The notes under the pieces are model-generated. The model saw only the letters and a list, made by a program, of their open reading frames with translations. It did not search any database and had not been told where the DNA came from. Below are positions 1 through 64,000 of a stretch of DNA of 64,000 nt, piece after piece. Every line of letters starts with the position of its first letter. Within the stretch, counting starts at the first letter, position 1. The DNA is from Anaerolineaceae bacterium (GTDB lineage: Bacteria; Chloroflexota; Anaerolineae; Anaerolineales; Anaerolineaceae). Location of the stretch: positions 496,001 to 560,000 of the forward strand of contig JAENZD010000002.1 in NCBI GenBank assembly GCA_016841445.1, given 5' to 3'. Made by a program: the position numbers and the translations under genes.

Positions 1-614
1 ACCGGTTGGTGGTTTACGGGCTGCTTCTCCATGGGACGGTCGAGCCCGGTCAGGACACTTTTCCCTTCACGCAACCTGGTTTTTGCCAACCTGAAAGCGC
101 TCAGGCTCATTGGTGTGACAATGATGCCAAGATTTTCACGGATCTTGTTTTGCAATTTATAGGATTCGTTTGGGTCTGGATAGGAAAGAACTTGCATTTC
201 CAATCCCTGGGCTGCCAAGGCATATCCCATCAAATCAAAATTGCTGATGTGGGGGCAAACGCAGACGCAGGGCTGGTCATTCCTGATACGGTCGCAAGCC
301 TCTTTGCCTTCAGGACTAAAATCGATAATATCCTGTAGCCTTTCTCTTCGAGAAAGATAATAAAAGAAATCAAACATGCATCTGGCGGCCGATCCAAATA
401 TGATCTTTGGTTTTTCATTTAGTACTTCTTCAGAAATCGATCCATCATGGATGACCCATTGGTTAGCTCGGATGGCCTGGATCTTTGGGTTTGTTTTATT
501 ACGTCCATAAAATCTACCGACCCATGTTGCGACTTTTCTCCCCCACATTCTGGGTAGAACCCTACCGATCAGGATAGCAAAACGTACGATAGCATTTTGT
601 ATCAAACGATTCAT
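1..614 (-). CDS. LpxL/HtrB-type lysophospholipid acyltransferase, 3' end outside window
   Basis: The minus strand stays open for 204 codons from an ATG at 614-612 to the left edge, so the C-terminus is missing. The protein carries PHISNFD at residues 121-127, the H-x4-D acyltransferase motif (H122, D127). A hydrophobic N-terminus (about residues 5-20) and a GLDRP segment near residue 190 also fit the LpxL/HtrB family. That family moves an acyl chain from acyl-ACP or acyl-CoA to a lipid or glycolipid at the inner face of the membrane. In organisms without lipid A, relatives acylate phosphatidylinositol mannosides or other glycolipids. The acceptor cannot be read from this fragment. The ribosome binding site is weak. 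The gene is divergent from the GT4 gene at 885, with 270 bases between them. Confidence in the family is good; the substrate is unknown. Confidence 0.85.
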   Translation of the reverse strand, partial: MNRLIQNAIVRFAILIGRVLPRMWGRKVATWVGRFYGRNKTNPKIQAIRANQWVIHDGSISEEVLNEKPKIIFGSAARCMFDFFYYLSRRERLQDIIDFSPEGKEACDRIRNDQPCVCVCPHISNFDLMGYALAAQGLEMQVLSYPDPNESYKLQNKIRENLGIIVTPMSLSAFRLAKTRLREGKSVLTGLDRPMEKQPVNHQP

Positions 615-809
615 AACTGGTTCGATTCTATTTATCCAACCCGATAGCTAGATTCCTATGAGAAAAATAATTCCTAAGTCCTACCCAACTTGAACATTAA
701 TTTTACATCAAAAATGGAAATTTTGATAAGGATAATTAATATTTATTATACTTGTTGGGAGAAGTGATAAATTATTTGATTTTGGGTTATATGCTGATCT
801 TCTTTCAGG

Positions 810-838
810 CTGACCAAAGAGGTCACATGTGGTATAAA
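810..838 (+). promoter_or_regulatory. Candidate sigma-70 promoter for the GT4 gene
   Basis: CTGACC at 810-815 is followed after 17 bases by TATAAA at 833-838, and TGG immediately precedes the -10 box, giving an extended -10. Transcription would start near 845, about 40 bases before the ATG at 885. The rest of the divergent intergenic region (615-809) is AT-rich and shows no gene. Confidence 0.5.
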
Positions 839-884
839 TTCAATCATTAGTGCGTCAATAAAATTTGAAAATTCAGGTTATCAA

Positions 885-2021
885 ATGAAAATCGTCAGTA
901 TTGCAGCTTCATTTATTCCGTCAAATACAGCAAACAGCATCCAGGTCGTCAAAGCATGCCATGCGCTGGCTCAATTGGGACATGACCTGACGTTAATCGC
1001 TCCTGGGGAAACGAGAACGGAATGGGAAAAGCTCCAAACCCACTATGGGTTGAAAACTGCATTTAAAATACTATGGATTCGGGAAAACCTCTTCTTCCGG
1101 CGTTACGATTTCGCAATCAAAGCCATTCAACAGGCTGCGAAGCTGAATCCCGACCTTATTTATACATGGGTGCTTCAGGCAGGTGTGCTTGCATTGTGGC
1201 GAGGAATCCCGACGATCCTTGAATTGCATGACCGTATTACCGGGCGGTTGGGGCCATGGTTGTTTCGAAGGTTCTGGGCTTCAAAAACACGGAAACGCCT
1301 GCTGACAAATTCAAAGGCTTTGCAAAGATTGCTGATCGAACGTTTCGATCTAGACACCACAGAGAACGAGATAATTACTGCTCCCAACGGGGTTGAGCTT
1401 GAACGATACGATCATCTGCCGGCACCTGAAAAAGCACGCGAAATTTTGGGTTTACAAAAAGGTTTTACGGCTGGATATACCGGTCACTTTTATGCAGGAC
1501 GTGGAATGTCATTGATGGTTGAAATGGCAAAAGCCCTGCCAGAGATCAACTTTTTATGGGTTGGCGGCGAGCAGCGAGAAGTGATTGCCTGGCAAGAGGA
1601 AGCCGCCAAGGCAGGTCTTAGCAACCTGAAATTAACGGGATTTGTTGATAATGCTGTTTTAGCGCAGTATCAGGCAGCCTCCGATGTCCTGCTGATGCCT
1701 TATGGGACATCCATCGCCGGCAGCGGCGGGGGAGATTCCGCACAGGTTGCCAGCCCAATGAAAATGTTTGAGTATATGGCCGCAGGCCGGGCAATCCTGA
1801 GCAGCGACTTGCCTGTGATCCACGAAGTCCTGGATGATGAGACGGCTTATTTCTGCCCGCCTGAAGATTTACAAGCCTGGATAGCGGCTCTGGTCTCACT
1901 CAAAGAAAACCCCGTAAAATGCCAAATGCTGGGGAAATCAGCAAAGGCTATGGTGAAAAATTACACCTGGAAGGCACGTGCAGAAAAGGCTTTGGATGGT
2001 TTCAAAGGAAAGGCTGCCTGA
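885..2021 (+). CDS. Glycosyltransferase family 4 protein
   Basis: A 378-residue GT-B fold enzyme that would transfer a sugar from a nucleotide donor in the cytoplasm. The N-terminal acceptor half opens with KIVSIAASFIPSN, and a short spaced AGG precedes the ATG. The C-terminal donor half has the GT4 pattern: a glycine-rich SIAGSGGG loop, then MKMFEYMAAG at 292-301 with the expected glutamate at 296, then an SSDLPVI stretch. The length is normal for the family. It is the first gene of a plus-strand run with the two membrane proteins at 2046 and 3386, and the gap to the next gene is 24 bases. The donor and acceptor sugars cannot be predicted. Confidence 0.9.
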   Translation: MKIVSIAASFIPSNTANSIQVVKACHALAQLGHDLTLIAPGETRTEWEKLQTHYGLKTAFKILWIRENLFFRRYDFAIKAIQQAAKLNPDLIYTWVLQAGVLALWRGIPTILELHDRITGRLGPWLFRRFWASKTRKRLLTNSKALQRLLIERFDLDTTENEIITAPNGVELERYDHLPAPEKAREILGLQKGFTAGYTGHFYAGRGMSLMVEMAKALPEINFLWVGGEQREVIAWQEEAAKAGLSNLKLTGFVDNAVLAQYQAASDVLLMPYGTSIAGSGGGDSAQVASPMKMFEYMAAGRAILSSDLPVIHEVLDDETAYFCPPEDLQAWIAALVSLKENPVKCQMLGKSAKAMVKNYTWKARAEKALDGFKGKAA

Positions 2022-2045
2022 TGATCCAGATAAAATTGGACAAAA

Positions 2046-3389
2046 ATGACTGAGCAGAGGAAAAGAAATTATAAATTATGGTTGGGGATCGTTTTGGCTG
2101 CGGCTGTGTTGGTTCGCCTGGTTCTATTCCTGACCTATTCCCCGGTTTCTTATAGTGACACGGCCAGCTACCGCAGGTCAGCTAATGCGATCCTTGAGGG
2201 TTTGGATGACTACGACGCCACGCGCACGCCAGGGTATCCGGCTTTTCTGGCAATCATAGGACCGGATCGATCCGTTTATGCTGTTCAACTATTCCTGGGC
2301 TTATGTATCACAATAGCCTGGTTCACTATTGGATATCAATCAACTGGTAAACCGGTGGTTGGCGCGCTGGCGGCCATGCTTTATACACTCAACCCTGCTC
2401 AGTTTTTTTTCGAAGCAAATCTTCTGACGGAGACCCTGACCACCTTTTGGTTGGCTTTATCGTTTTTAGGCGCTTTCATCTGGTTAAAGCACCCTAAATT
2501 TCATTCAATTTGGCTTGCCCTGGGGATTGGCCTGGCATCAGCCCTGGCTGCACTGACAAGGCCCCTTTTCATTTTTATGCCGGTATGGTTGGTCTTGTTC
2601 CTCGCAGTTTCATTTGAACAAAGAAAGCTGAAAATTGATTGGAAGCCGATCCTTGGGGTCATGCTGCCAGCCGTCCTGTTGATTGGGGGTTGGATGGGGT
2701 GGGTCAACTCTCGCTACCAGGTATTCAGTTTAACGACCATGACTGGCTACCACCTTGTGCAGCATACAGGATATTATTTTGAGGACGTTCCTGATGAATA
2801 TGCTGACCTGCGTGATGTGTACCTTGAATACCGGCAAGCTCGGGTTGACCAGTACGGCACCCAGGGGAATACCATTTGGGGTGCGATCCCGGCCATGAAA
2901 GAAGTCAGCGGATTGGGCTTTTATGAACTTTCAAAGACCCTGCAAGGTATCTCTATTCAGTTGATCCTGACACATCCTTGGGCGTACATTTCACGGGTCC
3001 TCAAGGGGTGGTGGCTCTTCTGGCGTGCGCCGGTTTATTGGCGCAGCACCTCAATCGGGATACCTTTATTAAAGAAGACTATTGAGCTCCTCATTTTAGG
3101 TTCCAGGGGGCTGGTTATAGCATCAAATATGATCTTTATCCTTTCAAGCTTGGCGGCTGTTGTTTCCAAGGAACTTCGGAAAATATGGGCTATCGACCCA
3201 TTCTTATGGCTGTTGGCCGGCTCGGTTTGGGTGACATCGATCCTCTCTTCCCTACTCGACCATGGTGATAACCCGAGATTCCTGATTCCCCTGCAAATCG
3301 TTGTTTTATTTTGGGTTTTGTGGCTTGGGTTTCAGACCTGGCAGCATCGTAAAAACAAATTAGACGTTGTGGAGGCTCAGAACTCATGA
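2046..3389 (+). CDS. GT39-like polytopic membrane glycosyltransferase (putative)
   Basis: A 447-residue protein with about ten hydrophobic segments. After the first membrane helix (about 11-31) comes a loop with SYSDTASYRR (35-44) and TRTPGYP (59-65). This acidic loop with Asp38 followed by an R-T-P-G-Y-P motif is the layout seen in GT39/ArnT/PMT-type enzymes, which use polyprenyl-phosphate sugars on the outer face of the membrane. The C-terminus is short and basic. Its stop codon overlaps the start of the next gene in an ATGA, so the two are translationally coupled. The family call rests on topology and the loop motif. Substrate is unknown, and a non-enzymatic membrane role cannot be excluded. 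Confidence 0.7.
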   Translation: MTEQRKRNYKLWLGIVLAAAVLVRLVLFLTYSPVSYSDTASYRRSANAILEGLDDYDATRTPGYPAFLAIIGPDRSVYAVQLFLGLCITIAWFTIGYQSTGKPVVGALAAMLYTLNPAQFFFEANLLTETLTTFWLALSFLGAFIWLKHPKFHSIWLALGIGLASALAALTRPLFIFMPVWLVLFLAVSFEQRKLKIDWKPILGVMLPAVLLIGGWMGWVNSRYQVFSLTTMTGYHLVQHTGYYFEDVPDEYADLRDVYLEYRQARVDQYGTQGNTIWGAIPAMKEVSGLGFYELSKTLQGISIQLILTHPWAYISRVLKGWWLFWRAPVYWRSTSIGIPLLKKTIELLILGSRGLVIASNMIFILSSLAAVVSKELRKIWAIDPFLWLLAGSVWVTSILSSLLDHGDNPRFLIPLQIVVLFWVLWLGFQTWQHRKNKLDVVEAQNS

Positions 3390-4954
3390 GTAAGAAAATA
3401 AGAACCGGGAAATTGATCTTTCAAATTGCCGGTCTTGCTGTGATTAGCCTGGGATTGGGGGCACTGCTCCAAGGCATTCTGCCAAGAGGTATTTTCTGGC
3501 GGGGATTTATCACCGGTTCGCTGCTGATCTTTGTTTGCGGATTGATCCTCTACACTGCTTGGCGGATGGCAGGCAGAGGAAAGGTGTTGGCCTGGATGCT
3601 CCTGGCTGCATTTCTTCTGAGGCTCGCCCTGGGGGTGTTTTTCGCCTGGGGGTTACCCCGCTATGGATATGAAGAAGAACCACAGCAGGCTGGTTTTGTA
3701 TTTTTTGATGCATACCGGCGCGAAACCAGCGCCTGGGAACTGGCGAATTCAGACGAACCCCTCAGGATGGCGTTTAGTGATCAATATAATACTGACCAGT
3801 ACGGCGGGATTTTAGCCATCAGTGCGGCTGTATACCGTTATTTGAGCCCGGATGCCTTTCGACCGGTGCTGATATCAATCCTGGCGGCTGGTGCCATGAC
3901 AATGAGCTTGCCATTCCTTATGGATGTGATGAAGCGGTTTTTCAGTGAAAAGGCTGCACTTGTGACGGGCGTTATATTTGTCTTTTTCCCGGAAGGGCTG
4001 CTTTTAAGCGCATCACAGATGCGGGAGCCTTTCCTGATCTTGTTCATCAGCATGGGTTTATGTTCATCAGCATCTTTGTTGAACGGAAAGAAGAAATGGC
4101 CGCCAATCATCCTTGGTGTCATCAGCCTTTTGGGGTTATTCTTTTTCTCTTTTCGGGTTGCTGTTCCCGTTGTTGGCGCGACCCTGTTATGGATGTGGGC
4201 AGTTGAGTCGACGCGGATCAAGAAGGGTTGGATCAGGATTGTCGGATGGCTGACCATTTTCATGGCGGGGTTTGTTATCCTGCTTTTCTTCCGAGGTTGG
4301 ATCGATGAGGTTTTCAGGTGGGATACCCTGGTAACCTTCAGAGCCTCCGGGATGATCCAATACCAGTTAGAAAATTTACCCAGGTCGCTGCGGTTTCCAT
4401 TTATCCTGGTGTACGGGATGTTTCAGCCCCTATTACCAGCCGCAATCGTTGATCCTGCACCCTGGATTTGGCGCGGGCTGGGCATCTTCCGTGCGCTTGG
4501 ATGGTACACATTACTTCCCTTATTGATTTTCGCAGTTATCAGGACATGGAAGGCAGAGCCAACCTACAAGCGGAACTGGCTGGTTATTTTTACGGTTGTG
4601 ATCTGGGCATGGGTCCTGATTTCCTCAGCAAGAGCGGGTGGCGACCAATGGGATAACCCCCGCTACAGGACGATTTTCTTGCCCTGGATGGCACTTGTGG
4701 CGGGATGGGTGTTCCAATATGCCTTAAAATACAAAGATAAGTGGTTGGCTCGCATCCTGTTAATCGAAGGTGTCTTTTTATCTTTCTTCACACTCTGGTA
4801 TGTTGACCGGTATTATTTTCCGAACATCCGAATTGACTTGCCTTGGATCATCCTGCTTATCGTCTTATTCAGCGGATTTATCCTGGTTTGGGGTCTGATG
4901 CGTGACCGCAAGCGAAAGAAGGGTTCCTTGACTGAACAGAACGAAAAGTTATAA
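3386..4954 (+). CDS. Polytopic membrane protein, GT39/DUF2029-like
   Basis: A 522-residue protein with about twelve predicted membrane segments, overlapping the previous gene by 4 bases. A periplasm-side style loop after the third helix contains an acidic GYEEEP segment, followed by FFDAYRR and SDQYNTDQYGG, reminiscent of donor-binding loops in C-type glycosyltransferases. No catalytic signature is firm enough to name an activity. The tandem arrangement with the related protein at 2046 suggests the pair act together in polyprenyl-linked glycan assembly. Downstream, an AT-rich inverted repeat (AATTCAT at 4953-4959 and ATGAATT at 4973-4979) overlaps the stop codon. It has no GC stem and is not called a terminator. 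About 190 bases separate this gene from the next. Confidence 0.65.
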   Translation: MSKKIRTGKLIFQIAGLAVISLGLGALLQGILPRGIFWRGFITGSLLIFVCGLILYTAWRMAGRGKVLAWMLLAAFLLRLALGVFFAWGLPRYGYEEEPQQAGFVFFDAYRRETSAWELANSDEPLRMAFSDQYNTDQYGGILAISAAVYRYLSPDAFRPVLISILAAGAMTMSLPFLMDVMKRFFSEKAALVTGVIFVFFPEGLLLSASQMREPFLILFISMGLCSSASLLNGKKKWPPIILGVISLLGLFFFSFRVAVPVVGATLLWMWAVESTRIKKGWIRIVGWLTIFMAGFVILLFFRGWIDEVFRWDTLVTFRASGMIQYQLENLPRSLRFPFILVYGMFQPLLPAAIVDPAPWIWRGLGIFRALGWYTLLPLLIFAVIRTWKAEPTYKRNWLVIFTVVIWAWVLISSARAGGDQWDNPRYRTIFLPWMALVAGWVFQYALKYKDKWLARILLIEGVFLSFFTLWYVDRYYFPNIRIDLPWIILLIVLFSGFILVWGLMRDRKRKKGSLTEQNEKL

Positions 4955-5066
4955 TTCATTTGTGAAAAAAATATGAATTGCGAAGCATTGGAAATATTTG
5001 TGCTTGAGCGGTTCGAAAAAAAATGTGTCCTATCGTCTTTTAGCTGGCGTCATTGTCGGAAGGTAG

Positions 5067-6083
<1,017 letters not shown>

Positions 6084-6093
6084 AGATAGCGCT

Positions 6094-6942
6094 ATGGATT
6101 CAACCCGTCAGAAGAACGCCCAGGCACCGATCACTTACCTTCGCCCGTCCAAAGGCTGGCTTTCGATTGATTTTAAAGAACTTTGGCGGTACCGGGAATT
6201 AATTTTCTTCCTGACCTGGCGGGACATTAAAGTCCGATATAAACAAGCTGTCCTGGGTGTTGCCTGGGCTATCCTCCAACCCTTGCTGACGATGGTCATT
6301 TTTTCTGTTATTTTTGGCAATCTTTTACGAACGCCATCTGAAGGAATCCCTTACCCGTTGTTTTCACTGACGGCATTATTACCATGGCAGTTATTTGCAT
6401 CTGCCCTGCAGCGGACGAGTATCAGCCTGGTCGGTAATTCGAACCTGATCACCAAAGTTTATTTCCCCCGTTTAGCTATTCCACTGTCTTCAATATTTGC
6501 GGCGCTGGTGGATTTTGGTGTTTCATTTGTCGTTTTATTGGGTGTGATGATTTATTATCAATACTGGCCGACGTGGAATACACTGTGGCTGATCCCCATG
6601 GTCTTGTTAACCCTGCTGACCGCCCTGGCTGTGGGATTATGGTTTTCAGCATTAAATGTTCAGTATCGTGATGTTCAGCAGATGGTGCCGTTCATCATCC
6701 AGGCATGGATGTATGCTTCACCTATCGTTTATTCAATCAGTATCATCCCCGAAGGAATCTGGCGATTATTGTATGGGCTCAACCCGATGGTTGGCGTTAT
6801 TCAGGGTTTTCGATGGGTGTTATTGGGCACAGAACAGCCAGATATAACCATGCTCATTTCCAGTGGCGTGGTATTGATTCTTCTTATCAGTGGATTGTAT
6901 TATTTCAGGCGGATGGAAAAAACTTTTGCCGATATTGTGTAG
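6094..6942 (+). CDS. wzm: O-antigen/teichoic-type ABC transporter permease (Wzm)
   Basis: A 282-residue ABC-2 family permease. The longer open frame from 5923 overlaps the preceding gene and is rejected in favour of the ATG at 6094. A basic cytoplasmic N-terminus ending in WRDIKVRYKQAVLG is the standard Wzm/TagG gate-helix motif, and it leads into six hydrophobic segments. The partner ATPase follows 6 bases downstream. The pair exports polyprenyl-diphosphate-linked glycans from the cytoplasmic face. This points to ABC-dependent rather than Wzx-dependent export, at least for one polymer of this locus; no Wzx flippase was seen in the window. Confidence 0.92.
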   Translation: MDSTRQKNAQAPITYLRPSKGWLSIDFKELWRYRELIFFLTWRDIKVRYKQAVLGVAWAILQPLLTMVIFSVIFGNLLRTPSEGIPYPLFSLTALLPWQLFASALQRTSISLVGNSNLITKVYFPRLAIPLSSIFAALVDFGVSFVVLLGVMIYYQYWPTWNTLWLIPMVLLTLLTALAVGLWFSALNVQYRDVQQMVPFIIQAWMYASPIVYSISIIPEGIWRLLYGLNPMVGVIQGFRWVLLGTEQPDITMLISSGVVLILLISGLYYFRRMEKTFADIV

Positions 6943-6948
6943 GATCTT

Positions 6949-8229
6949 ATGACAGATTTAGCGATACGAGTTGAGAATTTATCCAAGCGTTACCGGATTG
7001 ACCTGGTGCAGGAACGGCCGGACACATTTCGGGATATGATTGTGTCCAAATTCCAGCAGATCCGGAACAGGTTGAGCCATCAGGAAAAATCCCGTTATGA
7101 TAACCCATCATTCATATGGGCGCTAAATGACGTCTCATTTACTGTAGAACGCGGCCAGGTTCTGGGTATTGTTGGCCGGAACGGCGCCGGGAAGAGCACG
7201 CTGCTAAAGATCCTCTCACGCGTCACAAACCCAACCGAGGGATTAGGCGAAATACACGGACGTGTCGGTTCTCTTCTTGAGGTGGGGACAGGTTTTCATC
7301 CCGAACTTTCTGGCCGTGAGAATATTTACCTGAATGGTGCCATCCTGGGCATGCGCCGTGAAGAGATCGACCGGAAATTTGACGAAATCGTCGATTTTTC
7401 GGAAGTTGGCAAGTTTATCGATACGCCGGTCAAACGCTTTTCAAGCGGGATGTACCTGCGGCTGGCTTTCGCCGTGGCTGCGCATTTGGAACCGGAAATC
7501 CTGGTTGTCGATGAGGTCCTGGCGGTTGGTGATGCTGAATTCCAACGTAAATGCCTGGGAAAGATGAATGATGTTGCCCAGGAAGGACGGACAGTTTTGT
7601 TTGTTAGTCATAATATGTCTGCGATTTTACGTCTGACCCAGGAGACGATCGTGCTTGACCAGGGGAAAATTGCCCTGCGCGCCCCAACACCGGAAGCTGT
7701 GGACTACTACCTCAATTTAGGGTTGAGCAAAGAAGGTGAACGCACCTGGGCACCTGAGGAAATTGTAGATAAAAACAGATCTTTCCAGCCAATAGCATTG
7801 CGCGTCCTCAACAATCAGGGGAAAGTTGTGGATACCGTAAACGCCTCAGAAGGGTTCTCAATTGAATTCGAATATGGATTGAGTGAAGCCATCAGCGGAT
7901 TACGGGTTGGGCTTTATATGATGACCACCCGGGGCGAGTTTGTTTTTACAACATTTGATACTGATGATCCACAAATGTATGAGGCGTACTCAGTTCGCCC
8001 GGCAGGCCGCTATATCAGCCGCTGCAAAATTCCCCCGGATTTGTTAAATGAAGGTCGATTTGTCCTGGGCGTTAACGCATCGACCTACCGCATCAAACGT
8101 TATTTTCAGGATGATAAGGTGCTGACATTTAATGTAGATGCAACAGGGGCTCCCGGGACTCACTGGCCGGAGCAACGTTTAGGTGCTATTCGGCCCAGCC
8201 TGGATTGGGCCATCAAGAAAACAAAATAA
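6949..8229 (+). CDS. wzt: ABC transporter ATP-binding protein with C-terminal glycan-binding domain (Wzt)
   Basis: A 426-residue Wzt-type ATPase. The N-terminal nucleotide-binding domain holds Walker A GRNGAGKST (76-84), signature SSGM (165-168) and Walker B LVVDEV (185-190). Its Q-loop region, EVGTGFHPELSGREN, is typical of the Wzt/TagH group. About 170 residues follow the ATPase core (roughly 255-425). They are beta-rich, match the position and size of the Wzt carbohydrate-binding domain, and include a segment reading GLYMMTTRGEFVFTTF. In characterised Wzt proteins this domain recognises the modified non-reducing end of the polymer. The nearby methyltransferases could supply such a cap; that link is an inference. 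Confidence 0.93.
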   Translation: MTDLAIRVENLSKRYRIDLVQERPDTFRDMIVSKFQQIRNRLSHQEKSRYDNPSFIWALNDVSFTVERGQVLGIVGRNGAGKSTLLKILSRVTNPTEGLGEIHGRVGSLLEVGTGFHPELSGRENIYLNGAILGMRREEIDRKFDEIVDFSEVGKFIDTPVKRFSSGMYLRLAFAVAAHLEPEILVVDEVLAVGDAEFQRKCLGKMNDVAQEGRTVLFVSHNMSAILRLTQETIVLDQGKIALRAPTPEAVDYYLNLGLSKEGERTWAPEEIVDKNRSFQPIALRVLNNQGKVVDTVNASEGFSIEFEYGLSEAISGLRVGLYMMTTRGEFVFTTFDTDDPQMYEAYSVRPAGRYISRCKIPPDLLNEGRFVLGVNASTYRIKRYFQDDKVLTFNVDATGAPGTHWPEQRLGAIRPSLDWAIKKTK

Positions 8230-8233
8230 TCGT

Positions 8234-9823
8234 ATGAATAAACAAACGATCAAAAAAATTCTGGGCAAACTTCCTTTTACAGTGGACCTGTACTGGCAGC
8301 TTGTGCAGCGGCACAAGCCATGGAAAGCGCATTATAACCTGGACTTTATCGATTCCGTTCTCTTGGATGCTGTTCAGCAGGCTGCATCCTTTTCCACTTC
8401 AGCAAGCCCCAACCAGAACAAAAATATTTTTGTATTCAGTACGCTTCATTATTGGATAGAATATGCAGCATTGCTATCTGCGGCATTAGCGGGAAAGGGA
8501 CATGATGTCACTATGTCCTTTTTGCCTTATGCCAGTTGGACGAAACCCATTGATGATTTTGATCTCAGGCGGCAAAATTTATATACCCGCCAGGTCCTGA
8601 AACCAGCCAATTCACTGCTCAGGGTGCAGTCTTTATTGGATGTTCGGCCGATATCACGCAGCTTACCACAGCCAATTTTGGATATTGTAGAAGAGGTCAG
8701 CACTTTTGATACCCAGTATACGCTGCAGGTCGAGGACATCACGAAAGAAGAAGATATCTATAAGCTCAGGTATGAGCGCAACCTCTTAGCCGCGCAAAAT
8801 TCACGTGCCTGGCTGGCGGCTCATAAACCGGATGTGGTCATTGTGCCAAACGGTACCATCCAGGAGATGGGGATTGTTTACCGGGTAGCGCAGTATTTAA
8901 ATATCCCTACAGTGACTTTTGAATTCAGCGACCAGCGCGAGCATATTTGGCTGGCACAAAATTCAGAGATCATGCGGCATGATACCAGCGGTCTTTGGAC
9001 TGCAAAGGGTGAAAAACCTTTGGATGACGCCCAACTGCAGAGGCTTCAGGAATTGTTTTCAGCACGAGAAGACGCCAGGACATGGAAGAATTTTGCTCGA
9101 AAATGGCAGGATACGCCATCAGAAGGCGGCGCTGCTGTGCGTGAAAAATTGATGCTGGATGACCGTCCGGTCATATTGTTAGCGACCAATGTGCTGGGAG
9201 ACAGCCTGACACTTGACCGCCAGACATTCAGTAAGACCATGGCGGAATGGATTGAAAAGACCGTCCTTTTCTTTGCGGAGAGGGATGATATTCAGCTGAT
9301 CATCCGTGTGCATCCTGGGGAGGTCCTGGTACATGGCACATCTATGGTTGATGTGGTCAATAACACATTGGGTGAGATCCCGCCCCATATCCATATGGTT
9401 GAACCTGAGGAGAAACTCAACACCTACGATATTCTGGAAGTTACAGACCTGGGGTTGGTCTACACAACTACGGTTGGCCTGGAAATGGCAATGCGTGGGA
9501 TCCCTGTTGTTGTTGCAGGGAAAACCCATTACCGCGGTAAGGGATTTACCTATGATCCTTCAAGCTGGGAAACTTATTTTGATAAGCTGAATGCGATGCT
9601 GGAAGGGTTGGACGCTTACCGCCTGACAGATGAGCAGATTGAACTTGCCTGGCGATACGCTTATCTGTTCTTTTTCGAGTTTTCCAAGCCGTTCCCATGG
9701 CATTTATTGGATTTGAAAAAAGACTACAAATCACGGCCGATGTCGTTCGTGTTAGGAAAGGACGGCCGAGAGCGGTATGGCCAGACTTTCGAGTACATAG
9801 CGGGCAAGCCGTTGGAATGGTGA
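8234..9823 (+). CDS. Capsule-biosynthesis-type glycosyltransferase (GT-B, Capsule_synth-like)
   Basis: A 529-residue cytoplasmic protein. The ATG at 8234 starts 4 bases after the wzt stop and is preferred over an in-frame upstream start inside wzt. The C-terminal half has RVHPGE (R358, H360, P361) followed about 57 residues later by VGLEMAMRG with E417. This His-Pro and Glu arrangement is seen in capsule-synthesis GT-B enzymes such as the KpsC/KpsS-like and CDP-glycerol transferase-like groups. The gene at 29723 has the same arrangement with nearly the same spacing (H357, E417), so the two are probably distant paralogues. Donor is unknown. In this context a nonulosonic acid transferase is a reasonable guess but is not shown. 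Confidence 0.65.
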   Translation: MNKQTIKKILGKLPFTVDLYWQLVQRHKPWKAHYNLDFIDSVLLDAVQQAASFSTSASPNQNKNIFVFSTLHYWIEYAALLSAALAGKGHDVTMSFLPYASWTKPIDDFDLRRQNLYTRQVLKPANSLLRVQSLLDVRPISRSLPQPILDIVEEVSTFDTQYTLQVEDITKEEDIYKLRYERNLLAAQNSRAWLAAHKPDVVIVPNGTIQEMGIVYRVAQYLNIPTVTFEFSDQREHIWLAQNSEIMRHDTSGLWTAKGEKPLDDAQLQRLQELFSAREDARTWKNFARKWQDTPSEGGAAVREKLMLDDRPVILLATNVLGDSLTLDRQTFSKTMAEWIEKTVLFFAERDDIQLIIRVHPGEVLVHGTSMVDVVNNTLGEIPPHIHMVEPEEKLNTYDILEVTDLGLVYTTTVGLEMAMRGIPVVVAGKTHYRGKGFTYDPSSWETYFDKLNAMLEGLDAYRLTDEQIELAWRYAYLFFFEFSKPFPWHLLDLKKDYKSRPMSFVLGKDGRERYGQTFEYIAGKPLEW

Positions 9824-9835
9824 TTAGTTGAGAAT

Positions 9836-10762
9836 ATGAGTGATAAAAGTGTAAAAAAGAATGTGCGGGAATTCTACGACCGGGTAGGATGGCAGTTGAC
9901 CGGTGATGAGCTTTATCAAAATGCTCAATATGAAGACCTGCGCCCGGTATCCAAGGAGTATATTCACCGCTGTCATATGCGGGTAAACCGGCACATAGCA
10001 CCGGAAGGACGCTACCTGCTGGATGCCGGTTCGGGACCGGTTCAGTACCCTGAGTATGTAACCTATTCGGAAGGCTATCACGCCAGGGTTTGTATGGATA
10101 TTTCCATTGTGGCATTACGTGAAGCACGAAAGCGGTTAGGGGACCATGGTTTATATGTTGTGGCAGATGTTGCCAGGCTTCCTTTTAAATCCGAGGTATT
10201 TGACGGGATCGTATCGCTGCACACCATTCATCACGTGCCCACAGAAGATAAAATCCCCGCTTATGAAGGGCTTTACCGGACATTAGCACCAGGGAGAAAG
10301 ATGGTGGTGGTCAACGGCTGGACCCGGTCACCGCTTATGCTGCGTCTTGCTAGGTTCATGAACTTAATGAAACGCTTACATGACTGGTGGATTCGGAAGA
10401 TTAAACATCAAGAACCCGAAGTAAGTTTGGAAACAGAAACACGATCTCCTAAAACAAGGGCGGCTGAAAAAGATGCTGAAATCCCATCAGGGACATATGT
10501 TCAAAAGCATGATGCCGAGTGGCTGACCAACACGCTTAAGGGCAGAATGGCGTACCAGATCCTGGTCTGGCGCAGCGTAAGTGTTAACTTCCTGAGGTCC
10601 GTGATCTACCCGGAATGGGGCGGTCGTTTCTGGCTGAAGGTGATCTACTGGTTTGAAGAGCGATTTCCCAGGTATTTGGGGCGAGTTGGACAGTATCCGC
10701 TGCTTGTCGTGAGCAAACCTTTAAATGATCGTCAATCGCTTGATGAACCAAGTAAAGTATAA
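9836..10762 (+). CDS. Class I SAM-dependent methyltransferase
   Basis: A 308-residue protein with motif I LLDAGSGP around D63-G67, an acidic CMDIS post-I element, and VVADVARLPF and GIVSLHTIHHV for motifs II and III. It is longer than a minimal Methyltransf_11 domain. A basic, charged insert between about residues 180 and 225 (many K, R and E) follows the core and may be a flexible linker. It lies 12 bases after the GT-B gene and 26 bases before pseB, inside the same operon. Placed next to wzt, it may methylate a sugar of the exported glycan or cap it, but no specificity can be read. Confidence 0.85.
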   Translation: MSDKSVKKNVREFYDRVGWQLTGDELYQNAQYEDLRPVSKEYIHRCHMRVNRHIAPEGRYLLDAGSGPVQYPEYVTYSEGYHARVCMDISIVALREARKRLGDHGLYVVADVARLPFKSEVFDGIVSLHTIHHVPTEDKIPAYEGLYRTLAPGRKMVVVNGWTRSPLMLRLARFMNLMKRLHDWWIRKIKHQEPEVSLETETRSPKTRAAEKDAEIPSGTYVQKHDAEWLTNTLKGRMAYQILVWRSVSVNFLRSVIYPEWGGRFWLKVIYWFEERFPRYLGRVGQYPLLVVSKPLNDRQSLDEPSKV

Positions 10763-10788
10763 TTCTGAAAAATGGCAGGAGATCAATA

Positions 10789-11793
10789 ATGGATTGGACG
10801 AATAAGAACATTTTAGTGACCGGTGGGACCGGTTCATTTGGCAAGAAATTTGTTGAAGTCATGATGAAAGAATATCATCCTGCCAGGCTGATCATCTACA
10901 GTCGTGATGAGTTGAAGCAGCACGAAATGCGTATGTCAGGCTTCAATCAACCTAACCTGCGATACTTTATTGGCGACGTCAGGGACCTGCCAAGACTGAA
11001 ACGTGCCTTCAATGGTGTGGATATTGTCGTGCACGCAGCAGCGCTAAAGCAAGTTCCCGCTTGCGAATATAACCCAATGGAAGCCATTAAAACCAATATC
11101 CTCGGGAGCAGCAACGTTGTGGATGCGGCGCTGGATGCGGGTGTGAAGAAAGTCCTGGCGCTCAGTACCGATAAGGCTGTAAACCCGGTCAATTTATACG
11201 GCGCAACGAAATTAGCGGCTGAAAAACTGCTGGTGCAGAGCAATGCCTATGCTGGTGGCACCAACACCCGTTACAGCTGTGTACGCTATGGCAATGTGGT
11301 TGGTTCTCGGGGAAGCGTGGTGCCTTTGTTCATCAAGCAGCGCGAGTCCGGGATGGTGACCCTGACTGACGACCGGATGACACGATTCTGGATTTCATTG
11401 GACCAGGGTGTCCGGTTTGTGATCCGCTGTATTGAAGAAATGCGTGGGGGCGAAGTGTTTGTACCCAAAATTCCCAGTATGAGCATGGTGGACCTTGCAA
11501 AGGTGATTGCACCGGACGCTGAAATTAAAATTATCGGGATCAGGCCGGGAGAAAAATTGCATGAAGTCCTGATCTCTGAAGATGAGTCCCGTACTACCGT
11601 TGAACTGGAAGACATGTACGTGGTCCAGCCCGGCGGTGCATTATGGTTCGGCCATTATTGGTCGGATGTTGGCAAGCCGCTGCCGGATGGCTACCATTAT
11701 GCCAGTGATAACAATACCCAATGGCTGTCGGTTGAAGAGATTAAGGCTATGGTCACGCCCATTGAGGAAGAACTGGAGAGAGGTCTCCAATAA
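10789..11793 (+). CDS. pseB: UDP-N-acetylglucosamine 4,6-dehydratase (inverting), PseB/FlaA1 type
   Basis: A 334-residue short-form CapD/FlaA1 family enzyme. It has TGGTGSFG (11-18), AALKQVP, and the S-T-D-K loop (126-129) with Y137 and K141. The spacing of D128, K129 and Y137 reproduces the catalytic trio of Helicobacter FlaA1 (D132, K133, Y141). That enzyme removes water across C4-C6 of UDP-GlcNAc and inverts C5, giving UDP-2-acetamido-2,6-dideoxy-L-arabino-hexos-4-ulose, the first step toward pseudaminic acid and other L-sugars. The expected next gene, the PseC aminotransferase, does not follow; an RmlD-like reductase does. The product may therefore be reduced rather than aminated. Confidence 0.88.
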   Translation: MDWTNKNILVTGGTGSFGKKFVEVMMKEYHPARLIIYSRDELKQHEMRMSGFNQPNLRYFIGDVRDLPRLKRAFNGVDIVVHAAALKQVPACEYNPMEAIKTNILGSSNVVDAALDAGVKKVLALSTDKAVNPVNLYGATKLAAEKLLVQSNAYAGGTNTRYSCVRYGNVVGSRGSVVPLFIKQRESGMVTLTDDRMTRFWISLDQGVRFVIRCIEEMRGGEVFVPKIPSMSMVDLAKVIAPDAEIKIIGIRPGEKLHEVLISEDESRTTVELEDMYVVQPGGALWFGHYWSDVGKPLPDGYHYASDNNTQWLSVEEIKAMVTPIEEELERGLQ

Positions 11794-11794
11794 G

Positions 11795-12718
11795 ATGCAC
11801 TTGCTCGTGACCGGTGCCAGCGGGCTGTTGGGTCTCAATTTATGCCTGCTGGCGGTTGATAAAGGTAATACCGTGACTGGTCTTGTGAACACACACCCAT
11901 TAACCGGTATTCCTTTTCATCAAGAACAGGTTGATTTATCTCAAACCCCAAAAGCCCTGAATACAATTCTGTCGATAAAGCCGGACGCCATCATCCATTG
12001 TGCTGCGGTTGCGGACCTGAACCTGGCTGAACGAAAACCCGAGCTGGCTCAACAGCTTAACAGCGAGCTCCCGGGACTTCTGGCGGACGCTGCATACCGG
12101 GAGAGTATCCCATTCATTCATATTTCAACAGATGCAGTCTTTGATGGAGAAACAGGTGGATATGATGAGACTGACCTGCCAAACCCTTTGAGTGTCTATG
12201 CCCAAACGAAATTGGCAGGAGAACAAGCGGTGCTGGATGCCAACCCTGAAGCCCTGGTGGCCAGGGTTGTGTTTTATGGTTGGAGTTCATCCGGGAAGCG
12301 CAGTTTGGGGGAGTTCTTTTATAACCATCTTAGAGAGGGCGAACCAATCAATGGGTTCACAGATACCTATTTCTGTCCCCTTTATGTGGAGGATTTATCT
12401 TTAGTGCTTTTGGAAATGTTAACAACTGGATTGAACGGCATATACCATGTGGTCAGCCCTGAAGCCATCAGTAAATATCAGTTCGGACTTCGAATTGCCC
12501 GGGCGTTTGGGTTTGATGAAGGTTTGATCAAACCGATTGCGGCAAGCGATATCCATCGCAACGCACCGCGATCGCTGAATTTATCTTTAAATGCACGAAA
12601 AATCCAATTTGCGCTTGGGAAGGTATTGCCTTCCGTGGATGAAGGAATCCAGCATTTTTACCAGCGATGGAAGCAGGGATATCCGCAAAAATTGCAAAGT
12701 TATTCTTATCCTGAGTGA
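11795..12718 (+). CDS. RmlD-like NAD(P)-dependent sugar reductase
   Basis: A 307-residue extended SDR. The in-frame open frame begins at 11582 inside pseB, but the ATG at 11795, one base after the pseB stop, starts right at the Rossmann motif GASGLLG (7-13). STDAVFDG (111-118) and Y135-AQT-K139 match the dTDP-4-dehydrorhamnose reductase family. Classical RmlD works with RmlA, RmlB and RmlC, none of which are visible here. Because it directly follows pseB, I infer that it reduces the 4-keto group of the PseB product or of a derivative. An equivalent PseB-like plus reductase pairing is known for UDP-N-acetyl-L-rhamnosamine/fucosamine routes, which also need an epimerase. Confidence 0.78.
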   Translation: MHLLVTGASGLLGLNLCLLAVDKGNTVTGLVNTHPLTGIPFHQEQVDLSQTPKALNTILSIKPDAIIHCAAVADLNLAERKPELAQQLNSELPGLLADAAYRESIPFIHISTDAVFDGETGGYDETDLPNPLSVYAQTKLAGEQAVLDANPEALVARVVFYGWSSSGKRSLGEFFYNHLREGEPINGFTDTYFCPLYVEDLSLVLLEMLTTGLNGIYHVVSPEAISKYQFGLRIARAFGFDEGLIKPIAASDIHRNAPRSLNLSLNARKIQFALGKVLPSVDEGIQHFYQRWKQGYPQKLQSYSYPE

Positions 12719-12748
12719 TAATTATTGGATGGTAATTGAGGAGGATTG

Positions 12749-13819
12749 ATGATCATTAATATCGGTAATCGAGCTGTTGGACCAGATGAACCCACATATT
12801 TTATCGCAGATATTGCCGCCAACCACGATGGCAGCCTGGAACGGGCAAAACTGCTGATCAAACTGGCTAAAGAATCCGGTGCAGATGCTGCAAAATTCCA
12901 GAACTTCCGTGCACCGAAGATTGTCTCTGATTATGGATTCTCCCATATGAACGCCCAGGTTTCACACCAGGCGAAATGGAAGCAGTCTGTCTCTGAAGTT
13001 TACGCTGCGGCTTCGGTCCCATTTGACTGGACACCCGTGCTTAAAGAGACGTGTGATGAAGTTGGTATTCACTATTTCTCATCCCCCTATGATTTTGAAG
13101 CCATAGATATGCTGGAGTCTTATGTGCCGGCTTATAAGATCGGTTCCGGGGACATCACCTGGATTGAAGCCTGTGAACGGATGGCTGAAAAAGGAAAACC
13201 GGTACTCCTTGCAACGGGGGCTTCCGAAATTGGTGACGTGCAAAGAGCTGTTCATGCGATCCTGGCGATCAACCCCCAACTGGTGCTGATGCAGTGCAAT
13301 ACCAATTACACAGCTGAAGATGGCAACTTCGATAATATCCATCTGAATGCGCTCAAGACTTACGAGATGATGTTCCCTGATGTCGTAATGGGTTTGTCGG
13401 ATCATACCCATGGGCATGCGACGGTGCTGGGCGCAGTCGCTTTAGGCGCAAGGGTCATTGAAAAACATTTCACCGATGACAACGACCGTGTCGGTCCGGA
13501 CCATCCATTTGCGATGAACCCTGGGACCTGGTCTGCGATGGTCAGGGCGACCCGCCAATTAGAACGGGCTTTGGGTTCCGGTGATAAATTTGTAGCGGAA
13601 AACGAACATGAAACCGTGGTGATCCAACGCCGCTGCTTGAGGGCAGGGCGGGACATAAAGCCAGGAGAAGTAATCACTCGGGAAATGGTTGATGTTCTCC
13701 GCCCAGCAGCACCAGGTGCGATCATGCCTTACGAGTTACAGGCAGTTATTGGATTAAGGGCATTGGAGCGCATCCCCCAAGGCCAGGAACTGCGCTGGGT
13801 GCATCTTGGGAACCCCTAA
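12749..13819 (+). CDS. NeuB-family nonulosonic acid synthase with SAF domain
   Basis: A 356-residue NeuB/PseI/LegI-type enzyme. GAGGAGG at 12738-12744 fits the ATG at 12749 rather than the TTG at 12746. The TIM-barrel half contains IADIAANHDGS near the N-terminus and the probable metal histidines H219 (SDHTH) and H240 (EKHF). Their 21-residue spacing equals that of H215 and H236 in Neisseria NeuB. Residues from about 295 on form the antifreeze-like SAF domain (CLRAGRDIKPGE). The family condenses phosphoenolpyruvate with an acylamino-sugar. One oddity is that the usual AE-(I)G-NHNG motif reads AD-IAANHDG here. The substrate cannot be assigned to sialic, legionaminic or pseudaminic acid from sequence alone. 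Confidence 0.88.
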   Translation: MIINIGNRAVGPDEPTYFIADIAANHDGSLERAKLLIKLAKESGADAAKFQNFRAPKIVSDYGFSHMNAQVSHQAKWKQSVSEVYAAASVPFDWTPVLKETCDEVGIHYFSSPYDFEAIDMLESYVPAYKIGSGDITWIEACERMAEKGKPVLLATGASEIGDVQRAVHAILAINPQLVLMQCNTNYTAEDGNFDNIHLNALKTYEMMFPDVVMGLSDHTHGHATVLGAVALGARVIEKHFTDDNDRVGPDHPFAMNPGTWSAMVRATRQLERALGSGDKFVAENEHETVVIQRRCLRAGRDIKPGEVITREMVDVLRPAAPGAIMPYELQAVIGLRALERIPQGQELRWVHLGNP

Positions 13820-13848
13820 CTAACATCCAATCAGTGAATTGAGACTTG

Positions 13849-14943
13849 ATGCGAATACTATATTTCACAGAAAGGGATACGCCGCATGACCAGCGTTTTC
13901 TTAAGACCCTAGCTGGGACGAAGCATCAAGTTTTTGCATTAAGACAATTTGCCTGCGCCCCTAAAACACCTGAAAACATTACTGAATGTTCGTGGCCGTT
14001 CGCTCAGCCTGATTGGTCTCAGTGGCAGGGTTGGGAAGCTGGGCGGGCCCAATTCCAATCCATTTTAGCGGATATCCAGCCCGACCTTATTCATGCCGGT
14101 CCGGTACAGGGGCCAGCCTTCCTGGCAGCACTGGTAGAATTCCAGCCTTTATTGACCATGTCCTGGGGATCCGATTTGCTGGTGAAAGCGAAGCGCAGCC
14201 CCTGGATGCGTTACGCCACCCGGTTTACACTATCCCGCACCAAACTTTTGTTGGCAGACTGTCAAACAGTAGCAAAAGAGGCGGTGGGGTATGGTTTTCC
14301 TGAAGAGAGAATCATTCTCTTTCCATGGGGTGTGGACCTGGACCATTTTTCACCTGAGAAAGGAAATAAACCGGGAAAGGACCTCCGGCATGCCCTGGGT
14401 TGGGAATACAAATTTGTCGTGATGTGCAACCGGACTTGGTCACCCTTATATGGCGTGGATGTGCTGGCGAGTGCATTTACGGCAGCAGCCCAAGAAAATG
14501 AAAATTTAAGGCTTTTACTCATCGGAGATGGCCCGCAATCTCATTTGATTCGGGATATTCTTGCCCCAGTGGGAGATAAAATTAGCTTTCCAGGATGGGT
14601 TAACCGGGGCGATCTGCCTGCTGCTTATTGTGCATCGGATCTGTTTGTGAGCCCATCCCACAGCGACGGGTCTTCAATTTCGCTCCTTGAAGCGCTGGCT
14701 TGCGGTCGCCCGGTATTGGCTTCTGATATTCCCAGTAACCAGGAATGGGTTCAGTCCAGAGTGACTGGACAATTGTTCAAGGACGGGCAGGTTAATGACC
14801 TCAAGAAAAAAATACTGCAATTGGCAGACGATCACCGTTTGACCCAATATGGCTCAGAAGCACGGAAGTTAGCTGAAAATAGGGCGGATTGGACGAAAAA
14901 TTTCCAGGTACTTTTAGCGGGCTATCAGCAAGCTAAGGAATAG
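13849..14943 (+). CDS. Glycosyltransferase family 4 protein
   Basis: A 364-residue GT-B glycosyltransferase. An in-frame TTG lies 3 bases upstream of the ATG at 13849; the ATG is chosen. The N-terminal half has ILYFTERDTPHDQRF and SWGSDLLV. The C-terminal half has the GT4 donor-site pattern VSPSHSDGSSISLLEALACGRPV, split here as SPSHSDGSS and LLEALACG, with the conserved glutamate in LLEAL. It closes the first export operon about 29 bases after the NeuB gene. Downstream, a weak stem (ACC-TTAC-GGT near 14971-14980) precedes TTTTTT at 14989, possibly a poor terminator, before the ABC/lipoprotein unit starts. Confidence 0.88.
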   Translation: MRILYFTERDTPHDQRFLKTLAGTKHQVFALRQFACAPKTPENITECSWPFAQPDWSQWQGWEAGRAQFQSILADIQPDLIHAGPVQGPAFLAALVEFQPLLTMSWGSDLLVKAKRSPWMRYATRFTLSRTKLLLADCQTVAKEAVGYGFPEERIILFPWGVDLDHFSPEKGNKPGKDLRHALGWEYKFVVMCNRTWSPLYGVDVLASAFTAAAQENENLRLLLIGDGPQSHLIRDILAPVGDKISFPGWVNRGDLPAAYCASDLFVSPSHSDGSSISLLEALACGRPVLASDIPSNQEWVQSRVTGQLFKDGQVNDLKKKILQLADDHRLTQYGSEARKLAENRADWTKNFQVLLAGYQQAKE

Positions 14944-15089
14944 TATAAATACATTTACCCATCGTCGGAACCTTACGGTGTATTCGTTTTTTATTGCTTA
15001 ATTGGAATATCTCGAAATTTCGTTATATAATTGCAGTAGAAAATTAATCTGATATTTATTTATATTCATTATAAAATTTTGAATCGCTA

Positions 15090-15098
15090 TGTTATACT
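15090..15098 (+). promoter_or_regulatory. Extended -10 promoter of the ABC/lipoprotein unit
   Basis: TGT directly precedes TATACT at 15093-15098, an extended -10 element in AT-rich DNA. No good -35 box lies 16-18 bases upstream. Transcription would start near 15105, some 30 bases before the GTG of the ATPase gene. Confidence 0.45.
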
Positions 15099-15133
15099 AA
15101 GTCTTTGCTGCACTTAATGGATATGGAGAATAC

Positions 15134-15856
15134 GTGATCGAAATCAACGCCATCACCAAGTCATTCAATCATACAAAGGTCCTTGAAAATATCTCCTTCC
15201 ATCTGGATGAGGGTAAAGTTTTGGGTATTTTAGGGCCTAATGGTTCTGGCAAAACAACATTACTGAAGATCCTTGCGCTTGTATTAAAGCCAGACCAGGG
15301 GGCTTACACCATAAAGGGGGATGATGCTTTTAAGGCCTCACAAAAATTCAGGTCGATGATTGGTTATGTCCCGCAAGATGTCGCTTTGTTTGATGAATTA
15401 TCTGTTATGGATAATCTGATTTATTGGTCTCGACCGGGCGGTAACCACAATAAAGGGAAATACCACAAGTTGTTGGAAATCTTCGAGATTGATCAGTATT
15501 CCCGGAAGAAAGTATTCATACTTTCCGGAGGTATGAAACGCCGGTTGAACCTGGCCGTTGCACTGCTGAACGAGCCTAAAATTTTGATCATGGATGAACC
15601 CATGGTGGGGGTTGATATCCTGCAGTTAAAGCATTTGCAGGAACACCTAGAATATTTAGCAACCACTGGGATCACTCAAATCGTGACGTCCCATAATGCC
15701 AGTGCAGTGATAAATATTGTTGATCAAATTTTGTTACTGTATGACGGAAAAATGCGGTATTTCCAGGAAAAATCCGAATTCCTGGCACTCTGTAACCATA
15801 ATTTTGGTAATTTAGATGAAACGATTCTAAAACTCATTTATTTAAAAGGAGAGTAA
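15134..15856 (+). CDS. ABC transporter ATP-binding protein
   Basis: A 240-residue ABC ATPase starting with GTG after a GGAGAA ribosome site. Walker A is GPNGSGKTT (34-42), the Q-loop is GYVPQDVAL, the signature is LSGGMKRR and Walker B is ILIMDEPMVGVD. The Q in VPQD and the D-loop are intact, so it should hydrolyse ATP. It belongs to the ABC-2 exporter (DRA/CcmA-like) group rather than to importers. Its stop is two bases from the start of the lipoprotein gene, preceded by a strong AAAGGAGAG. With the two permeases at 17549 and 18760 it forms a complete exporter. Cargo is not evident. Confidence 0.9.
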   Translation: MIEINAITKSFNHTKVLENISFHLDEGKVLGILGPNGSGKTTLLKILALVLKPDQGAYTIKGDDAFKASQKFRSMIGYVPQDVALFDELSVMDNLIYWSRPGGNHNKGKYHKLLEIFEIDQYSRKKVFILSGGMKRRLNLAVALLNEPKILIMDEPMVGVDILQLKHLQEHLEYLATTGITQIVTSHNASAVINIVDQILLLYDGKMRYFQEKSEFLALCNHNFGNLDETILKLIYLKGE

Positions 15857-15858
15857 AG

Positions 15859-17520
15859 ATGAAAAGGATAAAAAGGTTTGTTTTTGGGATCATGATCTTT
15901 GTGTTTATCTTTGGGATGACAGGATGCATTCCCCAACAGAGTAAGTCGGAGCAGTTCACCCAGGGTTTTGTGGATATACTGACCAAACCGCTCGATAAAA
16001 TGGAAGAAGCAGAAGAAATCGAGTATCCAGATAACTTGACCGGAGAACTGAGTGAACTGATCAATACCCGGTCCCATGAAATGTCCACCATTATTGAAAT
16101 TAATAACCTGGGGGGGCTTGATAGTATGGGCTTAGAGATTGGGCGAGGGTCCCGTCTCGAACTTGATACTGCATATGATGTGAACACCGGGGATGGTATG
16201 GCGGAGGTTAATGTCGTCAATCTGGCGAATGTGCAGTTAGGTTTGCAGAACGAAGAAATAGCTGTGGACCTCTCATCACCGTTTATGCAGCAAATATTCA
16301 TCCTGGATTATGCCTCAGAACTGGATTTTGGCGATGAAATCCTACTAACAGATCGAGTATCGGATTTAATGAATGCGCTTGATGTTTCCAATACATCCAG
16401 TGAAGATGTGTTTTCAGATCTGCAAACGGATCTTCAGACCCTGCTAGATCGATACGCGATTGTGATTGAAGGTGTTTTACAAGAAGATCAGATAGCCAGC
16501 GAGTCCCAGGAGATGGAAGTCCTGGGGAAGGATACCAAAGTCCAGGTCTTGACATTAGAAATGGATGAACGCGATTTGGAAGATATCCTGGCTGCCGTTT
16601 TAGAATATGCTGAAGATGATGATGAATTGACTGACGTGGTGATGAAGTATGTTGAAAAGATTTACCCACTCCTTGGGGGCTATGAACCCGATTCATCTGA
16701 ACTGGGGGATATCGAGGATGATTTACAGGATTCTATTTCTTACGCAGCAAATGACTTGAGCGATATGGCGGATTATTGGGAGGGTATGGATATTACTGTC
16801 GATATCTACTATACCTATAAGGGCTTTTTGTCGGGTTTAATCCAGGGGATTCCCTTCCTGCAATCAAAGCAGCCGTTTGCCGTTGGATTTTCATTTGAGG
16901 ACGACTATAGTGAGTTGAGTATGTTCCTTAAATTTGCTGAGGATGACGATCAGCGAGATCTTGCTCTGGATATTTCGTACGATGACGGCTACAGCAGCGT
17001 TGAAGCAAAGGTTGAAATGCTGTCGGACGGCCAGGAATTCATTCTTTCTGCTGATGCTGACATGAATGGTGAGTTAAGTATTACTGTAGATATGACCAAT
17101 ACAAAAGACGGCAGTGAATACACACTGGAAGGTGAGATTGAGGTCGAATCCTACGACATTACTTTGAACGCAGACATCAGCGGGGTCACCCAGGTTGAAG
17201 GGGATACGGAATCAGGCGAATATGAAATCTCAGGTTCCTTAGTAGACTACTGGGGTGACACATATGAAGCAAATGTTATGTTTTCAACCGAACTGACCCA
17301 GATTAGAAGCGGATCAAGCTATGAGAGCGTCTCTGATATTTCTGCGGATGTTACTTTTTATGGCGAGACCCTCTCAGCAGATCTGACCGTGGAAACTTCC
17401 TGGAATTTCTCAGATGACATTGAGGTAAGTCTTCCTGATTTCGATGACCCTGATGCTGAGTATTATGATATTGAGGAACTGTTTGAGGAAATCCCAAACC
17501 TTCTCTATTATTTTTGGTAA
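15859..17520 (+). CDS. Large acidic lipoprotein of an ABC exporter unit, unknown family
   Basis: A 553-residue protein with a basic start, a hydrophobic stretch and a lipobox-like MTGC ending at Cys23, so it should be lipid-anchored outside the membrane. The mature part is strongly acidic. From about residue 325 it shows alternating hydrophobic/polar strands with repeated SADAD, EGEIEVES and ADVTF-like pieces, suggesting a long antiparallel beta sheet. I do not recognise a named domain. It sits between an ABC ATPase and two ABC-2 permeases with tight spacing, so it is probably the extracytoplasmic partner of that exporter. A carrier of a lipid or hydrophobic cargo, as LolA-like folds are, is possible but is speculation. 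Confidence 0.72.
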   Translation: MKRIKRFVFGIMIFVFIFGMTGCIPQQSKSEQFTQGFVDILTKPLDKMEEAEEIEYPDNLTGELSELINTRSHEMSTIIEINNLGGLDSMGLEIGRGSRLELDTAYDVNTGDGMAEVNVVNLANVQLGLQNEEIAVDLSSPFMQQIFILDYASELDFGDEILLTDRVSDLMNALDVSNTSSEDVFSDLQTDLQTLLDRYAIVIEGVLQEDQIASESQEMEVLGKDTKVQVLTLEMDERDLEDILAAVLEYAEDDDELTDVVMKYVEKIYPLLGGYEPDSSELGDIEDDLQDSISYAANDLSDMADYWEGMDITVDIYYTYKGFLSGLIQGIPFLQSKQPFAVGFSFEDDYSELSMFLKFAEDDDQRDLALDISYDDGYSSVEAKVEMLSDGQEFILSADADMNGELSITVDMTNTKDGSEYTLEGEIEVESYDITLNADISGVTQVEGDTESGEYEISGSLVDYWGDTYEANVMFSTELTQIRSGSSYESVSDISADVTFYGETLSADLTVETSWNFSDDIEVSLPDFDDPDAEYYDIEELFEEIPNLLYYFW

Positions 17521-17548
17521 ACCCAGGAGATATTTTCAAATAGGATAA

Positions 17549-18763
17549 ATGCTTAGAATCATCCGAATTGAACTGAAGCGCTTGTTTTCGAACAAACTAT
17601 CACTGGCGCTGGCTGTATTAGCGCCAGTGATCAGTTTATTATTCCTTGCCTCCTTAATTGCACCCCTGTTTTTTGCCAATCAACGGCTGGCACGGATGCA
17701 AGTGGTTGTTTTTCAGGAAGAGATCCATCCTGATGCGCAAGTTGTTATTGATGATGTCATTTCAAGCGAGTATGTTTTGTCGCTGGTGGATATAAAATTT
17801 GTCAGCTCAGTTTCCGAGGGCATTTCCATGACTGAAAACGGAGAAGCCGCAATTTTCATTTATATTCCCGCTGGCTTGATTGATCAACTTTACAACCGGG
17901 AACAAGCCACGATCAGTTTGTGGGTCAGTCCCGACTATTATTTTGAGGCTGCGCTATTCCTGCCGATAACCAATAGTATTGTTGATGGGTTCAATCGGAT
18001 TCAATTTGCGCTGGATACACTATATTTCAGGGCAATGGATGAGTTTCCTAATAATTTTGTCTGGGAGCATTATTATGATTTGACACTATTGATCGGACTC
18101 AGGGTAATGAACCGCCCAGTCCTTTTCGATATTGAAGGGATTAACCCATTGGGAAGATTCTTACCCATTGAGTACTATACTTCTGCCATTTTCGCATTTT
18201 TTACGGGTTTGGGTCTCATCCCCCTTTGTGGATACAATGCCAAAGATTTTACCAGTGCTACCATTAGCCGCGGGTTAGCTGTCACTCGCTGCCGTTACCA
18301 ATATCTCTTCGCCAGAATTATTTCTGGTGCACTTTACATCCTCCTGGTGGCTTTACCAATGCTGATCGTTGGTATTTTAATCGTTGGCATGGATATAGCC
18401 TTTGGGGGCAGCTTGATGGCGTTGTTTGGCGTGACGATCATTTCAGCATTATGTTTTTCTAGCCTTGCTGTTTTATTTGGATTGATCCTGCCGAAGGGTG
18501 ATAATGCTGTCTGGTTGGGATTCTATTTCATTCTTTTCATGGCTCTGCTGGGCGGGATCATTTTCCCGGATGATTATATTCCCAAGGCATTTCTGATCCT
18601 GGGACGGTTTTCACCATTAAGAGCGGGGATGAACAGCTTTGCTGTCTCTTTATTTAATTATGCATTTCGAAAATTGCAATTTCCTTTATTGATTCAATTC
18701 ATCTGGTTTATTCTGGCTTTTTTGATCTCGCTGCCATTGTTTAATCGGAGAGTGCGGTCATGA
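17549..18763 (+). CDS. ABC-2 type transporter permease
   Basis: A 404-residue membrane protein with one N-terminal helix (about 20-45), a soluble ectodomain of roughly 150 residues (starting around MQVVVFQEEIHPDA), and five or six helices from about 205 to the end. This 1+5 topology with a large outside loop is typical of the ABC2_membrane_3/YhgE-Pip-like exporter permeases. AGGA just upstream of the ATG serves as ribosome site. Its last four bases overlap the next permease in an ATGA. It should pair with the permease at 18760 as a heterodimer energised by the ATPase at 15134. Confidence 0.85.
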   Translation: MLRIIRIELKRLFSNKLSLALAVLAPVISLLFLASLIAPLFFANQRLARMQVVVFQEEIHPDAQVVIDDVISSEYVLSLVDIKFVSSVSEGISMTENGEAAIFIYIPAGLIDQLYNREQATISLWVSPDYYFEAALFLPITNSIVDGFNRIQFALDTLYFRAMDEFPNNFVWEHYYDLTLLIGLRVMNRPVLFDIEGINPLGRFLPIEYYTSAIFAFFTGLGLIPLCGYNAKDFTSATISRGLAVTRCRYQYLFARIISGALYILLVALPMLIVGILIVGMDIAFGGSLMALFGVTIISALCFSSLAVLFGLILPKGDNAVWLGFYFILFMALLGGIIFPDDYIPKAFLILGRFSPLRAGMNSFAVSLFNYAFRKLQFPLLIQFIWFILAFLISLPLFNRRVRS

Positions 18764-19935
18764 AGTGGTTTTTCCATTTGTTCGCGATGCGAATCAGAGC
18801 TACCTGGAAAATGCCTTTATTGTGGTGTTTATTGATTTTAAGTGGTTTGTTATCGGTGGTTCCAGTTAACGCCTATTTAAACCAGACGGTTGATACGATT
18901 CCTATTGCACTTATTAATTTAGATCAGGGGCCTTACGCTGAGGAATTTATCCGGGAGATATCATCCTTTGATAAAATAACCTTTATTAATGAAGTACAGC
19001 TTGATGAGGCACAGCGAAGATTATCTACCGGGAAATATGAGGGTATTGTTGTCATCCTTGATAACTTCTCTGAAGATATCAGTAACGCTGAATTCAGGCA
19101 AATGCTCACAATTTATATTTCTCCTTCCTCCTCTGTGACCTCATTTTTATCCGAAGTTATGTCAGAGAAAGTGCTTGAAATCTGGGCGCAAGAGTATATG
19201 ATCCAGGATTACCAGGCATTAAAACAAGAAGCTGGGACACCATTAGGTGAATCAGCCATCCAGCAATTAAGAATGGAGATCGATCAAGGCATTCAAAAAG
19301 AGGAGTACATGGTATTGGATATCCACACCGGGTCTGTTGATTTAACGCAAACTGATTCGGGGCAATTAGGATCTGCAAAAGATGTCTTGAAGCAAAGTGT
19401 TCTTTATTATGCCTCCATGACGATCATCTTTGTGTTTATCAGCGGCCGCTGGGTGATTGATCTGCGGCAAAATAGCATTGGATTACGGATGCACTCATTG
19501 GGAATAACGCCAGCCCTGTCTGTTTTAGCCTCCAGCACAGCCATGGCCATTTTTTGCACGGGCTTTCTGACGCTGATCATTACACTCTTTGGGATCATGC
19601 TCAAAATCCCAAGTGGTATCGTACTCGGATTGATTGGTACTGCCTTTTTATACTTCGTATCAATCATTGGTCTGGCTTTGATTTTCACTTCATTTGTAAA
19701 GGAGAGCACCAGCCTGCTCCTGGTTTCGCCTTTAGCTATTCTGATCAATTCCTTACTTGGAGGAATGTTTTATCCCCTGCCTGAGTGGGCGATCACCTGG
19801 CAGAAGATATCCGTTATCCTCCCGGGGCGGATGCTGAAATTAGCCATTTTTTCTGGCCAGTACTTGCCTTTGGTCCTGGGTGCTGCCATCTATCTTTCGG
19901 TCGGTGTATTGCTCGCCAGCAGGATCCGGGAGTAG
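18760..19935 (+). CDS. ABC-2 type transporter permease
   Basis: A 391-residue protein with the same plan as the preceding permease: one N-terminal helix (about 16-36), an ectodomain starting with IPIALINLDQGPYAEEF, and a C-terminal six-helix block from about 215. The phrase IALINLDQG followed by a small-residue helix pair is seen in YhgE/Pip-type permeases. A GGMFYPLPEWA loop before the last helices is the usual ABC-2 exporter turn. The ATGA overlap with 17549 indicates coupled translation. About 195 bases without a gene follow before the cytidylyltransferase at 20131. Confidence 0.85.
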   Translation: MKWFFHLFAMRIRATWKMPLLWCLLILSGLLSVVPVNAYLNQTVDTIPIALINLDQGPYAEEFIREISSFDKITFINEVQLDEAQRRLSTGKYEGIVVILDNFSEDISNAEFRQMLTIYISPSSSVTSFLSEVMSEKVLEIWAQEYMIQDYQALKQEAGTPLGESAIQQLRMEIDQGIQKEEYMVLDIHTGSVDLTQTDSGQLGSAKDVLKQSVLYYASMTIIFVFISGRWVIDLRQNSIGLRMHSLGITPALSVLASSTAMAIFCTGFLTLIITLFGIMLKIPSGIVLGLIGTAFLYFVSIIGLALIFTSFVKESTSLLLVSPLAILINSLLGGMFYPLPEWAITWQKISVILPGRMLKLAIFSGQYLPLVLGAAIYLSVGVLLASRIRE

Positions 19936-20130
19936 ATTTGCCTCCATCAATAAACAATGGGTCCTTACCGTGATGAAAGAGATTTGGATCTTTGATTGAA
20001 AATGGATGCTATCGATTTATCCCCTTTGGCGAAATTGAGTTCATCGGATAAAATTAATTTTCCAAGATCTAGTGTGACCCATTAATTCGTCCAAAAAAAA
20101 GAAAAAATACGGAAGATTTTAAAATAAGGC

Positions 20131-20931
20131 ATGCATTTAGAAAAAAACACATTGAGGAACCCTGCTATTGTCGCAATTATCCAGGCACGCATGGGCTCGA
20201 GCCGATTACCCGGGAAAGTATTAAAGGATATCGGCGGCGAACCGATGCTGTACCGTGTGGTGACCCGCGTCCGCCGCTCGCAGTGGATAGGGCAGGTCAT
20301 CATAGCGACAACAGTCGACGTCAGTGATGATCCGGTGGCAGATTTTTGCCTATCGCGGGGTATTCCTTGCTATCGCGGGCATCTCCAGGATGTGCTGGAT
20401 CGCTACTACCAGGCGGCGGGTTTATTCAATGCGCAAACCGTTGTCCGTCTGACGGGTGATTGCCCTTTAATTGACCCAAAGGAGATTGATCGAACAATCA
20501 CTGCATATATTGAAGCAGGAGTCGATTTCGCGGCTAACCGGTTACCCCCTCCCTGGGCGCGTACAACGCCGATTGGCATGGATACAGAGGTTATATCCAT
20601 GGAAGCGCTTTCTCGGGCATGGCGTGAGGCTAAAGCGCCTCATGAACGCGAGCATGTGATGCCGTACCTCTATGACACACCCGGACGGTTTAATACCCTG
20701 CTTGTGGATCACGTCCCCAACCTCGGTCATTTGCGCTTAACCGTGGACACAGCAGAAGACCTGGCATTGATCCGGCAGATTTATAGGCACTTTGGAAACA
20801 GGGATGATTTTTCGTTGGATGATATCCTGGACGCCTTAAGGGCACATCCTGATTGGCTTTCTATTAATTCTGATGTCGTTCATAAGTCATTTACAGATGT
20901 TGACCAACGTCAGCAAAATGAATTGAATTAG
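20131..20931 (+). CDS. SpsF-type cytidylyltransferase
   Basis: A 266-residue nucleotidyltransferase of the SpsF/PseF group. The diagnostic IQARMGSSRLPGKVL begins at residue 17, and VRLTGDCPLIDP provides the metal-binding aspartate region. These enzymes are related to CMP-sialate and CMP-Kdo synthetases and are often found beside NeuB-type synthases, but most have no measured substrate. The ATG at 20131 has a poorly spaced AAGG. Ten residues before the fold look dispensable, so a start slightly downstream is possible. It begins the second block of the island after the ABC/lipoprotein unit. It is one of three cytidylyltransferase-like genes in the window. Confidence 0.83.
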   Translation: MHLEKNTLRNPAIVAIIQARMGSSRLPGKVLKDIGGEPMLYRVVTRVRRSQWIGQVIIATTVDVSDDPVADFCLSRGIPCYRGHLQDVLDRYYQAAGLFNAQTVVRLTGDCPLIDPKEIDRTITAYIEAGVDFAANRLPPPWARTTPIGMDTEVISMEALSRAWREAKAPHEREHVMPYLYDTPGRFNTLLVDHVPNLGHLRLTVDTAEDLALIRQIYRHFGNRDDFSLDDILDALRAHPDWLSINSDVVHKSFTDVDQRQQNELN

Positions 20932-21050
20932 GACCAATATGAATGAGATTAATGCCTGACCCGGATCATTAGCAAACATTCGATGGTATCCTTAATCCTC
21001 GCATCAATGGATTGCATTGTTTTGTTCAACTGGATGACTGATCAAAAATT

Positions 21051-21932
21051 ATGAAATGTTTATTATGTAAATCAGAAGAAAAAAAGATATTCGAAAAGGT
21101 AAAGTCTTTTGGGTATCCGCTAACCTATTATCAGTGCACGAACTGCGGCCTGATCTATCAAAATGTTGAAGAAAGTGTCGCCTCGGATCCGGCATTTTAT
21201 CAGGATACCTACCGTAAAATTTACCAGGCAGACGTCAACCCGACAGCCAAAGACATCTGGGTACAGCAAAAACGGGCAGAATTTCTCGTCAACTTACTGC
21301 ATTCTTATAAGTTGGAGCGTATCAATGAGATACTTGATATCGGGGCTTCGACCGGTTTGTTGTTGAAAGGCTTTCAGCAGGCATTAAGCTGTGATGTGAT
21401 GGGTGTAGAGCCTGGAGATGCTTACCGTCAGTATGCTGAAAAACAGGGCATCAAGATGTACTCTTCGATTGATGACCTTACCAAGAACAGCAATCGGAAA
21501 TTTGACCTGGTCAGTATGAGCCATGTCCTTGAGCATTTACCCAATCCAACTGCCACCCTGACGGACATTCGCGAAAAACTATTGGCTGAGAAGGGTCATT
21601 TGCTGATCGAGGTGCCGAATTTTTATGGCCATGATAGTTTTGAGCTGGCGCACCTGACCTGCTTCACACCACACACTTTACAGGAAACATTGAACCACGC
21701 CGGTTACCGAGTTGTTACCATGGTCCGGCATGGAATGCCCAGGTCATCCTTGCTGAATCTCTACATCACCGTTCTGGCTGCCCCAGTACCGGACCAGGAA
21801 AAGATCCTGGAATTTACTCCTGACCGATTTGTGAGATTCAAACGGCGGCTATCGATGTTTTACCGGCGAATCGTGCAAAAATTTCTCCCCAAAAAAGCAT
21901 GGCTGCCTTTACCAACCGAAGGTAAGTCTTAG
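21051..21932 (+). CDS. Class I SAM-dependent methyltransferase with N-terminal zinc ribbon
   Basis: A 293-residue protein. C3-x2-C6 and C29-x2-C32 form a four-cysteine zinc ribbon (CLLC and CTNC). This is followed by a Methyltransf_23-type domain with motif I ILDIGASTGLLL and motif III FDLVSMSHVLEHL. This zinc-ribbon plus methyltransferase pattern is common among sugar-methyltransferases and C-methyltransferases in polysaccharide clusters. The stop is three bases from the next ATG, so they are co-transcribed. The preceding 119 bases hold no gene. The acceptor is unknown. Confidence 0.88.
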   Translation: MKCLLCKSEEKKIFEKVKSFGYPLTYYQCTNCGLIYQNVEESVASDPAFYQDTYRKIYQADVNPTAKDIWVQQKRAEFLVNLLHSYKLERINEILDIGASTGLLLKGFQQALSCDVMGVEPGDAYRQYAEKQGIKMYSSIDDLTKNSNRKFDLVSMSHVLEHLPNPTATLTDIREKLLAEKGHLLIEVPNFYGHDSFELAHLTCFTPHTLQETLNHAGYRVVTMVRHGMPRSSLLNLYITVLAAPVPDQEKILEFTPDRFVRFKRRLSMFYRRIVQKFLPKKAWLPLPTEGKS

Positions 21933-21935
21933 TTC

Positions 21936-22883
21936 ATGAAACGTCTCACACTGTTTACTGCGCCGAAGCCCTTCACTGACCCGCATATCAACATCATCCA
22001 GCGCAACACATTGCAAAATTGGCTGGTGCTTGGCGATGATGTCGAAGTCGTCGTGATCGGTGATGATCCGGGGATTGCAGAGGCATGCCATAATTTAGGC
22101 CTTCTTCATATCCCGAATGTGAAGTGTAATGAGTTGGGTACGCCCCTGATCAGTTCCATTTTTGATCTTGCCCGTCAAGTCAATGGCTCACCGTACCTGG
22201 CGTATGCGAATGCGGACATCCTTTTTATGCCCGAATTAACTTCGGCTTTGACCGCGTTAGGTCAACATAAAGAGAGATTTCTTGCAGTCGGTCAGCGTTG
22301 GGACCTGGAAATCAACCAGCACATCGAATTTTCAGCGCATTGGGAAAAATATCTAGAAGATCAAATTCAAAGAAGTGGCAAATTACACGGGCAAACCGGC
22401 AGTGATTATTTTATCTACCCCCGCGCGTGTTTTCAGGATATCCCGAATTTCGCCGTTGGTAGAGCAGGTTGGGATAATTGGATGATCTACTGGGCGCGCA
22501 AGCAGCACTGGGCACTAGTGGACACAACGAAAGCCATCCGTGTTATCCATCAAAATCATGATTACAGCCATCTGCCAGGAGGTGCCCGGCACTACCGCCT
22601 ACCTGAAACAGGTGATAATATTAAACTGGCTGGTGGAAGACGGACTATTTTCAGGCTCACGGATGCCGTTTTTGACTTTGATGGTCGGAAATTAAAACGA
22701 AAGCCATTGACCTGGAAAAAATTCTGGCGTGAAGTTGAGATCTTCCCCTTAGTCTCTTTGCATTCGCGCAGTTTAGGATGGCTTTTCTTCGCCATCTTCC
22801 ACCCGATTAAAGCCTATAAAGAAGCCAGGCGATGGCTTGCCAACCGAGGTGGAAAACAACCTCTAAATGAAGACCAGGAATAA
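21936..22883 (+). CDS. Putative GT-A-like glycosyltransferase, uncharacterised
   Basis: A 315-residue protein. It opens with LTLFTAPKPF, followed by a Rossmann-like VEVVVIGDDPGI and a YLAYANADILFM segment, where the NAD motif sits where GT-A enzymes place the DxD metal site. QTGSDYFIYPRACF and VGRAGWDNWMIYWA follow, a pattern I associate with GT-A folds but cannot assign to a numbered family. A basic C-terminal tail (KLKRKPLTWKKFW) and a hydrophobic patch near residue 285 suggest peripheral membrane contact. It lies between a methyltransferase and a GT2 in one operon. The function as a sugar transferase is inferred. Confidence 0.6.
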   Translation: MKRLTLFTAPKPFTDPHINIIQRNTLQNWLVLGDDVEVVVIGDDPGIAEACHNLGLLHIPNVKCNELGTPLISSIFDLARQVNGSPYLAYANADILFMPELTSALTALGQHKERFLAVGQRWDLEINQHIEFSAHWEKYLEDQIQRSGKLHGQTGSDYFIYPRACFQDIPNFAVGRAGWDNWMIYWARKQHWALVDTTKAIRVIHQNHDYSHLPGGARHYRLPETGDNIKLAGGRRTIFRLTDAVFDFDGRKLKRKPLTWKKFWREVEIFPLVSLHSRSLGWLFFAIFHPIKAYKEARRWLANRGGKQPLNEDQE

Positions 22884-22900
22884 TCTTTCGGGATAAACCA

Positions 22901-23902
22901 ATGCCAAGACTTGGAATGAACCCATCCAGGGGAAAATCTCTTGATTATCAGCCTGCCCGGACAACTGTGGCAGTACTGGTATACGCGCCGCATAAGATCG
23001 GATATTTTAAAGACCGTTTTGACGTTACCCGGCTCACCATTGAAAGCATTTTACAGAATACGCATGAACCGTTTGATCTGCTTGTTTTTGACAACGGCAG
23101 CAGCCCGGAAATGGTGAATTATCTTGGATCCCTCTATGATGACGGAAAAATTGACACCCTGATCCTCTCAAAACACAATATTGGGAAGTTGAATGCCCTG
23201 AATGTTATTTTTAATACGGCACCCGGTGAGATTGTGGCATACACCGACGATGATGTTTTTCATCTCCCAGGTTGGTTAAAAGCCCACCTGGAAATCATCG
23301 ATGCCCTGCCAAATGTTGGCGCAGTGACCGGATTTTACATCAAGCAGCGGGTCGCTATGAGTTCTGAGAGTTCACTGGCGTTTGTGGATCAACCAGGGAT
23401 GGAAACAGACAGGGGTCAACTGATCCCCAAAAAATGGGAAGAAGAGTACATCCTCAACAGTGGTCGGACATGGGAACGATATGAGGCAGAAATCGCGGGG
23501 ATTGAGGATATCATCCTCAAATATAAGGGTATCGAGGCATGGGTCTCTGCACATCATTTCCAGATGGTTTGCCCTAAGTCAGTCGTCCTTGACGTTCTTT
23601 CTGAAATGATTCCCCAAGGGTGGAGTGACCAATTGATGGGGCGGATGGTGGAATTGGATGACAGGATGGATGCAAAAGGTTACCTCCGCTTTTGCACGCG
23701 GGAGCAAACGATGCGGCTGATGGGTAATGCCATCTCTGAAGAGGTCGAAGAACTGGCCAGGGCTTCCGGGATCACAGTCCAAGCAGCGGAAGTGGTCAAA
23801 GAATCGCGGGGATTGATGCATAAGATCGCCCAAACCAAAGGGATTCGCACTGTTTTAGAGTGGGTTGTCAATAAAATCTACAGGTGGCTAAATAAGAAGT
23901 AA
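22901..23902 (+). CDS. Glycosyltransferase family 2 protein
   Basis: A 333-residue GT-A protein. VAVLVYAPHKIGYF starts the nucleotide-binding fold, LLVFDNGSSPE matches the GT2 DNGS motif, and VAYTDDDVFHLPGW carries the metal-binding Asp triplet. The region after about residue 150 is family-variable and includes many acidic residues. A weak ribosome site precedes the ATG at 22901; an in-frame ATG at 22916 is an alternative. It would transfer a sugar onto a growing lipid-linked glycan at the cytoplasmic face. It lies 17 bases after the preceding gene. Confidence 0.85.
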   Translation: MPRLGMNPSRGKSLDYQPARTTVAVLVYAPHKIGYFKDRFDVTRLTIESILQNTHEPFDLLVFDNGSSPEMVNYLGSLYDDGKIDTLILSKHNIGKLNALNVIFNTAPGEIVAYTDDDVFHLPGWLKAHLEIIDALPNVGAVTGFYIKQRVAMSSESSLAFVDQPGMETDRGQLIPKKWEEEYILNSGRTWERYEAEIAGIEDIILKYKGIEAWVSAHHFQMVCPKSVVLDVLSEMIPQGWSDQLMGRMVELDDRMDAKGYLRFCTREQTMRLMGNAISEEVEELARASGITVQAAEVVKESRGLMHKIAQTKGIRTVLEWVVNKIYRWLNKK

Positions 23903-23960
23903 GGCGAGGATTTCCCTCTTTCCTTATCAAGAATTGTTAAACAAATGGGTTAAGGATTGA

Positions 23961-25355
23961 ATGATGATCGACGCACAAAAGCAATTAGGGTCATTTCGAG
24001 ACCCCAGCGGTTTTCTGTTTTATAAAAATGGTAGTTTATATCGACAGGTGAACCTTGTCTATCAAAAACATTTTGATTGGTTGATGGATTCAGGCCTTTA
24101 CGAGAATTTGGTCGCACAAAACCTGTTGGTTTCCCACGAAGAAGTCACACCGATAGACTTCCAACAGCCTCAGTTTGCTAATAAAACAATTCAGCCAGAA
24201 GTCGTTGATTTCATTTCATATCCCTATGAATGGACTTTCCATCAATTGCGAAGCGCAGCGCTTACCACGCTGCGGATCGCCCGTATTGCCCTTGAACATG
24301 GCATGATCCTGAAGGATGCCAGTGCCTACAACCTGCAGTTTCACCGGGGACATTGGACTTTGATCGATACGCTTTCCTTTGAGATTTACAAGGAGGGTGA
24401 ACCGTGGATCGCATACCGGCAATTTTGCCAGCATTTCCTTGCACCCCTTGCGCTGATGGCGTATAGGGATACAAGAATGGGGTTGTCCAGCCGGCTGTTC
24501 ATTGATGGAATCCCTTTGGATTTAGCCGCTTCTCTGCTTCCGTTCCGTTCGAAATTACAATTGGGACTGCTGACACATATTCATTTACATTCCCGCAGCC
24601 AAAAGCAATATGCGGATAAAGCGCAATTTGCAGCAAAGGGAAAGGGTGAATTCAGCCGGAAAGATTTGGTCAATCTTTTTGAATCCCTTCGAAATTCGGT
24701 CAAAAGTCTCTCGATGCCGGTCCCAAAAACAGAGTGGGCACATTATTACGAGGATACGAATTACTCCGAAACGGCGTTTGAAGAAAAGAAAAATGCTGTC
24801 AGGGAGTTTATTGAGCAGGTTAACCCTAACAGCGTTTGGGATCTGGGTGCCAATACAGGCCAATTCAGCAGGCTGGCCAGTGAAAAAGGGATTTTTACTG
24901 TTGCATTTGACGTTGACCCGGGCGCTGTTTCACAGAATTATTTTCGTGTCCGCAAGGAACGTGAGGAAAGGCTTTTACCTCTTGTGATGGACCTGACCAA
25001 TCCCTCCCCCGGATTGGGATGGGGGCACCAGGAAAGGCAATCAATGATTGACCGTGGTCCGGTCGATTTGGTTTTGGCCTTAGCACTGGTCCATCATCTG
25101 GCGATCTCGAACAATGTTCCTTTGGGTAAAATCTCAAAATTTCTGAAAAAGATAAGCCATCATTTGATCATTGAATTCGTGCCAAAATCCGATTCCCAGG
25201 TGCAAAGACTTCTGCGCTCAAGAAAAGATATTTTCGAGAATTACACAGTGGAGGGATTTGAGGAAGCATTCGGGTATGATTATGATATTATCCAGAAGCG
25301 GTCTATCACCGGTTCTGACAGAACCCTTTATTTGATGAAAGCAATCGGACAGTAA
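23961..25355 (+). CDS. Two-part protein: degenerate kinase-like N-terminus and SAM methyltransferase (NoeA-like)
   Basis: A 464-residue protein. Residues about 290-450 form a class I methyltransferase with motif I VWDLGANTGQFS and a later VDLVLALALVHHL. The first 250 residues are not part of that fold. They contain LKDASAYNLQF with D119 and N124 spaced like the D-x4-N catalytic loop of phosphotransferase folds, then LIDTLSF with D136 placed like the metal-binding DFG Asp. No obvious glycine loop was found, so kinase activity is uncertain. Whole proteins of this kind are usually annotated as SAM methyltransferases related to nodulation protein NoeA. The gene opens the run of small protein, oxidoreductase and sugar-activation genes. 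Confidence 0.75.
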   Translation: MMIDAQKQLGSFRDPSGFLFYKNGSLYRQVNLVYQKHFDWLMDSGLYENLVAQNLLVSHEEVTPIDFQQPQFANKTIQPEVVDFISYPYEWTFHQLRSAALTTLRIARIALEHGMILKDASAYNLQFHRGHWTLIDTLSFEIYKEGEPWIAYRQFCQHFLAPLALMAYRDTRMGLSSRLFIDGIPLDLAASLLPFRSKLQLGLLTHIHLHSRSQKQYADKAQFAAKGKGEFSRKDLVNLFESLRNSVKSLSMPVPKTEWAHYYEDTNYSETAFEEKKNAVREFIEQVNPNSVWDLGANTGQFSRLASEKGIFTVAFDVDPGAVSQNYFRVRKEREERLLPLVMDLTNPSPGLGWGHQERQSMIDRGPVDLVLALALVHHLAISNNVPLGKISKFLKKISHHLIIEFVPKSDSQVQRLLRSRKDIFENYTVEGFEEAFGYDYDIIQKRSITGSDRTLYLMKAIGQ

Positions 25356-25386
25356 CAACAACTGGAAATGAGGATTCGAGGTAATA

Positions 25387-25620
25387 ATGAATCACAACAT
25401 ATTTCTAAAACCCTTGATGTATCTAGATCCTGGATCCGGAAGTTTTATCATCCAGATGCTGTTGGCAGGGGTGTTGGGGATTGCTGTAGCAGTCCGCATT
25501 TACTGGAAGAAGATCATCGCTTTCTTCAAAAGGAACAAAACAGGAAATATCCAGGACCAGGTCGATGAAATGGATGAATACGGTGAGCACGAGGTTGATC
25601 AACCCGATGAAAAAATGTGA
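25387..25620 (+). CDS. Small single-pass membrane protein with LDPGSGS motif
   Basis: A 77-residue protein. LDPGSGSF at about residues 13-20 is followed by one hydrophobic helix (about 20-38), then basic YWKKIIAFFKRNK, then an acidic tail rich in D and E. A GAGG ribosome site stands before the ATG. The same YLDPGSGS-then-helix pattern occurs in small proteins that accompany surface-polysaccharide genes in many bacteria, to my knowledge without a demonstrated function. It lies 31 bases after the methyltransferase fusion, in the same operon. I do not assign a function. The composition and ribosome site make it likely to be a real gene. Confidence 0.75.
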   Translation: MNHNIFLKPLMYLDPGSGSFIIQMLLAGVLGIAVAVRIYWKKIIAFFKRNKTGNIQDQVDEMDEYGEHEVDQPDEKM

Positions 25621-25665
25621 AAATCCCATCCTGGAAAATAAATAATCTTAAATAGGAACAATACG

Positions 25666-26634
25666 ATGAAGTGGTTAATTGCTGGATTGGGTTCAATTGG
25701 CAGGCGGCATTTGAGGAATTTGCTGACCCTAGGTGAGAAGGACATTTTACTTTACCGAACGCATCACAGCACGCTGCCTGACGATGAAATTTCCCATTTC
25801 CCGGTGGAGACGGATTTGACAGCAGCGCTAAGCCACAAACCAGACGCTGTCATTATTGCGAACCCCACATCAGAGCATATGCATACCGCCCATGCAGCCG
25901 CAAATGCCGGCTGCCATCTTTTTATTGAGAAACCCCTGGCTGATCGTATGAGCGAAGATGTTGAAAAACTTGAAGAGGCCATTCGATCCGCAGAGTTAAA
26001 AACATTGGTCGGATTTCAATTTCGATTTCATCCTGTTTTGATGCGCCTTAAAACGGTTTTATCAGAGAATTGTCTCGGGCGGGTTTATTCCTTTCGAGTG
26101 CATTGGGGGGAATACCTGCCAGGTTGGCATCCGTGGGAGGATTACCGGATCAGCTACGCAGCGCGGAAAGACCTTGGCGGGGGCGTGGTGAATACACTCT
26201 GCCACCCGGTCGATTATGTCCGGTGGTTGTTCGGTGAGGTTGAGTCACTTTCAGCGGTTACAGGACATGTTTCGGACCTGGAGATCGATGTTGAAGACCT
26301 GGCTGAAATCACGCTTAAATTTCAAAATGGATGTGTTGGTTCAATCCACCTGGATTATTACCAGCGTCCTCCTTCACACTGGATTGAAATTATCGCTGAA
26401 CGCGGCCATGTTCGCTGGGACAATGAGACCGGTGCGGCAAAGATTTACCGCGCAGAAGATCAAAGTTGGGAGTTGGTTCATCCACCAGAAGGATTTGAGC
26501 GCAACGACCTTTTCTTAGCTGAATTGCGTCATTTTATTGAATTGATCACCAATGGGGGTGAGCCACGCTGCAGTCTGACGGACGGTATCAGAGCCCTGGA
26601 ATTAACTGAAGCCATTCATGCATCAGCTAAATAA
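25666..26634 (+). CDS. Gfo/Idh/MocA family oxidoreductase
   Basis: A 322-residue NAD(P)-dependent dehydrogenase. GLGSIG (7-12) is the dinucleotide site, and FIEKPLA with E88-K89-P90 is the family signature that positions the nicotinamide. The C-terminal alpha/beta domain includes GGGVVNTLCHPVDYVRWLFG, where the histidine fits the expected catalytic place. The family oxidises or reduces sugar hydroxyls, for example at C3 of UDP-GlcNAc. Beside SDR, NeuA and NeuB-type genes, a role in preparing the precursor of an acidic sugar is likely but inferred. AGGA stands 8 bases before the ATG. Confidence 0.88.
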   Translation: MKWLIAGLGSIGRRHLRNLLTLGEKDILLYRTHHSTLPDDEISHFPVETDLTAALSHKPDAVIIANPTSEHMHTAHAAANAGCHLFIEKPLADRMSEDVEKLEEAIRSAELKTLVGFQFRFHPVLMRLKTVLSENCLGRVYSFRVHWGEYLPGWHPWEDYRISYAARKDLGGGVVNTLCHPVDYVRWLFGEVESLSAVTGHVSDLEIDVEDLAEITLKFQNGCVGSIHLDYYQRPPSHWIEIIAERGHVRWDNETGAAKIYRAEDQSWELVHPPEGFERNDLFLAELRHFIELITNGGEPRCSLTDGIRALELTEAIHASAK

Positions 26635-26692
26635 GAATTCAATCCTTCTCACGCACTGTAAGAAACAATAAAGAAGCAACATTGCCTCTCAC

Positions 26693-26701
26693 TGGTATAA
26701 T
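26693..26701 (+). promoter_or_regulatory. Extended -10 promoter before the SDR/NeuA/NeuB block
   Basis: TGG precedes a perfect TATAAT at 26696-26701. No -35 box with correct spacing is present. Transcription would start near 26708, 30 bases ahead of the SDR gene. It suggests that 26738-31327 can be expressed apart from the upstream genes. Confidence 0.5.
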
Positions 26702-26737
26702 ATTTCTTATTAAGGTTGTGTTCATAAGGATAAATTA

Positions 26738-27562
26738 ATGTCAGATATAATGGAAAAGTTTTCCCTTAAAGGGCAGACTGCGCTGGTAACCGGCGGTGCT
26801 GGTCTTCTTGGAAAACAGTTTACTCTTGCATTGGGTCAGGCTGGGGCAAATGTGGTAGTGGCAGATTTTGATCTGGATGCCGCTCAACGCCACGCGCAAA
26901 CCCTCCTTGACGAAAATATTCCCACTCAAGCTGTTCAAGTGGATGTAACGGGACCAGGGTCCGCGGCTAAAATGGTTGAACAGGTTGTTTCAAAGTTTGG
27001 TCGTCTGGATATTTTGGTCAACAGCGCAGCACTCGACCCGAAATTTGATCCAGAGAATATCAGTGATCAATCATCGAACGCATTTGAAACGTATCCGTTG
27101 GAATCATGGCAGAAGGCTATTGATGTGAACCTGACGGGGATGTTCCTGGCTTGCCAGGCATCCGCACGCCAGATGGTTGCGCAAAACTACGGCGTTATCA
27201 TCAATATTTGTTCTACCTATGGTTTGGTAGGGCCAGATCAGCGCCTGTATGAACGTGTAGATGGACCACCACAATTTAAACCGGTGTATTACTCTGTCAG
27301 CAAAGCTGGTGTATTGGGGCTGACACGTTACCTGTCGACATATTACGCTGGCAAACCGATTCGCGTGAATGCATTAACACCGGGTGGGGTGTACAACCAG
27401 CATGATGAGGTATTTCTGAAAGCCTATTCCGCCAGGACAGTCATGGGCAGGATGGCAGAACAGGACGAGATGAGCGGTGCAGTTGTTTTCCTGGCATCTA
27501 AGGCGTCTTCATATATGACCGGCGCTAATCTTGTTGTGGATGGAGGTTGGACTGCATGGTAG
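26738..27562 (+). CDS. Short-chain dehydrogenase/reductase
   Basis: A 274-residue classical SDR. TGGAGLLG (18-25) binds the cofactor, DILVNSAAL is the NNAG-equivalent, and S159 with Y185-SVS-K189 form the catalytic set. D43 after the second strand (VVVADFD) suggests a preference for NAD(H). Its stop codon overlaps the start of the next gene (ATGGTAG), so it is translationally coupled to the CMP-sugar synthetase/phosphatase fusion. Coupled SDRs of this type are typical in nonulosonic acid clusters of Leptospira-like and environmental bacteria, where their substrate is mostly untested. Confidence 0.88.
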   Translation: MSDIMEKFSLKGQTALVTGGAGLLGKQFTLALGQAGANVVVADFDLDAAQRHAQTLLDENIPTQAVQVDVTGPGSAAKMVEQVVSKFGRLDILVNSAALDPKFDPENISDQSSNAFETYPLESWQKAIDVNLTGMFLACQASARQMVAQNYGVIINICSTYGLVGPDQRLYERVDGPPQFKPVYYSVSKAGVLGLTRYLSTYYAGKPIRVNALTPGGVYNQHDEVFLKAYSARTVMGRMAEQDEMSGAVVFLASKASSYMTGANLVVDGGWTAW

Positions 27563-28785
27563 AAAAACCGGAAGTACTTGCGATCATCCCTGCCCGCGGG
27601 GGCTCAAAAGGTATCCCGGGTAAAAATATCCGAGATTTTGCGGGGTTTCCATTGATTGCTTACAGCATTGTTGCTGCCAGGCAATCAGAGGGTGTGACCC
27701 GCGTGATCGTTTCAACGGATTCCCCTGAGATTTCTGATGTTGCGAAAAAATTCGGCGCAGAAGTACCATTTATCCGTCCTGCGTCATTAGCTGAAGATAC
27801 GACACCGGATCAGCCTGTCTTTTTGCATGCATTAAACTGGCTTGCAGAAAATGAGGACTACCGGCCTGATTTAGTCGTGCAATTACGCCCTACCTCTCCA
27901 ATTCGCCCCCTGGATCTCATTGACCGTGCCGTCGAGATCATGAGCGAGAACCCTGATGCTGATTCCGTACGTGGGGTTGTCCCGGCTGGGCAAAATCCAC
28001 ACAAAATGTGGCGGATAGCAGCAGATGGCAAACTGATCCCCCTCTTGACGGTTGCGGGGATTGACGAACCTTATAATGCACCGCGTCAGAGCCTGCCGCC
28101 TGTTTACTGGCAGACCGGCCATATTGATGTTATCCGACCGGAAGTGATCCTTAAGAAAGGATCAATGAGTGGCGATGTTATTTTGCCGGTGTTGATCGAC
28201 CCGGATTACATGGTTGATATTGATAATCTGGGGGATTGGGCTCGTTACGAGTGGGTCGTCCGGGAGAAGAACCTGGAGATGGTTTGGCCGGGGTCGAAAA
28301 AGCGGCACTGGCCGGAGAAGATCTCGCTGGTTGTCTTCGATTTTGACGGTGTTTTGACGGATGATCGCGTGTGGGTTAACCAGGATGGCGAAGAATTTGT
28401 TGCAGCGAACAGATCGGACGGCGCTGGTATTCGACTGCTTCTGAATGGAGGCGTCAAAGCTGTTATCATCTCAACAGAGGTGAACCCGGTGGTTGCTTCT
28501 CGGGCAAAAAAGATCGGTTTACCTTACTTTCAGGGGATTGGTGATAAGCGGCGTACGCTCTTATCTTATCTTGAGACAGAAGGCTGCCTTGCTGAGGAAA
28601 CGGTTTATGTGGGAAATGATCTGAATGACCTACCCTGTTTCCCGATTGTGGCTTTTACTTTTGCTGTTGCGGATGCCCATGAAGAAGTTCTTCGACAGGC
28701 GGACCACGTGCTTATGAAAAAAGGTGGATATGGTGCCGTGCGAGAAGTCTGTGATATGATTTTGAGAAAGTACGAACAAAGTTAA
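27556..28785 (+). CDS. Fused acylneuraminate cytidylyltransferase (NeuA-like) and KdsC-like HAD phosphatase
   Basis: A 409-residue bifunctional protein. ATG 27556 follows GGAGG by nine bases and is preferred over a TTG at 27547. Residues 1-235 are a CMP-sialate synthetase: IIPARGGSKGIPGKN at 10-24, then LRPTSPIR, and YWQTGHIDVIR. Residues from about 250 form a class C0 HAD phosphatase with all four motifs: D262-F-D264-GVLTD, IIST, GDK, and GNDLND with D355 and D358. KdsC-like HADs remove phosphate from Kdo-8-P or KDN-9-P. The same fusion order occurs in vertebrate CMAS. The domain pair suggests that the sugar reaches this enzyme as a phosphate ester and is dephosphorylated and CMP-activated in one protein. 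That reading is an inference. Confidence 0.9.
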   Translation: MVEKPEVLAIIPARGGSKGIPGKNIRDFAGFPLIAYSIVAARQSEGVTRVIVSTDSPEISDVAKKFGAEVPFIRPASLAEDTTPDQPVFLHALNWLAENEDYRPDLVVQLRPTSPIRPLDLIDRAVEIMSENPDADSVRGVVPAGQNPHKMWRIAADGKLIPLLTVAGIDEPYNAPRQSLPPVYWQTGHIDVIRPEVILKKGSMSGDVILPVLIDPDYMVDIDNLGDWARYEWVVREKNLEMVWPGSKKRHWPEKISLVVFDFDGVLTDDRVWVNQDGEEFVAANRSDGAGIRLLLNGGVKAVIISTEVNPVVASRAKKIGLPYFQGIGDKRRTLLSYLETEGCLAEETVYVGNDLNDLPCFPIVAFTFAVADAHEEVLRQADHVLMKKGGYGAVREVCDMILRKYEQS

Positions 28786-28832
28786 TACGTATCCATGGTT
28801 TCAAACTTTACGGTTTATTAAAGGAGTACCTA

Positions 28833-29708
28833 ATGACTCGAGAAGTAAATATCGCTGGACGGATGGTTGGAGATGGACATCCAACATATATCATTGCTGA
28901 GATCGGAATCAACCATAACGGCAGCGTTCAGACTGCCAAGGATTTGATCAAATCTTCCTACGATGCAGGTGTAGATGCGGTTAAGTTCCAGAAGCGAACC
29001 CCTGAAATCTGTGTGCCTGATCATCAGAAAGACCAAATGCGCGACACACCCTGGGGCTATATTTCCTACCTCGATTACCGCTACAAAGTGGAATTCGGTC
29101 AGGATGATTATAAAGAGATTGACGACTATTGCAAATCGCTGGGGATCCATTGGCTGGCCAGTTCATGGGATTTGCCATCTTTGGCATTCATTGATGCTTT
29201 CAATCCACCTGCACATAAGGTTCCTTCCGCATTATTAACTGACCATGAACTCTTGAGGGGGATGAAAGCCACAGGAAAACCCATCATTCTTTCGACCGGT
29301 ATGTCAACCATGGAAGAAATTAGAAAATCGGTTGACATCGTTGGCGAGGAAAATTTATTGTTATGTCATACGACCAGCAGTTATCCCTGCCCGCCTGAAG
29401 AGCTCAACTTGAAAATGGTTCAAACGCTTAAAGATAACTTCGACTGTCCGGTTGGTTACTCTGGACATGAGGTTGGCCTGGTACCCTCCGCGTTAGCGGT
29501 TGCTCTTGGCGCTTGTTTGGTCGAGCGGCATGTTACCCTCGACCGGGCTATGTGGGGGTCTGACCAATCCGCATCTGTCGAGCCCCACGGCTTGCGGACA
29601 CTGGTGAAATATATCCGGGTAACGGAAAAATCAATGGGTGATGGGGAGAAGAAAGTCTATGACAGCGAACAATCTTCACTCAAGAAACTGCGGCGCTACA
29701 GCCGCTAA
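28833..29708 (+). CDS. NeuB-family synthase, short form without SAF domain
   Basis: A 291-residue protein with a good AAAGGAG ribosome site. It opens with the canonical IAEIGINHNGS, continues with VDAVKFQK, and holds probable metal histidines H212 (SGHE) and H233 (ERHV), again 21 residues apart. It ends near residue 290 without the C-terminal SAF domain. In NeuB homologues that domain contributes to the partner active site, so this enzyme may bind substrate differently, or it may resemble KDN-9-P/Neu5Ac-9-P synthases that act on a phosphorylated hexose. Its position after the NeuA/HAD fusion supports a phosphorylated pathway. The family is firm; the substrate is not. Confidence 0.88.
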   Translation: MTREVNIAGRMVGDGHPTYIIAEIGINHNGSVQTAKDLIKSSYDAGVDAVKFQKRTPEICVPDHQKDQMRDTPWGYISYLDYRYKVEFGQDDYKEIDDYCKSLGIHWLASSWDLPSLAFIDAFNPPAHKVPSALLTDHELLRGMKATGKPIILSTGMSTMEEIRKSVDIVGEENLLLCHTTSSYPCPPEELNLKMVQTLKDNFDCPVGYSGHEVGLVPSALAVALGACLVERHVTLDRAMWGSDQSASVEPHGLRTLVKYIRVTEKSMGDGEKKVYDSEQSSLKKLRRYSR

Positions 29709-29722
29709 ATGCCGGGATAAGT

Positions 29723-31327
29723 ATGCAGATCATCAAGCGAGCCAGGAGATATTTACGATATCAGCCCCTAAGGCAAAGGATTAACAACGATATCCGGAAA
29801 ATGGGGAAGATTGTGGCAAAAGCCGCACCTGAACCGGACGATGAGCGGATTGTTGTTTCGTTCAATGCCTCCACCCGCATCTCCGGAATGAGTTTGAATG
29901 CTGCATTTGCCATGATGACTGGGTGGTCACTGCGCTTAGAGGGTGTACGTGTGGTTAATTTTGTTTGCCAGCAGGGAATGAGCCGCTGCGTATTGGGTAC
30001 GGATAATAACGATATCAACCGCAAGCCTCCCTGCCAGAAATGCTTATTGCAATCATCGTCGATCTACACCCGCACTGATGTCCTGTGGATGCCGTCCAAT
30101 GACTCCCCAGATATCGAAAAAAACCTTCAAAACACGGATCTTGCAGCCCTCATAAAATTTAAATATGAGGGAATCCCTTTAGGTGAATTGTGCCTGCCTT
30201 CCATGCGCTGGATTTTGCGGCGCCATCACCTGGTGAATGATGAGCCGACCCGGATTCTTTACCGCCACTATATCCTTTCGGGTTATAAAGTTGCCAAGCA
30301 CTTTGACACACTCTTGTCTGAAACGAACCCGTTATCTGTGATGGTATTTAACGGGATGCAGTTCCCCGAAGCTGCAGCCAGGTGGGTTGCCCGGGGAAGG
30401 AATATCCCTGTTTATACCCATGAGGTTGGACTGCGCCCGTTATCCGCATTTTTCACTGAGGGTGACGCTACCGCTTACCCGGTAGATATTCCTGATGATT
30501 TCCAATTAACCCCCGAACAGGACTGGCAGCTGGACGATTACCTTTCAAAACGGTTTAAGGGTGATTTCAGCATGGCGGGGGTCGCTTTCTGGCCGGAAAT
30601 GCAGGGCCTGGACCAGGACCTGATTGATAAAATTAAAAATTTTAATCAGGTTGTGCCAATTTTTACAAATGTGATCTTTGATACCAGCCAACCCCATGCC
30701 AATACCCTCTTTTCGGATATGTTTACCTGGTTGGATGATGTGCTGCAGGTCATAAACAAACACCCGGAGACCCTGTTTGTGATCCGGGCACATCCAGATG
30801 AATCGCGCCCCGGGAAAGCCAGCCGGGAGAGCGTGACGGCGTGGGTGAAATTGCGAGAGGTTGAATCGCTGCCGAATGTGGTCTTTATCGGTCCCGATTC
30901 TTACTTCAGCTCATATGAAATGATCCAGCGCGCAAAATTTGTGATGATCTACAACTCTACGATTGGGATGGAAGCCTCGATTATGGGTGCACCGGTGTTA
31001 TGTGCCGGAAAGGCACGGTTTACCCAGTTGGAAACGGTATTCTATCCAAAATCACGAATGGAATACCTCGATCAGTTACACCTGTTCCTTTCGGCAGATG
31101 AGGTTGAAGCTCCCCAAATCCACAGATTGAACGCAAGGCGATTTCTTTATTACCAGCTTTTCCGTACTTCAATTCCATTTGATCAATTTATAGAACCGGA
31201 TGGGATCTTGCCGGGTTTTGTCAGGCTGAAGGAATTCGGATGGCAGGATTTGCTGCCTGAAAATTCGGAAACCCTGCGGGTGATCAGTGAAGGACTGTTG
31301 GAAGGAAAAGGGTTTCTACTTCCTTAA
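29723..31327 (+). CDS. Capsule-biosynthesis-type GT-B protein
   Basis: A 534-residue soluble protein 14 bases after the NeuB gene. The N-terminal half holds a Cys-containing stretch, CVLGTDNNDINRKPPCQKC written in two parts as FVCQQGMSRC and PPCQKCL, which could bind a metal. The C-terminal half has IRAHPDE (R355, H357, P358) and MEASIMGAP with E417, the same arrangement as in the gene at 8234. Such proteins are usually annotated as capsular polysaccharide biosynthesis proteins. Because KpsC/KpsS relatives use CMP-Kdo and the flanking genes make a CMP-nonulosonate, this is a sensible candidate transferase for that sugar. No direct evidence is available in the sequence. Confidence 0.65.
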   Translation: MQIIKRARRYLRYQPLRQRINNDIRKMGKIVAKAAPEPDDERIVVSFNASTRISGMSLNAAFAMMTGWSLRLEGVRVVNFVCQQGMSRCVLGTDNNDINRKPPCQKCLLQSSSIYTRTDVLWMPSNDSPDIEKNLQNTDLAALIKFKYEGIPLGELCLPSMRWILRRHHLVNDEPTRILYRHYILSGYKVAKHFDTLLSETNPLSVMVFNGMQFPEAAARWVARGRNIPVYTHEVGLRPLSAFFTEGDATAYPVDIPDDFQLTPEQDWQLDDYLSKRFKGDFSMAGVAFWPEMQGLDQDLIDKIKNFNQVVPIFTNVIFDTSQPHANTLFSDMFTWLDDVLQVINKHPETLFVIRAHPDESRPGKASRESVTAWVKLREVESLPNVVFIGPDSYFSSYEMIQRAKFVMIYNSTIGMEASIMGAPVLCAGKARFTQLETVFYPKSRMEYLDQLHLFLSADEVEAPQIHRLNARRFLYYQLFRTSIPFDQFIEPDGILPGFVRLKEFGWQDLLPENSETLRVISEGLLEGKGFLLP

Positions 31328-31452
31328 CATCAGGCAATCGGTTTATTGTGAACCGTTTGGTTCGTCTGACATTAATCTTCTATTTTTACGAATAATTTTC
31401 GGTATTATTTTCATATTTCATCTTATAAATTTTGTCGAATTGTCATAGGGCG

Positions 31453-31481
31453 TTGACTTTTGTGAGTCGTTTTCCAATAAT
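31453..31481 (+). promoter_or_regulatory. Candidate promoter in the 294-base gap before the third cytidylyltransferase
   Basis: TTGACT at 31453-31458 is followed after 17 bases by AATAAT at 31476-31481. A small stem (CGGTT at 39-43 and AACCG at 51-55 of the 313xx numbering, i.e. 31339-31355) lies just after the preceding gene and might be a weak terminator. A 10-base direct repeat, GTCGTTTTCC, occurs at 31466-31475 and 31516-31525. No gene is visible in 31328-31621. Confidence 0.45.
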
Positions 31482-31621
31482 TTATGGCTGGCATCAGAAA
31501 AATGAGTTGGGAGAAGTCGTTTTCCCGGTTTATAATTTATAATGGACAATGGAAACTAAACGGATTGATGAAGGTAATAATAATCCTCTCAAAAATCGGT
31601 TAATGATTTGGATATGATATT

Positions 31622-32302
31622 ATGACGATGAAAATTGTTGGATTGGTACCGATGCGCCACGTTTCTGTGCGGGTTCCGGGTAAGAATTATCGCCCATTAG
31701 CTGGAAAACCGCTATATCATCATATATTATCAACCCTGCAGGCTGTGCCTGAAATCGATACCGTGTTGGTGGATACGGATAGCCCTAAAATATTAGAGGG
31801 CCTTGCCCAAAGCTTCCCGGGAGTTCAAGGAGTATCTCGCCCGGAAAACCTGCGAGGGGATATGGTTCCCATGAATGAGATCCTGATCCATGATACTTCC
31901 TTGATCGAAGCGGATTACTACCTTCAAACCCACTCTACGAACCCATTACTCAGGCCTGAAACGATATCTTCTGCGATCAAAGCATTCCTGGGAAATTTAG
32001 CGGAATATGATTCGCTTTTCGGCGTGACGCGGCTGCAAACCCGGCTCTGGGATTCGCTGGGAAGACCGATTAATCACGACCCCAAAGTGCTGCTCCGCAC
32101 GCAAGATCTGCCGCCGGTTTATGAAGAAAATTCCTGCATTTATATTTTCAAAAGGGATATGCTTGTTCAGAGGCGAAACCGGCTAGGTGAACGTCCGATG
32201 ATGTTCGAAATTCCGGCGGTGGAAGCCTGGGATATTGACGAGGAACTTGATTTTGTCGTGGCGGATTCATTGATGAAGTATTTTTTCAGCCTTTCAAAGT
32301 GA
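31622..32302 (+). CDS. CMP-N-acetylneuraminate-type cytidylyltransferase
   Basis: A 226-residue single-domain enzyme of the NeuA/NeuA-like family. MRHVSVRVPGKNYRPLAGKP runs from residue 11 and replaces the usual IPARGGSKGIPGKN, with H and V in positions that are normally G. The phosphate-binding loop is therefore unusual. LQTHSTNPLLRPETI gives the expected Q-x-x-S/T-P-like segment, although proline-serine order differs. Ends with AWDIDEELDFVVADS, the metal-binding WDIDxxxD end motif. ATG 31622 and ATG 31628 are both possible. It starts a sub-operon with a hydroxyacid dehydrogenase and an SDR. The altered loop hints at a different sugar or nucleotide. Confidence 0.8.
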   Translation: MTMKIVGLVPMRHVSVRVPGKNYRPLAGKPLYHHILSTLQAVPEIDTVLVDTDSPKILEGLAQSFPGVQGVSRPENLRGDMVPMNEILIHDTSLIEADYYLQTHSTNPLLRPETISSAIKAFLGNLAEYDSLFGVTRLQTRLWDSLGRPINHDPKVLLRTQDLPPVYEENSCIYIFKRDMLVQRRNRLGERPMMFEIPAVEAWDIDEELDFVVADSLMKYFFSLSK

Positions 32303-32339
32303 TGTGTATCGCCTAACCACCAGTATTCAGGAGTAGTTG

Positions 32340-33326
32340 ATGAAGACAATTTTGATATCTGCGCCTTATATCTTGCCTGAAATGGATCGCTTCCGCCCTG
32401 TACTGGAAGCGTTTAATTTGGAGCTGATCCTGCCGGAGGTCAATGAAAGGCTTTCCGAGGAAGAAATATTAAAATATGCTGGTGGTTTTGATGGCACCCT
32501 ATGTGGTGATGACCGATACACCAGGCAGGTCATTGAAGCCTGCGCCCCACGCTTGAAAGTGATCTCGAAATGGGGGACCGGTATTGATTCAATCGATCAG
32601 GATGCAGCATCAGATTTTGGGATCATGGTCGGGAATACACCCAATGCTTTCACTGTCCCTGTCTCGGAAAGTGTTCTGGGCTACATGCTCGCATTTGCCA
32701 GGCAGATACCCTGGTTGGACGCAAAAGTGAAAAAAGGGGAATGGGAGAAGTTGATTGGCAAAACCCTTAGCGAGTGCACCCTGGGAGTCATAGGTGTTGG
32801 AAATGTCGGGAAGGCGGTACTGCGGCGAGCGCGCAGTTTTGGAATGAAATTATTGGGAAATGATATCGTTGAGATCCCTCCGGATTTCCTGGTTGAGTTT
32901 GGTGTCGAGATGACAGACCTGGATGATCTTCTGAGGCGATCTGACTTTATCAGCATCAACTGTACCTTGAACCCGACCAGCCATCACCTGATCAACAAAG
33001 AACGGCTGGCCCTTTGCCAGCCGGAAGCGGTTTTGATTAATACCGCACGCGGACCGGTTGTGGACCAGGATGCCCTGGTGGAAGCCCTTGAAGGGAAAGT
33101 TATCCGGGGGGCGGCAATGGATGTTTTTGAGGATGAACCTCTGCCAGCGAACAGCCCCCTCCTTACGATGGCGCATGTTTTACTTGCTCCTCATAATTCT
33201 AATTCCAGCCCTGGGTATTGGGAGCGCGTGCACTGGAACACCATCAACAACTTGCTAATTGGGCTGGGGATATCGACTGAGCCTCTTTCTGAAATGAAAA
33301 AACGTTACAGCAAAGGGTTGGTTTAG
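32340..33326 (+). CDS. D-isomer specific 2-hydroxyacid dehydrogenase (phosphoglycerate dehydrogenase-like)
   Basis: A 328-residue enzyme, starting at the ATG 32340 rather than the TTG three bases earlier. It has GVGNVG (152-157) for NAD, R237 in NTARGPVVD, the glutamate in DVFEDEP (261-267) and H285 in APHNSN, so the Arg-Glu-His catalytic set is complete. It lacks a C-terminal ACT domain, which argues against a housekeeping SerA. Lying between a cytidylyltransferase and an SDR, it may oxidise or reduce an alpha-hydroxy acid used in making an acidic sugar or a glycerate/lactate decoration of the glycan. That role is inferred from context. Confidence 0.85.
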   Translation: MKTILISAPYILPEMDRFRPVLEAFNLELILPEVNERLSEEEILKYAGGFDGTLCGDDRYTRQVIEACAPRLKVISKWGTGIDSIDQDAASDFGIMVGNTPNAFTVPVSESVLGYMLAFARQIPWLDAKVKKGEWEKLIGKTLSECTLGVIGVGNVGKAVLRRARSFGMKLLGNDIVEIPPDFLVEFGVEMTDLDDLLRRSDFISINCTLNPTSHHLINKERLALCQPEAVLINTARGPVVDQDALVEALEGKVIRGAAMDVFEDEPLPANSPLLTMAHVLLAPHNSNSSPGYWERVHWNTINNLLIGLGISTEPLSEMKKRYSKGLV

Positions 33327-33393
33327 GCACTTCAGGTATGGTAGAAATATGCGGACAAAATATGATGACCAAACGGTGGAAGGAACCCAGGAA

Positions 33394-34161
33394 ATGACTG
33401 ATAAGGCCAAAAGAATTTTGTTGATCACCGGTGCTGCCGGCGGTATAGGACGGGCAACTGTCAAAGTGTTTGCTGAAAAAGGCTGGCAGGTGATCGGTGT
33501 GGACCGAAGTCCAAAATATGAAGAATTCCCGGAAAATGGGGTCTACATCCAGGCTGATATTTCGCTGCCTGAGAAAATTGAAGAGATCTATGAAAAAGTC
33601 GCAGCGATCACGTCCACGCTGGATGCGGTTGTGAATAATGCGGCCATTCAGATCGCCAAACCGCTCGTCGACACAACAGCCGCTGAATGGGATATGGTGA
33701 TGGCCTCCAATTTACGGTCCGTATTTTTAGGCGCAAAATTAGCTTTCCCCTTACTCAAAGCTGAGGGCGGCGGCGCGATTGTGAACGTCTCTTCCGTGCA
33801 TGCGGTGGCGACTTCTGCCAATATTGCGGCGTATGCCGCCAGCAAGGGCGGTTTACTGGCACTCACTCGGGCGATGGCGATCGAGTTTGCCCAGGATGAG
33901 ATCCGGGTCAACGCCATATTGCCTGGCGCAGTCGATACCCCGATGCTCCGGGCTGGGTTCAACCGGGGGCATGTGGGTGAGGGTGATGTGCTGGAAAGGC
34001 TGGAAAACCTGGCACGCAAAACGGTCAACGGACGTGTGGGGCAGCCTGAAGAAATTGCCCGATCCATTTACTTCCTGGCGGACAACGATCAATCTTCATT
34101 TATGACCGGGCAGGCATTGATTGTTGATGGCGGTGCGACCTGCCGTTTGAGCACTGAATAG
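33394..34161 (+). CDS. Short-chain dehydrogenase/reductase
   Basis: A 255-residue classical SDR. The open frame begins at ATG 33349, but ATG 33394 has GGAAGGA at suitable distance and starts just before the fold, so it is chosen; the upstream start would add 15 residues. It has ITGAAGGIG (11-19), DAVVNNAAI, S133/S134 in NVSSVHA, and Y147-AAS-K151. D37 after the second strand suggests NAD(H). It ends with FMTGQALIVDGGAT, the standard SDR tail. It follows the hydroxyacid dehydrogenase and precedes the MptE-like gene by two bases, so they are in one operon. Substrate is unknown. Confidence 0.85.
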   Translation: MTDKAKRILLITGAAGGIGRATVKVFAEKGWQVIGVDRSPKYEEFPENGVYIQADISLPEKIEEIYEKVAAITSTLDAVVNNAAIQIAKPLVDTTAAEWDMVMASNLRSVFLGAKLAFPLLKAEGGGAIVNVSSVHAVATSANIAAYAASKGGLLALTRAMAIEFAQDEIRVNAILPGAVDTPMLRAGFNRGHVGEGDVLERLENLARKTVNGRVGQPEEIARSIYFLADNDQSSFMTGQALIVDGGATCRLSTE

Positions 34162-34163
34162 CA

Positions 34164-34970
34164 ATGAAAAAGAGACTTAAAAAGGTTCTTCCTGAATCGG
34201 TCTGGCAATTTGGCCGGCAAAGTTGGGATGGGATCAAACGCATTCCCAAAAGTATTGAAGCCAATCTGCATCCCTGGCGGCGTGAGAGCATCAGGAAGCT
34301 GAGGGCTTTGAAGGACAGCTATAAGGGGAAGCGCTGTGTGATCATTGGCAATGGGCCAAGTCTGAATAAAACGGATGTCAATCGAATTCAATATGAATTT
34401 ACGTTCGGTTTGAACCGGATCTATCTGGCTTGGGAAGATTGGGGATTTAAGACATCATTCTTGCTTTCCGTTAACGATCTTGTGATCGAACAGTGTGCTG
34501 AAGATTTCCGCTCTCTATCTATCCCAATGTTCATGGCTTGGCGAGCTCACCAATGGCTTGAACCGCGAGAGAACCTGCACTTTCTTTACACAACCTACAC
34601 CGGGCCTAAATTTGCCAAAGATGCCAGTACACGGTTGTGGGAAGGTGCGACGGTAACCTATACAGCGCTGCAGTTGGCTTACCATATGGGGTTTTCGACC
34701 GTGGTTCTGATCGGTGTGGACCACAGCTTTGTCTCGAAAGGAAAACCAAACCAGACCGTTGTCTCAGAAGGTGACGACCCCAACCACTTCAACCCGAAAT
34801 ATTTTGGCAAAGGCTTTCGCTGGCAGCTTCCGGATCTGGATACCTCGGAAACTGCATATAGAATGGCTCACCGGGCCTTTCTGGATGATAACAGGCAAGT
34901 GTTGGATGCAACCGTTGGCGGCCAGCTGGATGTTTTCCCCAAAGTGGATTACGATCGGTACTTCAGTTAA
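34164..34970 (+). CDS. DUF115/MptE-like protein, candidate acidic-sugar transferase
   Basis: A 268-residue protein with a basic, amphipathic N-terminus and the motif VIIGNGPSLNKTD (G62-N63-G64-P65-S66-L67). This GNGPSL loop marks the DUF115/MptE-like fold, which archaeal 6-hydroxymethylpterin diphosphokinase shares with the central domain of Maf proteins that attach pseudaminic or legionaminic acid to flagellin. Later segments LSVNDLVIEQ and VVLIGVDHSFV also fit. Pterin biosynthesis is unlikely in this location. Since the region makes CMP-nonulosonates, I infer a transferase acting on a CMP-sugar. It lies 2 bases after the SDR and 5 bases before a GT2. Confidence 0.75.
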   Translation: MKKRLKKVLPESVWQFGRQSWDGIKRIPKSIEANLHPWRRESIRKLRALKDSYKGKRCVIIGNGPSLNKTDVNRIQYEFTFGLNRIYLAWEDWGFKTSFLLSVNDLVIEQCAEDFRSLSIPMFMAWRAHQWLEPRENLHFLYTTYTGPKFAKDASTRLWEGATVTYTALQLAYHMGFSTVVLIGVDHSFVSKGKPNQTVVSEGDDPNHFNPKYFGKGFRWQLPDLDTSETAYRMAHRAFLDDNRQVLDATVGGQLDVFPKVDYDRYFS

Positions 34971-34975
34971 TCATT

Positions 34976-35920
34976 ATGTCTGACTTTCCTCTTGTTTCTA
35001 TCATTACCCCTTCTTACAACCAGGCAGATTTCCTGGAATATACAATCCTATCGGTTCTCTCACAGGATTATCCCAGGATTGAGTACTGGGTTATGGACGG
35101 TGGGTCAACGGATGGCAGCATCGAGATCATCAAGAAATATGAAGACCGTTTGGCGGATTGGGTTTCGGAACCCGATAAAGGTCAGGCGGATGCGATCAAT
35201 AAAGGGTTCTCAAAGGCAAATGGTGAGATCATTGCCTGGTTGAATTCAGATGACATTTACCGGCCAAATGCCATCAAGCATGCCGTGGCAATTTTCCGGC
35301 AATCGCCTGAGGTAGGGCTGGTATACAGTGATGTTGATTCGATTGATGCTGATGGCGAGGTTTTCAACCGGATGACCTATGAACAATGGGCGCTGCCGGA
35401 TTTGATGATGTTCAAGATCCTGGGGCAGGCAAGCGTTTTCTTTCGCAGGCAGGTTTTAGGTCAAGCGGGTTTTCTTGACCCAAATTTTCACTATATGCTG
35501 GACCATCACTTGTGGCTGCGGATGGCCTCGATCACAAAACTGCAATACGCAGCCGGCCAGGTATGGGCCGCTGCCCGGATGCATGGTGGTGCGAAAAACA
35601 TTGCCCAGGCTGAAGGCTTTGGACGGGAGGCTATCCAGCTTGCGCAGTGGATGGCGGAAGATGAACGGTTTTCACCCTATTACCAGTCAAATAATCATCG
35701 GATTTGGGCAGGTGCGCACCGGTTGAATGCTTTTTACTTGTTGAATGAGGGGAAACCCGGTGCCGCACTCAAGGCTTACTGGAGCGCGTTTTGGCAGTGC
35801 CCGCAGACTGTGCTCAAAGATTGGCGGCGGATTTGCTATGCTTTATTAAGTCCTTTCAAACCAGAAAAATACCGGGATAGGTACCTGGCAAGAAAGAAAG
35901 ATCGGATCATCGAGGGTTAG
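34976..35920 (+). CDS. Glycosyltransferase family 2 protein
   Basis: A 314-residue GT-A enzyme. SIITPSYNQADFLEYT opens the fold, VMDGGSTDGSIEII is the GT2 donor loop, and IAWLNSDDIYRP carries the DD of the metal site. Residues 150-200 include the acceptor-side motif LDHHLWLRM. This protein is clearly related to the GT2 at 39893, with matching blocks such as ITPS-NQA, DGGSTDGS, DKGQ-DA-NKGF and NSDD. It carries an extra C-terminal arm with AYWSAFWQCPQ. It is one base from the GT39-like membrane protein that follows. Confidence 0.9.
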   Translation: MSDFPLVSIITPSYNQADFLEYTILSVLSQDYPRIEYWVMDGGSTDGSIEIIKKYEDRLADWVSEPDKGQADAINKGFSKANGEIIAWLNSDDIYRPNAIKHAVAIFRQSPEVGLVYSDVDSIDADGEVFNRMTYEQWALPDLMMFKILGQASVFFRRQVLGQAGFLDPNFHYMLDHHLWLRMASITKLQYAAGQVWAAARMHGGAKNIAQAEGFGREAIQLAQWMAEDERFSPYYQSNNHRIWAGAHRLNAFYLLNEGKPGAALKAYWSAFWQCPQTVLKDWRRICYALLSPFKPEKYRDRYLARKKDRIIEG

Positions 35921-35921
35921 G

Positions 35922-37448
35922 ATGAAATTTTTAAAACTCAAATCAATAATGAAGTTAAAATTCTTCACTGAGCACGAATACTGGGTTTGGATCATGCTGG
36001 CCCTGGTTTTATTTTTTGGATTGGTTGGGCGCTTCTATGATTTTGACGACCCACCGCTGGATTTCCATGCATCCCGCCAGCTCCACTCGATGTTGATTAC
36101 CAGGGGTATGTATTATGAGAGCCTGGAAGATGCCCCACAGGAGCAGAGGACATTGGCTGTCAACCAATGGAAAGCAGAAGGGGAGATTGAACCCCCAGTG
36201 ATGGAGCGTCTTTCTGCCTGGGGATACCGGTTGATTGGTGAAGATGATCTGCGGGTTCCCCGTTTCTTATCGATATTCTTTTGGACATTGGGAGGCGTGG
36301 GTTTGTTCCTGGTCTCCCGAGATTTGATTAGCGCGAAAGGTGCAGTGGTTGGTTTGGCTTTCTATATGATTCTGCCATATACACTTTTTGCCAGCCGTTC
36401 TTTTCAACCTGAGCCATTGATGACCGCGGCCATCATCTGGTCCTGGTGGGCGATGGTCGCTTGGGCAAAGAAAAAAACATGGCTTTCTGCTGTCGCGGCT
36501 GGTTTGATCTCCGGTTTAGCGATTTATATCAAACTACCTGCTGCCTTCTTTGTTCTTCCCGCTTTTGTTGGGCTGGTGCTGTCGACCGGCAAATTCAAGA
36601 AGATCCTGACCAATTCCCAGGTGATTGTGATTGCAGTCCTGAGTGTATTACCTGCCCTGGTCTACCATATTGATGGTTTTTTTATTTCCGGCTTTCTGCA
36701 AGCACAAACAAGTTTCCGGTTCTTCCCTGAATTATTAGTTGATCCGTTCCATTACCTTAGCTGGAAGGATATGATCGATTCCACTATCGGGATCGAATTT
36801 TTCTTGGTTGGCCTGGTTGGTGTATTGCTGATCAAAGAAAAATCCTACAGGGTGATGATACTCAGTCTTTTGATTGGCTATTTTCTGTATGGCACGGTAT
36901 TTGATTATCATATCGTGACTCACTCCTATTACCAAATCCCGCTGACGCCAATCGTTGCTGTTGGGTTGGCGGCCTGGGCTGGCGCTTTGGTTGAACGGGT
37001 AAAAGGCAGACAATTTTTTGCACTGATAGTTTTAAGCGCCGTGTTATTTTTCTGGATGGCTTATAATTTTTGGGATGCCCGGATGACGTTGAAACATGCT
37101 GATTACCGGGAAGAGGCAAATTTCTATGCTGAATTGGGGTCAGAACTGAAGGACTATTCGGTTGTCGCCATAACACCGAATTATGGCTACCGGCTTGGCT
37201 ATTGGGGATGGAAGCAGGCCACCAACTGGAAGTCTGTGGGTGATTTTGTCATGCGGGAAATGGCGGGTTTGGAAATTGACAGGGAAGAAATGTTAATGGA
37301 TGCTATCGAAGACCAGGACTTATTCCTGGTTACGGATTTTGAGGAATTTGAGAGCCAACCTGAAGTTAGAGAATTCTTGTGGGGTACATACCCTGTTTTT
37401 GATGAAGGTGATGGCTATCTGATCTTTGATTTACAGGATGTCAATTAG
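35922..37448 (+). CDS. GT39/ArnT-like membrane glycosyltransferase
   Basis: A 508-residue protein with about eleven membrane segments. The first outside loop reads FYDFDDPPLDFHASRQ, placing acidic residues where ArnT/PMT enzymes bind the polyprenyl-phosphate sugar, and a second loop holds GEDDLRVPRFLS. The soluble C-terminal part (about 400-508) contains YGYRLGYWGWKQATNW and many acidic residues. The length and topology fit GT39/GT83-like enzymes using lipid-linked donors on the outer face. The gene ends the plus-strand island. The next gene is convergent, 26 bases away, with no clear terminator hairpin between them. Confidence 0.72.
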   Translation: MKFLKLKSIMKLKFFTEHEYWVWIMLALVLFFGLVGRFYDFDDPPLDFHASRQLHSMLITRGMYYESLEDAPQEQRTLAVNQWKAEGEIEPPVMERLSAWGYRLIGEDDLRVPRFLSIFFWTLGGVGLFLVSRDLISAKGAVVGLAFYMILPYTLFASRSFQPEPLMTAAIIWSWWAMVAWAKKKTWLSAVAAGLISGLAIYIKLPAAFFVLPAFVGLVLSTGKFKKILTNSQVIVIAVLSVLPALVYHIDGFFISGFLQAQTSFRFFPELLVDPFHYLSWKDMIDSTIGIEFFLVGLVGVLLIKEKSYRVMILSLLIGYFLYGTVFDYHIVTHSYYQIPLTPIVAVGLAAWAGALVERVKGRQFFALIVLSAVLFFWMAYNFWDARMTLKHADYREEANFYAELGSELKDYSVVAITPNYGYRLGYWGWKQATNWKSVGDFVMREMAGLEIDREEMLMDAIEDQDLFLVTDFEEFESQPEVREFLWGTYPVFDEGDGYLIFDLQDVN

Positions 37449-37474
37449 AGCGAACTTTGGTCTTGAAAGGCAAT

Positions 37475-39025
37475 TTACCCGGTTACCGCTGCTTCAGTAT
37501 TTGCTTCTTCCGTAAGCTCCTTTTGGACAATGAGCCTGCTGGCTGTGATCAGCCCGGCGATGATCCATTGGTAAGGCAGTGCAAATGAATCAACGCTGAA
37601 CCCTTCAACGAGGAAGGTTAGGATAAAGAATTTTCCTGCCAGACCGACAATCTTCATAAGCGGATCATGGCATTTTTGAATGAAGGAACTGCTGCGCCAT
37701 AGCAGATAGATCCAGGTCATAAATAAGGCAAAACCGATCAATCCTGTTTCAGCAAGCAGCCGGAACCATAAAGATTTGATATTGATGATGACATTTGTTT
37801 GGAACAGCAGGTTTCGAATTTCGTAAGATTCATAACCCAGGCTGTTCATATTGTCCACAAAATAGAAACCCGCATTTCCCAACCCTACGCCAAAAGGATG
37901 GTCATTGAAGATGTTCCATCCGCCAAACCAGTAAATGGTGCGCTCATAGAATGCCAGCCGGCGAGCCAGGATGATAAAACCGGTTTCAGTGATCGAAAGG
38001 TCATCGAAATTTGCTGCGGTGATCTGGTCCAGGATCAGTTGGTAGCGGCCGTCAGTTCGGCTGGCAACTTTAAGGAAAGCAAGCACCCCACCAAAAACAA
38101 CGGTAATGATAAAAAGGATCAGCAGGAGGGCGAGAAGAACCCTTACAAGCTTTGGCCGTTTGATCCTGACCTTTTTTTGTTTTAAAAACGCTGAAAGCAT
38201 GATCTTATACAGTCGGTTCACGCCCAGGATGCACACATAGCCAAGGAGAACCACCAAAGCAAGCAAGCCGATCCGCGGGAAACTGAAAATGAAGGCGGTC
38301 AATCCAAGAACCAGCAGCAAATCTTCAATTTGGAAGCGCCAGACTCTGACCTTGAACAAAGATTTGCGCTGAAAGACCGCAGAAAACCAGATGGGGAAGA
38401 GTACCAGATCGAAAAACAAAACAAACCAGGAGGGTTCGTAGGCAAATCCACTCAGGCGGTCGGTATACTGCAGACCTGATTTTTGGTAAACCAGAGAAGA
38501 CCTGAAATTTGTTATCCATCCCGGGAAATTGGCCGTGCTTCCAAATGTCCGAAGCAGGATAATTTCAATGGCTGACCAGATAATGATCAGGACACCGCCG
38601 ATATAAAGAAAGAGGAAAAACTGTTTGACAATGGATTTGTTTTGAATGTATACGGATAAGGTGATGTAAAAACTAAGGCCAAGCCCCAGTGTGATCAGGG
38701 CTCGAAAACCCTCATCAAAAAAAGTCCTGTCCCGGATGTAAAAGCCATCCAGGAAAAACGCACCTGCTGTTACAACAATGGAAAACAGTGTAAAATAAAC
38801 CAGCGGTTGGATTTCTTTGGGAAATGGTCCTTTTCGTATCACGAAGGGGATCAGCCAAACCAGCATTAAAAGGGCCAGCGGAATGGCTGAAAAAGGGGCG
38901 ACTAAAGAACTGGTCACACGCCTGATCAGGGGAAATGTGGTCAGTGGTAGACCAATCAGGATCAGAGCAAATAAGATCGTTTGGACAAGTTCATAGATCG
39001 ATTTTCTCGATGTTTTTGACAGCAT
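37475..39025 (-). CDS. O-antigen polymerase/ligase family membrane protein (Wzy/WaaL-like)
   Basis: A 516-residue protein with about eleven or twelve hydrophobic segments. A large outside loop (about 305-400) is followed by DHPFGVGLGNAGFYF, the motif that characterises the Wzy_C region. The loop includes ERTIYWFGGWNIFND. These enzymes either polymerise repeat units or ligate the finished glycan to its acceptor on the outer face. The gene is on the minus strand, six bases downstream of the Wzz-like gene, with which it forms a two-gene operon. Their pairing suggests a Wzy role, because chain-length regulators accompany polymerases. A ligase role is still possible because the island also has an ABC exporter. 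Confidence 0.85.
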   Translation of the reverse strand: MLSKTSRKSIYELVQTILFALILIGLPLTTFPLIRRVTSSLVAPFSAIPLALLMLVWLIPFVIRKGPFPKEIQPLVYFTLFSIVVTAGAFFLDGFYIRDRTFFDEGFRALITLGLGLSFYITLSVYIQNKSIVKQFFLFLYIGGVLIIIWSAIEIILLRTFGSTANFPGWITNFRSSLVYQKSGLQYTDRLSGFAYEPSWFVLFFDLVLFPIWFSAVFQRKSLFKVRVWRFQIEDLLLVLGLTAFIFSFPRIGLLALVVLLGYVCILGVNRLYKIMLSAFLKQKKVRIKRPKLVRVLLALLLILFIITVVFGGVLAFLKVASRTDGRYQLILDQITAANFDDLSITETGFIILARRLAFYERTIYWFGGWNIFNDHPFGVGLGNAGFYFVDNMNSLGYESYEIRNLLFQTNVIINIKSLWFRLLAETGLIGFALFMTWIYLLWRSSSFIQKCHDPLMKIVGLAGKFFILTFLVEGFSVDSFALPYQWIIAGLITASRLIVQKELTEEANTEAAVTG

Positions 39026-39031
39026 CAGGAT

Positions 39032-39697
39032 CTACCCCTTTTTGCGGTTCGAAAGATAGCGATGCTGAAAATCAACAAATGCGATTCCAACGATGAAACC
39101 GATCACAAAACCTGCCATCATCAGGATGTTCCTGTTTTGGTAGATCGGTGTACCTGGCAAGCTGGCTTCTGAAAGGAAATCTACGAGAACGTAAGATTCA
39201 AGTATGCTTTCAGCTTGATCCTCTTCTAACTGCTGAATTGCCAGTTCTGCCCAATAATTAGTGACATCTTGCGCAATTTCAGGGTTCACATGCCGGAAGC
39301 GAAGGTACCATTCGGAATGCAACCGTTCGATCAGGCTGTCTTTCATGAACTGCTCATCGCTCAGGGAAGGATCAAGGGATTGTGCAAATGCCATTGCTTC
39401 ATCCCGAACCTTTAATAAACTGCGTTGAACGACAGAAAGCGCTAGGTCAACCTCATATTGTGCGAATGTCACGGGTTGGTGATCTTCATCGACGAGGTTC
39501 TCAAAATTGATCTCACTGTAGTCCAGTGAGGTTGAAAAGATCGCTTCTGCTTGATATTTTGGTGGTCGGAGGTAGGAAAATCCTAATCCCAATAAACCGA
39601 AGATGATGGCAAACAAAGCAATCTTCCACCAGTTATTGAGCAGATGCTGGAATGTCGTTATCAATGGTAAAGGTTCTTGTTTGGATGTATTGTCCAT
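39032..39697 (-). CDS. Wzz-like chain-length determinant protein
   Basis: A 221-residue protein with membrane helices at about 25-43 and 189-208. The first is followed by YLRPPKYQAEA, the proline-rich segment typical of Wzz/polysaccharide co-polymerases. The central part is predicted helical and acidic. No tyrosine-kinase Walker domain follows the second helix, only a short basic tail, so it is a Wzz type 1 rather than a BY-kinase. A minus-strand promoter with extended -10 precedes it. Co-transcription with the Wzy-like gene supports a role in setting glycan chain length. Confidence 0.85.
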   Translation of the reverse strand: MDNTSKQEPLPLITTFQHLLNNWWKIALFAIIFGLLGLGFSYLRPPKYQAEAIFSTSLDYSEINFENLVDEDHQPVTFAQYEVDLALSVVQRSLLKVRDEAMAFAQSLDPSLSDEQFMKDSLIERLHSEWYLRFRHVNPEIAQDVTNYWAELAIQQLEEDQAESILESYVLVDFLSEASLPGTPIYQNRNILMMAGFVIGFIVGIAFVDFQHRYLSNRKKG

Positions 39698-39729
39698 AAA
39701 ATTGAAATCCTTAATTCCCTGCCTCCAAA

Positions 39730-39738
39730 ATTATAACA
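39730..39738 (-). promoter_or_regulatory. Extended -10 promoter for the Wzz/Wzy pair
   Basis: On the minus strand TGT directly precedes TATAAT (complement of 39730-39735). Transcription would start near 39724, about 27 bases ahead of the Wzz-like ATG, with AAGGA as ribosome site. A TATAAT at 39824-39829 on the plus strand may serve the divergent GT2 at 39893, although its -35 region is poor. Confidence 0.5.
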
Positions 39739-39892
39739 TAGAGAAGCAAATCAAATATTCCAGGGTTTCCTGCCGCATTCTTTATTTGATAAACATCTTA
39801 CTTCTTATTCATCTTAAGTACAGTATAATAATGGCGCTTTTCACCCGGGTTCATTGCCAGGAAGGATTGTACCCGCAATAATAAGGTTTAGA

Positions 39893-40672
39893 ATGTCACA
39901 ACCTCCTCTATTTTCTATCATTACGCCGTCGTTTAACCAGGCAAAATTCCTGCGCCGGACAATAGAATCTGTATTAATGCAAGACATCCCCAATGTGGAA
40001 TATATCATTATGGATGGCGGTTCAACAGATGGCAGCCAGGCGATCATTAAGGAATATGAAGATCAACTGGCTTATTGGGAATCTGCCCCTGATAAGGGAC
40101 AAACAGATGCACTCAATAAGGGCTTCAATCGAGCCCGAGGCAAATATCTTGCCTGGATAAATTCAGATGATGTCTACCACCCCGGGGCCTTTGCGGAAGC
40201 AGCGAAATATCTTGATGCGCACCCTGAGGTTGGGATGGTGTACAGCGACTGCACATTTATTGATGCGGAAGGCCGGGAGATCGGCCAATTCCCAGCCGCC
40301 CAAACGAATTATGAGCGGCTCAGGCGCGGTTATGTGCACATACCGCAGCAGGCTTCTTTCTTCCGGGCAGACCTATGGCAAAAAGTTGGTCCCCTTGACC
40401 CCAGTTTTTATTTTGCGATGGATTATGACCTATGGGTCAGGCTGGCAAAGGAAGCCCCCCTTGTTTACCTGCCTGGATGGACCTGGGCAAGTTTCCGCCT
40501 GCACGGCGCTGCTAAAACGATTGAGGCAGATTCCCGCTGCTGGCCAGAGATGCTGCGGGTGCACTACCGTGAGGGTGGTCACTGGTATGAACCGATTATT
40601 TGGAAGTACCTGGTGAGAAAAATCGCTGCGCCGATCATCCAATGGCGCAGGCGCAGGATGTTTCGCTCCTGA
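39893..40672 (+). CDS. Glycosyltransferase family 2 protein
   Basis: A 259-residue GT-A enzyme. The ATG at 39893 with AAGG seven bases ahead is chosen over the in-frame ATG at 39854. It has SIITPSFNQAKFLRRT, IMDGGSTDGSQAII, and LAWINSDDVYHPG for the metal site, then AMDYDLWVRLAK. It is a shorter relative of the GT2 at 34976, lacking that protein's C-terminal extension and ending in a basic tail (QWRRRRMF). It stands alone on the plus strand between the Wzz/Wzy pair and the small Cys-rich gene. It probably still belongs to the surface glycan system. Confidence 0.9.
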   Translation: MSQPPLFSIITPSFNQAKFLRRTIESVLMQDIPNVEYIIMDGGSTDGSQAIIKEYEDQLAYWESAPDKGQTDALNKGFNRARGKYLAWINSDDVYHPGAFAEAAKYLDAHPEVGMVYSDCTFIDAEGREIGQFPAAQTNYERLRRGYVHIPQQASFFRADLWQKVGPLDPSFYFAMDYDLWVRLAKEAPLVYLPGWTWASFRLHGAAKTIEADSRCWPEMLRVHYREGGHWYEPIIWKYLVRKIAAPIIQWRRRRMFRS

Positions 40673-40692
40673 ACCAACGGGCAGTTAACAAT

Positions 40693-40720
40693 TTGTTAAT
40701 TTTTCTCATTGTGCTATAAT
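40693..40720 (+). promoter_or_regulatory. Strong candidate promoter of the small Cys-rich gene
   Basis: TTGTTA at 40693-40698 is followed after 16 bases by TATAAT at 40715-40720, and TGC directly precedes the -10 box. Transcription would start near 40727, giving a leader of about 45 bases with GGAGG at 40760-40764. Confidence 0.7.
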
Positions 40721-40771
40721 AAATTTGTGTAGATTATTGGTAGGTATGCGAGAGTTTTTGGAGGTTAAGCT

Positions 40772-41017
40772 GTGGCTTATCGAAATTGGGAAGTTATAAA
40801 GATATCTTATTGTGAACAAGCGGGTGAGGAAGTTGCCCTTGAGGCGGAGATTGTCTATCCGGCTACCTTTCTGCCGGAGCAAGCCCCCCGGATCATCGCG
40901 CACCGTTGCTCACGAGGCCTGGCATGCAACAGCTTCAAGCAGGGAGGATGCTGCTGGTCAGGGACAAATCCCGGTTATGATCCGTTCAAAGAGCCTCAGG
41001 TCGAAAAACCTGCTTAA
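40772..41017 (+). CDS. Small cysteine-rich protein of unknown function
   Basis: An 81-residue protein beginning with GTG seven bases after GGAGG. It has C14 and a tight group H44-C46-C52-C60-C61 in a segment HRCSRGLACNSF and KQGGCCW, which could bind a metal or form disulfides. There is no signal peptide or membrane helix, so it should be cytoplasmic. Its C-terminus, GTNPGYDPF, is Gly/Pro-rich. The gene has its own promoter (40693-40720) and a long terminator hairpin (41041-41080), so it is a monocistronic unit, independent of the polysaccharide genes. I do not recognise the family. Confidence 0.78.
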   Translation: MAYRNWEVIKISYCEQAGEEVALEAEIVYPATFLPEQAPRIIAHRCSRGLACNSFKQGGCCWSGTNPGYDPFKEPQVEKPA

Positions 41018-41040
41018 TTAAAAACTTATTTGTTATAAAT

Positions 41041-41080
41041 AAACCGTAGAGGCGCTGCTTGAAGCGCCTCTACGTGGTTT
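41041..41080. terminator. Long hairpin between convergent genes, likely bidirectional terminator
   Basis: GTAGAGGCGCT at 41046-41056 pairs perfectly with AGCGCCTCTAC at 41063-41073 around a 6-base loop. AAACC at 41041-41045 and GGTTT at 41076-41080 can extend the stem past a two-base bulge. It separates the Cys-rich gene from the convergent glycine C-acetyltransferase gene. Confidence 0.8.
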
Positions 41081-41110
41081 CTATATGGCGATAAACTATA
41101 GTAATTGATT

Positions 41111-42292
41111 TTAGATAACGCCCAGTGCTTTACCAACTTTAGTAAAAGCACTCAGAGTCTGTTCAATATCTGCTTCGGAGTGTGCCGCGGAGATCATCAC
41201 CCTGATCCGGGCTTTGCCTTCCGGGACGGTTGGGAAACCTAAGGCCATGGCAAATACGCCCTGGTCATATAGCATGCGGCTGAATTCCCGTGCAAGTTTC
41301 GCTTCACCCAGCATGACGGGTGTGATGGGGGTCATGCTTTTGCCGGTGTCAAAACCAAGCTTACCCATCTCCCTCTTGAAAATTTCAGCGTTTTTCCATA
41401 AGCGATCTACCAGTTCGGTCGATTCTTCCAACACGTTAATTGCTGCAATGGTGGCGGCTACATCCGGGATGGTCACTGCAGAAGAGAACAGGAATGGGCG
41501 CCCACGCTGGCGCAGCCATTCAATGATCCTGGGGTTGCCGGCCACAACGCCGCCCATAACGCCAAAAGCTTTTGAGAACGTACCGACTTCTACATCAACC
41601 CGCCCATGTAAGCCGAAGTGATCTACAATACCGCGGCCGCCTTCACCCAATACACCTTCACCATGGGCGTCATCAACCATCATTATCAGTTCGTGTTTTT
41701 CAGCAATTTCCGTGATCTTATCCAGGGGTGGGAAGTCGCCGTCCATTGAGAAAACACCATCCGTCACGACCAATCCGCGCCGGTATTTGCCTTCATTTTC
41801 TTTAATGACTTTCTCCAATGAATTGGGGTCTGCGTGATCATAGCGGATGATATCCGCACGGGACAGCCTGCAGCCGTCGATGATCGAAGCATGGTTGAGC
41901 TCATCAGAGAAAATGGCGTCCCCTTTTCCGACGAGCGCAGGGATTGTTCCCAGGTTAGCCGTAAATCCGGACTGGAAGGTGATTGCATCTTCCACACGCT
42001 TGAATTTAGCTATCCTCTTTTCAAGCTCCAGGTGCAGGTCCAGCGTGCCAGCAATGGTCCGCACAGCACCCGGACCGACGCCGAAATCCGACATGGCATC
42101 CTTTGCAGCTTGGATGAGCCGTGGGTGATTGGCAAGCCCCAGGTAGTTATTTGAGCAAAAATTGAGGACTTTCTTGCCGTCAACGACAAGCCAGGCGCCC
42201 TGGGGTGAGCTCAGGGTGCGGATCTTGTTGTACAGTCCTGATTCCTTGAGGTTTTGAAGTTCCTCATCGATCCAATTAAGTTTGTTTGACAT
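41111..42292 (-). CDS. kbl: Glycine C-acetyltransferase (2-amino-3-ketobutyrate CoA ligase)
   Basis: A 393-residue PLP enzyme of the alpha-oxoamine synthase family. It has the catalytic lysine K240 in GTFSKAFG, D206 in VDDAHGEG for the pyridine nitrogen, and [12 protein letters not shown] for cofactor stacking. The length and the [25 protein letters not shown] start region, given here as [11 protein letters not shown], match Kbl. It cleaves 2-amino-3-ketobutyrate with CoA to glycine and acetyl-CoA in threonine breakdown. A threonine dehydrogenase is not adjacent. The close relatives BioF and serine palmitoyltransferase are less likely given the motifs. GAGGG stands five bases before the ATG. 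Confidence 0.9.
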
Positions 42293-42336
42293 GGTTCCCT
42301 CTATAAGTGGTGAGTAGGTTAACGATTACGTCCACA

Positions 42337-42342
42337 ATTATA
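42337..42342 (-). promoter_or_regulatory. Candidate -10 box for kbl
   Basis: A perfect TATAAT on the minus strand (complement of 42337-42342) lies about 45 bases upstream of the kbl ATG. No good -35 box was found. It would let kbl be transcribed separately from the GT39-like gene upstream of it. Confidence 0.4.
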
Positions 42343-42396
42343 CCTGTCCTTTAATTGCATTTCCTGATAATGAAATGATCTCAATGATATTTTTCA

Positions 42397-44526
42397 TCAC
42401 TTAAAAGAAACTTCCCAAAGGTGAACATGTGCGATTTCACCATCATAGATATTGAGGATTTCTAACCTGAGTTCATCGGCCAAATAAGATTGCGTGAAAT
42501 TAAGCAGAACATTACGAGTCGTGATCGCGCCTTCCACGTCACTGGATATTGTTTCAATTTCTTCTCCCCTGTAATATACGGAGGCAGATACCCTGGTTGG
42601 GGTACCGCCGATCATCGCTGTGATTTCGCTGATTTGAATGGGCTCAGGAAAATTGAGGATTAGCTTGAGCGGGTTGGCTTCAAGGGTGCGGATCAAAGTT
42701 GTCGAGTCGCCATCAAAGGCATGTTTGATCTCGTTTATATCGAGGATCGGATACTGCACGAGGACGGACTGGTCTTCGATGGTTATGCTGTCGGTGATCA
42801 GTTGTTGACGCTCAGCCCGTTCTTCTGCCAGGATTTCTTCTATATTATTGACGTAATCCAACCGGGCGAAATAGAATCCTTTTTGCCCATCCGGGTAGTC
42901 CAGGGTTTCCTCTACCGTCAGATTCGTGAATTTCCCGGATTCATTAATGAAATCAAGGTCATCCTGGGTCATCACGAAGAGCAGGTCATTGCTCAATGAC
43001 TGGAAGCTGTATCCCCAGGCATTGATGTTTCCCATCATAATGTTGGGATGATCATCCGTGAAATAGCGCATTAAGACATCTGATCCGTTTGCCCAGGTCG
43101 AACTCACAATGATCTTTGTACCAGGCTTTTCTTTGGCAATTTCAACGGCACGGCTGAAGACCTGCTGACCACCGTACTGCATCCCACTCAGCCCGTAGTC
43201 GTCGTACCAAGTCGGTCCTTTGAAAAGGGCTTCTCCCAGCATCCAGAAACTGACTAAACTAAAAGCTAAAAATAAGCCAATCGAAATATGCCACTGGCGA
43301 ATTTTAGGCCATTTTATTCGCATCCAGTTGAAGGAGATTTCAAGACCCAATGCTGTGAACAGGACAGCGGGAATGATGAAGGCCATGCCGCGCGTGATAC
43401 CCCAATCCACAACCGCAGCGCCTGTCGGTGCAGCCAGTGCTGCAAGGATCAGGGTTCGATACCTGTTATCCTTAAATCGCCTTATGCATTGGATAAAACC
43501 GATCAGCCAGAAGGGGAAGGTGACCCAGAGGAGATGACCATAGCCCTGCATGGTGTGGCGAGCAAGATCATTCTGGTAGGAGAACAACCAGGTTGGCAAG
43601 CTCAGGCCTGGCCAAAGAGCATCAAGGAATGAGGGATCAGGCCAGAACCAGTAGATTGGATTGAGCCCCTTAAGATAGTTAAGAATGTAAGTCAGCACTT
43701 TCTGGGAAAATGGGATGGGTTTTACCCAGTAGGAATTCAGCACGGTGAGATGCTGCAAGGTCTCGCTGCTCCGGGTCAGGATGTGGCGAAAATAGGGTAA
43801 GAAAAGCAGGATCAACAGACCTAATCCGATCAAAGCCATTTTACGGTTTTGCCAGTGATATTTTGCATCAAAAACCAGCAGCAGAAGCCCGGTGATAACG
43901 ATGATCACCTGGCCAGGGCTGTAGGCGTAGAACGCTAGTGCACCGAACAGCAGTGCCAGCAGGAGCGACCCGGGATAACCATCCCGGTAGCGCAGGTAGA
44001 AGAAAAGAAATCCTGCAAACATGGACGCCATGATCACCGTTTCGAAAGCGGTGCGGGAATGTAGAAACCAGGTTGGGGTTGCCGCTATCAGCAGGGTTCC
44101 CAGCCACCAATTGCGGCTTTTGAAGGTGTTACGCAAGATCAATCCCAGGCTGATAGCTGCTGCTAATGTCAGCAAGACTGAGACACCCCGCGTGATCCAA
44201 ACGGATTTGCCAAATACCAGCATTGGGATGATTTGGGCGTAAACGGAAAGGCTCAGGTTGAATTGGCCCCCGTTCTCAAAATAGGTTGGGAGCAGAACGC
44301 CATCGGGGCTTCGAAAACTATTATTAATCAGATCGACAGCGTGCTGGGATTGAATGGCTTCATCGGTGAAAAAATAGATCGGGAAGTCTGGTAACCGGAC
44401 AAAACGGGTTGACAGGTAGACAAGGAGTGAAAGGAGAAAGAGAAATAAAGCCAGTCGTGGATGAGATCGTTTTGTGTTTTTAGGTGGGGATTTCGTATCA
44501 GTTTCTGGGGAACCAGCCTGAGCCAT
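42397..44526 (-). CDS. Large GT39-like membrane protein with C-terminal extracytoplasmic domain
   Basis: A 709-residue protein. After a Pro/Lys-rich cytoplasmic start and one helix comes IYFFTDEAIQSQHA, whose D-E pair fits the donor-binding loop of GT39/PMT-type enzymes. About twelve helices span residues 25-430. The remaining 270 residues are soluble and would lie outside. They end in a beta-rich stretch with PLKLILNFPEPIQISEIT, split here as LKLILNFPEP and IQISEIT, that resembles carbohydrate-binding F5/8-type modules. GGAG precedes the ATG. It lies between the amidase and kbl on the minus strand. A role in envelope or protein glycosylation is likely; the substrate is unknown. Confidence 0.72.
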   Translation of the reverse strand: MAQAGSPETDTKSPPKNTKRSHPRLALFLFLLSLLVYLSTRFVRLPDFPIYFFTDEAIQSQHAVDLINNSFRSPDGVLLPTYFENGGQFNLSLSVYAQIIPMLVFGKSVWITRGVSVLLTLAAAISLGLILRNTFKSRNWWLGTLLIAATPTWFLHSRTAFETVIMASMFAGFLFFYLRYRDGYPGSLLLALLFGALAFYAYSPGQVIIVITGLLLLVFDAKYHWQNRKMALIGLGLLILLFLPYFRHILTRSSETLQHLTVLNSYWVKPIPFSQKVLTYILNYLKGLNPIYWFWPDPSFLDALWPGLSLPTWLFSYQNDLARHTMQGYGHLLWVTFPFWLIGFIQCIRRFKDNRYRTLILAALAAPTGAAVVDWGITRGMAFIIPAVLFTALGLEISFNWMRIKWPKIRQWHISIGLFLAFSLVSFWMLGEALFKGPTWYDDYGLSGMQYGGQQVFSRAVEIAKEKPGTKIIVSSTWANGSDVLMRYFTDDHPNIMMGNINAWGYSFQSLSNDLLFVMTQDDLDFINESGKFTNLTVEETLDYPDGQKGFYFARLDYVNNIEEILAEERAERQQLITDSITIEDQSVLVQYPILDINEIKHAFDGDSTTLIRTLEANPLKLILNFPEPIQISEITAMIGGTPTRVSASVYYRGEEIETISSDVEGAITTRNVLLNFTQSYLADELRLEILNIYDGEIAHVHLWEVSFK

Positions 44527-44671
44527 AACCGTACTCCATTGGTATCTATGACAAGATTATAGCATTTATTCCAACGGCTTGAATAAAACAGGTAGTTATG
44601 AAAAATGGACGCTCCAACGATTGACTTCAGTTTTTTCCTAAATTTCCAAAGTAGTCCTTATTATTAAAGAC

Positions 44672-46324
44672 TTATTTAAATGTGGATGGAAAGTAAACCT
44701 GGTGATCATATGCTTCGTGAACCAGCGTGAAACGCAGCGCGCTGCTTGAAACGGTGGTTGTTTGAAATGTTTCACCGGTGACATCTGACAGTGTGATGGA
44801 AACCGACGTATCCCCTGTAAAATTAAAGAATCCAAGGTTAACCCATTCATTAATGAATTGGGCTTGATTAACCGGTATTGCAGATAAGCCATCTGCGTGA
44901 GAAATTTCATAAATGGCGTTTTGGGTATCTTCGTTGATGGACATTTCAGGGCAAATCCATCCGAGTGGTTCATGATCCGGGATAAATACTTCCACCTGGT
45001 ATTCACCGCTCAGCGGAAGAACCGTTTGCCATAAAGCCAGATGGGTGCTTTGTTCCTGATTGTTGACATTGAGGGATAGATAAGCCGGTTGATCGCGCTG
45101 GTTGGTAAAACTGTGCCATCCGGTATCACACATTCCCTCTCCATATTCCGGATTTAGAAATGGTGTTTCCAGGACCTGCGAGAGAGGACTGGGAGATTCC
45201 TCGCAAGTGACGCCCCAATAATCACAGATGCCCTGCGTGATGGCATTGGCTGCCAGCATCTTGAATGCTTCATCGTGCAGGTAGCTGTTATCGATGGGGT
45301 TATCCATGAAGGCCAGTTCGAGCAATATTGCAGGCATATCGGCAAAATAGATCTCACCGTAACTCCAATCTGTTGCGCGCACATTGCGGTTTATCCAGTT
45401 TGGATCATATTCCGCTCGAATGGTGCTGATGATGCTGTTGTGGACGGCATTTGCCAACGCATTTGATTGGGCAGGGTTGTTATTGATATCCCAGTAGGTT
45501 TCTGTGCCTCTGAGATTGCCGTCCCAGCCGTTGTTGTGGAGACTGATCAGGATATCTGCGTCGTAGTAATTTGCCATGTAGGGCCTGGCACGGATGTCGC
45601 TGTTGTAGTTGGTGTCGCTGCCGTCATAGATCGAGGATGGGAGACCTAGAGCAATGGCATACTGCCGGGCGCATTCATACCATGTCGGGTATCCTGTGAC
45701 ACCGGTGCCGGCAGTGAAGTCCAACTCCCGCAGTTGAATAACTGTTGCGCCCTGGTTCAATAAAGCGGTCTGTACGTAAGCCATGATTTCGGCATTAACG
45801 ATATCTTCTCGGATCCCGTAGAATTCAGCGCGCTGGTAGTACCAGCCTAAATAAGTTTCATGCCAATATAAGCCGTGACCGGGGCTGAGGGCGATCCTGA
45901 CACCTGACAAGGGGCCGGAGCGGAGATTTTGCTCGATCTCAGGCAGGTCAGCGCCAGGTTCAATCTTGGGCTCTGGCCGTCCCCAGGATTCAAGCGGCAA
46001 GCCTTCCACTTTGAAAGTGGTCATATAGAAGCTGTTGATTCCTAAATCCCGGTCTAAATCGGTTTGGAGCTGAGTGAAAACCCCTTCATCGTAAGTGCTG
46101 GCGGGTAGGATTTCTTCCGAAAGATCAATCACCAGCGCTTCACCCTGGATTGTGGCCGATATCACCTCGGCACCTGATCCCGTGATAAGACTGTGTCTCT
46201 CCAGGGCGGCAGTAATTTGAGCCTCATCCGGGCGCTCGGACTGTGATATACCGGTGCTGGTTGAGCTGACCATTGTGAGCATGAATGCCATAACGATCAG
46301 CAGAGATTTTAGAAATCTTTTCAC
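44672..46324 (-). CDS. Secreted N-acetylmuramoyl-L-alanine amidase with golvesin-C-like domain
   Basis: A 550-residue exported protein starting with GTG. Residues 1-28 are a signal peptide. Residues about 40-110 form a GerMN-like beta/alpha domain (VIDLSEEILP). Residues 140-371 are an Amidase_3 domain with the complete zinc set H150 (SPGHG), E173, H263 (SLHNNG) and catalytic E336 (LLELAFMDN). It cuts the bond between MurNAc and L-Ala in peptidoglycan. The last 170 residues contain a Golvesin_C-like module, with YQVEVFIP, ISHADG and ALRFTL spaced as in that family. This domain combination is common in Chloroflexota. It is preceded by a 264-base divergent region shared with the VOC gene. Confidence 0.87.
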   Translation of the reverse strand: MKRFLKSLLIVMAFMLTMVSSTSTGISQSERPDEAQITAALERHSLITGSGAEVISATIQGEALVIDLSEEILPASTYDEGVFTQLQTDLDRDLGINSFYMTTFKVEGLPLESWGRPEPKIEPGADLPEIEQNLRSGPLSGVRIALSPGHGLYWHETYLGWYYQRAEFYGIREDIVNAEIMAYVQTALLNQGATVIQLRELDFTAGTGVTGYPTWYECARQYAIALGLPSSIYDGSDTNYNSDIRARPYMANYYDADILISLHNNGWDGNLRGTETYWDINNNPAQSNALANAVHNSIISTIRAEYDPNWINRNVRATDWSYGEIYFADMPAILLELAFMDNPIDNSYLHDEAFKMLAANAITQGICDYWGVTCEESPSPLSQVLETPFLNPEYGEGMCDTGWHSFTNQRDQPAYLSLNVNNQEQSTHLALWQTVLPLSGEYQVEVFIPDHEPLGWICPEMSINEDTQNAIYEISHADGLSAIPVNQAQFINEWVNLGFFNFTGDTSVSITLSDVTGETFQTTTVSSSALRFTLVHEAYDHQVYFPSTFK

Positions 46325-46530
46325 TCAGTGGCTTCTTTCCAAGTTAATCATATTAATAAAAGTGTGTTGCAAGTAAAATACCATAGCTGTATCACTTAAT
46401 GGATTAGAGGATTTTAATCATTTAGTGTTTGTTGGCGGGTGAGCTTGTCGCAAGAATTATATCTATTTTTAACCCTTAATCCGCTTCATCTTTGTTTGAC
46501 CCGTTGCTGAAACATAAGTGGCTGAATTGA

Positions 46531-46559
46531 TTGAAAAAGAGGACAAGTTGAAATATGCT
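46531..46559 (+). promoter_or_regulatory. Candidate promoter for the VOC gene
   Basis: TTGAAA at 46531-46536 is followed after 17 bases by TATGCT at 46554-46559. Transcription would start near 46566, some 23 bases before the ATG, which has GAGGTG as ribosome site. Confidence 0.45.
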
Positions 46560-46588
46560 AAAGTTATATCAGGATCATGAGGTGAAAA

Positions 46589-46996
46589 ATGGAAAATGAA
46601 GCATCTGGTCATCAGGTATTAGAATTGCGCGTCGCCCTTACAACCAATGAATATGAGGCATTGGTTGATTTCTACCGGGTTGGTCTTGGGCTTGAACCCG
46701 ATCAGGTATGGCCTGAGGATCAAGGCAGGGCTTTTGTCCTTGACATGGGTAGAGCCACTCTCGAGATCTTTGATGAAAAGCAGGCTCAAACAGTGGATCA
46801 AATTGAAGTAGGTCGCAGGATCAGCGGAAAGATACGCTTTGCCCTGCAGGTACCGGACCTGGATGCCGCCATGGCACGTTTGATTTCCCATGGGGCTTTT
46901 TTGGTTAGTCCACCGGTTGATACACCCTGGGGAGATCGCACGGTCCGTTTCCGGGATCCCGATGGCATGCAAATCACGTTATACCAGGCTGCCTGA
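46589..46996 (+). CDS. VOC superfamily (glyoxalase/dioxygenase-like) protein
   Basis: A 135-residue protein with two beta-alpha-beta-beta-beta modules. ELRVALTTNEYEALVDFYRVGLGLE opens the first, given here as EALVDFYRVGLGL; DRTVRFRDPDGMQITLYQ closes the second. The usual metal residues are only partly present: the first-strand position holds R rather than H, while E58 in LEIF and a late Gln/Tyr are present. Catalysis by the classic glyoxalase I chemistry is therefore doubtful, and a binding or resistance role is possible. It lies 128 bases upstream of gatC and has its own promoter candidate. Confidence 0.8.
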   Translation: MENEASGHQVLELRVALTTNEYEALVDFYRVGLGLEPDQVWPEDQGRAFVLDMGRATLEIFDEKQAQTVDQIEVGRRISGKIRFALQVPDLDAAMARLISHGAFLVSPPVDTPWGDRTVRFRDPDGMQITLYQAA

Positions 46997-47034
46997 TCAA
47001 CCTGGACTCAGCTGCAGCCCCGCTGATTCCTCTT

Positions 47035-47062
47035 TTGACTCCTCCATTTCGCCACATAGAAT
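47035..47062 (+). promoter_or_regulatory. Candidate sigma-70 promoter of the gatCAB operon
   Basis: TTGACT at 47035-47040 and TAGAAT at 47057-47062 are 16 bases apart. Transcription would start near 47069, leaving a leader of about 56 bases that contains the perfect palindrome at 47082-47098. Confidence 0.55.
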
Positions 47063-47081
47063 GACTTTAAGGTATCATATA

Positions 47082-47098
47082 ACATCAATATTTGATGT
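47082..47098. promoter_or_regulatory. Perfect palindrome in the gatC leader
   Basis: ACATCAA at 47082-47088 and TTGATGT at 47092-47098 flank a 3-base centre. It lies just downstream of the predicted transcription start and 27 bases before the gatC ATG. It could be an operator or a small RNA hairpin. Function is not known. Confidence 0.5.
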
Positions 47099-47124
47099 GA
47101 TAATTTTGAATTGAAGGTTGACCG

Positions 47125-47445
47125 ATGACAGATGAAATCACCCCTGAATTATTTGAACACCTAGTAGATCTGGCGGCTTTTGCTTTTTACCCGACAGAAG
47201 CTGAGTATCTCCGTAAAGAGCTGAATAACCAGCTCAAGGCGATCCACCTGCTTGAGGCTGTCCCATTGGACAGCAATATCCCCCCGGCTTCCCACGGTGT
47301 ACCCTATACCGCTCAAATCCGATCTGGTCTGCGGGAAGATACCTGGGAACCTTGCGATAACCCGGATGAGATTTTGGCGCAGGCACCACAGATTGAAGAT
47401 CGCTATATCATTGTGCCGGATATTCCCCATACAGAGTTGGAATAA
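47125..47445 (+). CDS. gatC: Asp-tRNA(Asn)/Glu-tRNA(Gln) amidotransferase subunit C
   Basis: A 106-residue subunit that wraps around GatA and stabilises the GatCAB complex. ITPELFEHLVDLAAFAF is the usual N-terminal helix with its L-A pattern, and LEAVPLDSNIPPASH and LREDTWEP are the conserved C-terminal part. GAAGG stands before the ATG. It is two bases upstream of gatA, the standard order. With GatA and GatB it converts misacylated Glu-tRNA(Gln) and Asp-tRNA(Asn) to the amidated forms, which is needed in organisms without GlnRS or AsnRS. Confidence 0.9.
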   Translation: MTDEITPELFEHLVDLAAFAFYPTEAEYLRKELNNQLKAIHLLEAVPLDSNIPPASHGVPYTAQIRSGLREDTWEPCDNPDEILAQAPQIEDRYIIVPDIPHTELE

Positions 47446-47447
47446 AA

Positions 47448-49034
47448 ATGACATTAATGGATTTTTCTGCATTTATAGTTGCACAGAAAGTGCAAAATGG
47501 TGAGCTGACTGCTGTTGAGGTGCTTGAAGCCGCCCTGGAACGGATCAAAGCTGTTGATGGGGTACCGGGTGAACTGGATTATGGGGAGCTAACAGAAGAG
47601 GACAGGCAAAAGGTTCATGCCTTCATCACCCTGACAGCTGACCGGGCTTACGAACAGGCGCGAAAGGTTGATCATCAGGTTAAATCTGGTGAAACGGTTG
47701 GCCCATTGGCTGGTGTTCCGGTTTCAATAAAAGATATTTTTTGCGTCAAGGGCACACCATCTACAGCGGCATCTCGCATGCTGGCAAACTTTATTGCACC
47801 TTACACCGCAACGCCGGTTGAAAGGCTCGAGGCTGCCGGTGCGCTGACCCTCGGAAAGGTCAACCTGGACGAGTATACCTACGGCTCTTCCACCGAATCC
47901 TCCGCATTTCAACCCTCCACTCGCAATCCCTGGGATCCAGGGCGTGTCCCGGGCGGCTCATCAGGCGGTTCAGCAGCCTCTGTAGCCGCCGGTGAAGCCT
48001 TATTATCTCTGGGTACCGATACGGCTGGCTCCATCCGACAGCCTGCTGCTTTCTGCGGGGTAGTGGGCATGAAACCGACTTATGGACGGGTATCGCGTTA
48101 CGGCTTGATTGCGTTTGGCTCCTCGCTGGACTGCCCCGGTCCTGTGGCTCGCGACGTGCGAGATGCTGCCCTGATGCTGTCCGTGATGGCAGGCGGGGAT
48201 CAGCGGGACAGTACCGCTGCTGCTATCCCGGTGCCGGATTACCTGGCATCCCTTGAGGGTGGTGTTAAAGGGATGCGGATCGGACTCTCACCCGAGTACA
48301 TGCAGATCACGATCCCAAATCCTGAGACTGGTGAGGTGGATATTCAGCCCCTGCCTGAAGAAATCCGCCGGGCGACTTTGCATGCCGCAGAAGCCCTGGC
48401 GAAGAAAGGGGCGGAGATTGTTGAGAACGTCCCGATGCCCAACACGATCTACGGCATCCCGGCATACTTTGTGATCAGCCGGGTGGAAGCCGCTTCGAAT
48501 TTGCACCGCTTTGATGGTGTCAAATATGGCTACCGCACGGATTCTGATTTTGAAGACTTGAAGGAGATGTACCGGAAGACACGGGCGGAAGGATTCGGCT
48601 TGCAGCCCAAACTGCGCATCCTGATGGGAATGTACGTGAGCGCAGCCCAGTATAGCGAGCAGTATTACCAGCGCGCTTTGCGGGTAAGGAGCCTGATCCG
48701 CTCTGATTTTGAAGCAGCTTTTGATCCAAAGGGAGCAACCCATTTGGATGCGCTGCTGACGCCCACCACACCGACCACAGCCTTCAGGATGGTAGACATC
48801 TACGGGGATACGGTACTGATGCAGTATGCTGACCAGCTGACCGTACCGGCAAACCATGCCGGCATTCCGGGTATTTCAGTCCCTGGCGGTTTAGATTCCG
48901 ATGGATTACCGATCGGGATCCAGCTTCTCGCGCCGGATTATCATGAAACGACCCTGTTCCAGGCAGGTTATGCTTTTGAGCAGGCGACGTTGAATGCGGA
49001 CTGGCGAAAAGTAAAGCCCGAAGTACTGCGGTAA
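47448..49034 (+). CDS. gatA: Asp-tRNA(Asn)/Glu-tRNA(Gln) amidotransferase subunit A
   Basis: A 528-residue amidase-signature enzyme that releases ammonia from glutamine. The Ser-cisSer-Lys triad is complete: K95 in VSIKDIF, S171 in GGSSGGS (169-175) and S195 in TDTAGSIR. The spacing matches Staphylococcus GatA (K79, S154, S178). The second motif reads TDTAGS where TDTGGS is commoner, a conservative change. It is longer than typical GatA (about 485) because of an insertion around residues 270-300 and 35 added N-terminal residues. It lies 24 bases before a membrane-protein gene that separates it from gatB. Confidence 0.93.
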   Translation: MTLMDFSAFIVAQKVQNGELTAVEVLEAALERIKAVDGVPGELDYGELTEEDRQKVHAFITLTADRAYEQARKVDHQVKSGETVGPLAGVPVSIKDIFCVKGTPSTAASRMLANFIAPYTATPVERLEAAGALTLGKVNLDEYTYGSSTESSAFQPSTRNPWDPGRVPGGSSGGSAASVAAGEALLSLGTDTAGSIRQPAAFCGVVGMKPTYGRVSRYGLIAFGSSLDCPGPVARDVRDAALMLSVMAGGDQRDSTAAAIPVPDYLASLEGGVKGMRIGLSPEYMQITIPNPETGEVDIQPLPEEIRRATLHAAEALAKKGAEIVENVPMPNTIYGIPAYFVISRVEAASNLHRFDGVKYGYRTDSDFEDLKEMYRKTRAEGFGLQPKLRILMGMYVSAAQYSEQYYQRALRVRSLIRSDFEAAFDPKGATHLDALLTPTTPTTAFRMVDIYGDTVLMQYADQLTVPANHAGIPGISVPGGLDSDGLPIGIQLLAPDYHETTLFQAGYAFEQATLNADWRKVKPEVLR

Positions 49035-49058
49035 GCGACTGAATATGCGAGGGAGTTT

Positions 49059-49532
49059 ATGGACGTGGTGATGATCTCCAAAGAAAAAGTCTTAGCGGGG
49101 CTGGCTTATGTATTTGGCAAGCTGCCTGCGCTGACCATCTGGTTGGTCAAGAAGGATGAATCGCGAGTGGTGGGTTTTCATGCCATGCAAGCTTTTCTGT
49201 ATAGCGTATTTGCCGACTTGCTGGTTCTGGTCCTGCTGACTGTGCAATTGTTTTTTCTCCCATTCTTAGCGGGATTGACCTGGCTTTTGACGAATTTAGT
49301 TGCTGATGGGTTTGCCCCTGAATCACCGGTGATTTTTCTGATCCTTTCCATGTTAATGGTTTTGGTCTTCATGGCAGGGATTGCCCTGGTGGGTGTAGTT
49401 GCTTTTGGCGTAAATATTTTCAATATTGTTGGTGCAATTATTGTGTTTTCGGGAAAGGATTGGCGGTATCCTGTTTTGGCAGCATGGGCTGAAAAATCTA
49501 TCACCGTGCGCCATCGGGATCATGAGGAATAA
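49059..49532 (+). CDS. DUF4870/Tic20-like small membrane protein between gatA and gatB
   Basis: A 157-residue protein with a basic-acidic start and three or four hydrophobic segments. The N-terminal KEKVLAGLAYVFGKLPAL and the VVGFHAMQAFLYS stretch fit the DUF4870/Tic20-like group, in which an H-x-x-Q-(A)-L motif follows the first helix. A good GAGGGAG ribosome site precedes the ATG. The gene is 24 bases after gatA and three bases before gatB, so it must be co-transcribed with them. No role in tRNA amidation is known for this family. Its function here is unknown. Confidence 0.8.
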   Translation: MDVVMISKEKVLAGLAYVFGKLPALTIWLVKKDESRVVGFHAMQAFLYSVFADLLVLVLLTVQLFFLPFLAGLTWLLTNLVADGFAPESPVIFLILSMLMVLVFMAGIALVGVVAFGVNIFNIVGAIIVFSGKDWRYPVLAAWAEKSITVRHRDHEE

Positions 49533-49535
49533 ACT

Positions 49536-50975
49536 ATGACGGAATATGAACTTATCATCGGGCTGGAAACGCATATCCAGCTTAACACCAACACCAAGAT
49601 CTTCTGCGGATGCAAGGCTGATTCGTGGGAGCAGCCGCCCAACACGAATATCTGCCCGGTTTGCACGGGGCTGCCGGGGGTGCTGCCGGTCCTGAATGAA
49701 GAAGTGGTGAAAAAAGGTGCGTTGCTGGCGGCAGCGATGCATTCCGATATCCGGCTGACCTCACACTTCGACCGGAAAAACTATTTTTACCCGGACCTGC
49801 CAAAGGGATACCAGATCTCACAGTTTGATATGGCTTTGGGCAAAGGCGGTCACCTGGATTTGCCGATGCCGGATGGCAGCATGCGCAAGGTAACGATCAC
49901 CAAGCTGCACCTGGAAGAGGATGCTGGAAAGACCAAGTATGAGCATGGGCAGCGTTATGTGGACTTCAACCGCTGCGGCGTACCCCTGGTAGAGATGGTG
50001 ACCGGGCCGGACTTGCGTTCAGCGGATGAGGCCGCACAATACCTGATCCGCTTGCGCCAACTCCTGCGCTGGCTGGGTGTTTCGGAAGCCAATATGGAAA
50101 AGGGACACTTGCGCTGTGACGCGAATGTGTCCATCAGACTAATGGGAGAGACGATCCTCAACCCAAAGACAGAAATCAAGAATGTCAACTCGATTGAATC
50201 TGTTCGGACAGCGATCAACAAGGAATTTGAACGGCAGGTTGAGGTCGTTGAAGGCGGCGGACGGGTGGAGGCCTGGACCCTTGATTGGGATGAAGCGGCG
50301 AACCGCCTGACGAAGATGCGCTCCAAGGAGACCGAGGCGGACTATCGCTACTTCCGTGAGCCTGACCTGCTGCCCCTGGAACTGACGGAAGAATGGCGGG
50401 AGGATGTTCTTTCTGGACTGCCGGAACTGCCACTGGAAAGGCGCACACGGTTCATGGCGGATTACAGCCTGCCGGAATATGATGCAGATATCCTCACGAG
50501 TGACCGGCCGCTCTCTGAATATTTCGAAGCCGCGGTGAGTGCTTACAAGGGTGACCCCAAGGTGGTTTCCAATTGGATGATGAACGAGATCCTGCGTATG
50601 CTGAATGATTTATGCCTCAGCGCAGATGAGCTGGTGCTTGCTCCGGAGCACCTGGCGGCGGTGATCAAAATGGTGGACGCGGGAACGATCAATAATGCGA
50701 CCGGGAAGTCACTTTTAGTTAAGGTACAGCAGAGTGGAAAAACCCCGGAAACTATTGTGAAAGAAGAGGGCCTGGCGCAGGTCAGTGATGATTCGGCACT
50801 CCTGGCGGTGATCGATCACCTGATTGCAGATAACCCGGATGAGGTCAGCAGCTACAGGGGCGGCAAAGAAGGGCTGTTTGGCTGGTTCATGGGCCAGGTC
50901 ATGCGGGAGACGCGCGGCAAAGCAGACCCGCAGCTCACACGGGAACTGCTGCAAAAAGCGCTCAAAGGAGGGTAG
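49536..50975 (+). CDS. gatB: Asp-tRNA(Asn)/Glu-tRNA(Gln) amidotransferase subunit B
   Basis: A 479-residue subunit that phosphorylates and transamidates the misacylated tRNA. It opens with YELIIGLETHIQL, has zinc cysteines in FCGCKAD and CPVCTG, and the catalytic-region signature RKNYFYPDLPKGYQISQ, given here as YFYPDLPKGYQIS. The C-terminal YqeY-like tail domain ends with LFGWFMGQVMRETRG and LLQKAL, so the protein is complete. GAGGA precedes the ATG. The convergent CPBP gene ends 15 bases downstream with no terminator visible between them. Confidence 0.94.
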   Translation: MTEYELIIGLETHIQLNTNTKIFCGCKADSWEQPPNTNICPVCTGLPGVLPVLNEEVVKKGALLAAAMHSDIRLTSHFDRKNYFYPDLPKGYQISQFDMALGKGGHLDLPMPDGSMRKVTITKLHLEEDAGKTKYEHGQRYVDFNRCGVPLVEMVTGPDLRSADEAAQYLIRLRQLLRWLGVSEANMEKGHLRCDANVSIRLMGETILNPKTEIKNVNSIESVRTAINKEFERQVEVVEGGGRVEAWTLDWDEAANRLTKMRSKETEADYRYFREPDLLPLELTEEWREDVLSGLPELPLERRTRFMADYSLPEYDADILTSDRPLSEYFEAAVSAYKGDPKVVSNWMMNEILRMLNDLCLSADELVLAPEHLAAVIKMVDAGTINNATGKSLLVKVQQSGKTPETIVKEEGLAQVSDDSALLAVIDHLIADNPDEVSSYRGGKEGLFGWFMGQVMRETRGKADPQLTRELLQKALKGG

Positions 50976-50989
50976 GACGTCCCTTTATT

Positions 50990-51823
50990 TCAGCGAAGAT
51001 TCTCTTGTGGGGATGTATCAAGTTTCTTTGCTGCCAATGTCTTAGGTCCATTGATCAGGATGACGATCACGGCTGTGATGATCAATAATATATTGAGAAT
51101 CCAGGCTGGGCGTGATGAGTCCCCATCTGTTTCGGGCAGCATGGGTAACACACCAAATGCAGTATTGCTTGAGGTATGCAGCAGCAGGATCAACAGCAAG
51201 TTTCCACCCGTTGAATTGAAAACCCAGGTGTACAGGATGGTGATAGAAACTGTCTGAAGGATGAACCAGACTATTGAAAGCTGCTGGTGAAAGTCACCGG
51301 GGATCCAGAACAACGGCAGGTGCCAGACTGCCCAAATCAGTCCTAAGATCAAGCTGCTGGACAACGCGTTGAACCGTTTTTGAAGCCAGGGCAGCGCAAA
51401 TCCGCGCCAACCGATCTCTTCCCCCAGCACGCTGAAAAAGAAAACCAGCAGGAATACCGGGATAACGCGGTAAAGCTCAGCAGGATCATTGAACATTAAA
51501 CCCTTGCCGCCGAACAGGATGTGGATCCCCAGGGATGCCAGCATCAGGGCAGGTGGGGCAGCCAGACTGATCAGATACCATTGCCAGTGAACCCGGAAGT
51601 GGGTGAGGCTTTGCCAGAGTTTACGCAGACCCTTTTTCCCGCTGTGTATGGAAATGACGAAAAGTCCTGCCAGGCTGGGGCCAAAAGCTGCGAATAGTTT
51701 CCAGGGATTGAAAAAGCCCGGTTCAGTATTCGTGAAGACCAGGACCAACCAGCCACTCCACGAAATCAGAAAAGCAAATAATAGATAAACTAAGAAAGAA
51801 TGTTTTTTTAGAAGTTGTTTCAT
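50990..51823 (-). CDS. CPBP (CAAX/Abi) family intramembrane glutamic protease
   Basis: A 277-residue protein with about eight hydrophobic segments. The ATG at 51823 follows GAGGTG and is preferred over the TTG at 51835. Motif 1 is E135-E136-IGW-R140, motif 2 has H168 in AVWHLPLFW, and a later HTSSNT supplies the last conserved histidine. This is the complete catalytic set of Rce1-like proteases. Bacterial members process prenylated or peptide substrates or give bacteriocin self-immunity, but most are uncharacterised. It is convergent with gatB, and the tRNA-Gly lies about 110 bases upstream. Confidence 0.9.
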   Translation of the reverse strand: MKQLLKKHSFLVYLLFAFLISWSGWLVLVFTNTEPGFFNPWKLFAAFGPSLAGLFVISIHSGKKGLRKLWQSLTHFRVHWQWYLISLAAPPALMLASLGIHILFGGKGLMFNDPAELYRVIPVFLLVFFFSVLGEEIGWRGFALPWLQKRFNALSSSLILGLIWAVWHLPLFWIPGDFHQQLSIVWFILQTVSITILYTWVFNSTGGNLLLILLLHTSSNTAFGVLPMLPETDGDSSRPAWILNILLIITAVIVILINGPKTLAAKKLDTSPQENLR

Positions 51824-51930
51824 CGGACACCTCAACTCGATAAATAATCTTAACGCATTAATCCAGGCAGTGGATTTTTATTTGGGATTGACCATACCGG
51901 TTGATTCGCGTAAAATATAGAGGCTTAATT

Positions 51931-52002
51931 GCGGGCGTCGCCAAGTGGTAAGGCATCAGCCTTCCAAGCTGACATTCGCCGGTTCGAATCCGGTCGCCCG
52001 CT
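51931..52002 (+). tRNA. tRNA-Gly (anticodon UCC)
   Basis: A 72-base cloverleaf. Acceptor GCGGGCG (51931-51937) pairs with CGCCCGC (51995-52001). A D-arm with GTGGTAA loop, an anticodon stem TCAGC/GCTGA around CTTCCAA (anticodon TCC at 51963-51965), and a T-arm GCCGG-TTCGAAT-CCGGT with one G-U pair complete it. CCA is not encoded. TTTTTT follows directly, a probable terminator. Confidence 0.95.
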
Positions 52003-52424
52003 TTTTTCTTTTTAATTAACACGGAACGAGTTTGAATACCCATTTCCCAACTTCGTTATCTCTCAGGGGGTTCCGATGCCCTCAAGGGGATTTTTTTGCA
52101 TCATTTTTACGTTGAACGAATTTTTATATCAAAATTTTAATATTTTCGTCGATAATTTTGGGTATTACTGCTCTTTGAAGTTCTAAATTTACTCGAAAAT
52201 GCGATAATCGATAGCATGGTGTGAAAAAGGATATTTCATGAGATAATATCTTATGAAAATGCATATAAAGTTAATCGAATTAACCATCTTGTACTTTTAT
52301 ATGAATGTTCAAAAATCTTTTATTGATGGTGTCAGCCATTTTAATGGATTTTATAATTGTATAATTTAGTAAATGCTGTAGATAATCACATTGTTTATTG
52401 TCATAAAAAAGTAGTGAATATAAA
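52003..52424. other. 422-base AT-rich gap downstream of tRNA-Gly
   Basis: No convincing gene on either strand; a 67-codon minus-strand frame overlaps the start of the next gene and has no supporting features. The DNA becomes visibly AT-rich here and stays so through the next gene. Two TATAAT boxes (52352-52357 and 52360-52365) lie about 60 bases before the next ATG and may form its promoter. No direct repeat of the tRNA 3' end was noticed, so no attachment site is called. Confidence 0.5.
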
Positions 52425-55400
52425 ATGTCTAATAAAAACCAGGAAAACTTAGATAAAAGAGAACCATATTGGGATAATGTCAAAGGTTTACTAATTATCC
52501 TGGTTGTTTTAGGCCATTTTCTTTGGGATTTCAGAGATCAAGGTTTTGCCAGATATTTAGTTGATTTTATTTATGTTTTTCATATGCCTGCATTTGTTTT
52601 TGTGGCTGGTTATTTAAGTAAAAGCAAGCGTTCTAAATCTAATCATGCCATACAAAGATTGTTTGTCATCTATTTTATTTTTAATACCGCATTAATGCTT
52701 TTTGGTTATCTATCAGAAGGAACGCCTTTAGTATTATTTACACCCTACTATTCCTCTTGGTTTATCATCTCATTATTAACTTGGCGATTGATAATAAAAC
52801 TCATAGAAAAATTTCCATATTTACTTTTCTTAAGTATTATTGCGGCGATATTGGTGGGATTTTGGGGTGATATTTCAAATATACTATCTATTTCAAGGAC
52901 AGTTGCTTTTTTCCCGTTCTTCGTTTTCGGATATAAATTTTCTGGAAAAAAGTTAACCGACGTTATCTCTAATCGAACACTAAAGGATTATTTTTTGGGG
53001 GTTTTGTTATTTATTCTTGGCATTATCCTTTCTAGTTTGTTTTTTAATAACTATCCTGAATTATCTGATTTGAATTTCTCAATGTCTGTTTATTTATCCT
53101 GGTTTGATGTTTATGCTAGGATCATTGTTTTTTGCATCGCTGGATTAATGATAAGAAGTATCTTACTATTTACCCCCAAAAAATCTATCCCCCTTTTAAC
53201 GAAATGGGGAAAAAACTCATTAAGCATATATATTATTCATCGTTTTGTCACACTATTTTTTTCTAAAATCTTCATTCCAATTAAGTACGTTGACTATTAC
53301 ATCCTTTATGCGTGTTTAGCTACTTTACTAACTGTTTTATTATTAGGATCTGATTTTATATCGGCGAAATTCAATGTCTTTATCGATTTTATTCAAAATA
53401 AAATAATCGATATTACTACCAGGCAGTCATTGATAAATCAATCGAAAAAATCGGGTTTCTTGCTTGTTGTTATCCTAATTGCTATTTTAATGACCCCAAT
53501 GTTGGTTAGTTTATTCCCTTCTTCTGAAAGAGTGACGTCAAATAATTTACCAGAAGATATCATCCACCAAATCATATCCGAAGAACAAAGTGATGATATC
53601 GAAAATGCATTTTCTATTGCATTTGTGGGGGATTTAATCTTATTGGAAGATCAGGTAAAAAGTGCATACTCAGATTCTCGAGCCGAATATGATTTTAATC
53701 CTATGTTTGAATATGCAAAGGATTACTTGAGTGAAGCTGATTTAGCAATTGGTGTTCTTGAAGGTCCTATAGCAGGAAAAGAGGAAGGATTCTCTTCGGG
53801 CAATTATGATGATAACATCCCCCTGTACTTAAATTTCCCTGATGAATTTCCCAGAGCTATAAAGAATTCAGGCATTGATCTTGTGACGACTGCGAATAAC
53901 CATGTCCTTGATAAAGGCGTAAAAGGAGCTGTTCGAACGCTTGATGTGTTGGATGAAATAGGAATGTTACATGTGGGTTCTTATAGAAATATAAATGAGA
54001 AAGAGTCAGTTTTTATAATTGAGGAAAAAGGCTTACGCATTGCTTTCTTGGCTTACACATTTGGCAGCAACTATTATTCGGAGGATTATTTTATTAATGA
54101 AAAACCATATATCACCTCAATTTTAGTTGATCCAAAAAGCAAGAATTTTGATTTGGTCAAGAAAATGGTGCTGTCGGATTTTCAAAGAATAAAACAGTTA
54201 AATGATCCCCCTGACTTAATCGTGGTTTTACCCCACATAGGAACACAGTTCTCACATGAAACAGATGACTTCCAGGAAACCTGGAATAGAATATTTATGG
54301 ATGCGGGAGCGGATATTATCTTAGGCGATCACTCTCATGCTGTTCAACCGATAGAATTTCAAAATGCTGTTGACATCTACGGCCAAGAAAAAACTGTTCT
54401 CGTTGTCAATAGCCCTGGAAATTTCGCCAATTCATATGTGGAACACAATGGAGATGCAACGGCAATTATTGAAGTTTATATAGATTTGCAAAAGAAAGAA
54501 ATTGTTTCTGCTGGTGTCATACCCATGTACACATACTCATCAGCTAATGGGAGTTATCTAGCTTTGCCTATTTATGATATCCTGAATGATTCTTCTTTGA
54601 GCAATCTGGTTAGTGTTTATGAGATGGATAGAATAGCTGAAGTACAGAATATCGTTACATCAGTAATGCTACAAACAGAATTAACCTTGGATCAGGTACA
54701 AGATAGATATTATTTATTTGCTGATGGTTATTTCAGACAGCCTGTTAAACCAATTGAAATTACACCGGATATGACAGAATCTAAATTCTATGAGGTGATT
54801 TCACAATCTCAAAATATTTGTTTTATTGGGGACAGTATAACGGCAGGAACAAAAAATGGGGGTTATGGATGGTTTGAACCATTTATGGCTGCATTCCCAG
54901 ATAAAACCTTCAGCAGACAAGCCTGGGGATCTGCAACAACCATAACTTTATTAGAAAATATAGACTCTATAAAAGAACAGTTTGCTGATTTGTATGTTAT
55001 TGCAATTGGCACGAATGATGTTAGGTATAGAGATGAAAAAATCTGTGCGATGGATTCAGCAACCTTTGTTGATAATATTGATCATTTGATAAGAAAAATT
55101 GCGGGAAAAAATCCAAATGCAGAATTTGTCTTGATCAGTCCCTGGTTTGCATTGGATAATGATCCATTAACTAAAATTCCTCCGGATGAGAGAGATTATT
55201 TGTTAAATGAATATGGAAAAGAACTTGAAACATACAGCCTAAGTAACGGATATCTTTATGTAAATCCGAATAAAGCTATCAAGCAGGAATTGTCAGCAGA
55301 AGTTGTTTCGAAATACCTGCTCGATTATATTCATCCCAATGCGAACAATGGAATTGCATTATATAGTCAAGCGGCGCTTGAATATTTAGGAGAGCAATGA
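52425..55400 (+). CDS. Three-domain fusion: acyltransferase-3, CapA-like phosphoesterase, SGNH hydrolase
   Basis: A 991-residue protein. Residues 1-365 are an Acyl_transf_3 membrane domain (WDNVKGLLIILVVLGHF, FHMPAFVFVAGYL) with about ten helices. Residues 398-700 are a CapA/PGA_cap metallophosphoesterase-like domain: VGD403, NNH493, PHIG and GDHSH (D635-H638). Residues 795-991 are an SGNH hydrolase: GDS804, GTND (863-865) and DYIH (967-970). One helix at about 345-365 places the last two domains outside. Acyltransferase-3 plus SGNH fusions O-acetylate glycans; the central CapA domain is unusual. The DNA is clearly more AT-rich than its neighbours and follows a tRNA, so transfer is likely. 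Confidence 0.85.
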   Translation: MSNKNQENLDKREPYWDNVKGLLIILVVLGHFLWDFRDQGFARYLVDFIYVFHMPAFVFVAGYLSKSKRSKSNHAIQRLFVIYFIFNTALMLFGYLSEGTPLVLFTPYYSSWFIISLLTWRLIIKLIEKFPYLLFLSIIAAILVGFWGDISNILSISRTVAFFPFFVFGYKFSGKKLTDVISNRTLKDYFLGVLLFILGIILSSLFFNNYPELSDLNFSMSVYLSWFDVYARIIVFCIAGLMIRSILLFTPKKSIPLLTKWGKNSLSIYIIHRFVTLFFSKIFIPIKYVDYYILYACLATLLTVLLLGSDFISAKFNVFIDFIQNKIIDITTRQSLINQSKKSGFLLVVILIAILMTPMLVSLFPSSERVTSNNLPEDIIHQIISEEQSDDIENAFSIAFVGDLILLEDQVKSAYSDSRAEYDFNPMFEYAKDYLSEADLAIGVLEGPIAGKEEGFSSGNYDDNIPLYLNFPDEFPRAIKNSGIDLVTTANNHVLDKGVKGAVRTLDVLDEIGMLHVGSYRNINEKESVFIIEEKGLRIAFLAYTFGSNYYSEDYFINEKPYITSILVDPKSKNFDLVKKMVLSDFQRIKQLNDPPDLIVVLPHIGTQFSHETDDFQETWNRIFMDAGADIILGDHSHAVQPIEFQNAVDIYGQEKTVLVVNSPGNFANSYVEHNGDATAIIEVYIDLQKKEIVSAGVIPMYTYSSANGSYLALPIYDILNDSSLSNLVSVYEMDRIAEVQNIVTSVMLQTELTLDQVQDRYYLFADGYFRQPVKPIEITPDMTESKFYEVISQSQNICFIGDSITAGTKNGGYGWFEPFMAAFPDKTFSRQAWGSATTITLLENIDSIKEQFADLYVIAIGTNDVRYRDEKICAMDSATFVDNIDHLIRKIAGKNPNAEFVLISPWFALDNDPLTKIPPDERDYLLNEYGKELETYSLSNGYLYVNPNKAIKQELSAEVVSKYLLDYIHPNANNGIALYSQAALEYLGEQ

Positions 55401-55604
55401 TTGTAAATATATTGTACAAAGCCTTTGTTAATTAAGATTCTGATGTTGCGAATTAAATTATGTGAATACCTATTATGCAAAGCATCATGCATAGTTTATT
55501 TTAGTATTCGCATTAAGAAATTTTATTAATAAATGCTGATTTATAAGTGGTCATTTTCTAAAGGGAAGTTTTTTGAACTTGGATGTGTATCAAACTCCCA
55601 ATTC

Positions 55605-56417
55605 TTAAAAATAAAAAACAGCAATCACACCAAGGATTAAGAAGGGCGTAAAGGGCTGGGGGTTTGCAAAAGCGCGGTACCGCTTTGAGGATATCAGCAC
55701 AACCAGGAATACCAGTGAATACGCACTGAAAGCCAGAATGCCTGCAATGATGCCCCCGATGATGGCTGGCCACCCTGCAAAGAACCCTAGAAAGACTCCT
55801 GCAAAAACATCTCCAAGACCAAAAGCAACTTGATTGACCGATTTCCCCCGCAGTTTTCCAAGAAATTTCGTAAAAACGATCCCCAACACAAAAAATCCCA
55901 AAGTAACAGCCAATCCCGCTAGCCCACCATAGAGTGCTTTCGAAAAGCCATGCATCAGTGATCCATAGATTATGAGCAGGATGAAACCAACAAGACTGGT
56001 CTGGATCAGAACAATGTGATGCTCAATATCGATCACAATGATCACACCCAGGAACAGGAGAATGGGGAGTGTTTCCCAATAGCCAAGATTGTAAAAGGGG
56101 AAGAACCTGAGAAGAACGGAACAGGCCGCAGCGGCGAACAGAACAATATAAGTCCTGAGGGACCGCTTTTGTCCGCAGTTAGGGCACTTTTTGAATAGTA
56201 AATACGTTTTGAAGTTGTAAGGCTGATCACAATTGGTGCACATCGGGTAGGCCAGCCGCCGGTTCGCAGGCAGCACATCGGCAAAGTAGTTGATCAGAAT
56301 CCCGATGAATATACCAGTAATTGCTGAAATACCGAGTGTTAAAACCTTCAATAGGGAGAAATCAAAAGATTGTGCTGCAACCAATGAGAGGTATTGCGTA
56401 TAAATTTCAGTCGCCAT
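55605..56417 (-). CDS. Prepilin peptidase (A24 family) for the Flp/Tad pilus
   Basis: A 270-residue membrane aspartic protease. The ATG at 56417 is chosen over the TTG at 56435. It carries C60-x2-C63 and C78-x2-C81 in the cytoplasmic loop, as in long-form PilD enzymes. D130 in VIDIEHH and D203 in GLGDV are the two catalytic aspartates. It cleaves prepilin leaders after glycine; the Flp pilin at 58544 is the obvious substrate. The second cysteine set and the eight helices make it a PilD-like rather than a minimal TadV-like form. The usual N-methylation cannot be judged. A minus-strand extended -10 lies upstream. Confidence 0.9.
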   Translation of the reverse strand: MATEIYTQYLSLVAAQSFDFSLLKVLTLGISAITGIFIGILINYFADVLPANRRLAYPMCTNCDQPYNFKTYLLFKKCPNCGQKRSLRTYIVLFAAAACSVLLRFFPFYNLGYWETLPILLFLGVIIVIDIEHHIVLIQTSLVGFILLIIYGSLMHGFSKALYGGLAGLAVTLGFFVLGIVFTKFLGKLRGKSVNQVAFGLGDVFAGVFLGFFAGWPAIIGGIIAGILAFSAYSLVFLVVLISSKRYRAFANPQPFTPFLILGVIAVFYF

Positions 56418-56469
56418 ATTCACCACTTGATCCAAAATCGATAAGTCTACAGATTTACAATATTCACCA

Positions 56470-56478
56470 AGTATACCA
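56470..56478 (-). promoter_or_regulatory. Extended -10 promoter of the prepilin peptidase gene
   Basis: On the minus strand TGG precedes TATACT (complement of 56470-56475), about 53 bases before the ATG. A -35 box with standard spacing is not evident. Confidence 0.42.
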
Positions 56479-56661
56479 TTGCTGAAGTTAGAAGCTTATT
56501 ATCGACCGGATTGAACCCCGTTTTCTAAGCAGTACTTATATTTCTTATGTTTATTTCGAATCACTCTGTGCTGCTTCTCCCAAGATGAAAATGTCGGATA
56601 TGTAGTATCATTTCAGCTAGATAGAAATGTTTTGTGTTTGAAAATCTGCTGGAGGTCACTG

Positions 56662-58230
56662 ATGCTTGTGAAATTAAGGTCACGTTTGAATACACTTCAA
56701 CCATCGATCTTATTCTTGACCCTGGCTATCTTGCTTGGCGGGTTCATACGGTTGGCCCCTGTATTAAATTCGACTTTTCCCCTGAATGATGGCGGTCTAT
56801 TCTATGCCATGACACAGGAGCTGGTTGAAAATGGATTCAAACTGCCTCAGTTCTCAACTTTTAACAACCTGCAGATCCCTTTCGCTTACCCGCCGCTTGG
56901 TTTCTATCTTTCAGGAGGTTTGTATAAAATAACAGGTTGGGAATTACTCGATATCTTCCGCTTACTCCCTGCAATCTTTTCAATATTAACTATTCCAGCT
57001 TTTTACTTAATCGCTAAAGCTTTGTTAGATGAGGATGTTGCTGTTGGTCTTTCCGTATTGATCTTTTCTTTTATCCCAATTGACTTCGAATGGTTTCTAA
57101 TGGGTGGTGGCATCACAAGGGCACCTGGGTTCTTGTTTTCACTCCTTGCCCTTTATTTTGGTTATAAAAGCTTCGTCCATGGGAGATGGTTTAATATATT
57201 GCTTACGGCTGTATTTTCATCGACAGCGGTGCTGCTGCACCCTGAAGCTGCAGCCCATACAGCAATCGGCCTATTAATTTTTTTTATATTCAAAGGTCGG
57301 ACCAAAAAAGGTTTGCTATCCGCTGTTGTGATTGTTCTGGGCGTGCTCTTGATGACCTGCCCATGGTGGATCAATGTATTCCGGGATCATGGGGTGTCGC
57401 CCATTTTTGCTGCAAGCAGAGTGGGTGTTGATGGTATCATTAAATACTTAAACCTAATATTGTTTAATTTCACGGGTGAATATGGGTTGACATCGATCGC
57501 TCTTTTGGCTTTTGCTGGGATTTTTTATTGCATTCATAAAAAACAAAACCTGTTACCCGTGTGGTTGCTTGCGACTTTTTTAATTGCACAACGTGGTGAG
57601 ATCATTGCTTTGCTAGCTGGTATTACATTATCAGCTGCTCTGATGAAATTGGGCCAGACAAATTTTGGAAAAGGAAGGGGGGAGAACCCAAAAATACTTT
57701 CAGGTATTTTACCCAAAATATTATTCACGATATTATTATTTCAATGGATGTTTTCTGGAATTACAATAATCAATGAAGTGTCATCCAGGTATACACTTAC
57801 CACTTCAGAGATTTCGGCAATGGCTTGGGTAAAAGAGAACACCCCTGTTGATAGTAAATTCATCATCCTGAGTGGCACTCATCCATTATTTGACCCCAAC
57901 TCTGAATGGTTCCCAGCTTTAACAAATCGCCAGTCTATTTCCACCATCCAGGGAAATGAATGGATTTCTCAAGTTGACTTTGATGAATTAAGGAATAATT
58001 CATTGAGCTTACAAGCGTGCATATTACAAGACTTGGACTGCTTGGATGAATGGGATAATTATTTTGGATGGGAGTACGATTATATTTTTCTTAGAAAATT
58101 CACTTTAATTCAGAATTATGGCAAAATCCCAACGGTCGGCCTTTCTAATGATCTTTCAACATCCTCTCGTTTTTATCTGGTCCATGAAACGGAAACGATC
58201 CTCATTTATAAAGTGGATGAGACCTACTGA
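56662..58230 (+). CDS. GT39-like polytopic membrane protein
   Basis: A 522-residue protein with about eleven helices. The ATG at 56662 follows GGAGG by six bases and replaces an upstream TTG at 56632. The first outside loop has FPLNDGGLFYAMTQEL, with a D-G-G-x-F-Y motif near residue 38 typical of GT39-like C-type glycosyltransferases. A later loop has PFAYPPLGFYLSG. The soluble C-terminus (from about 385) includes MAWVKENTPVDSKFI, as in ArnT-like enzymes. Placed next to pilus genes, it might glycosylate pilins, or it may belong to the polysaccharide system. Neither is shown. A 313-base gap (58231-58543) follows, with nothing but the flp promoter. Confidence 0.72.
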   Translation: MLVKLRSRLNTLQPSILFLTLAILLGGFIRLAPVLNSTFPLNDGGLFYAMTQELVENGFKLPQFSTFNNLQIPFAYPPLGFYLSGGLYKITGWELLDIFRLLPAIFSILTIPAFYLIAKALLDEDVAVGLSVLIFSFIPIDFEWFLMGGGITRAPGFLFSLLALYFGYKSFVHGRWFNILLTAVFSSTAVLLHPEAAAHTAIGLLIFFIFKGRTKKGLLSAVVIVLGVLLMTCPWWINVFRDHGVSPIFAASRVGVDGIIKYLNLILFNFTGEYGLTSIALLAFAGIFYCIHKKQNLLPVWLLATFLIAQRGEIIALLAGITLSAALMKLGQTNFGKGRGENPKILSGILPKILFTILLFQWMFSGITIINEVSSRYTLTTSEISAMAWVKENTPVDSKFIILSGTHPLFDPNSEWFPALTNRQSISTIQGNEWISQVDFDELRNNSLSLQACILQDLDCLDEWDNYFGWEYDYIFLRKFTLIQNYGKIPTVGLSNDLSTSSRFYLVHETETILIYKVDETY

Positions 58231-58476
58231 GATAAATTTGGATTTCGGCCGATTTCTTATAATATTATGGTGCATGAGCTGCTGGTTGCGTGACACCTGC
58301 AGACCTGACAACAAATAACTTTTCTTATATTTGTTGAATGGGCAGAAATTGTAAATTATTGGATTAATTGTAAACATCAGATCCCTAAAGATTAATTTAA
58401 CCTAAAATAGCCGGGAATAAATTTAATACAACACTTATAAGACTATAAATATTTTAATCTTGGTAAAAAAATGAAC

Positions 58477-58505
58477 TTGACAAATGGAAAAGATTCGTTT
58501 ATGAT
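58477..58505 (+). promoter_or_regulatory. Near-consensus sigma-70 promoter of the Flp pilin gene
   Basis: A perfect TTGACA at 58477-58482 and TATGAT at 58500-58505 are separated by 17 bases. Transcription would start near 58512, and GGGAGGG provides a strong ribosome site six bases before the ATG. It is the best promoter in the window and fits high-level pilin expression. Confidence 0.85.
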
Positions 58506-58543
58506 GGTATTACTTATTCACTATTCCTTTTGGGAGGGATGTA

Positions 58544-58750
58544 ATGATTGATAAAATTAAGTTTTTCATGTGGCGTTTGTGGACAGGTCAGGAAGAAGGA
58601 CAGGGTCTGATTGAATATGCCTTAATCGTTCTTTTGATCGCTATTGCAGTGATCTTGATCCTCCAGGCAGTTGGCGTCCAGATCTTTAATGTTTTTGATA
58701 ACATTAGAGGTGAGTTAGAGGTTCAAGGGACAAAGATTCCATTAACCTAG
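58544..58750 (+). CDS. flp: Flp/Fap family type IVb pilin
   Basis: A 68-residue prepilin, the main subunit of a Tad pilus. Its leader ends at G19 (TGQEEG); cleavage there leaves a mature start QGLIEYALIVLL with the required E24 at +5 and Y25 at +6. A hydrophobic helix follows (about 22-44), with a short polar tail. The leader of 19 residues and the E-Y pair are diagnostic. The gene is isolated between its own strong promoter and a hairpin terminator at 58779-58802. The prepilin peptidase is at 55605. Confidence 0.93.
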   Translation: MIDKIKFFMWRLWTGQEEGQGLIEYALIVLLIAIAVILILQAVGVQIFNVFDNIRGELEVQGTKIPLT

Positions 58751-58778
58751 AATTAGCTTCACAAAAATAAATCATTAT

Positions 58779-58802
58779 AAAGCCTCTGCTTGCAGAGGCT
58801 TT
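58779..58802 (+). terminator. Hairpin terminator after the Flp pilin
   Basis: AAAGCCTCTGC at 58779-58789 and GCAGAGGCTTT at 58792-58802 are complementary around a minimal loop (effectively ten pairs with a 4-base loop). The run of T after the stem is short, so termination may be partial. Confidence 0.7.
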
Positions 58803-59398
58803 ATACGCGCAATAGTAGTTTTCACATATAATCCAAACCATGCGTTATTATAATTAATTAACAGAATCCTATGTGATTATTTTTTGGATATATTTTGACG
58901 CGAGTAAAGGGCATTTGGATGATTTAGTCGAAGAGGGTTTAATCTTGGGAAATATTATGGTTGGAATTGTTGTATAGGGGAATTGGTATTGAGTTTGTAA
59001 AAAGTCGAATTTTTATGATGTGACCAATGATACCTCGACTTAGACAGGTTAACTTTTACCGGGAGATGTTCACAAATATCTTTTGATCTGATCTGACTAG
59101 TTCTCTTGAGCTTTTTACATTATGTAACCCAATGAACGGGAATGACGTGTAACTTCTATCTTGATTTGCCGAACATATCCGATAAGGAAATTTGGTCTTC
59201 AGTAAAAATTCCGATGTTTTTCGCATGTAAATCAACCTACTGGATCATTGTGTGGTCTGGCAAGTGATCTTCTGGGTTTTCGGAAGCGTCCTGATCAGCA
59301 GACTAGTCAGGAACATTAGCGCATGCGGTGTGGCATGCTTATTGCACCAAGATGGTATGTTCGACAACCGCATATGAGCTAGATATGAGCCTGCTGGT

Positions 59399-59407
59399 TG
59401 CTATAAT
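59399..59407 (+). promoter_or_regulatory. Extended -10 promoter of the TadE/TadG operon
   Basis: TGC precedes a perfect TATAAT at 59402-59407. No -35 box with correct spacing is visible. Transcription would start near 59414, giving a leader of about 150 bases before the ATG at 59562. Confidence 0.55.
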
Positions 59408-59435
59408 GCCTAATATATCGTATCACGGTTATGAA

Positions 59436-59489
59436 TGGCACATCCCGATTCAGTGCCACAAGTAATGACCTTTATTAGATGTAAGGTCA
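59436..59489 (+). promoter_or_regulatory. Two hairpins in the TadE operon leader
   Basis: TGGCAC (59436-59441) pairs with GTGCCA (59453-59458) around 11 bases. TGACCTT (59466-59472) pairs with AAGGTCA (59483-59489) around 10 bases. Both are perfect and lie in the predicted untranslated leader. They may be an RNA regulatory element or operator sites. No known riboswitch class was recognised. Confidence 0.4.
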
Positions 59490-59561
59490 AAATAATGGTT
59501 ATCGTCTGTTGGATGGTATCACAAGCGGTTATTTATATGTCAGATCAGATAGAAGGTTGCT

Positions 59562-59996
59562 ATGGATAAAAATGAAAATCATACTTTCGTTAGAAACGGG
59601 AAGGTAAAAGCCCAGGCCATCGTTGAGTTTATGCTGCTGCTGCCGGTCTTGTTGCTACTTGTTTTAGGCGCGATTGACTTCGGCCGTTTGTTCTACGTCA
59701 AAATAGTGCTCACAAATGCTGCCCGCGAAGGCGCAAATTACCTTGCCTTTCACTCATTCGACCAGGATGATGGCTTTGTTCAAACCTGTGGAGTGGTCCA
59801 GGCGGAAGCCAACAGCTCCGGTGTGCAGGTCTACCCGGAAGAAGTTCAATATCTTAACTGCTGCACGCAGGGATCAAAAGTGGGCGTGCAGATTACAAAA
59901 TCGGTCAATTTGGTCTTTGATGGACTGCTGCAATCCCTGGGATTGCTGAATGGGCCAATCGTTTTAGATAATGTGGTTTATATGGTGGTGCAATGA
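59562..59996 (+). CDS. TadE-like minor pilin
   Basis: A 144-residue protein with GAAGG before the ATG. KAQAIVEFMLLLPVLLLL with its conserved glutamate and the following DFGRLFYVKIVLTNAAREGANY, given here as LTNAAREGANY, are the TadE signature: one N-terminal helix and an outside domain. The outside part has an adjacent cysteine pair in LNCCTQG, shared with the TadE-like gene at 63566. TadE proteins are pseudopilins needed for Tad pilus assembly. It overlaps the next gene by four bases. Confidence 0.9.
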   Translation: MDKNENHTFVRNGKVKAQAIVEFMLLLPVLLLLVLGAIDFGRLFYVKIVLTNAAREGANYLAFHSFDQDDGFVQTCGVVQAEANSSGVQVYPEEVQYLNCCTQGSKVGVQITKSVNLVFDGLLQSLGLLNGPIVLDNVVYMVVQ

Positions 59997-60421
59997 ATAA
60001 AAAACATCGTTATTCCGGTCAGTCAATAATTGAATTTATGTTGATCTTTCCCATGGCTTTCCTGCTGTTAACCGGATTGCTTGATTTGGGCAGGGGAATC
60101 TTCTATTATTCGTCTTTGTCCAATGCTGTGAGGGAAGCAGCCCGTTATACCACCACGCATAAAGACCTCACGGATGATGAGATCAAAGATAAAGTGCTGG
60201 AATATGCGTTCGGATTAACTAACACATCTAACCCCCTGGAGAAAGAGGATATCGTTGTTACTTATCCTGAGATCGTGAATGATTACAAGATCACCGTATC
60301 GATTGCTGCAACTTATGCCTTTGATCCTGTTACCCCCGGGATGGACGTATTTTGGGGAGGAGAAGATGGTATTCCTCTTTCGGTGCGATCTATAATGCGC
60401 ATCTCTGGGGCTGCAAGGTGA
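59993..60421 (+). CDS. TadE/TadF-like minor pilin
   Basis: A 142-residue protein whose ATG overlaps the previous stop (ATGA), so the two are coupled. SGQSIIEFMLIFPMAFLLLTG is the TadE-type helix, shown here as SIIEFMLIFPMAF, and LSNAVREAARYTT is the following signature. The outside part contains FGLTNTSNPLEKEDIVV and lacks the Cys pair of its neighbour. It probably acts as TadF, the second TadE-like pseudopilin, in the usual TadE-TadF-TadG set. Confidence 0.88.
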   Translation: MNKKHRYSGQSIIEFMLIFPMAFLLLTGLLDLGRGIFYYSSLSNAVREAARYTTTHKDLTDDEIKDKVLEYAFGLTNTSNPLEKEDIVVTYPEIVNDYKITVSIAATYAFDPVTPGMDVFWGGEDGIPLSVRSIMRISGAAR

Positions 60422-60440
60422 TGGAGAGTGAGGTTGAATC

Positions 60441-61772
60441 ATGAAAAATTTTCTGAAACATCATAAATTAGAAAAAGCGCAGATCATACCCGTTGTGGTG
60501 TTTGCCATGCTGGCATTGATCGGTATGGCAGCCCTGCTCCTGGATGGCGGCAATATTATGCTGAATCGACGCGAAGCCCAGAATGCTGCGGATGCCGGCG
60601 CGCTGGCAGGTGCGAGGGTCATGTGCAGGGATGATGATGCCACCCAGGCTGATATCTTCAATGCGGTCTACCAGTACACCACCGTTGAAAATAATGCTAC
60701 ACTCGTCTCCTGGGAAATAACCGATGAGAATGTCGGTCTGGTGAATGATTTGCGATTGGGTGAGGTGCTTGTCACTGCTGAGATTCAAAACGATTCATTC
60801 TTTGCCAGGATCTTCAACCAGGATACTTTGACCGCACAAGCGAGTGCAGGGGCGGGGTGCTTCACTTACGGGCCAGAGGTGGTGCTGCCCATCGCTTATC
60901 CTTGCTATACCCCCCTCTATTTTGGGGAGTCTGAGTACTACATTAAGAGCGAAGACTGCGATTATGCCATGCTCGATTGGGATTATTTTGACAGCGTCGC
61001 GAGGGATACTTGCGGGATGGCATATAACCCGCTGCTTGAAGGCGTGAAACCAACAGAAACTGAGGCCGAATGCATTAGGACATACCTCTACCAGCACCAC
61101 CCTGACATGATCTATGTGGTTGTGAACGAAGAAAAAATGTGTGCAAAAGATCCTGAAAACTATGATCCGGTAAATGAGCTTATTTGCGATCAATTTGTTG
61201 GGGGGGGTGAAGGGCACTACCAGCTTGCGTCAAGCTCGCGCGGCTGGCTCAACCTGGATGTCGGAAGCGCTGGTACCAGCGTACTGAGGAATTGGATCAT
61301 GGCAGTAAACAACCCGACACTGCACTCGCATATGTGGCTCAGCTTCATTGGCGGCACTCGGGCAGAGCCCGTTTTCACCGATCTGGAAAAGCGGCTTTTT
61401 GATGTGGTTTATATCCCGGTGTTTAACCATGTTTGTGATCACGAACCAGTAGACGGTGATATCTGCTACCAGGAAGCACATGCAGAGATTCCTGATAGTG
61501 AAGGTGTCTGCGAGGTGATTGCCGGCAGCCCGGGCAACGATTTTGGCCATGTGGTCGCTTTTGCGCCTTATTTCACCACCTGCGTCCGGCAAAAAGGGGA
61601 GCCCCAATGTGATGGCTTTGACCGAGCATTAGAATTGAACCCGCTGGCACTAGATAAAACAGAGTATTCTTTTGAAGGGTATTTCGTGGCCCCGCAGTAC
61701 CTGGAGAACCCGGAGGATGTGAGCCTGGGTGGCGCAGACCTTGGCTTGTACACGGCTTCTTTGACCCGGTAA
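60441..61772 (+). CDS. TadG-like pilus assembly protein
   Basis: A 443-residue protein with GAGG seven bases ahead of the ATG. It starts with AQIIPVVVFAMLALIGMAALLLDGG, given here as FAMLALIGMAALL, followed by REAQNAADAGALAGAR, the TadG-like N-terminal pattern. The rest is an outside domain rich in cysteine (at least fourteen) and acidic residues, without a von Willebrand factor A motif. That part is unlike typical TadG, which carries a vWA-like region, and may be stabilised by disulfides. It closes the TadE-F-G operon. A good terminator lies 36 bases downstream. Confidence 0.87.
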   Translation: MKNFLKHHKLEKAQIIPVVVFAMLALIGMAALLLDGGNIMLNRREAQNAADAGALAGARVMCRDDDATQADIFNAVYQYTTVENNATLVSWEITDENVGLVNDLRLGEVLVTAEIQNDSFFARIFNQDTLTAQASAGAGCFTYGPEVVLPIAYPCYTPLYFGESEYYIKSEDCDYAMLDWDYFDSVARDTCGMAYNPLLEGVKPTETEAECIRTYLYQHHPDMIYVVVNEEKMCAKDPENYDPVNELICDQFVGGGEGHYQLASSSRGWLNLDVGSAGTSVLRNWIMAVNNPTLHSHMWLSFIGGTRAEPVFTDLEKRLFDVVYIPVFNHVCDHEPVDGDICYQEAHAEIPDSEGVCEVIAGSPGNDFGHVVAFAPYFTTCVRQKGEPQCDGFDRALELNPLALDKTEYSFEGYFVAPQYLENPEDVSLGGADLGLYTASLTR

Positions 61773-61807
61773 TTTATGATTCAGAACATAATTCGATAAA
61801 TATATTT

Positions 61808-61858
61808 GAAGCCTTACTGATCAACTTTAATTAAATGATCCTGGTAAGGTTTCTTTTT
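61808..61858 (+). terminator. Rho-independent terminator after the TadG-like gene
   Basis: GAAGCCTTAC (61808-61817) pairs with GTAAGGTTTC (61844-61853) with one G-U pair. An inner GATCA/TGATC pairing (61819-61823 with 61836-61840) extends it, and TTTTT at 61854-61858 follows. Confidence 0.85.
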
Positions 61859-62210
61859 GCCAGCTATGGTTTGATCCAACGGTAACTGATTCAGTAATTT
61901 TCGTTTCTGCCTACGATCAATCTTAGCCGATTGCTTTCATAGAAGAGAGGATGCGCTGAAGGTTAAGGTTGATATGATGCCTCCCCGAGAGAAACATAAC
62001 AGCACGAAAGAAGCCGCCGGAGTTAAGTAAATTAAATAATTTTACACAAACTAAGGTATAATTGAGCTGGTTTCAATGCCCATTCCCAACATCGCTGCCA
62101 AGGCACAAACAATTGAAGTTATTATGAGTCCAGGAATTATTGGGATTTAATTTTCTTCAAAGAGAAGTTTTATTACTGTTAGATCGGTTTTAACATTAAT
62201 TTAATATGCA
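61859..62210. other. 352-base gap between TadG-like and lysozyme-like genes
   Basis: No convincing gene. An open stretch of about 44 codons ends at TAA 62030. Its only ATGs allow an 18-residue peptide beginning MMPPREKH with AAGG nearby. The purine-rich run GCACGAAAGAAGCCGCCGG near 62001-62019 recalls riboswitch cores, but no class fits. Confidence 0.35.
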
Positions 62211-62239
62211 TGGACACAAGTTGGGGTTTGTGTTAAAAT
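62211..62239 (+). promoter_or_regulatory. Candidate promoter of the lysozyme-like gene
   Basis: TGGACA at 62211-62216 and TAAAAT at 62234-62239 are 17 bases apart, and TGT precedes the -10 box. Transcription would start near 62246, giving a leader of about 65 bases. Confidence 0.6.
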
Positions 62240-62310
62240 TAGTAAATTAATATAAGTACTAGCTGTGAGCATGTGGCATTAAAAGAAAATAAATTGCAAC
62301 AGGATTATAA

Positions 62311-63309
62311 ATGAGGAAACCCATTTTGAAACGTAAAGGGGAAGATGTGAAAAGGATTGGAAAGATATTATTTTTTGTTATTTGCCTGCTCCTTGCTGTT
62401 GGGGTGGGTTCCTCTGTCATTAATCATCAGTCTGTACAAGCCCAAACAGATCATACCTGCTTAGCCCGTGTGGATATTCCATTAGAAGACCTTCATTGGG
62501 TTTATGTTCCCGAATCTTCGGATGAGCTTTACACAGAAGAGCAGTTCTTTTTCCTGGCAGGAGAACTCATCTCCAATAATGTTGTGGATGCCAGCATCTG
62601 CCCTTCAGGCGGATTGCAAACTAACGGGTATGCCAATGCATGCGGTATGGCACAGGCTTTGCCAACGGTTGTTGCCGTTCAGAATTTGCTCAACGAACCC
62701 ATCCTGCAAGCTTATGATGATGTTGGGGTACCGCCAGTTCTGCTAAAAAACTTGATCCGTTTTGAAAGCCAGTTCTGGCCTTCACAAAACGATTTGACCC
62801 ATTATGGGTTTGGGCATTTGACCAATATCGGGATTCGCAACGCGATGCAGTGGAACCCTGACCTCTATGATAAAGTTTGCCCAAGTGGGGCTGGTGACTG
62901 TGTGACCAATATCAGTGCTGCAGAAACAATCCTTGCTTCCCTTGTTGACACCTGCGAAACCTGTGAATATGGGATTGACCTGGTACAGGCTTTTGAAAGT
63001 GTGGATATTTTAGCAGAAGCGCTGTTAGGATACTGCTTCCAAGCTGAACGCTTGGTTTTCAATGCGACCAGCTGGCATTCCAGCCTGGCGGTTGATTATG
63101 CCACGATCTGGAAGCTAACCCTGATGAATTACAACGTTGGGTCTGTTTGCGTTTACAACGCACTGGAAGCGACGTTTGAACGAACCCAGGGCCCAATGGA
63201 CTGGTCGGATATATCGGCGAGTGTCTCCAGCGGTTTTTGTGAACGCGGCGTCCTCTATGTTAACCAGATCACGGAAGATTACTTCGGTTTCCCGCCATCG
63301 GGACAGTAA
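62311..63309 (+). CDS. Secreted lysozyme-like (lytic transglycosylase-type) protein
   Basis: A 332-residue exported protein. A basic start, one hydrophobic segment (18-33) and VQAQ at 42-45 look like a signal peptide with a cleavage site. The core shows the three landmarks of SLT lysozyme folds, although diverged: E152 in RFESQFWP (catalytic-Glu motif), GFGHLT at 166-171 where GLMQ is usual, and MNYNVGS at 272-278 replacing AYNAGP. Ten or more cysteines suggest disulfides outside. Lytic transglycosylases open the peptidoglycan for envelope machines. Its place between TadG-like and TadE-like genes suggests that it serves the pilus. Activity is inferred, since sequence divergence is large. Confidence 0.7.
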   Translation: MRKPILKRKGEDVKRIGKILFFVICLLLAVGVGSSVINHQSVQAQTDHTCLARVDIPLEDLHWVYVPESSDELYTEEQFFFLAGELISNNVVDASICPSGGLQTNGYANACGMAQALPTVVAVQNLLNEPILQAYDDVGVPPVLLKNLIRFESQFWPSQNDLTHYGFGHLTNIGIRNAMQWNPDLYDKVCPSGAGDCVTNISAAETILASLVDTCETCEYGIDLVQAFESVDILAEALLGYCFQAERLVFNATSWHSSLAVDYATIWKLTLMNYNVGSVCVYNALEATFERTQGPMDWSDISASVSSGFCERGVLYVNQITEDYFGFPPSGQ

Positions 63310-63386
63310 TTTACGCCTAAGTCGCGATCTTAATTGATGGGGAATTAGAAAGCATTAAGATAAAGCCATTTGTTTTTAATTTAAAT

Positions 63387-63415
63387 TTCACTTTTGAGGA
63401 TTAAAGGTGTATAAT
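63387..63415 (+). promoter_or_regulatory. Candidate promoter of the third TadE-like gene
   Basis: TTCACT at 63387-63392 is followed after 17 bases by TATAAT at 63410-63415. The leader to the GTG at 63566 would be about 145 bases, similar in length to the leader of the TadE gene at 59562. Confidence 0.5.
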
Positions 63416-63565
63416 TTAAAAGGATAAACGCTAGGCAATGGATAATGCACCCATTCGTTTGTCTATTTTTTTCCATGCAGGGGTGTGACCATCGAAGTTT
63501 TCAACATTGTCTAGATCACATCAAAGAAAAGCGATTCATCTTTTGCAAAGAGAATAGGGGCTTTT

Positions 63566-64000
63566 GTGATTATCCAAAAAAATAAAAAACCATCGAAAAA
63601 ATATCACTTAAAAGGTCAATCGATGATTGAAATGGCGTTAATGCTGCCATTTCTTCTGATGCTGGTCATTACGAGCATCGAACTGGCGCGTGTATTTTAC
63701 ACGAAAATTGTCATCACCAATGCGGCACGGGAGGGGGCATATTATTTGTCCACACATCCAACCGATTATAATATGGGGACGGGTGCAGCGCCTGGAACGC
63801 TGCTTGCAATTCAACGTGAAGCCAGCAATTCAGGTATTGGCGATGTTTCGATGTTGGTTACGCCAATAAATTGCTGCAACCTCGGAAATTACAGTGTTGA
63901 GGTCACTGTTACCACCCAGGTGAATGATTTAATCATCGTGGGCCTGCTGGGCAATGCCTATACCGTTTCTGTGACGGAAAATGATGCACTTCCAGTCAGT
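63566..64000 (+). CDS. TadE-like minor pilin, 3' end outside window
   Basis: The plus strand stays open for 145 codons from a GTG at 63566 (AGGGG five bases before it) to the right edge. GQSMIEMALMLPFLLML is the TadE helix with its glutamate, followed by ARVFYTKIVITNAAREGA, shown here as VITNAAREGA. The outside part has an INCCN cysteine pair at the place where the protein at 59562 has LNCCT. The two also match in FYVKIV/FYTKIV and GLL near the end. They are therefore paralogues from a duplication. The basic start (KKPSKKYHLKG) is cytoplasmic. More Tad genes probably continue to the right. Confidence 0.87.
   Translation, partial: MIIQKNKKPSKKYHLKGQSMIEMALMLPFLLMLVITSIELARVFYTKIVITNAAREGAYYLSTHPTDYNMGTGAAPGTLLAIQREASNSGIGDVSMLVTPINCCNLGNYSVEVTVTTQVNDLIIVGLLGNAYTVSVTENDALPVS

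Follow-up and report, generated by a model that had tools for sequence, protein, structure and literature searches.

The O-chain of Fusobacterium nucleatum 25586 contains 2-acetamido-2,6-dideoxy-L-altrose (L-6dAltNAc) and fusaminic acid, a 9-deoxy nonulosonic acid (NulO) with nitrogen at C5 and none at C7 (accessible part of PMC13014188). The FN1682-FN1686 operon of the same strain encodes a NeuB with a SAF domain and a dTDP-4-dehydrorhamnose-reductase-type gene, with no NeuC, and its published annotation predicted Neu5Ac (accessible part of PMC4045943). The pseudaminic acid pathway runs through PseB-C-H-G-I-F. The Bacteroides-type KDN pathway consists of a KDN-9-P synthase, a phosphatase and a CMP-KDN synthetase.

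We analyzed 64,000 nt from an Anaerolineaceae bacterium (GCA_016841445.1, contig JAENZD010000002.1, positions 496,001-560,000, forward strand), hereafter the window, and studied positions 10789-34970 within it. Like the F. nucleatum operon, this stretch has a SAF-bearing NeuB beside an RmlD-type reductase and no NeuC, PseB being outside the comparison; under our own grouping, which is defined by that one operon, this combination is fusaminic-type. The F. nucleatum operon differs in having a NeuB/NeuA fusion and a GNAT (accessible part of PMC4045943). A PseB above cut-off and a SAF-bearing NeuB/PseI-type synthase are shared with the pseudaminic acid pathway, but the stretch has no PseC, PseH or PseG above cut-off, an RmlD-type protein lies beside the synthase, and the cytidylyltransferase is SpsF-like. 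As in the Bacteroides-type KDN pathway, a NeuB-family synthase occurs with a KdsC-type HAD and a CMP-transferase, without amination enzymes; unlike in that pathway, the synthase (NeuB2) is SAF-less and forms its own clade, the HAD and CMP-transferase are fused, and the HAD scored well under the NF058599 cut-off. The CMP-transferase and C-terminal HAD parts of the fusion match 1qwj and 3ewi, which we take to be parts of one animal protein, CMP-sialate synthetase. Here, unlike in the animal protein, all HAD catalytic residues are conserved, and the domain is thus probably an active phosphatase.

Two modules of different predicted chemistry

A NulO-type surface-sugar gene cluster was common to most sampled genomes of the Anaerolineaceae, a family of wastewater and sediment bacteria. 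Both NeuB types were found in 55 of the 61 family genomes, this one included (hits sorted by us), so the cluster is not a chance assembly. The genome has two NeuB genes, both within the window, and a whole-genome search found no third outside it. Three CTP_transf_3 genes (PF02348) are in the stretch, at 20131, 27547 and 31622. These genes, together with PseB, an RmlD-like protein, a Gfo/Idh/MocA oxidoreductase, two SDRs and a 2-hydroxyacid dehydrogenase, had been listed by a sequence-only reading, and all were present as profile matches. That reading had proposed one set making a deaminated (KDN-like) or otherwise new acid, perhaps by redox steps rather than amination. The non-amination part survived the whole-genome search; the single pathway did not, as the gene set is two NulO modules with different chemistry. 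Module A comprises PseB, the RmlD-type reductase, NeuB1 with SAF and the SpsF-like cytidylyltransferase (10789-13819 and 20131-20931), and module B the CMP-transferase/HAD fusion and the SAF-less NeuB2 (27547-29708).

On the best reading of the sequence, module A is predicted to be reductive and to start from UDP-GlcNAc, module B is predicted to be phosphorylated and deaminated, and neither is predicted to aminate the precursor hexose at C4, which becomes C7 of the acid. The two thus appear to be NulO routes without the usual amination, one by reduction of a keto-sugar and the other from a phosphorylated plain sugar. We give a probability of about 0.5 to the whole explanation, in which module A makes a fusaminic-type acid, module B a KDN-like acid, and the Gfo protein and SDR1 are tailoring enzymes.

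Module A

10789..11793, + strand: PseB, C5-inverting UDP-GlcNAc 4,6-dehydratase (TIGR03589, PF02719)
11795..12718, + strand: RmlD-type SDR, proposed 4-keto reductase (PF04321, TIGR01214)
12746..13819, + strand: NeuB1, NulO synthase with SAF domain (PF03102 and PF08666)
13846..14943, + strand: GT4-family protein adjoining NeuB1 (PF13692/PF00534)
15134..19935, + strand: ABC-transporter cassette, with ABC_tran, a protein without Pfam match and two ABC2 membrane proteins (Pfam)
20131..20931, + strand: SpsF-like CTP_transf_3, proposed CMP-NulO synthetase (PF02348)

PseB passed the equivalog cut-off of TIGR03589 (499.5 bits, cut-off 407.75), whereas the RmlD-type protein was under that of TIGR01214 (188.9 bits, cut-off 224). 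The open reading frame of the latter starts at 11582, inside PseB, and its PF04321 match begins at residue 72, with the true start at about 11795. NeuB1 has an Arg opposite NmNeuB R314 (HMMER alignment to 1xuu). The GT4-family protein is probably a glycosyltransferase, judged by its domains. The label SpsF-like rests on our reading of the sequence; in a Vibrio cluster, an SpsF-like domain was proposed as a NeuA replacement (accessible part of PMC7371886).

Among the best-scoring 29 relatives' loci (1.5-kb flanks, the window's own locus set aside), the neighbors of NeuB1 were GT4 (29/29), RmlD (28/29), PseB (25/29) and SpsF-like (15/29). Five longer stretches, taken from these genomes, all kept the order MT-PseB-RmlD-NeuB1-GT4-SpsF. 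The ABC-transporter cassette, which interrupts module A here and is not counted in the pathway, had no matched counterpart in the five relatives mapped, and in all five the SpsF-like gene was the next window gene after GT4.

In the proposed route, PseB would convert UDP-GlcNAc to UDP-2-acetamido-2,6-dideoxy-4-keto-L-hexose, a step assigned by family membership, and the RmlD-type protein would reduce the ketone where PseC would aminate it. The sugar would have to be released from UDP before the NeuB1 step; the releasing enzyme is a gap in the scheme, and no hydrolase candidate was found in the genome. NeuB1, which retains SAF together with the Arg that would position the N-acetyl group, may then condense the reduced sugar with PEP, and the SpsF-like enzyme may form the CMP-sugar. 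The predicted product, a 5-acetamido-3,5,9-trideoxy-nonulosonic acid, would be of the fusaminic type, matching the pattern of the F. nucleatum acid (PMC13014188, accessible part).

Alternatively, PseB and the RmlD-type protein could make a UDP-6-deoxy-L-HexNAc for direct transfer, NeuB1 being an unrelated neighbor that uses ManNAc from elsewhere. PseB-type and RmlD-type pairs occur in the L-FucNAc and L-QuiNAc routes, the genome has a WecB (C6:641239), and the best match of NeuB1 was NeuB_NnaB, although below cut-off (264.5 bits, cut-off 399.65). F. nucleatum 25586 also carries L-6dAltNAc as a separate sugar (accessible part of PMC13014188). We consider this alternative unlikely, as no NeuC that would supply ManNAc was found in the genome, and RmlD adjoins NeuB1 in 28 and PseB lies upstream in 25 of the 29 relatives' loci. 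The sugar transferred would be 6dAltNAc, or another L-sugar made via the WecB-type epimerase.

Search for amination genes

The window contained no match to DegT (PF01041), PseG (TIGR03590) or PseH (TIGR03585), the last being the profile used for GNATs there, in agreement with the absence reported from the sequence alone. Genome-wide, no protein scored above cut-off for PseC, LegC, PseH or PseG. The single PseG match was weak (25.3 bits, cut-off 153.55), and none of the 61 family genomes had a PseG above cut-off. The best GNAT, on contig C7, scored 68.2 bits for PseH (cut-off 93.1). The only Epimerase_2 (PF02350) protein was the non-hydrolyzing WecB (481.9 bits, cut-off 210), which scored 102 bits for NeuC_NnaA (cut-off 235.9), and no hydrolyzing UDP-sugar 2-epimerase (LegG/NeuC) was found. 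Five strong DegT aminotransferases are encoded elsewhere in the genome, all outside the window. The best of them for PseC (331.3 bits, cut-off 423.5; LegC 253 bits, cut-off 420) lies on contig C3 beside a LegB-like dehydratase (TIGR04180, 399 bits, cut-off 475), and the best LegC score among the five (289 of 420) was on C6.

These candidates would allow a divergent Leg- or Pse-type pathway, in which NeuB1 or NeuB2 would receive a 2,4-diacetamido sugar from the C3 pair and the C7 GNAT, and the scores of all three point that way. Every candidate is, however, under its curated cut-off, the parts are spread over three contigs, the LegB-like and DegT genes being away from the NeuB genes, and PseG, NeuC and LegG were not found. 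The C3 pair also adjoins a polyprenyl sugar-phosphate transferase (PF02397), which suggests another glycan. We regard such a pathway as unlikely.

Module B

27547..28785, + strand: PseF/NeuA-type CMP-transferase fused to KdsC-type HAD phosphatase (TIGR03584, PRK09484, NF058599)
28833..29708, + strand: NeuB2, SAF-less NulO synthase (PF03102 only)

The cytidylyltransferase at 27547 carries a C-terminal KdsC/KDN-9-P-phosphatase-type HAD domain. Neither this domain nor the SAF contrast between NeuB1 and NeuB2 was part of the sequence-only reading. The fusion scored 150 bits on TIGR03584, 120 bits on KdsC (PRK09484) and 77 bits on NF058599, all under cut-off; on the last, the KDN-9-P phosphatase equivalog, the HAD domain reached 77-80 of 180 bits. 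An open reading frame matching the fusion (CMP_HAD) was present in 71 of the 80 NeuB2 loci, and residues D265, D267, S309, K334, D358 and D361 were conserved in all 53 CMP_HAD homologs of at least 360 aa.

NeuB2 has no Arg equivalent to NmNeuB R314, and its relatives are as short as it is. Its AlphaFold2 model (pLDDT 92.6) was nearest to PDB entry 6ncs, a SAF-less chain titled N-acetylneuraminate synthetase. In a 48-row tree, in which the program flagged long branches at the key split, NeuB2 grouped with phosphatase-linked synthases and NeuB1 with NmNeuB and PseI (99/94). The synthases L119-L124, encoded next to phosphatases that pass the cut-off, carry a SAF tail and differ in their active-site motif; in this comparison, made without the B. 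thetaiotaomicron sequence, NeuB2 formed a clade apart from them (100/99). In NmNeuB, the only residue that SAF contributes directly to the active site is Arg314, which positions the N-acetyl group, and the R314A variant has no activity; the human enzyme accepts mannose-6-P (accessible part of PMC6795526) and possesses a SAF domain (accessible part of PMC13214540). Thus, with SAF also in the L119-L124 synthases, its loss is not needed for KDN.

NeuB2 would join PEP to a sugar-6-phosphate that has no acetamido group, mannose-6-P being the simplest candidate. The HAD domain may then dephosphorylate the acid and the CMP-transferase domain activate it, the product being KDN-like. An 8-carbon Kdo-type acid made from arabinose-5-phosphate, with module B replacing KdsA-KdsC-KdsB, is improbable: NeuB2 belongs to PF03102, its nearest folds were NeuB-type with Kdo8P and DAHP synthases ranked behind, and the CMP-transferase half scored 150 bits as PseF compared with 35-51 bits on KdsB models. 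In its favor are the best HAD score, which was for KdsC (120 bits), the failure to find KdsA in the genome, and the absence of SAF from Kdo8P synthases as well (accessible part of PMC6795526).

Gfo, SDR1 and the remaining genes

25666..26634, + strand: Gfo/Idh/MocA oxidoreductase, proposed tailoring enzyme (PF01408, PF02894, PF22725)
26738..27562, + strand: SDR1, classical SDR, proposed tailoring enzyme (PF13561)
29723..31327, + strand: Capsule_synth-like protein, candidate glycosyltransferase (PF05159)
31622..32302, + strand: third CTP_transf_3 protein, weakly PseF-like (PF02348)
32337..33326, + strand: 2-hydroxyacid dehydrogenase (PF02826)
33349..34161, + strand: SDR2 (PF13561)
34164..34970, + strand: MptE-like protein, last gene of the stretch (PF01973)

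Gfo was present in 29 and SDR1 in 45 of the 80 NeuB2 loci. L021 and L183, close relatives whose DNA is 90.6% alike, lack the pair, perhaps through a single loss. Of the 41 CMP_HAD-NeuB2 loci for which 8 kb or more of upstream sequence was covered, 9 have neither gene. Gfo and SDR1 are therefore more likely tailoring enzymes for a product in some species than the central enzymes they were first taken for.

Instead of mannose-6-phosphate, NeuB2 might use a different modified sugar phosphate, which some species would make with the help of SDR1 and Gfo. Residue 134 is non-acidic in 80/80 NeuB2 relatives and acidic in the compared synthases (NmNeuB, PseI, 6ncs, NeuB1, L119-L124). Ahead of HAD-NeuB2, some loci from Bacteroidota and Ignavibacteria carry a class III aminotransferase together with SDR1. 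No phosphomannose isomerase matched PF01238 or PF10432, profiles that detected only 2/14 and 3/14 controls. This substrate is nevertheless doubtful given the nine loci with neither gene and several Chlorobiaceae loci in which HAD-NeuB2 is accompanied by neither SDR1 nor Gfo within the stretch covered.

The Capsule_synth-like protein (26.1 bits, cut-off 20) was found in 41/80 NeuB2 loci. The third CTP_transf_3 protein scored 65 bits on TIGR03584 (cut-off 205.7), and the 2-hydroxyacid dehydrogenase was under the cut-off of TIGR01327 (211 bits). The MptE-like protein (60.4 bits, cut-off 34.6), a further gene new to this analysis, had no match in a PDB sequence search; its domain class is that of Maf NulO transferases.

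Implications

Tentatively, the Anaerolineaceae would have a near-universal, previously unrecognized fusaminic-type route (PseB, reduction, NeuB) together with a phosphate-route NulO made by a SAF-less NeuB. Equally tentatively, this SAF-less NeuB would belong to a subfamily found in several phyla, whose active site is altered (residue 134 non-acidic) and whose product is possibly neither KDN nor a known NulO. In three out of four samples of granular sludge, KDN ranked second in abundance among the NulOs; its synthases are, according to the authors, indistinguishable from Neu5Ac synthases by annotation (accessible part of PMC10483923). If NulO type were read from NeuB alone, both genes would probably be mislabeled. 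The structure of fusaminic acid is already published, and we found no paper assigning its biosynthesis in the accessible open-license literature. Module A offers a concrete, testable enzyme set for fusaminic-type biosynthesis, and KDN-type producers could perhaps be recognized by a SAF-less NeuB adjoining a CMP-transferase/HAD fusion.

Gene content and standard pathway enzymes

All genes listed by the sequence-only reading for nonulosonic acid (NulO) biosynthesis were present in the window. Two features had been overlooked: the gene at 27547-28785 encoded a fusion protein (CMP_HAD) that joins a PseF/NeuA-type CMP-transferase to a HAD domain of the KdsC type, and the SAF domain was absent from the second NeuB-type synthase (NeuB2) and present in the first (NeuB1). 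The genes considered here are:

10789-13819 and 20131-20931: module A (PseB, RmlD-type reductase, NeuB1, SpsF-like cytidylyltransferase), with a GT4 gene adjoining NeuB1
25666-26634: Gfo/Idh/MocA oxidoreductase (Gfo)
26738-27562: SDR1
27547-28785: CMP_HAD, module B
28833-29708: NeuB2, module B
31622-34970: a recurring block of cytidylyltransferase, 2-hydroxyacid dehydrogenase, SDR2 (33349-34161) and MptE-like genes, which often co-occur in relatives

The genome searched was 3.35 Mb long and 98.9% complete, the window being positions 496001-560000 of contig C6. It contained two NeuB proteins (PF03102), both within the window, and eight DegT matches (PF01041, five strong), none of them in the window. 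None of the five strong DegT proteins exceeded the cut-off for PseC (best score 331 vs. 423.5) or LegC (289 vs. 420). The genome-wide search for PseG returned one match (25 bits vs. a cut-off of 153.55), and PseG exceeded its cut-off in none of the 61 genomes of the family Anaerolineaceae, with weak matches in 33. The best PseH match genome-wide (68 bits vs. 93.1) was on a different contig, and the only Epimerase_2 protein was a non-hydrolysing WecB. A KdsA profile had no match in the genome, and we judged it unlikely that the KdsC-type phosphatase belongs to a Kdo pathway.

The DegT gene at C3:1611277 adjoined a nucleotidyltransferase, a LegB-like dehydratase (399 vs. 475 bits) and a polyprenyl sugar-phosphate transferase, in a second glycan locus of the same genome (G000:C3:1602000-1621000, stretch L013). 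This locus could be a divergent Leg supply, and the side-by-side position of DegT and the LegB-like dehydratase counts against an amination-free reading; we read the locus as a probable source of the amino sugar of another glycan.

The sequence-only interpretation was partly supported: the absence of standard amination-route enzymes held by curated profiles, but the proposal of one pathway with Gfo and the SDRs as its core did not. Gfo and SDR1 were dispensable in relatives: two loci (L183 and L021) lacked both and kept the remaining genes. In the 41 CMP_HAD loci that extended 8 kb or more upstream, SDR1 occurred together with Gfo in 22 and without it in nine, Gfo occurred alone in one, and neither gene was present in nine. 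Modules A and B also held different synthase types in the synthase tree. The absences in L183 and L021 may represent one loss event because the two were 90.6% alike over 18 kb.

Conservation in the family

NeuB1 had a match in 60 of the 61 family genomes (own genome included). Matches were sorted into NeuB1 and NeuB2 by our judgement of identity and extent rather than by a per-row SAF check, with four weak rows excluded; on this basis, NeuB1-like genes occurred in 57 of the 61 genomes (a few as fragments at contig ends), NeuB2-like genes in 58 (in G455 as a 71-aa fragment alone), and both in 55. The two types were on one contig in 38 of these 55 genomes and less than 20 kb apart in 35 of the 38.

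Neighborhoods were examined in the loci of the 30 best NeuB1 matches (1.5-kb flanks), one of which was the window itself, leaving 29. NeuB1 was adjoined by GT4 in 29/29, RmlD in 28/29, PseB in 25/29 and the SpsF-like gene in 15/29. The four loci without PseB comprised two with a methyltransferase (MT) match upstream of RmlD (L165 and L173), one with a shorter flank (L171), and one without both RmlD and PseB (L172). The order MT-PseB-RmlD-NeuB1-GT4-SpsF was intact in all five longer stretches, taken from five of the same genomes; Gfo and SDR1 were found in four of the five and were absent from L183. An ABC-transporter cassette at 15134-19935, between the GT4 and SpsF-like genes, was matched in 0/5 mapped relatives.

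Module A

All reactions and both products of modules A and B are what we infer from these genes. The established product of the PseB family is a 5-inverted UDP-4-keto-6-deoxy-HexNAc, which is expected here because PseB scored above its equivalog cut-off. In the Pse route this product is aminated by PseC. The neighbor of PseB in the window was an RmlD-type SDR (PF04321), with RmlD-type reductases and MAT2B as its nearest solved sequences, and this SDR would occupy the place of PseC, with UDP-linked 6-deoxy-L-AltNAc or its C4 epimer as the predicted reduction product. NeuB1 kept its SAF domain, with an Arg aligned to R314 of meningococcal NeuB (NmNeuB), the residue described as positioning the N-acetyl group in that enzyme (PMC6795526). 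The domain and Arg would fit a 2-acetamido substrate, and the predicted product is therefore a 5-acetamido-3,5,9-trideoxy acid whose C7 bears a hydroxyl group.

A known acid of this type is the fusaminic acid of Fusobacterium nucleatum 25586, reported in the O-chain beside L-6dAltNAc (PMC13014188); the name has also been applied to a 5,7-diamino acid (PMC7371886). The FN1682-FN1686 operon of this strain is described as encoding NeuB with SAF, a dTDP-4-dehydrorhamnose reductase, a NeuB/CTP-transferase fusion and a GNAT protein, and its authors noted the absence of NeuC and predicted Neu5Ac (PMC4045943). Our literature search found no paper linking the fusaminic acid of strain 25586 to this operon. 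Neither module A nor the operon had a candidate UDP-releasing enzyme.

Module B

The best 80 of 580 NeuB2 relatives were analyzed (Chloroflexota, Bacteroidota, Chlorobi, Poribacteria, Actinobacteria and others); the nearest named records were Anaerolineaceae (Chloroflexota), headed by a Brevefilum MAG (82%), which would place the genome of the window in this family. Length from the match start was 287-310 residues in 79/80, the remaining one (L070, 350 residues) running into an N stretch. Truncation of NeuB2 through error was ruled out by these equally short relatives and by the following gene, which begins 15 bases past the stop codon. Catalytic residues E25, K53, Q55, K129, S132, S154, Y186, H215, H236 and D247 were kept in 80/80. 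Position 134 was Ser in 56, Ala in 10, Leu in 5, Cys in 4, Gly in 2, Thr in 2 and Val in 1; it was acidic in the other aligned synthases except four SAF-less ones adjoining CMP-HAD genes (L125, L127, L129 and L130). The NmNeuB contact list in PMC6795526 does not include this residue. NmNeuB contacts T110 and N184 were also changed, to Ser in 80/80 and 77/80 relatives, respectively.

In Foldseek, the closest structures to the AlphaFold2 model of NeuB2 (pLDDT 92.6) were 6ncs and NmNeuB, followed by DAHP and Kdo8P synthases; as modeled, NeuB2 was confirmed as a NeuB-type barrel, and neither method indicated a substrate. The SAF-less group made up 29 of the 48 rows of the synthase tree (three genes being entered twice) and formed one clade (support 100/99). 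NeuB1, NmNeuB and PseI were split from 6ncs, the phosphatase-linked and the SAF-less synthases (99/94; the program flagged long branches). Among the papers listed by our literature search, none on SAF-less NeuB was found.

A CMP_HAD-matching ORF was found in 71 of the 80 NeuB2 loci. The CMP_HAD-NeuB2 pair also occurs in a cultured relative, Bellilinea caldifistulae GOMI-1 (L030). HAD residues D265, D267, S309, K334, D358 and D361 were invariant in 53/53 aligned ORFs of at least 360 aa; the other 18 ORFs were shorter, some of them comprising only HAD, and had been excluded beforehand. That the activating enzyme carries its own phosphatase domain suggests a phosphorylated acid and hence a sugar-phosphate substrate, and loss of the SAF Arg counts against an N-acetyl group on that substrate; module B would therefore convert a sugar-phosphate without an N-acetyl group to a KDN-like acid. 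Several observations count against this: the human enzyme is described as retaining its SAF domain (PMC6795526, PMC13214540), synthases beside KDN-9-P phosphatases above the cut-off retain it, and PDB chain 6ncs, although SAF-less, bears the title of a sialate synthetase. Two phosphomannose isomerase profiles, used to look for a Man-6-P source, found nothing in the genome.

Our initial expectation was simple orthology between NeuB2 and the KDN-9-P synthase of Bacteroides. In 395 genomes of Bacteroidota, the phylum of the genome carrying NeuB2 locus L081, the KDN-9-P phosphatase cut-off was exceeded in 10 (loci L119-L128). The NeuB adjoining the phosphatase in L119-L124 had a SAF tail and S-R-D motif, whereas NeuB2 is SAF-less; on these sequence features NeuB2 is not a member of that family, and simple orthology was ruled out, although it may work like it. 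Loci L125 and L127 had a second, SAF-less NeuB group with adjoining CMP-transferase and HAD matches, and no NeuB was seen in the short flanks of L126 and L128.

Accessory genes and neighboring loci

The nearest precedent for the tailoring role proposed for SDR1 and Gfo is in Acinetobacter, where SDR enzymes by the legionaminate module were proposed to aid conversion of CMP-Leg to epimers (PMC5595891). Five loci from Bacteroidota and Ignavibacteria (L081, L087, L089, L095 and L097) had a class III aminotransferase, Pfam-supported in L087, upstream of SDR1-HAD-NeuB2; in all except L087 it was accompanied by two ORFs read as transketolase halves. Chlorobiaceae loci (L072, L099, L100 and others) had a HAD gene followed by a SAF-less NeuB, with no further sugar genes recognized adjoining; the adjoining ORFs were read as fumarase, pyrophosphatase or HtpG. 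In the window, 51931-58230 contained a tRNA gene and then a low-GC stretch (31-41%) with a 991-aa Acyl_transf_3/PGA_cap/GDSL protein, and is possibly an acquired element.

Judged by title and abstract start, no paper on NulO biosynthesis in Chloroflexota or Anaerolineae was found. In granular-sludge EPS, KDN was reported as the second most abundant NulO in 3/4 samples, which also contained sulfated glycans (PMC10483923). ATP-sulfurylase/APS-kinase and sulfotransferase genes occurred within NeuB2 clusters of other Chloroflexota (L044:4506-6239 and L054:10920-11774), pointing to a possible link between sulfate modification and NulO.
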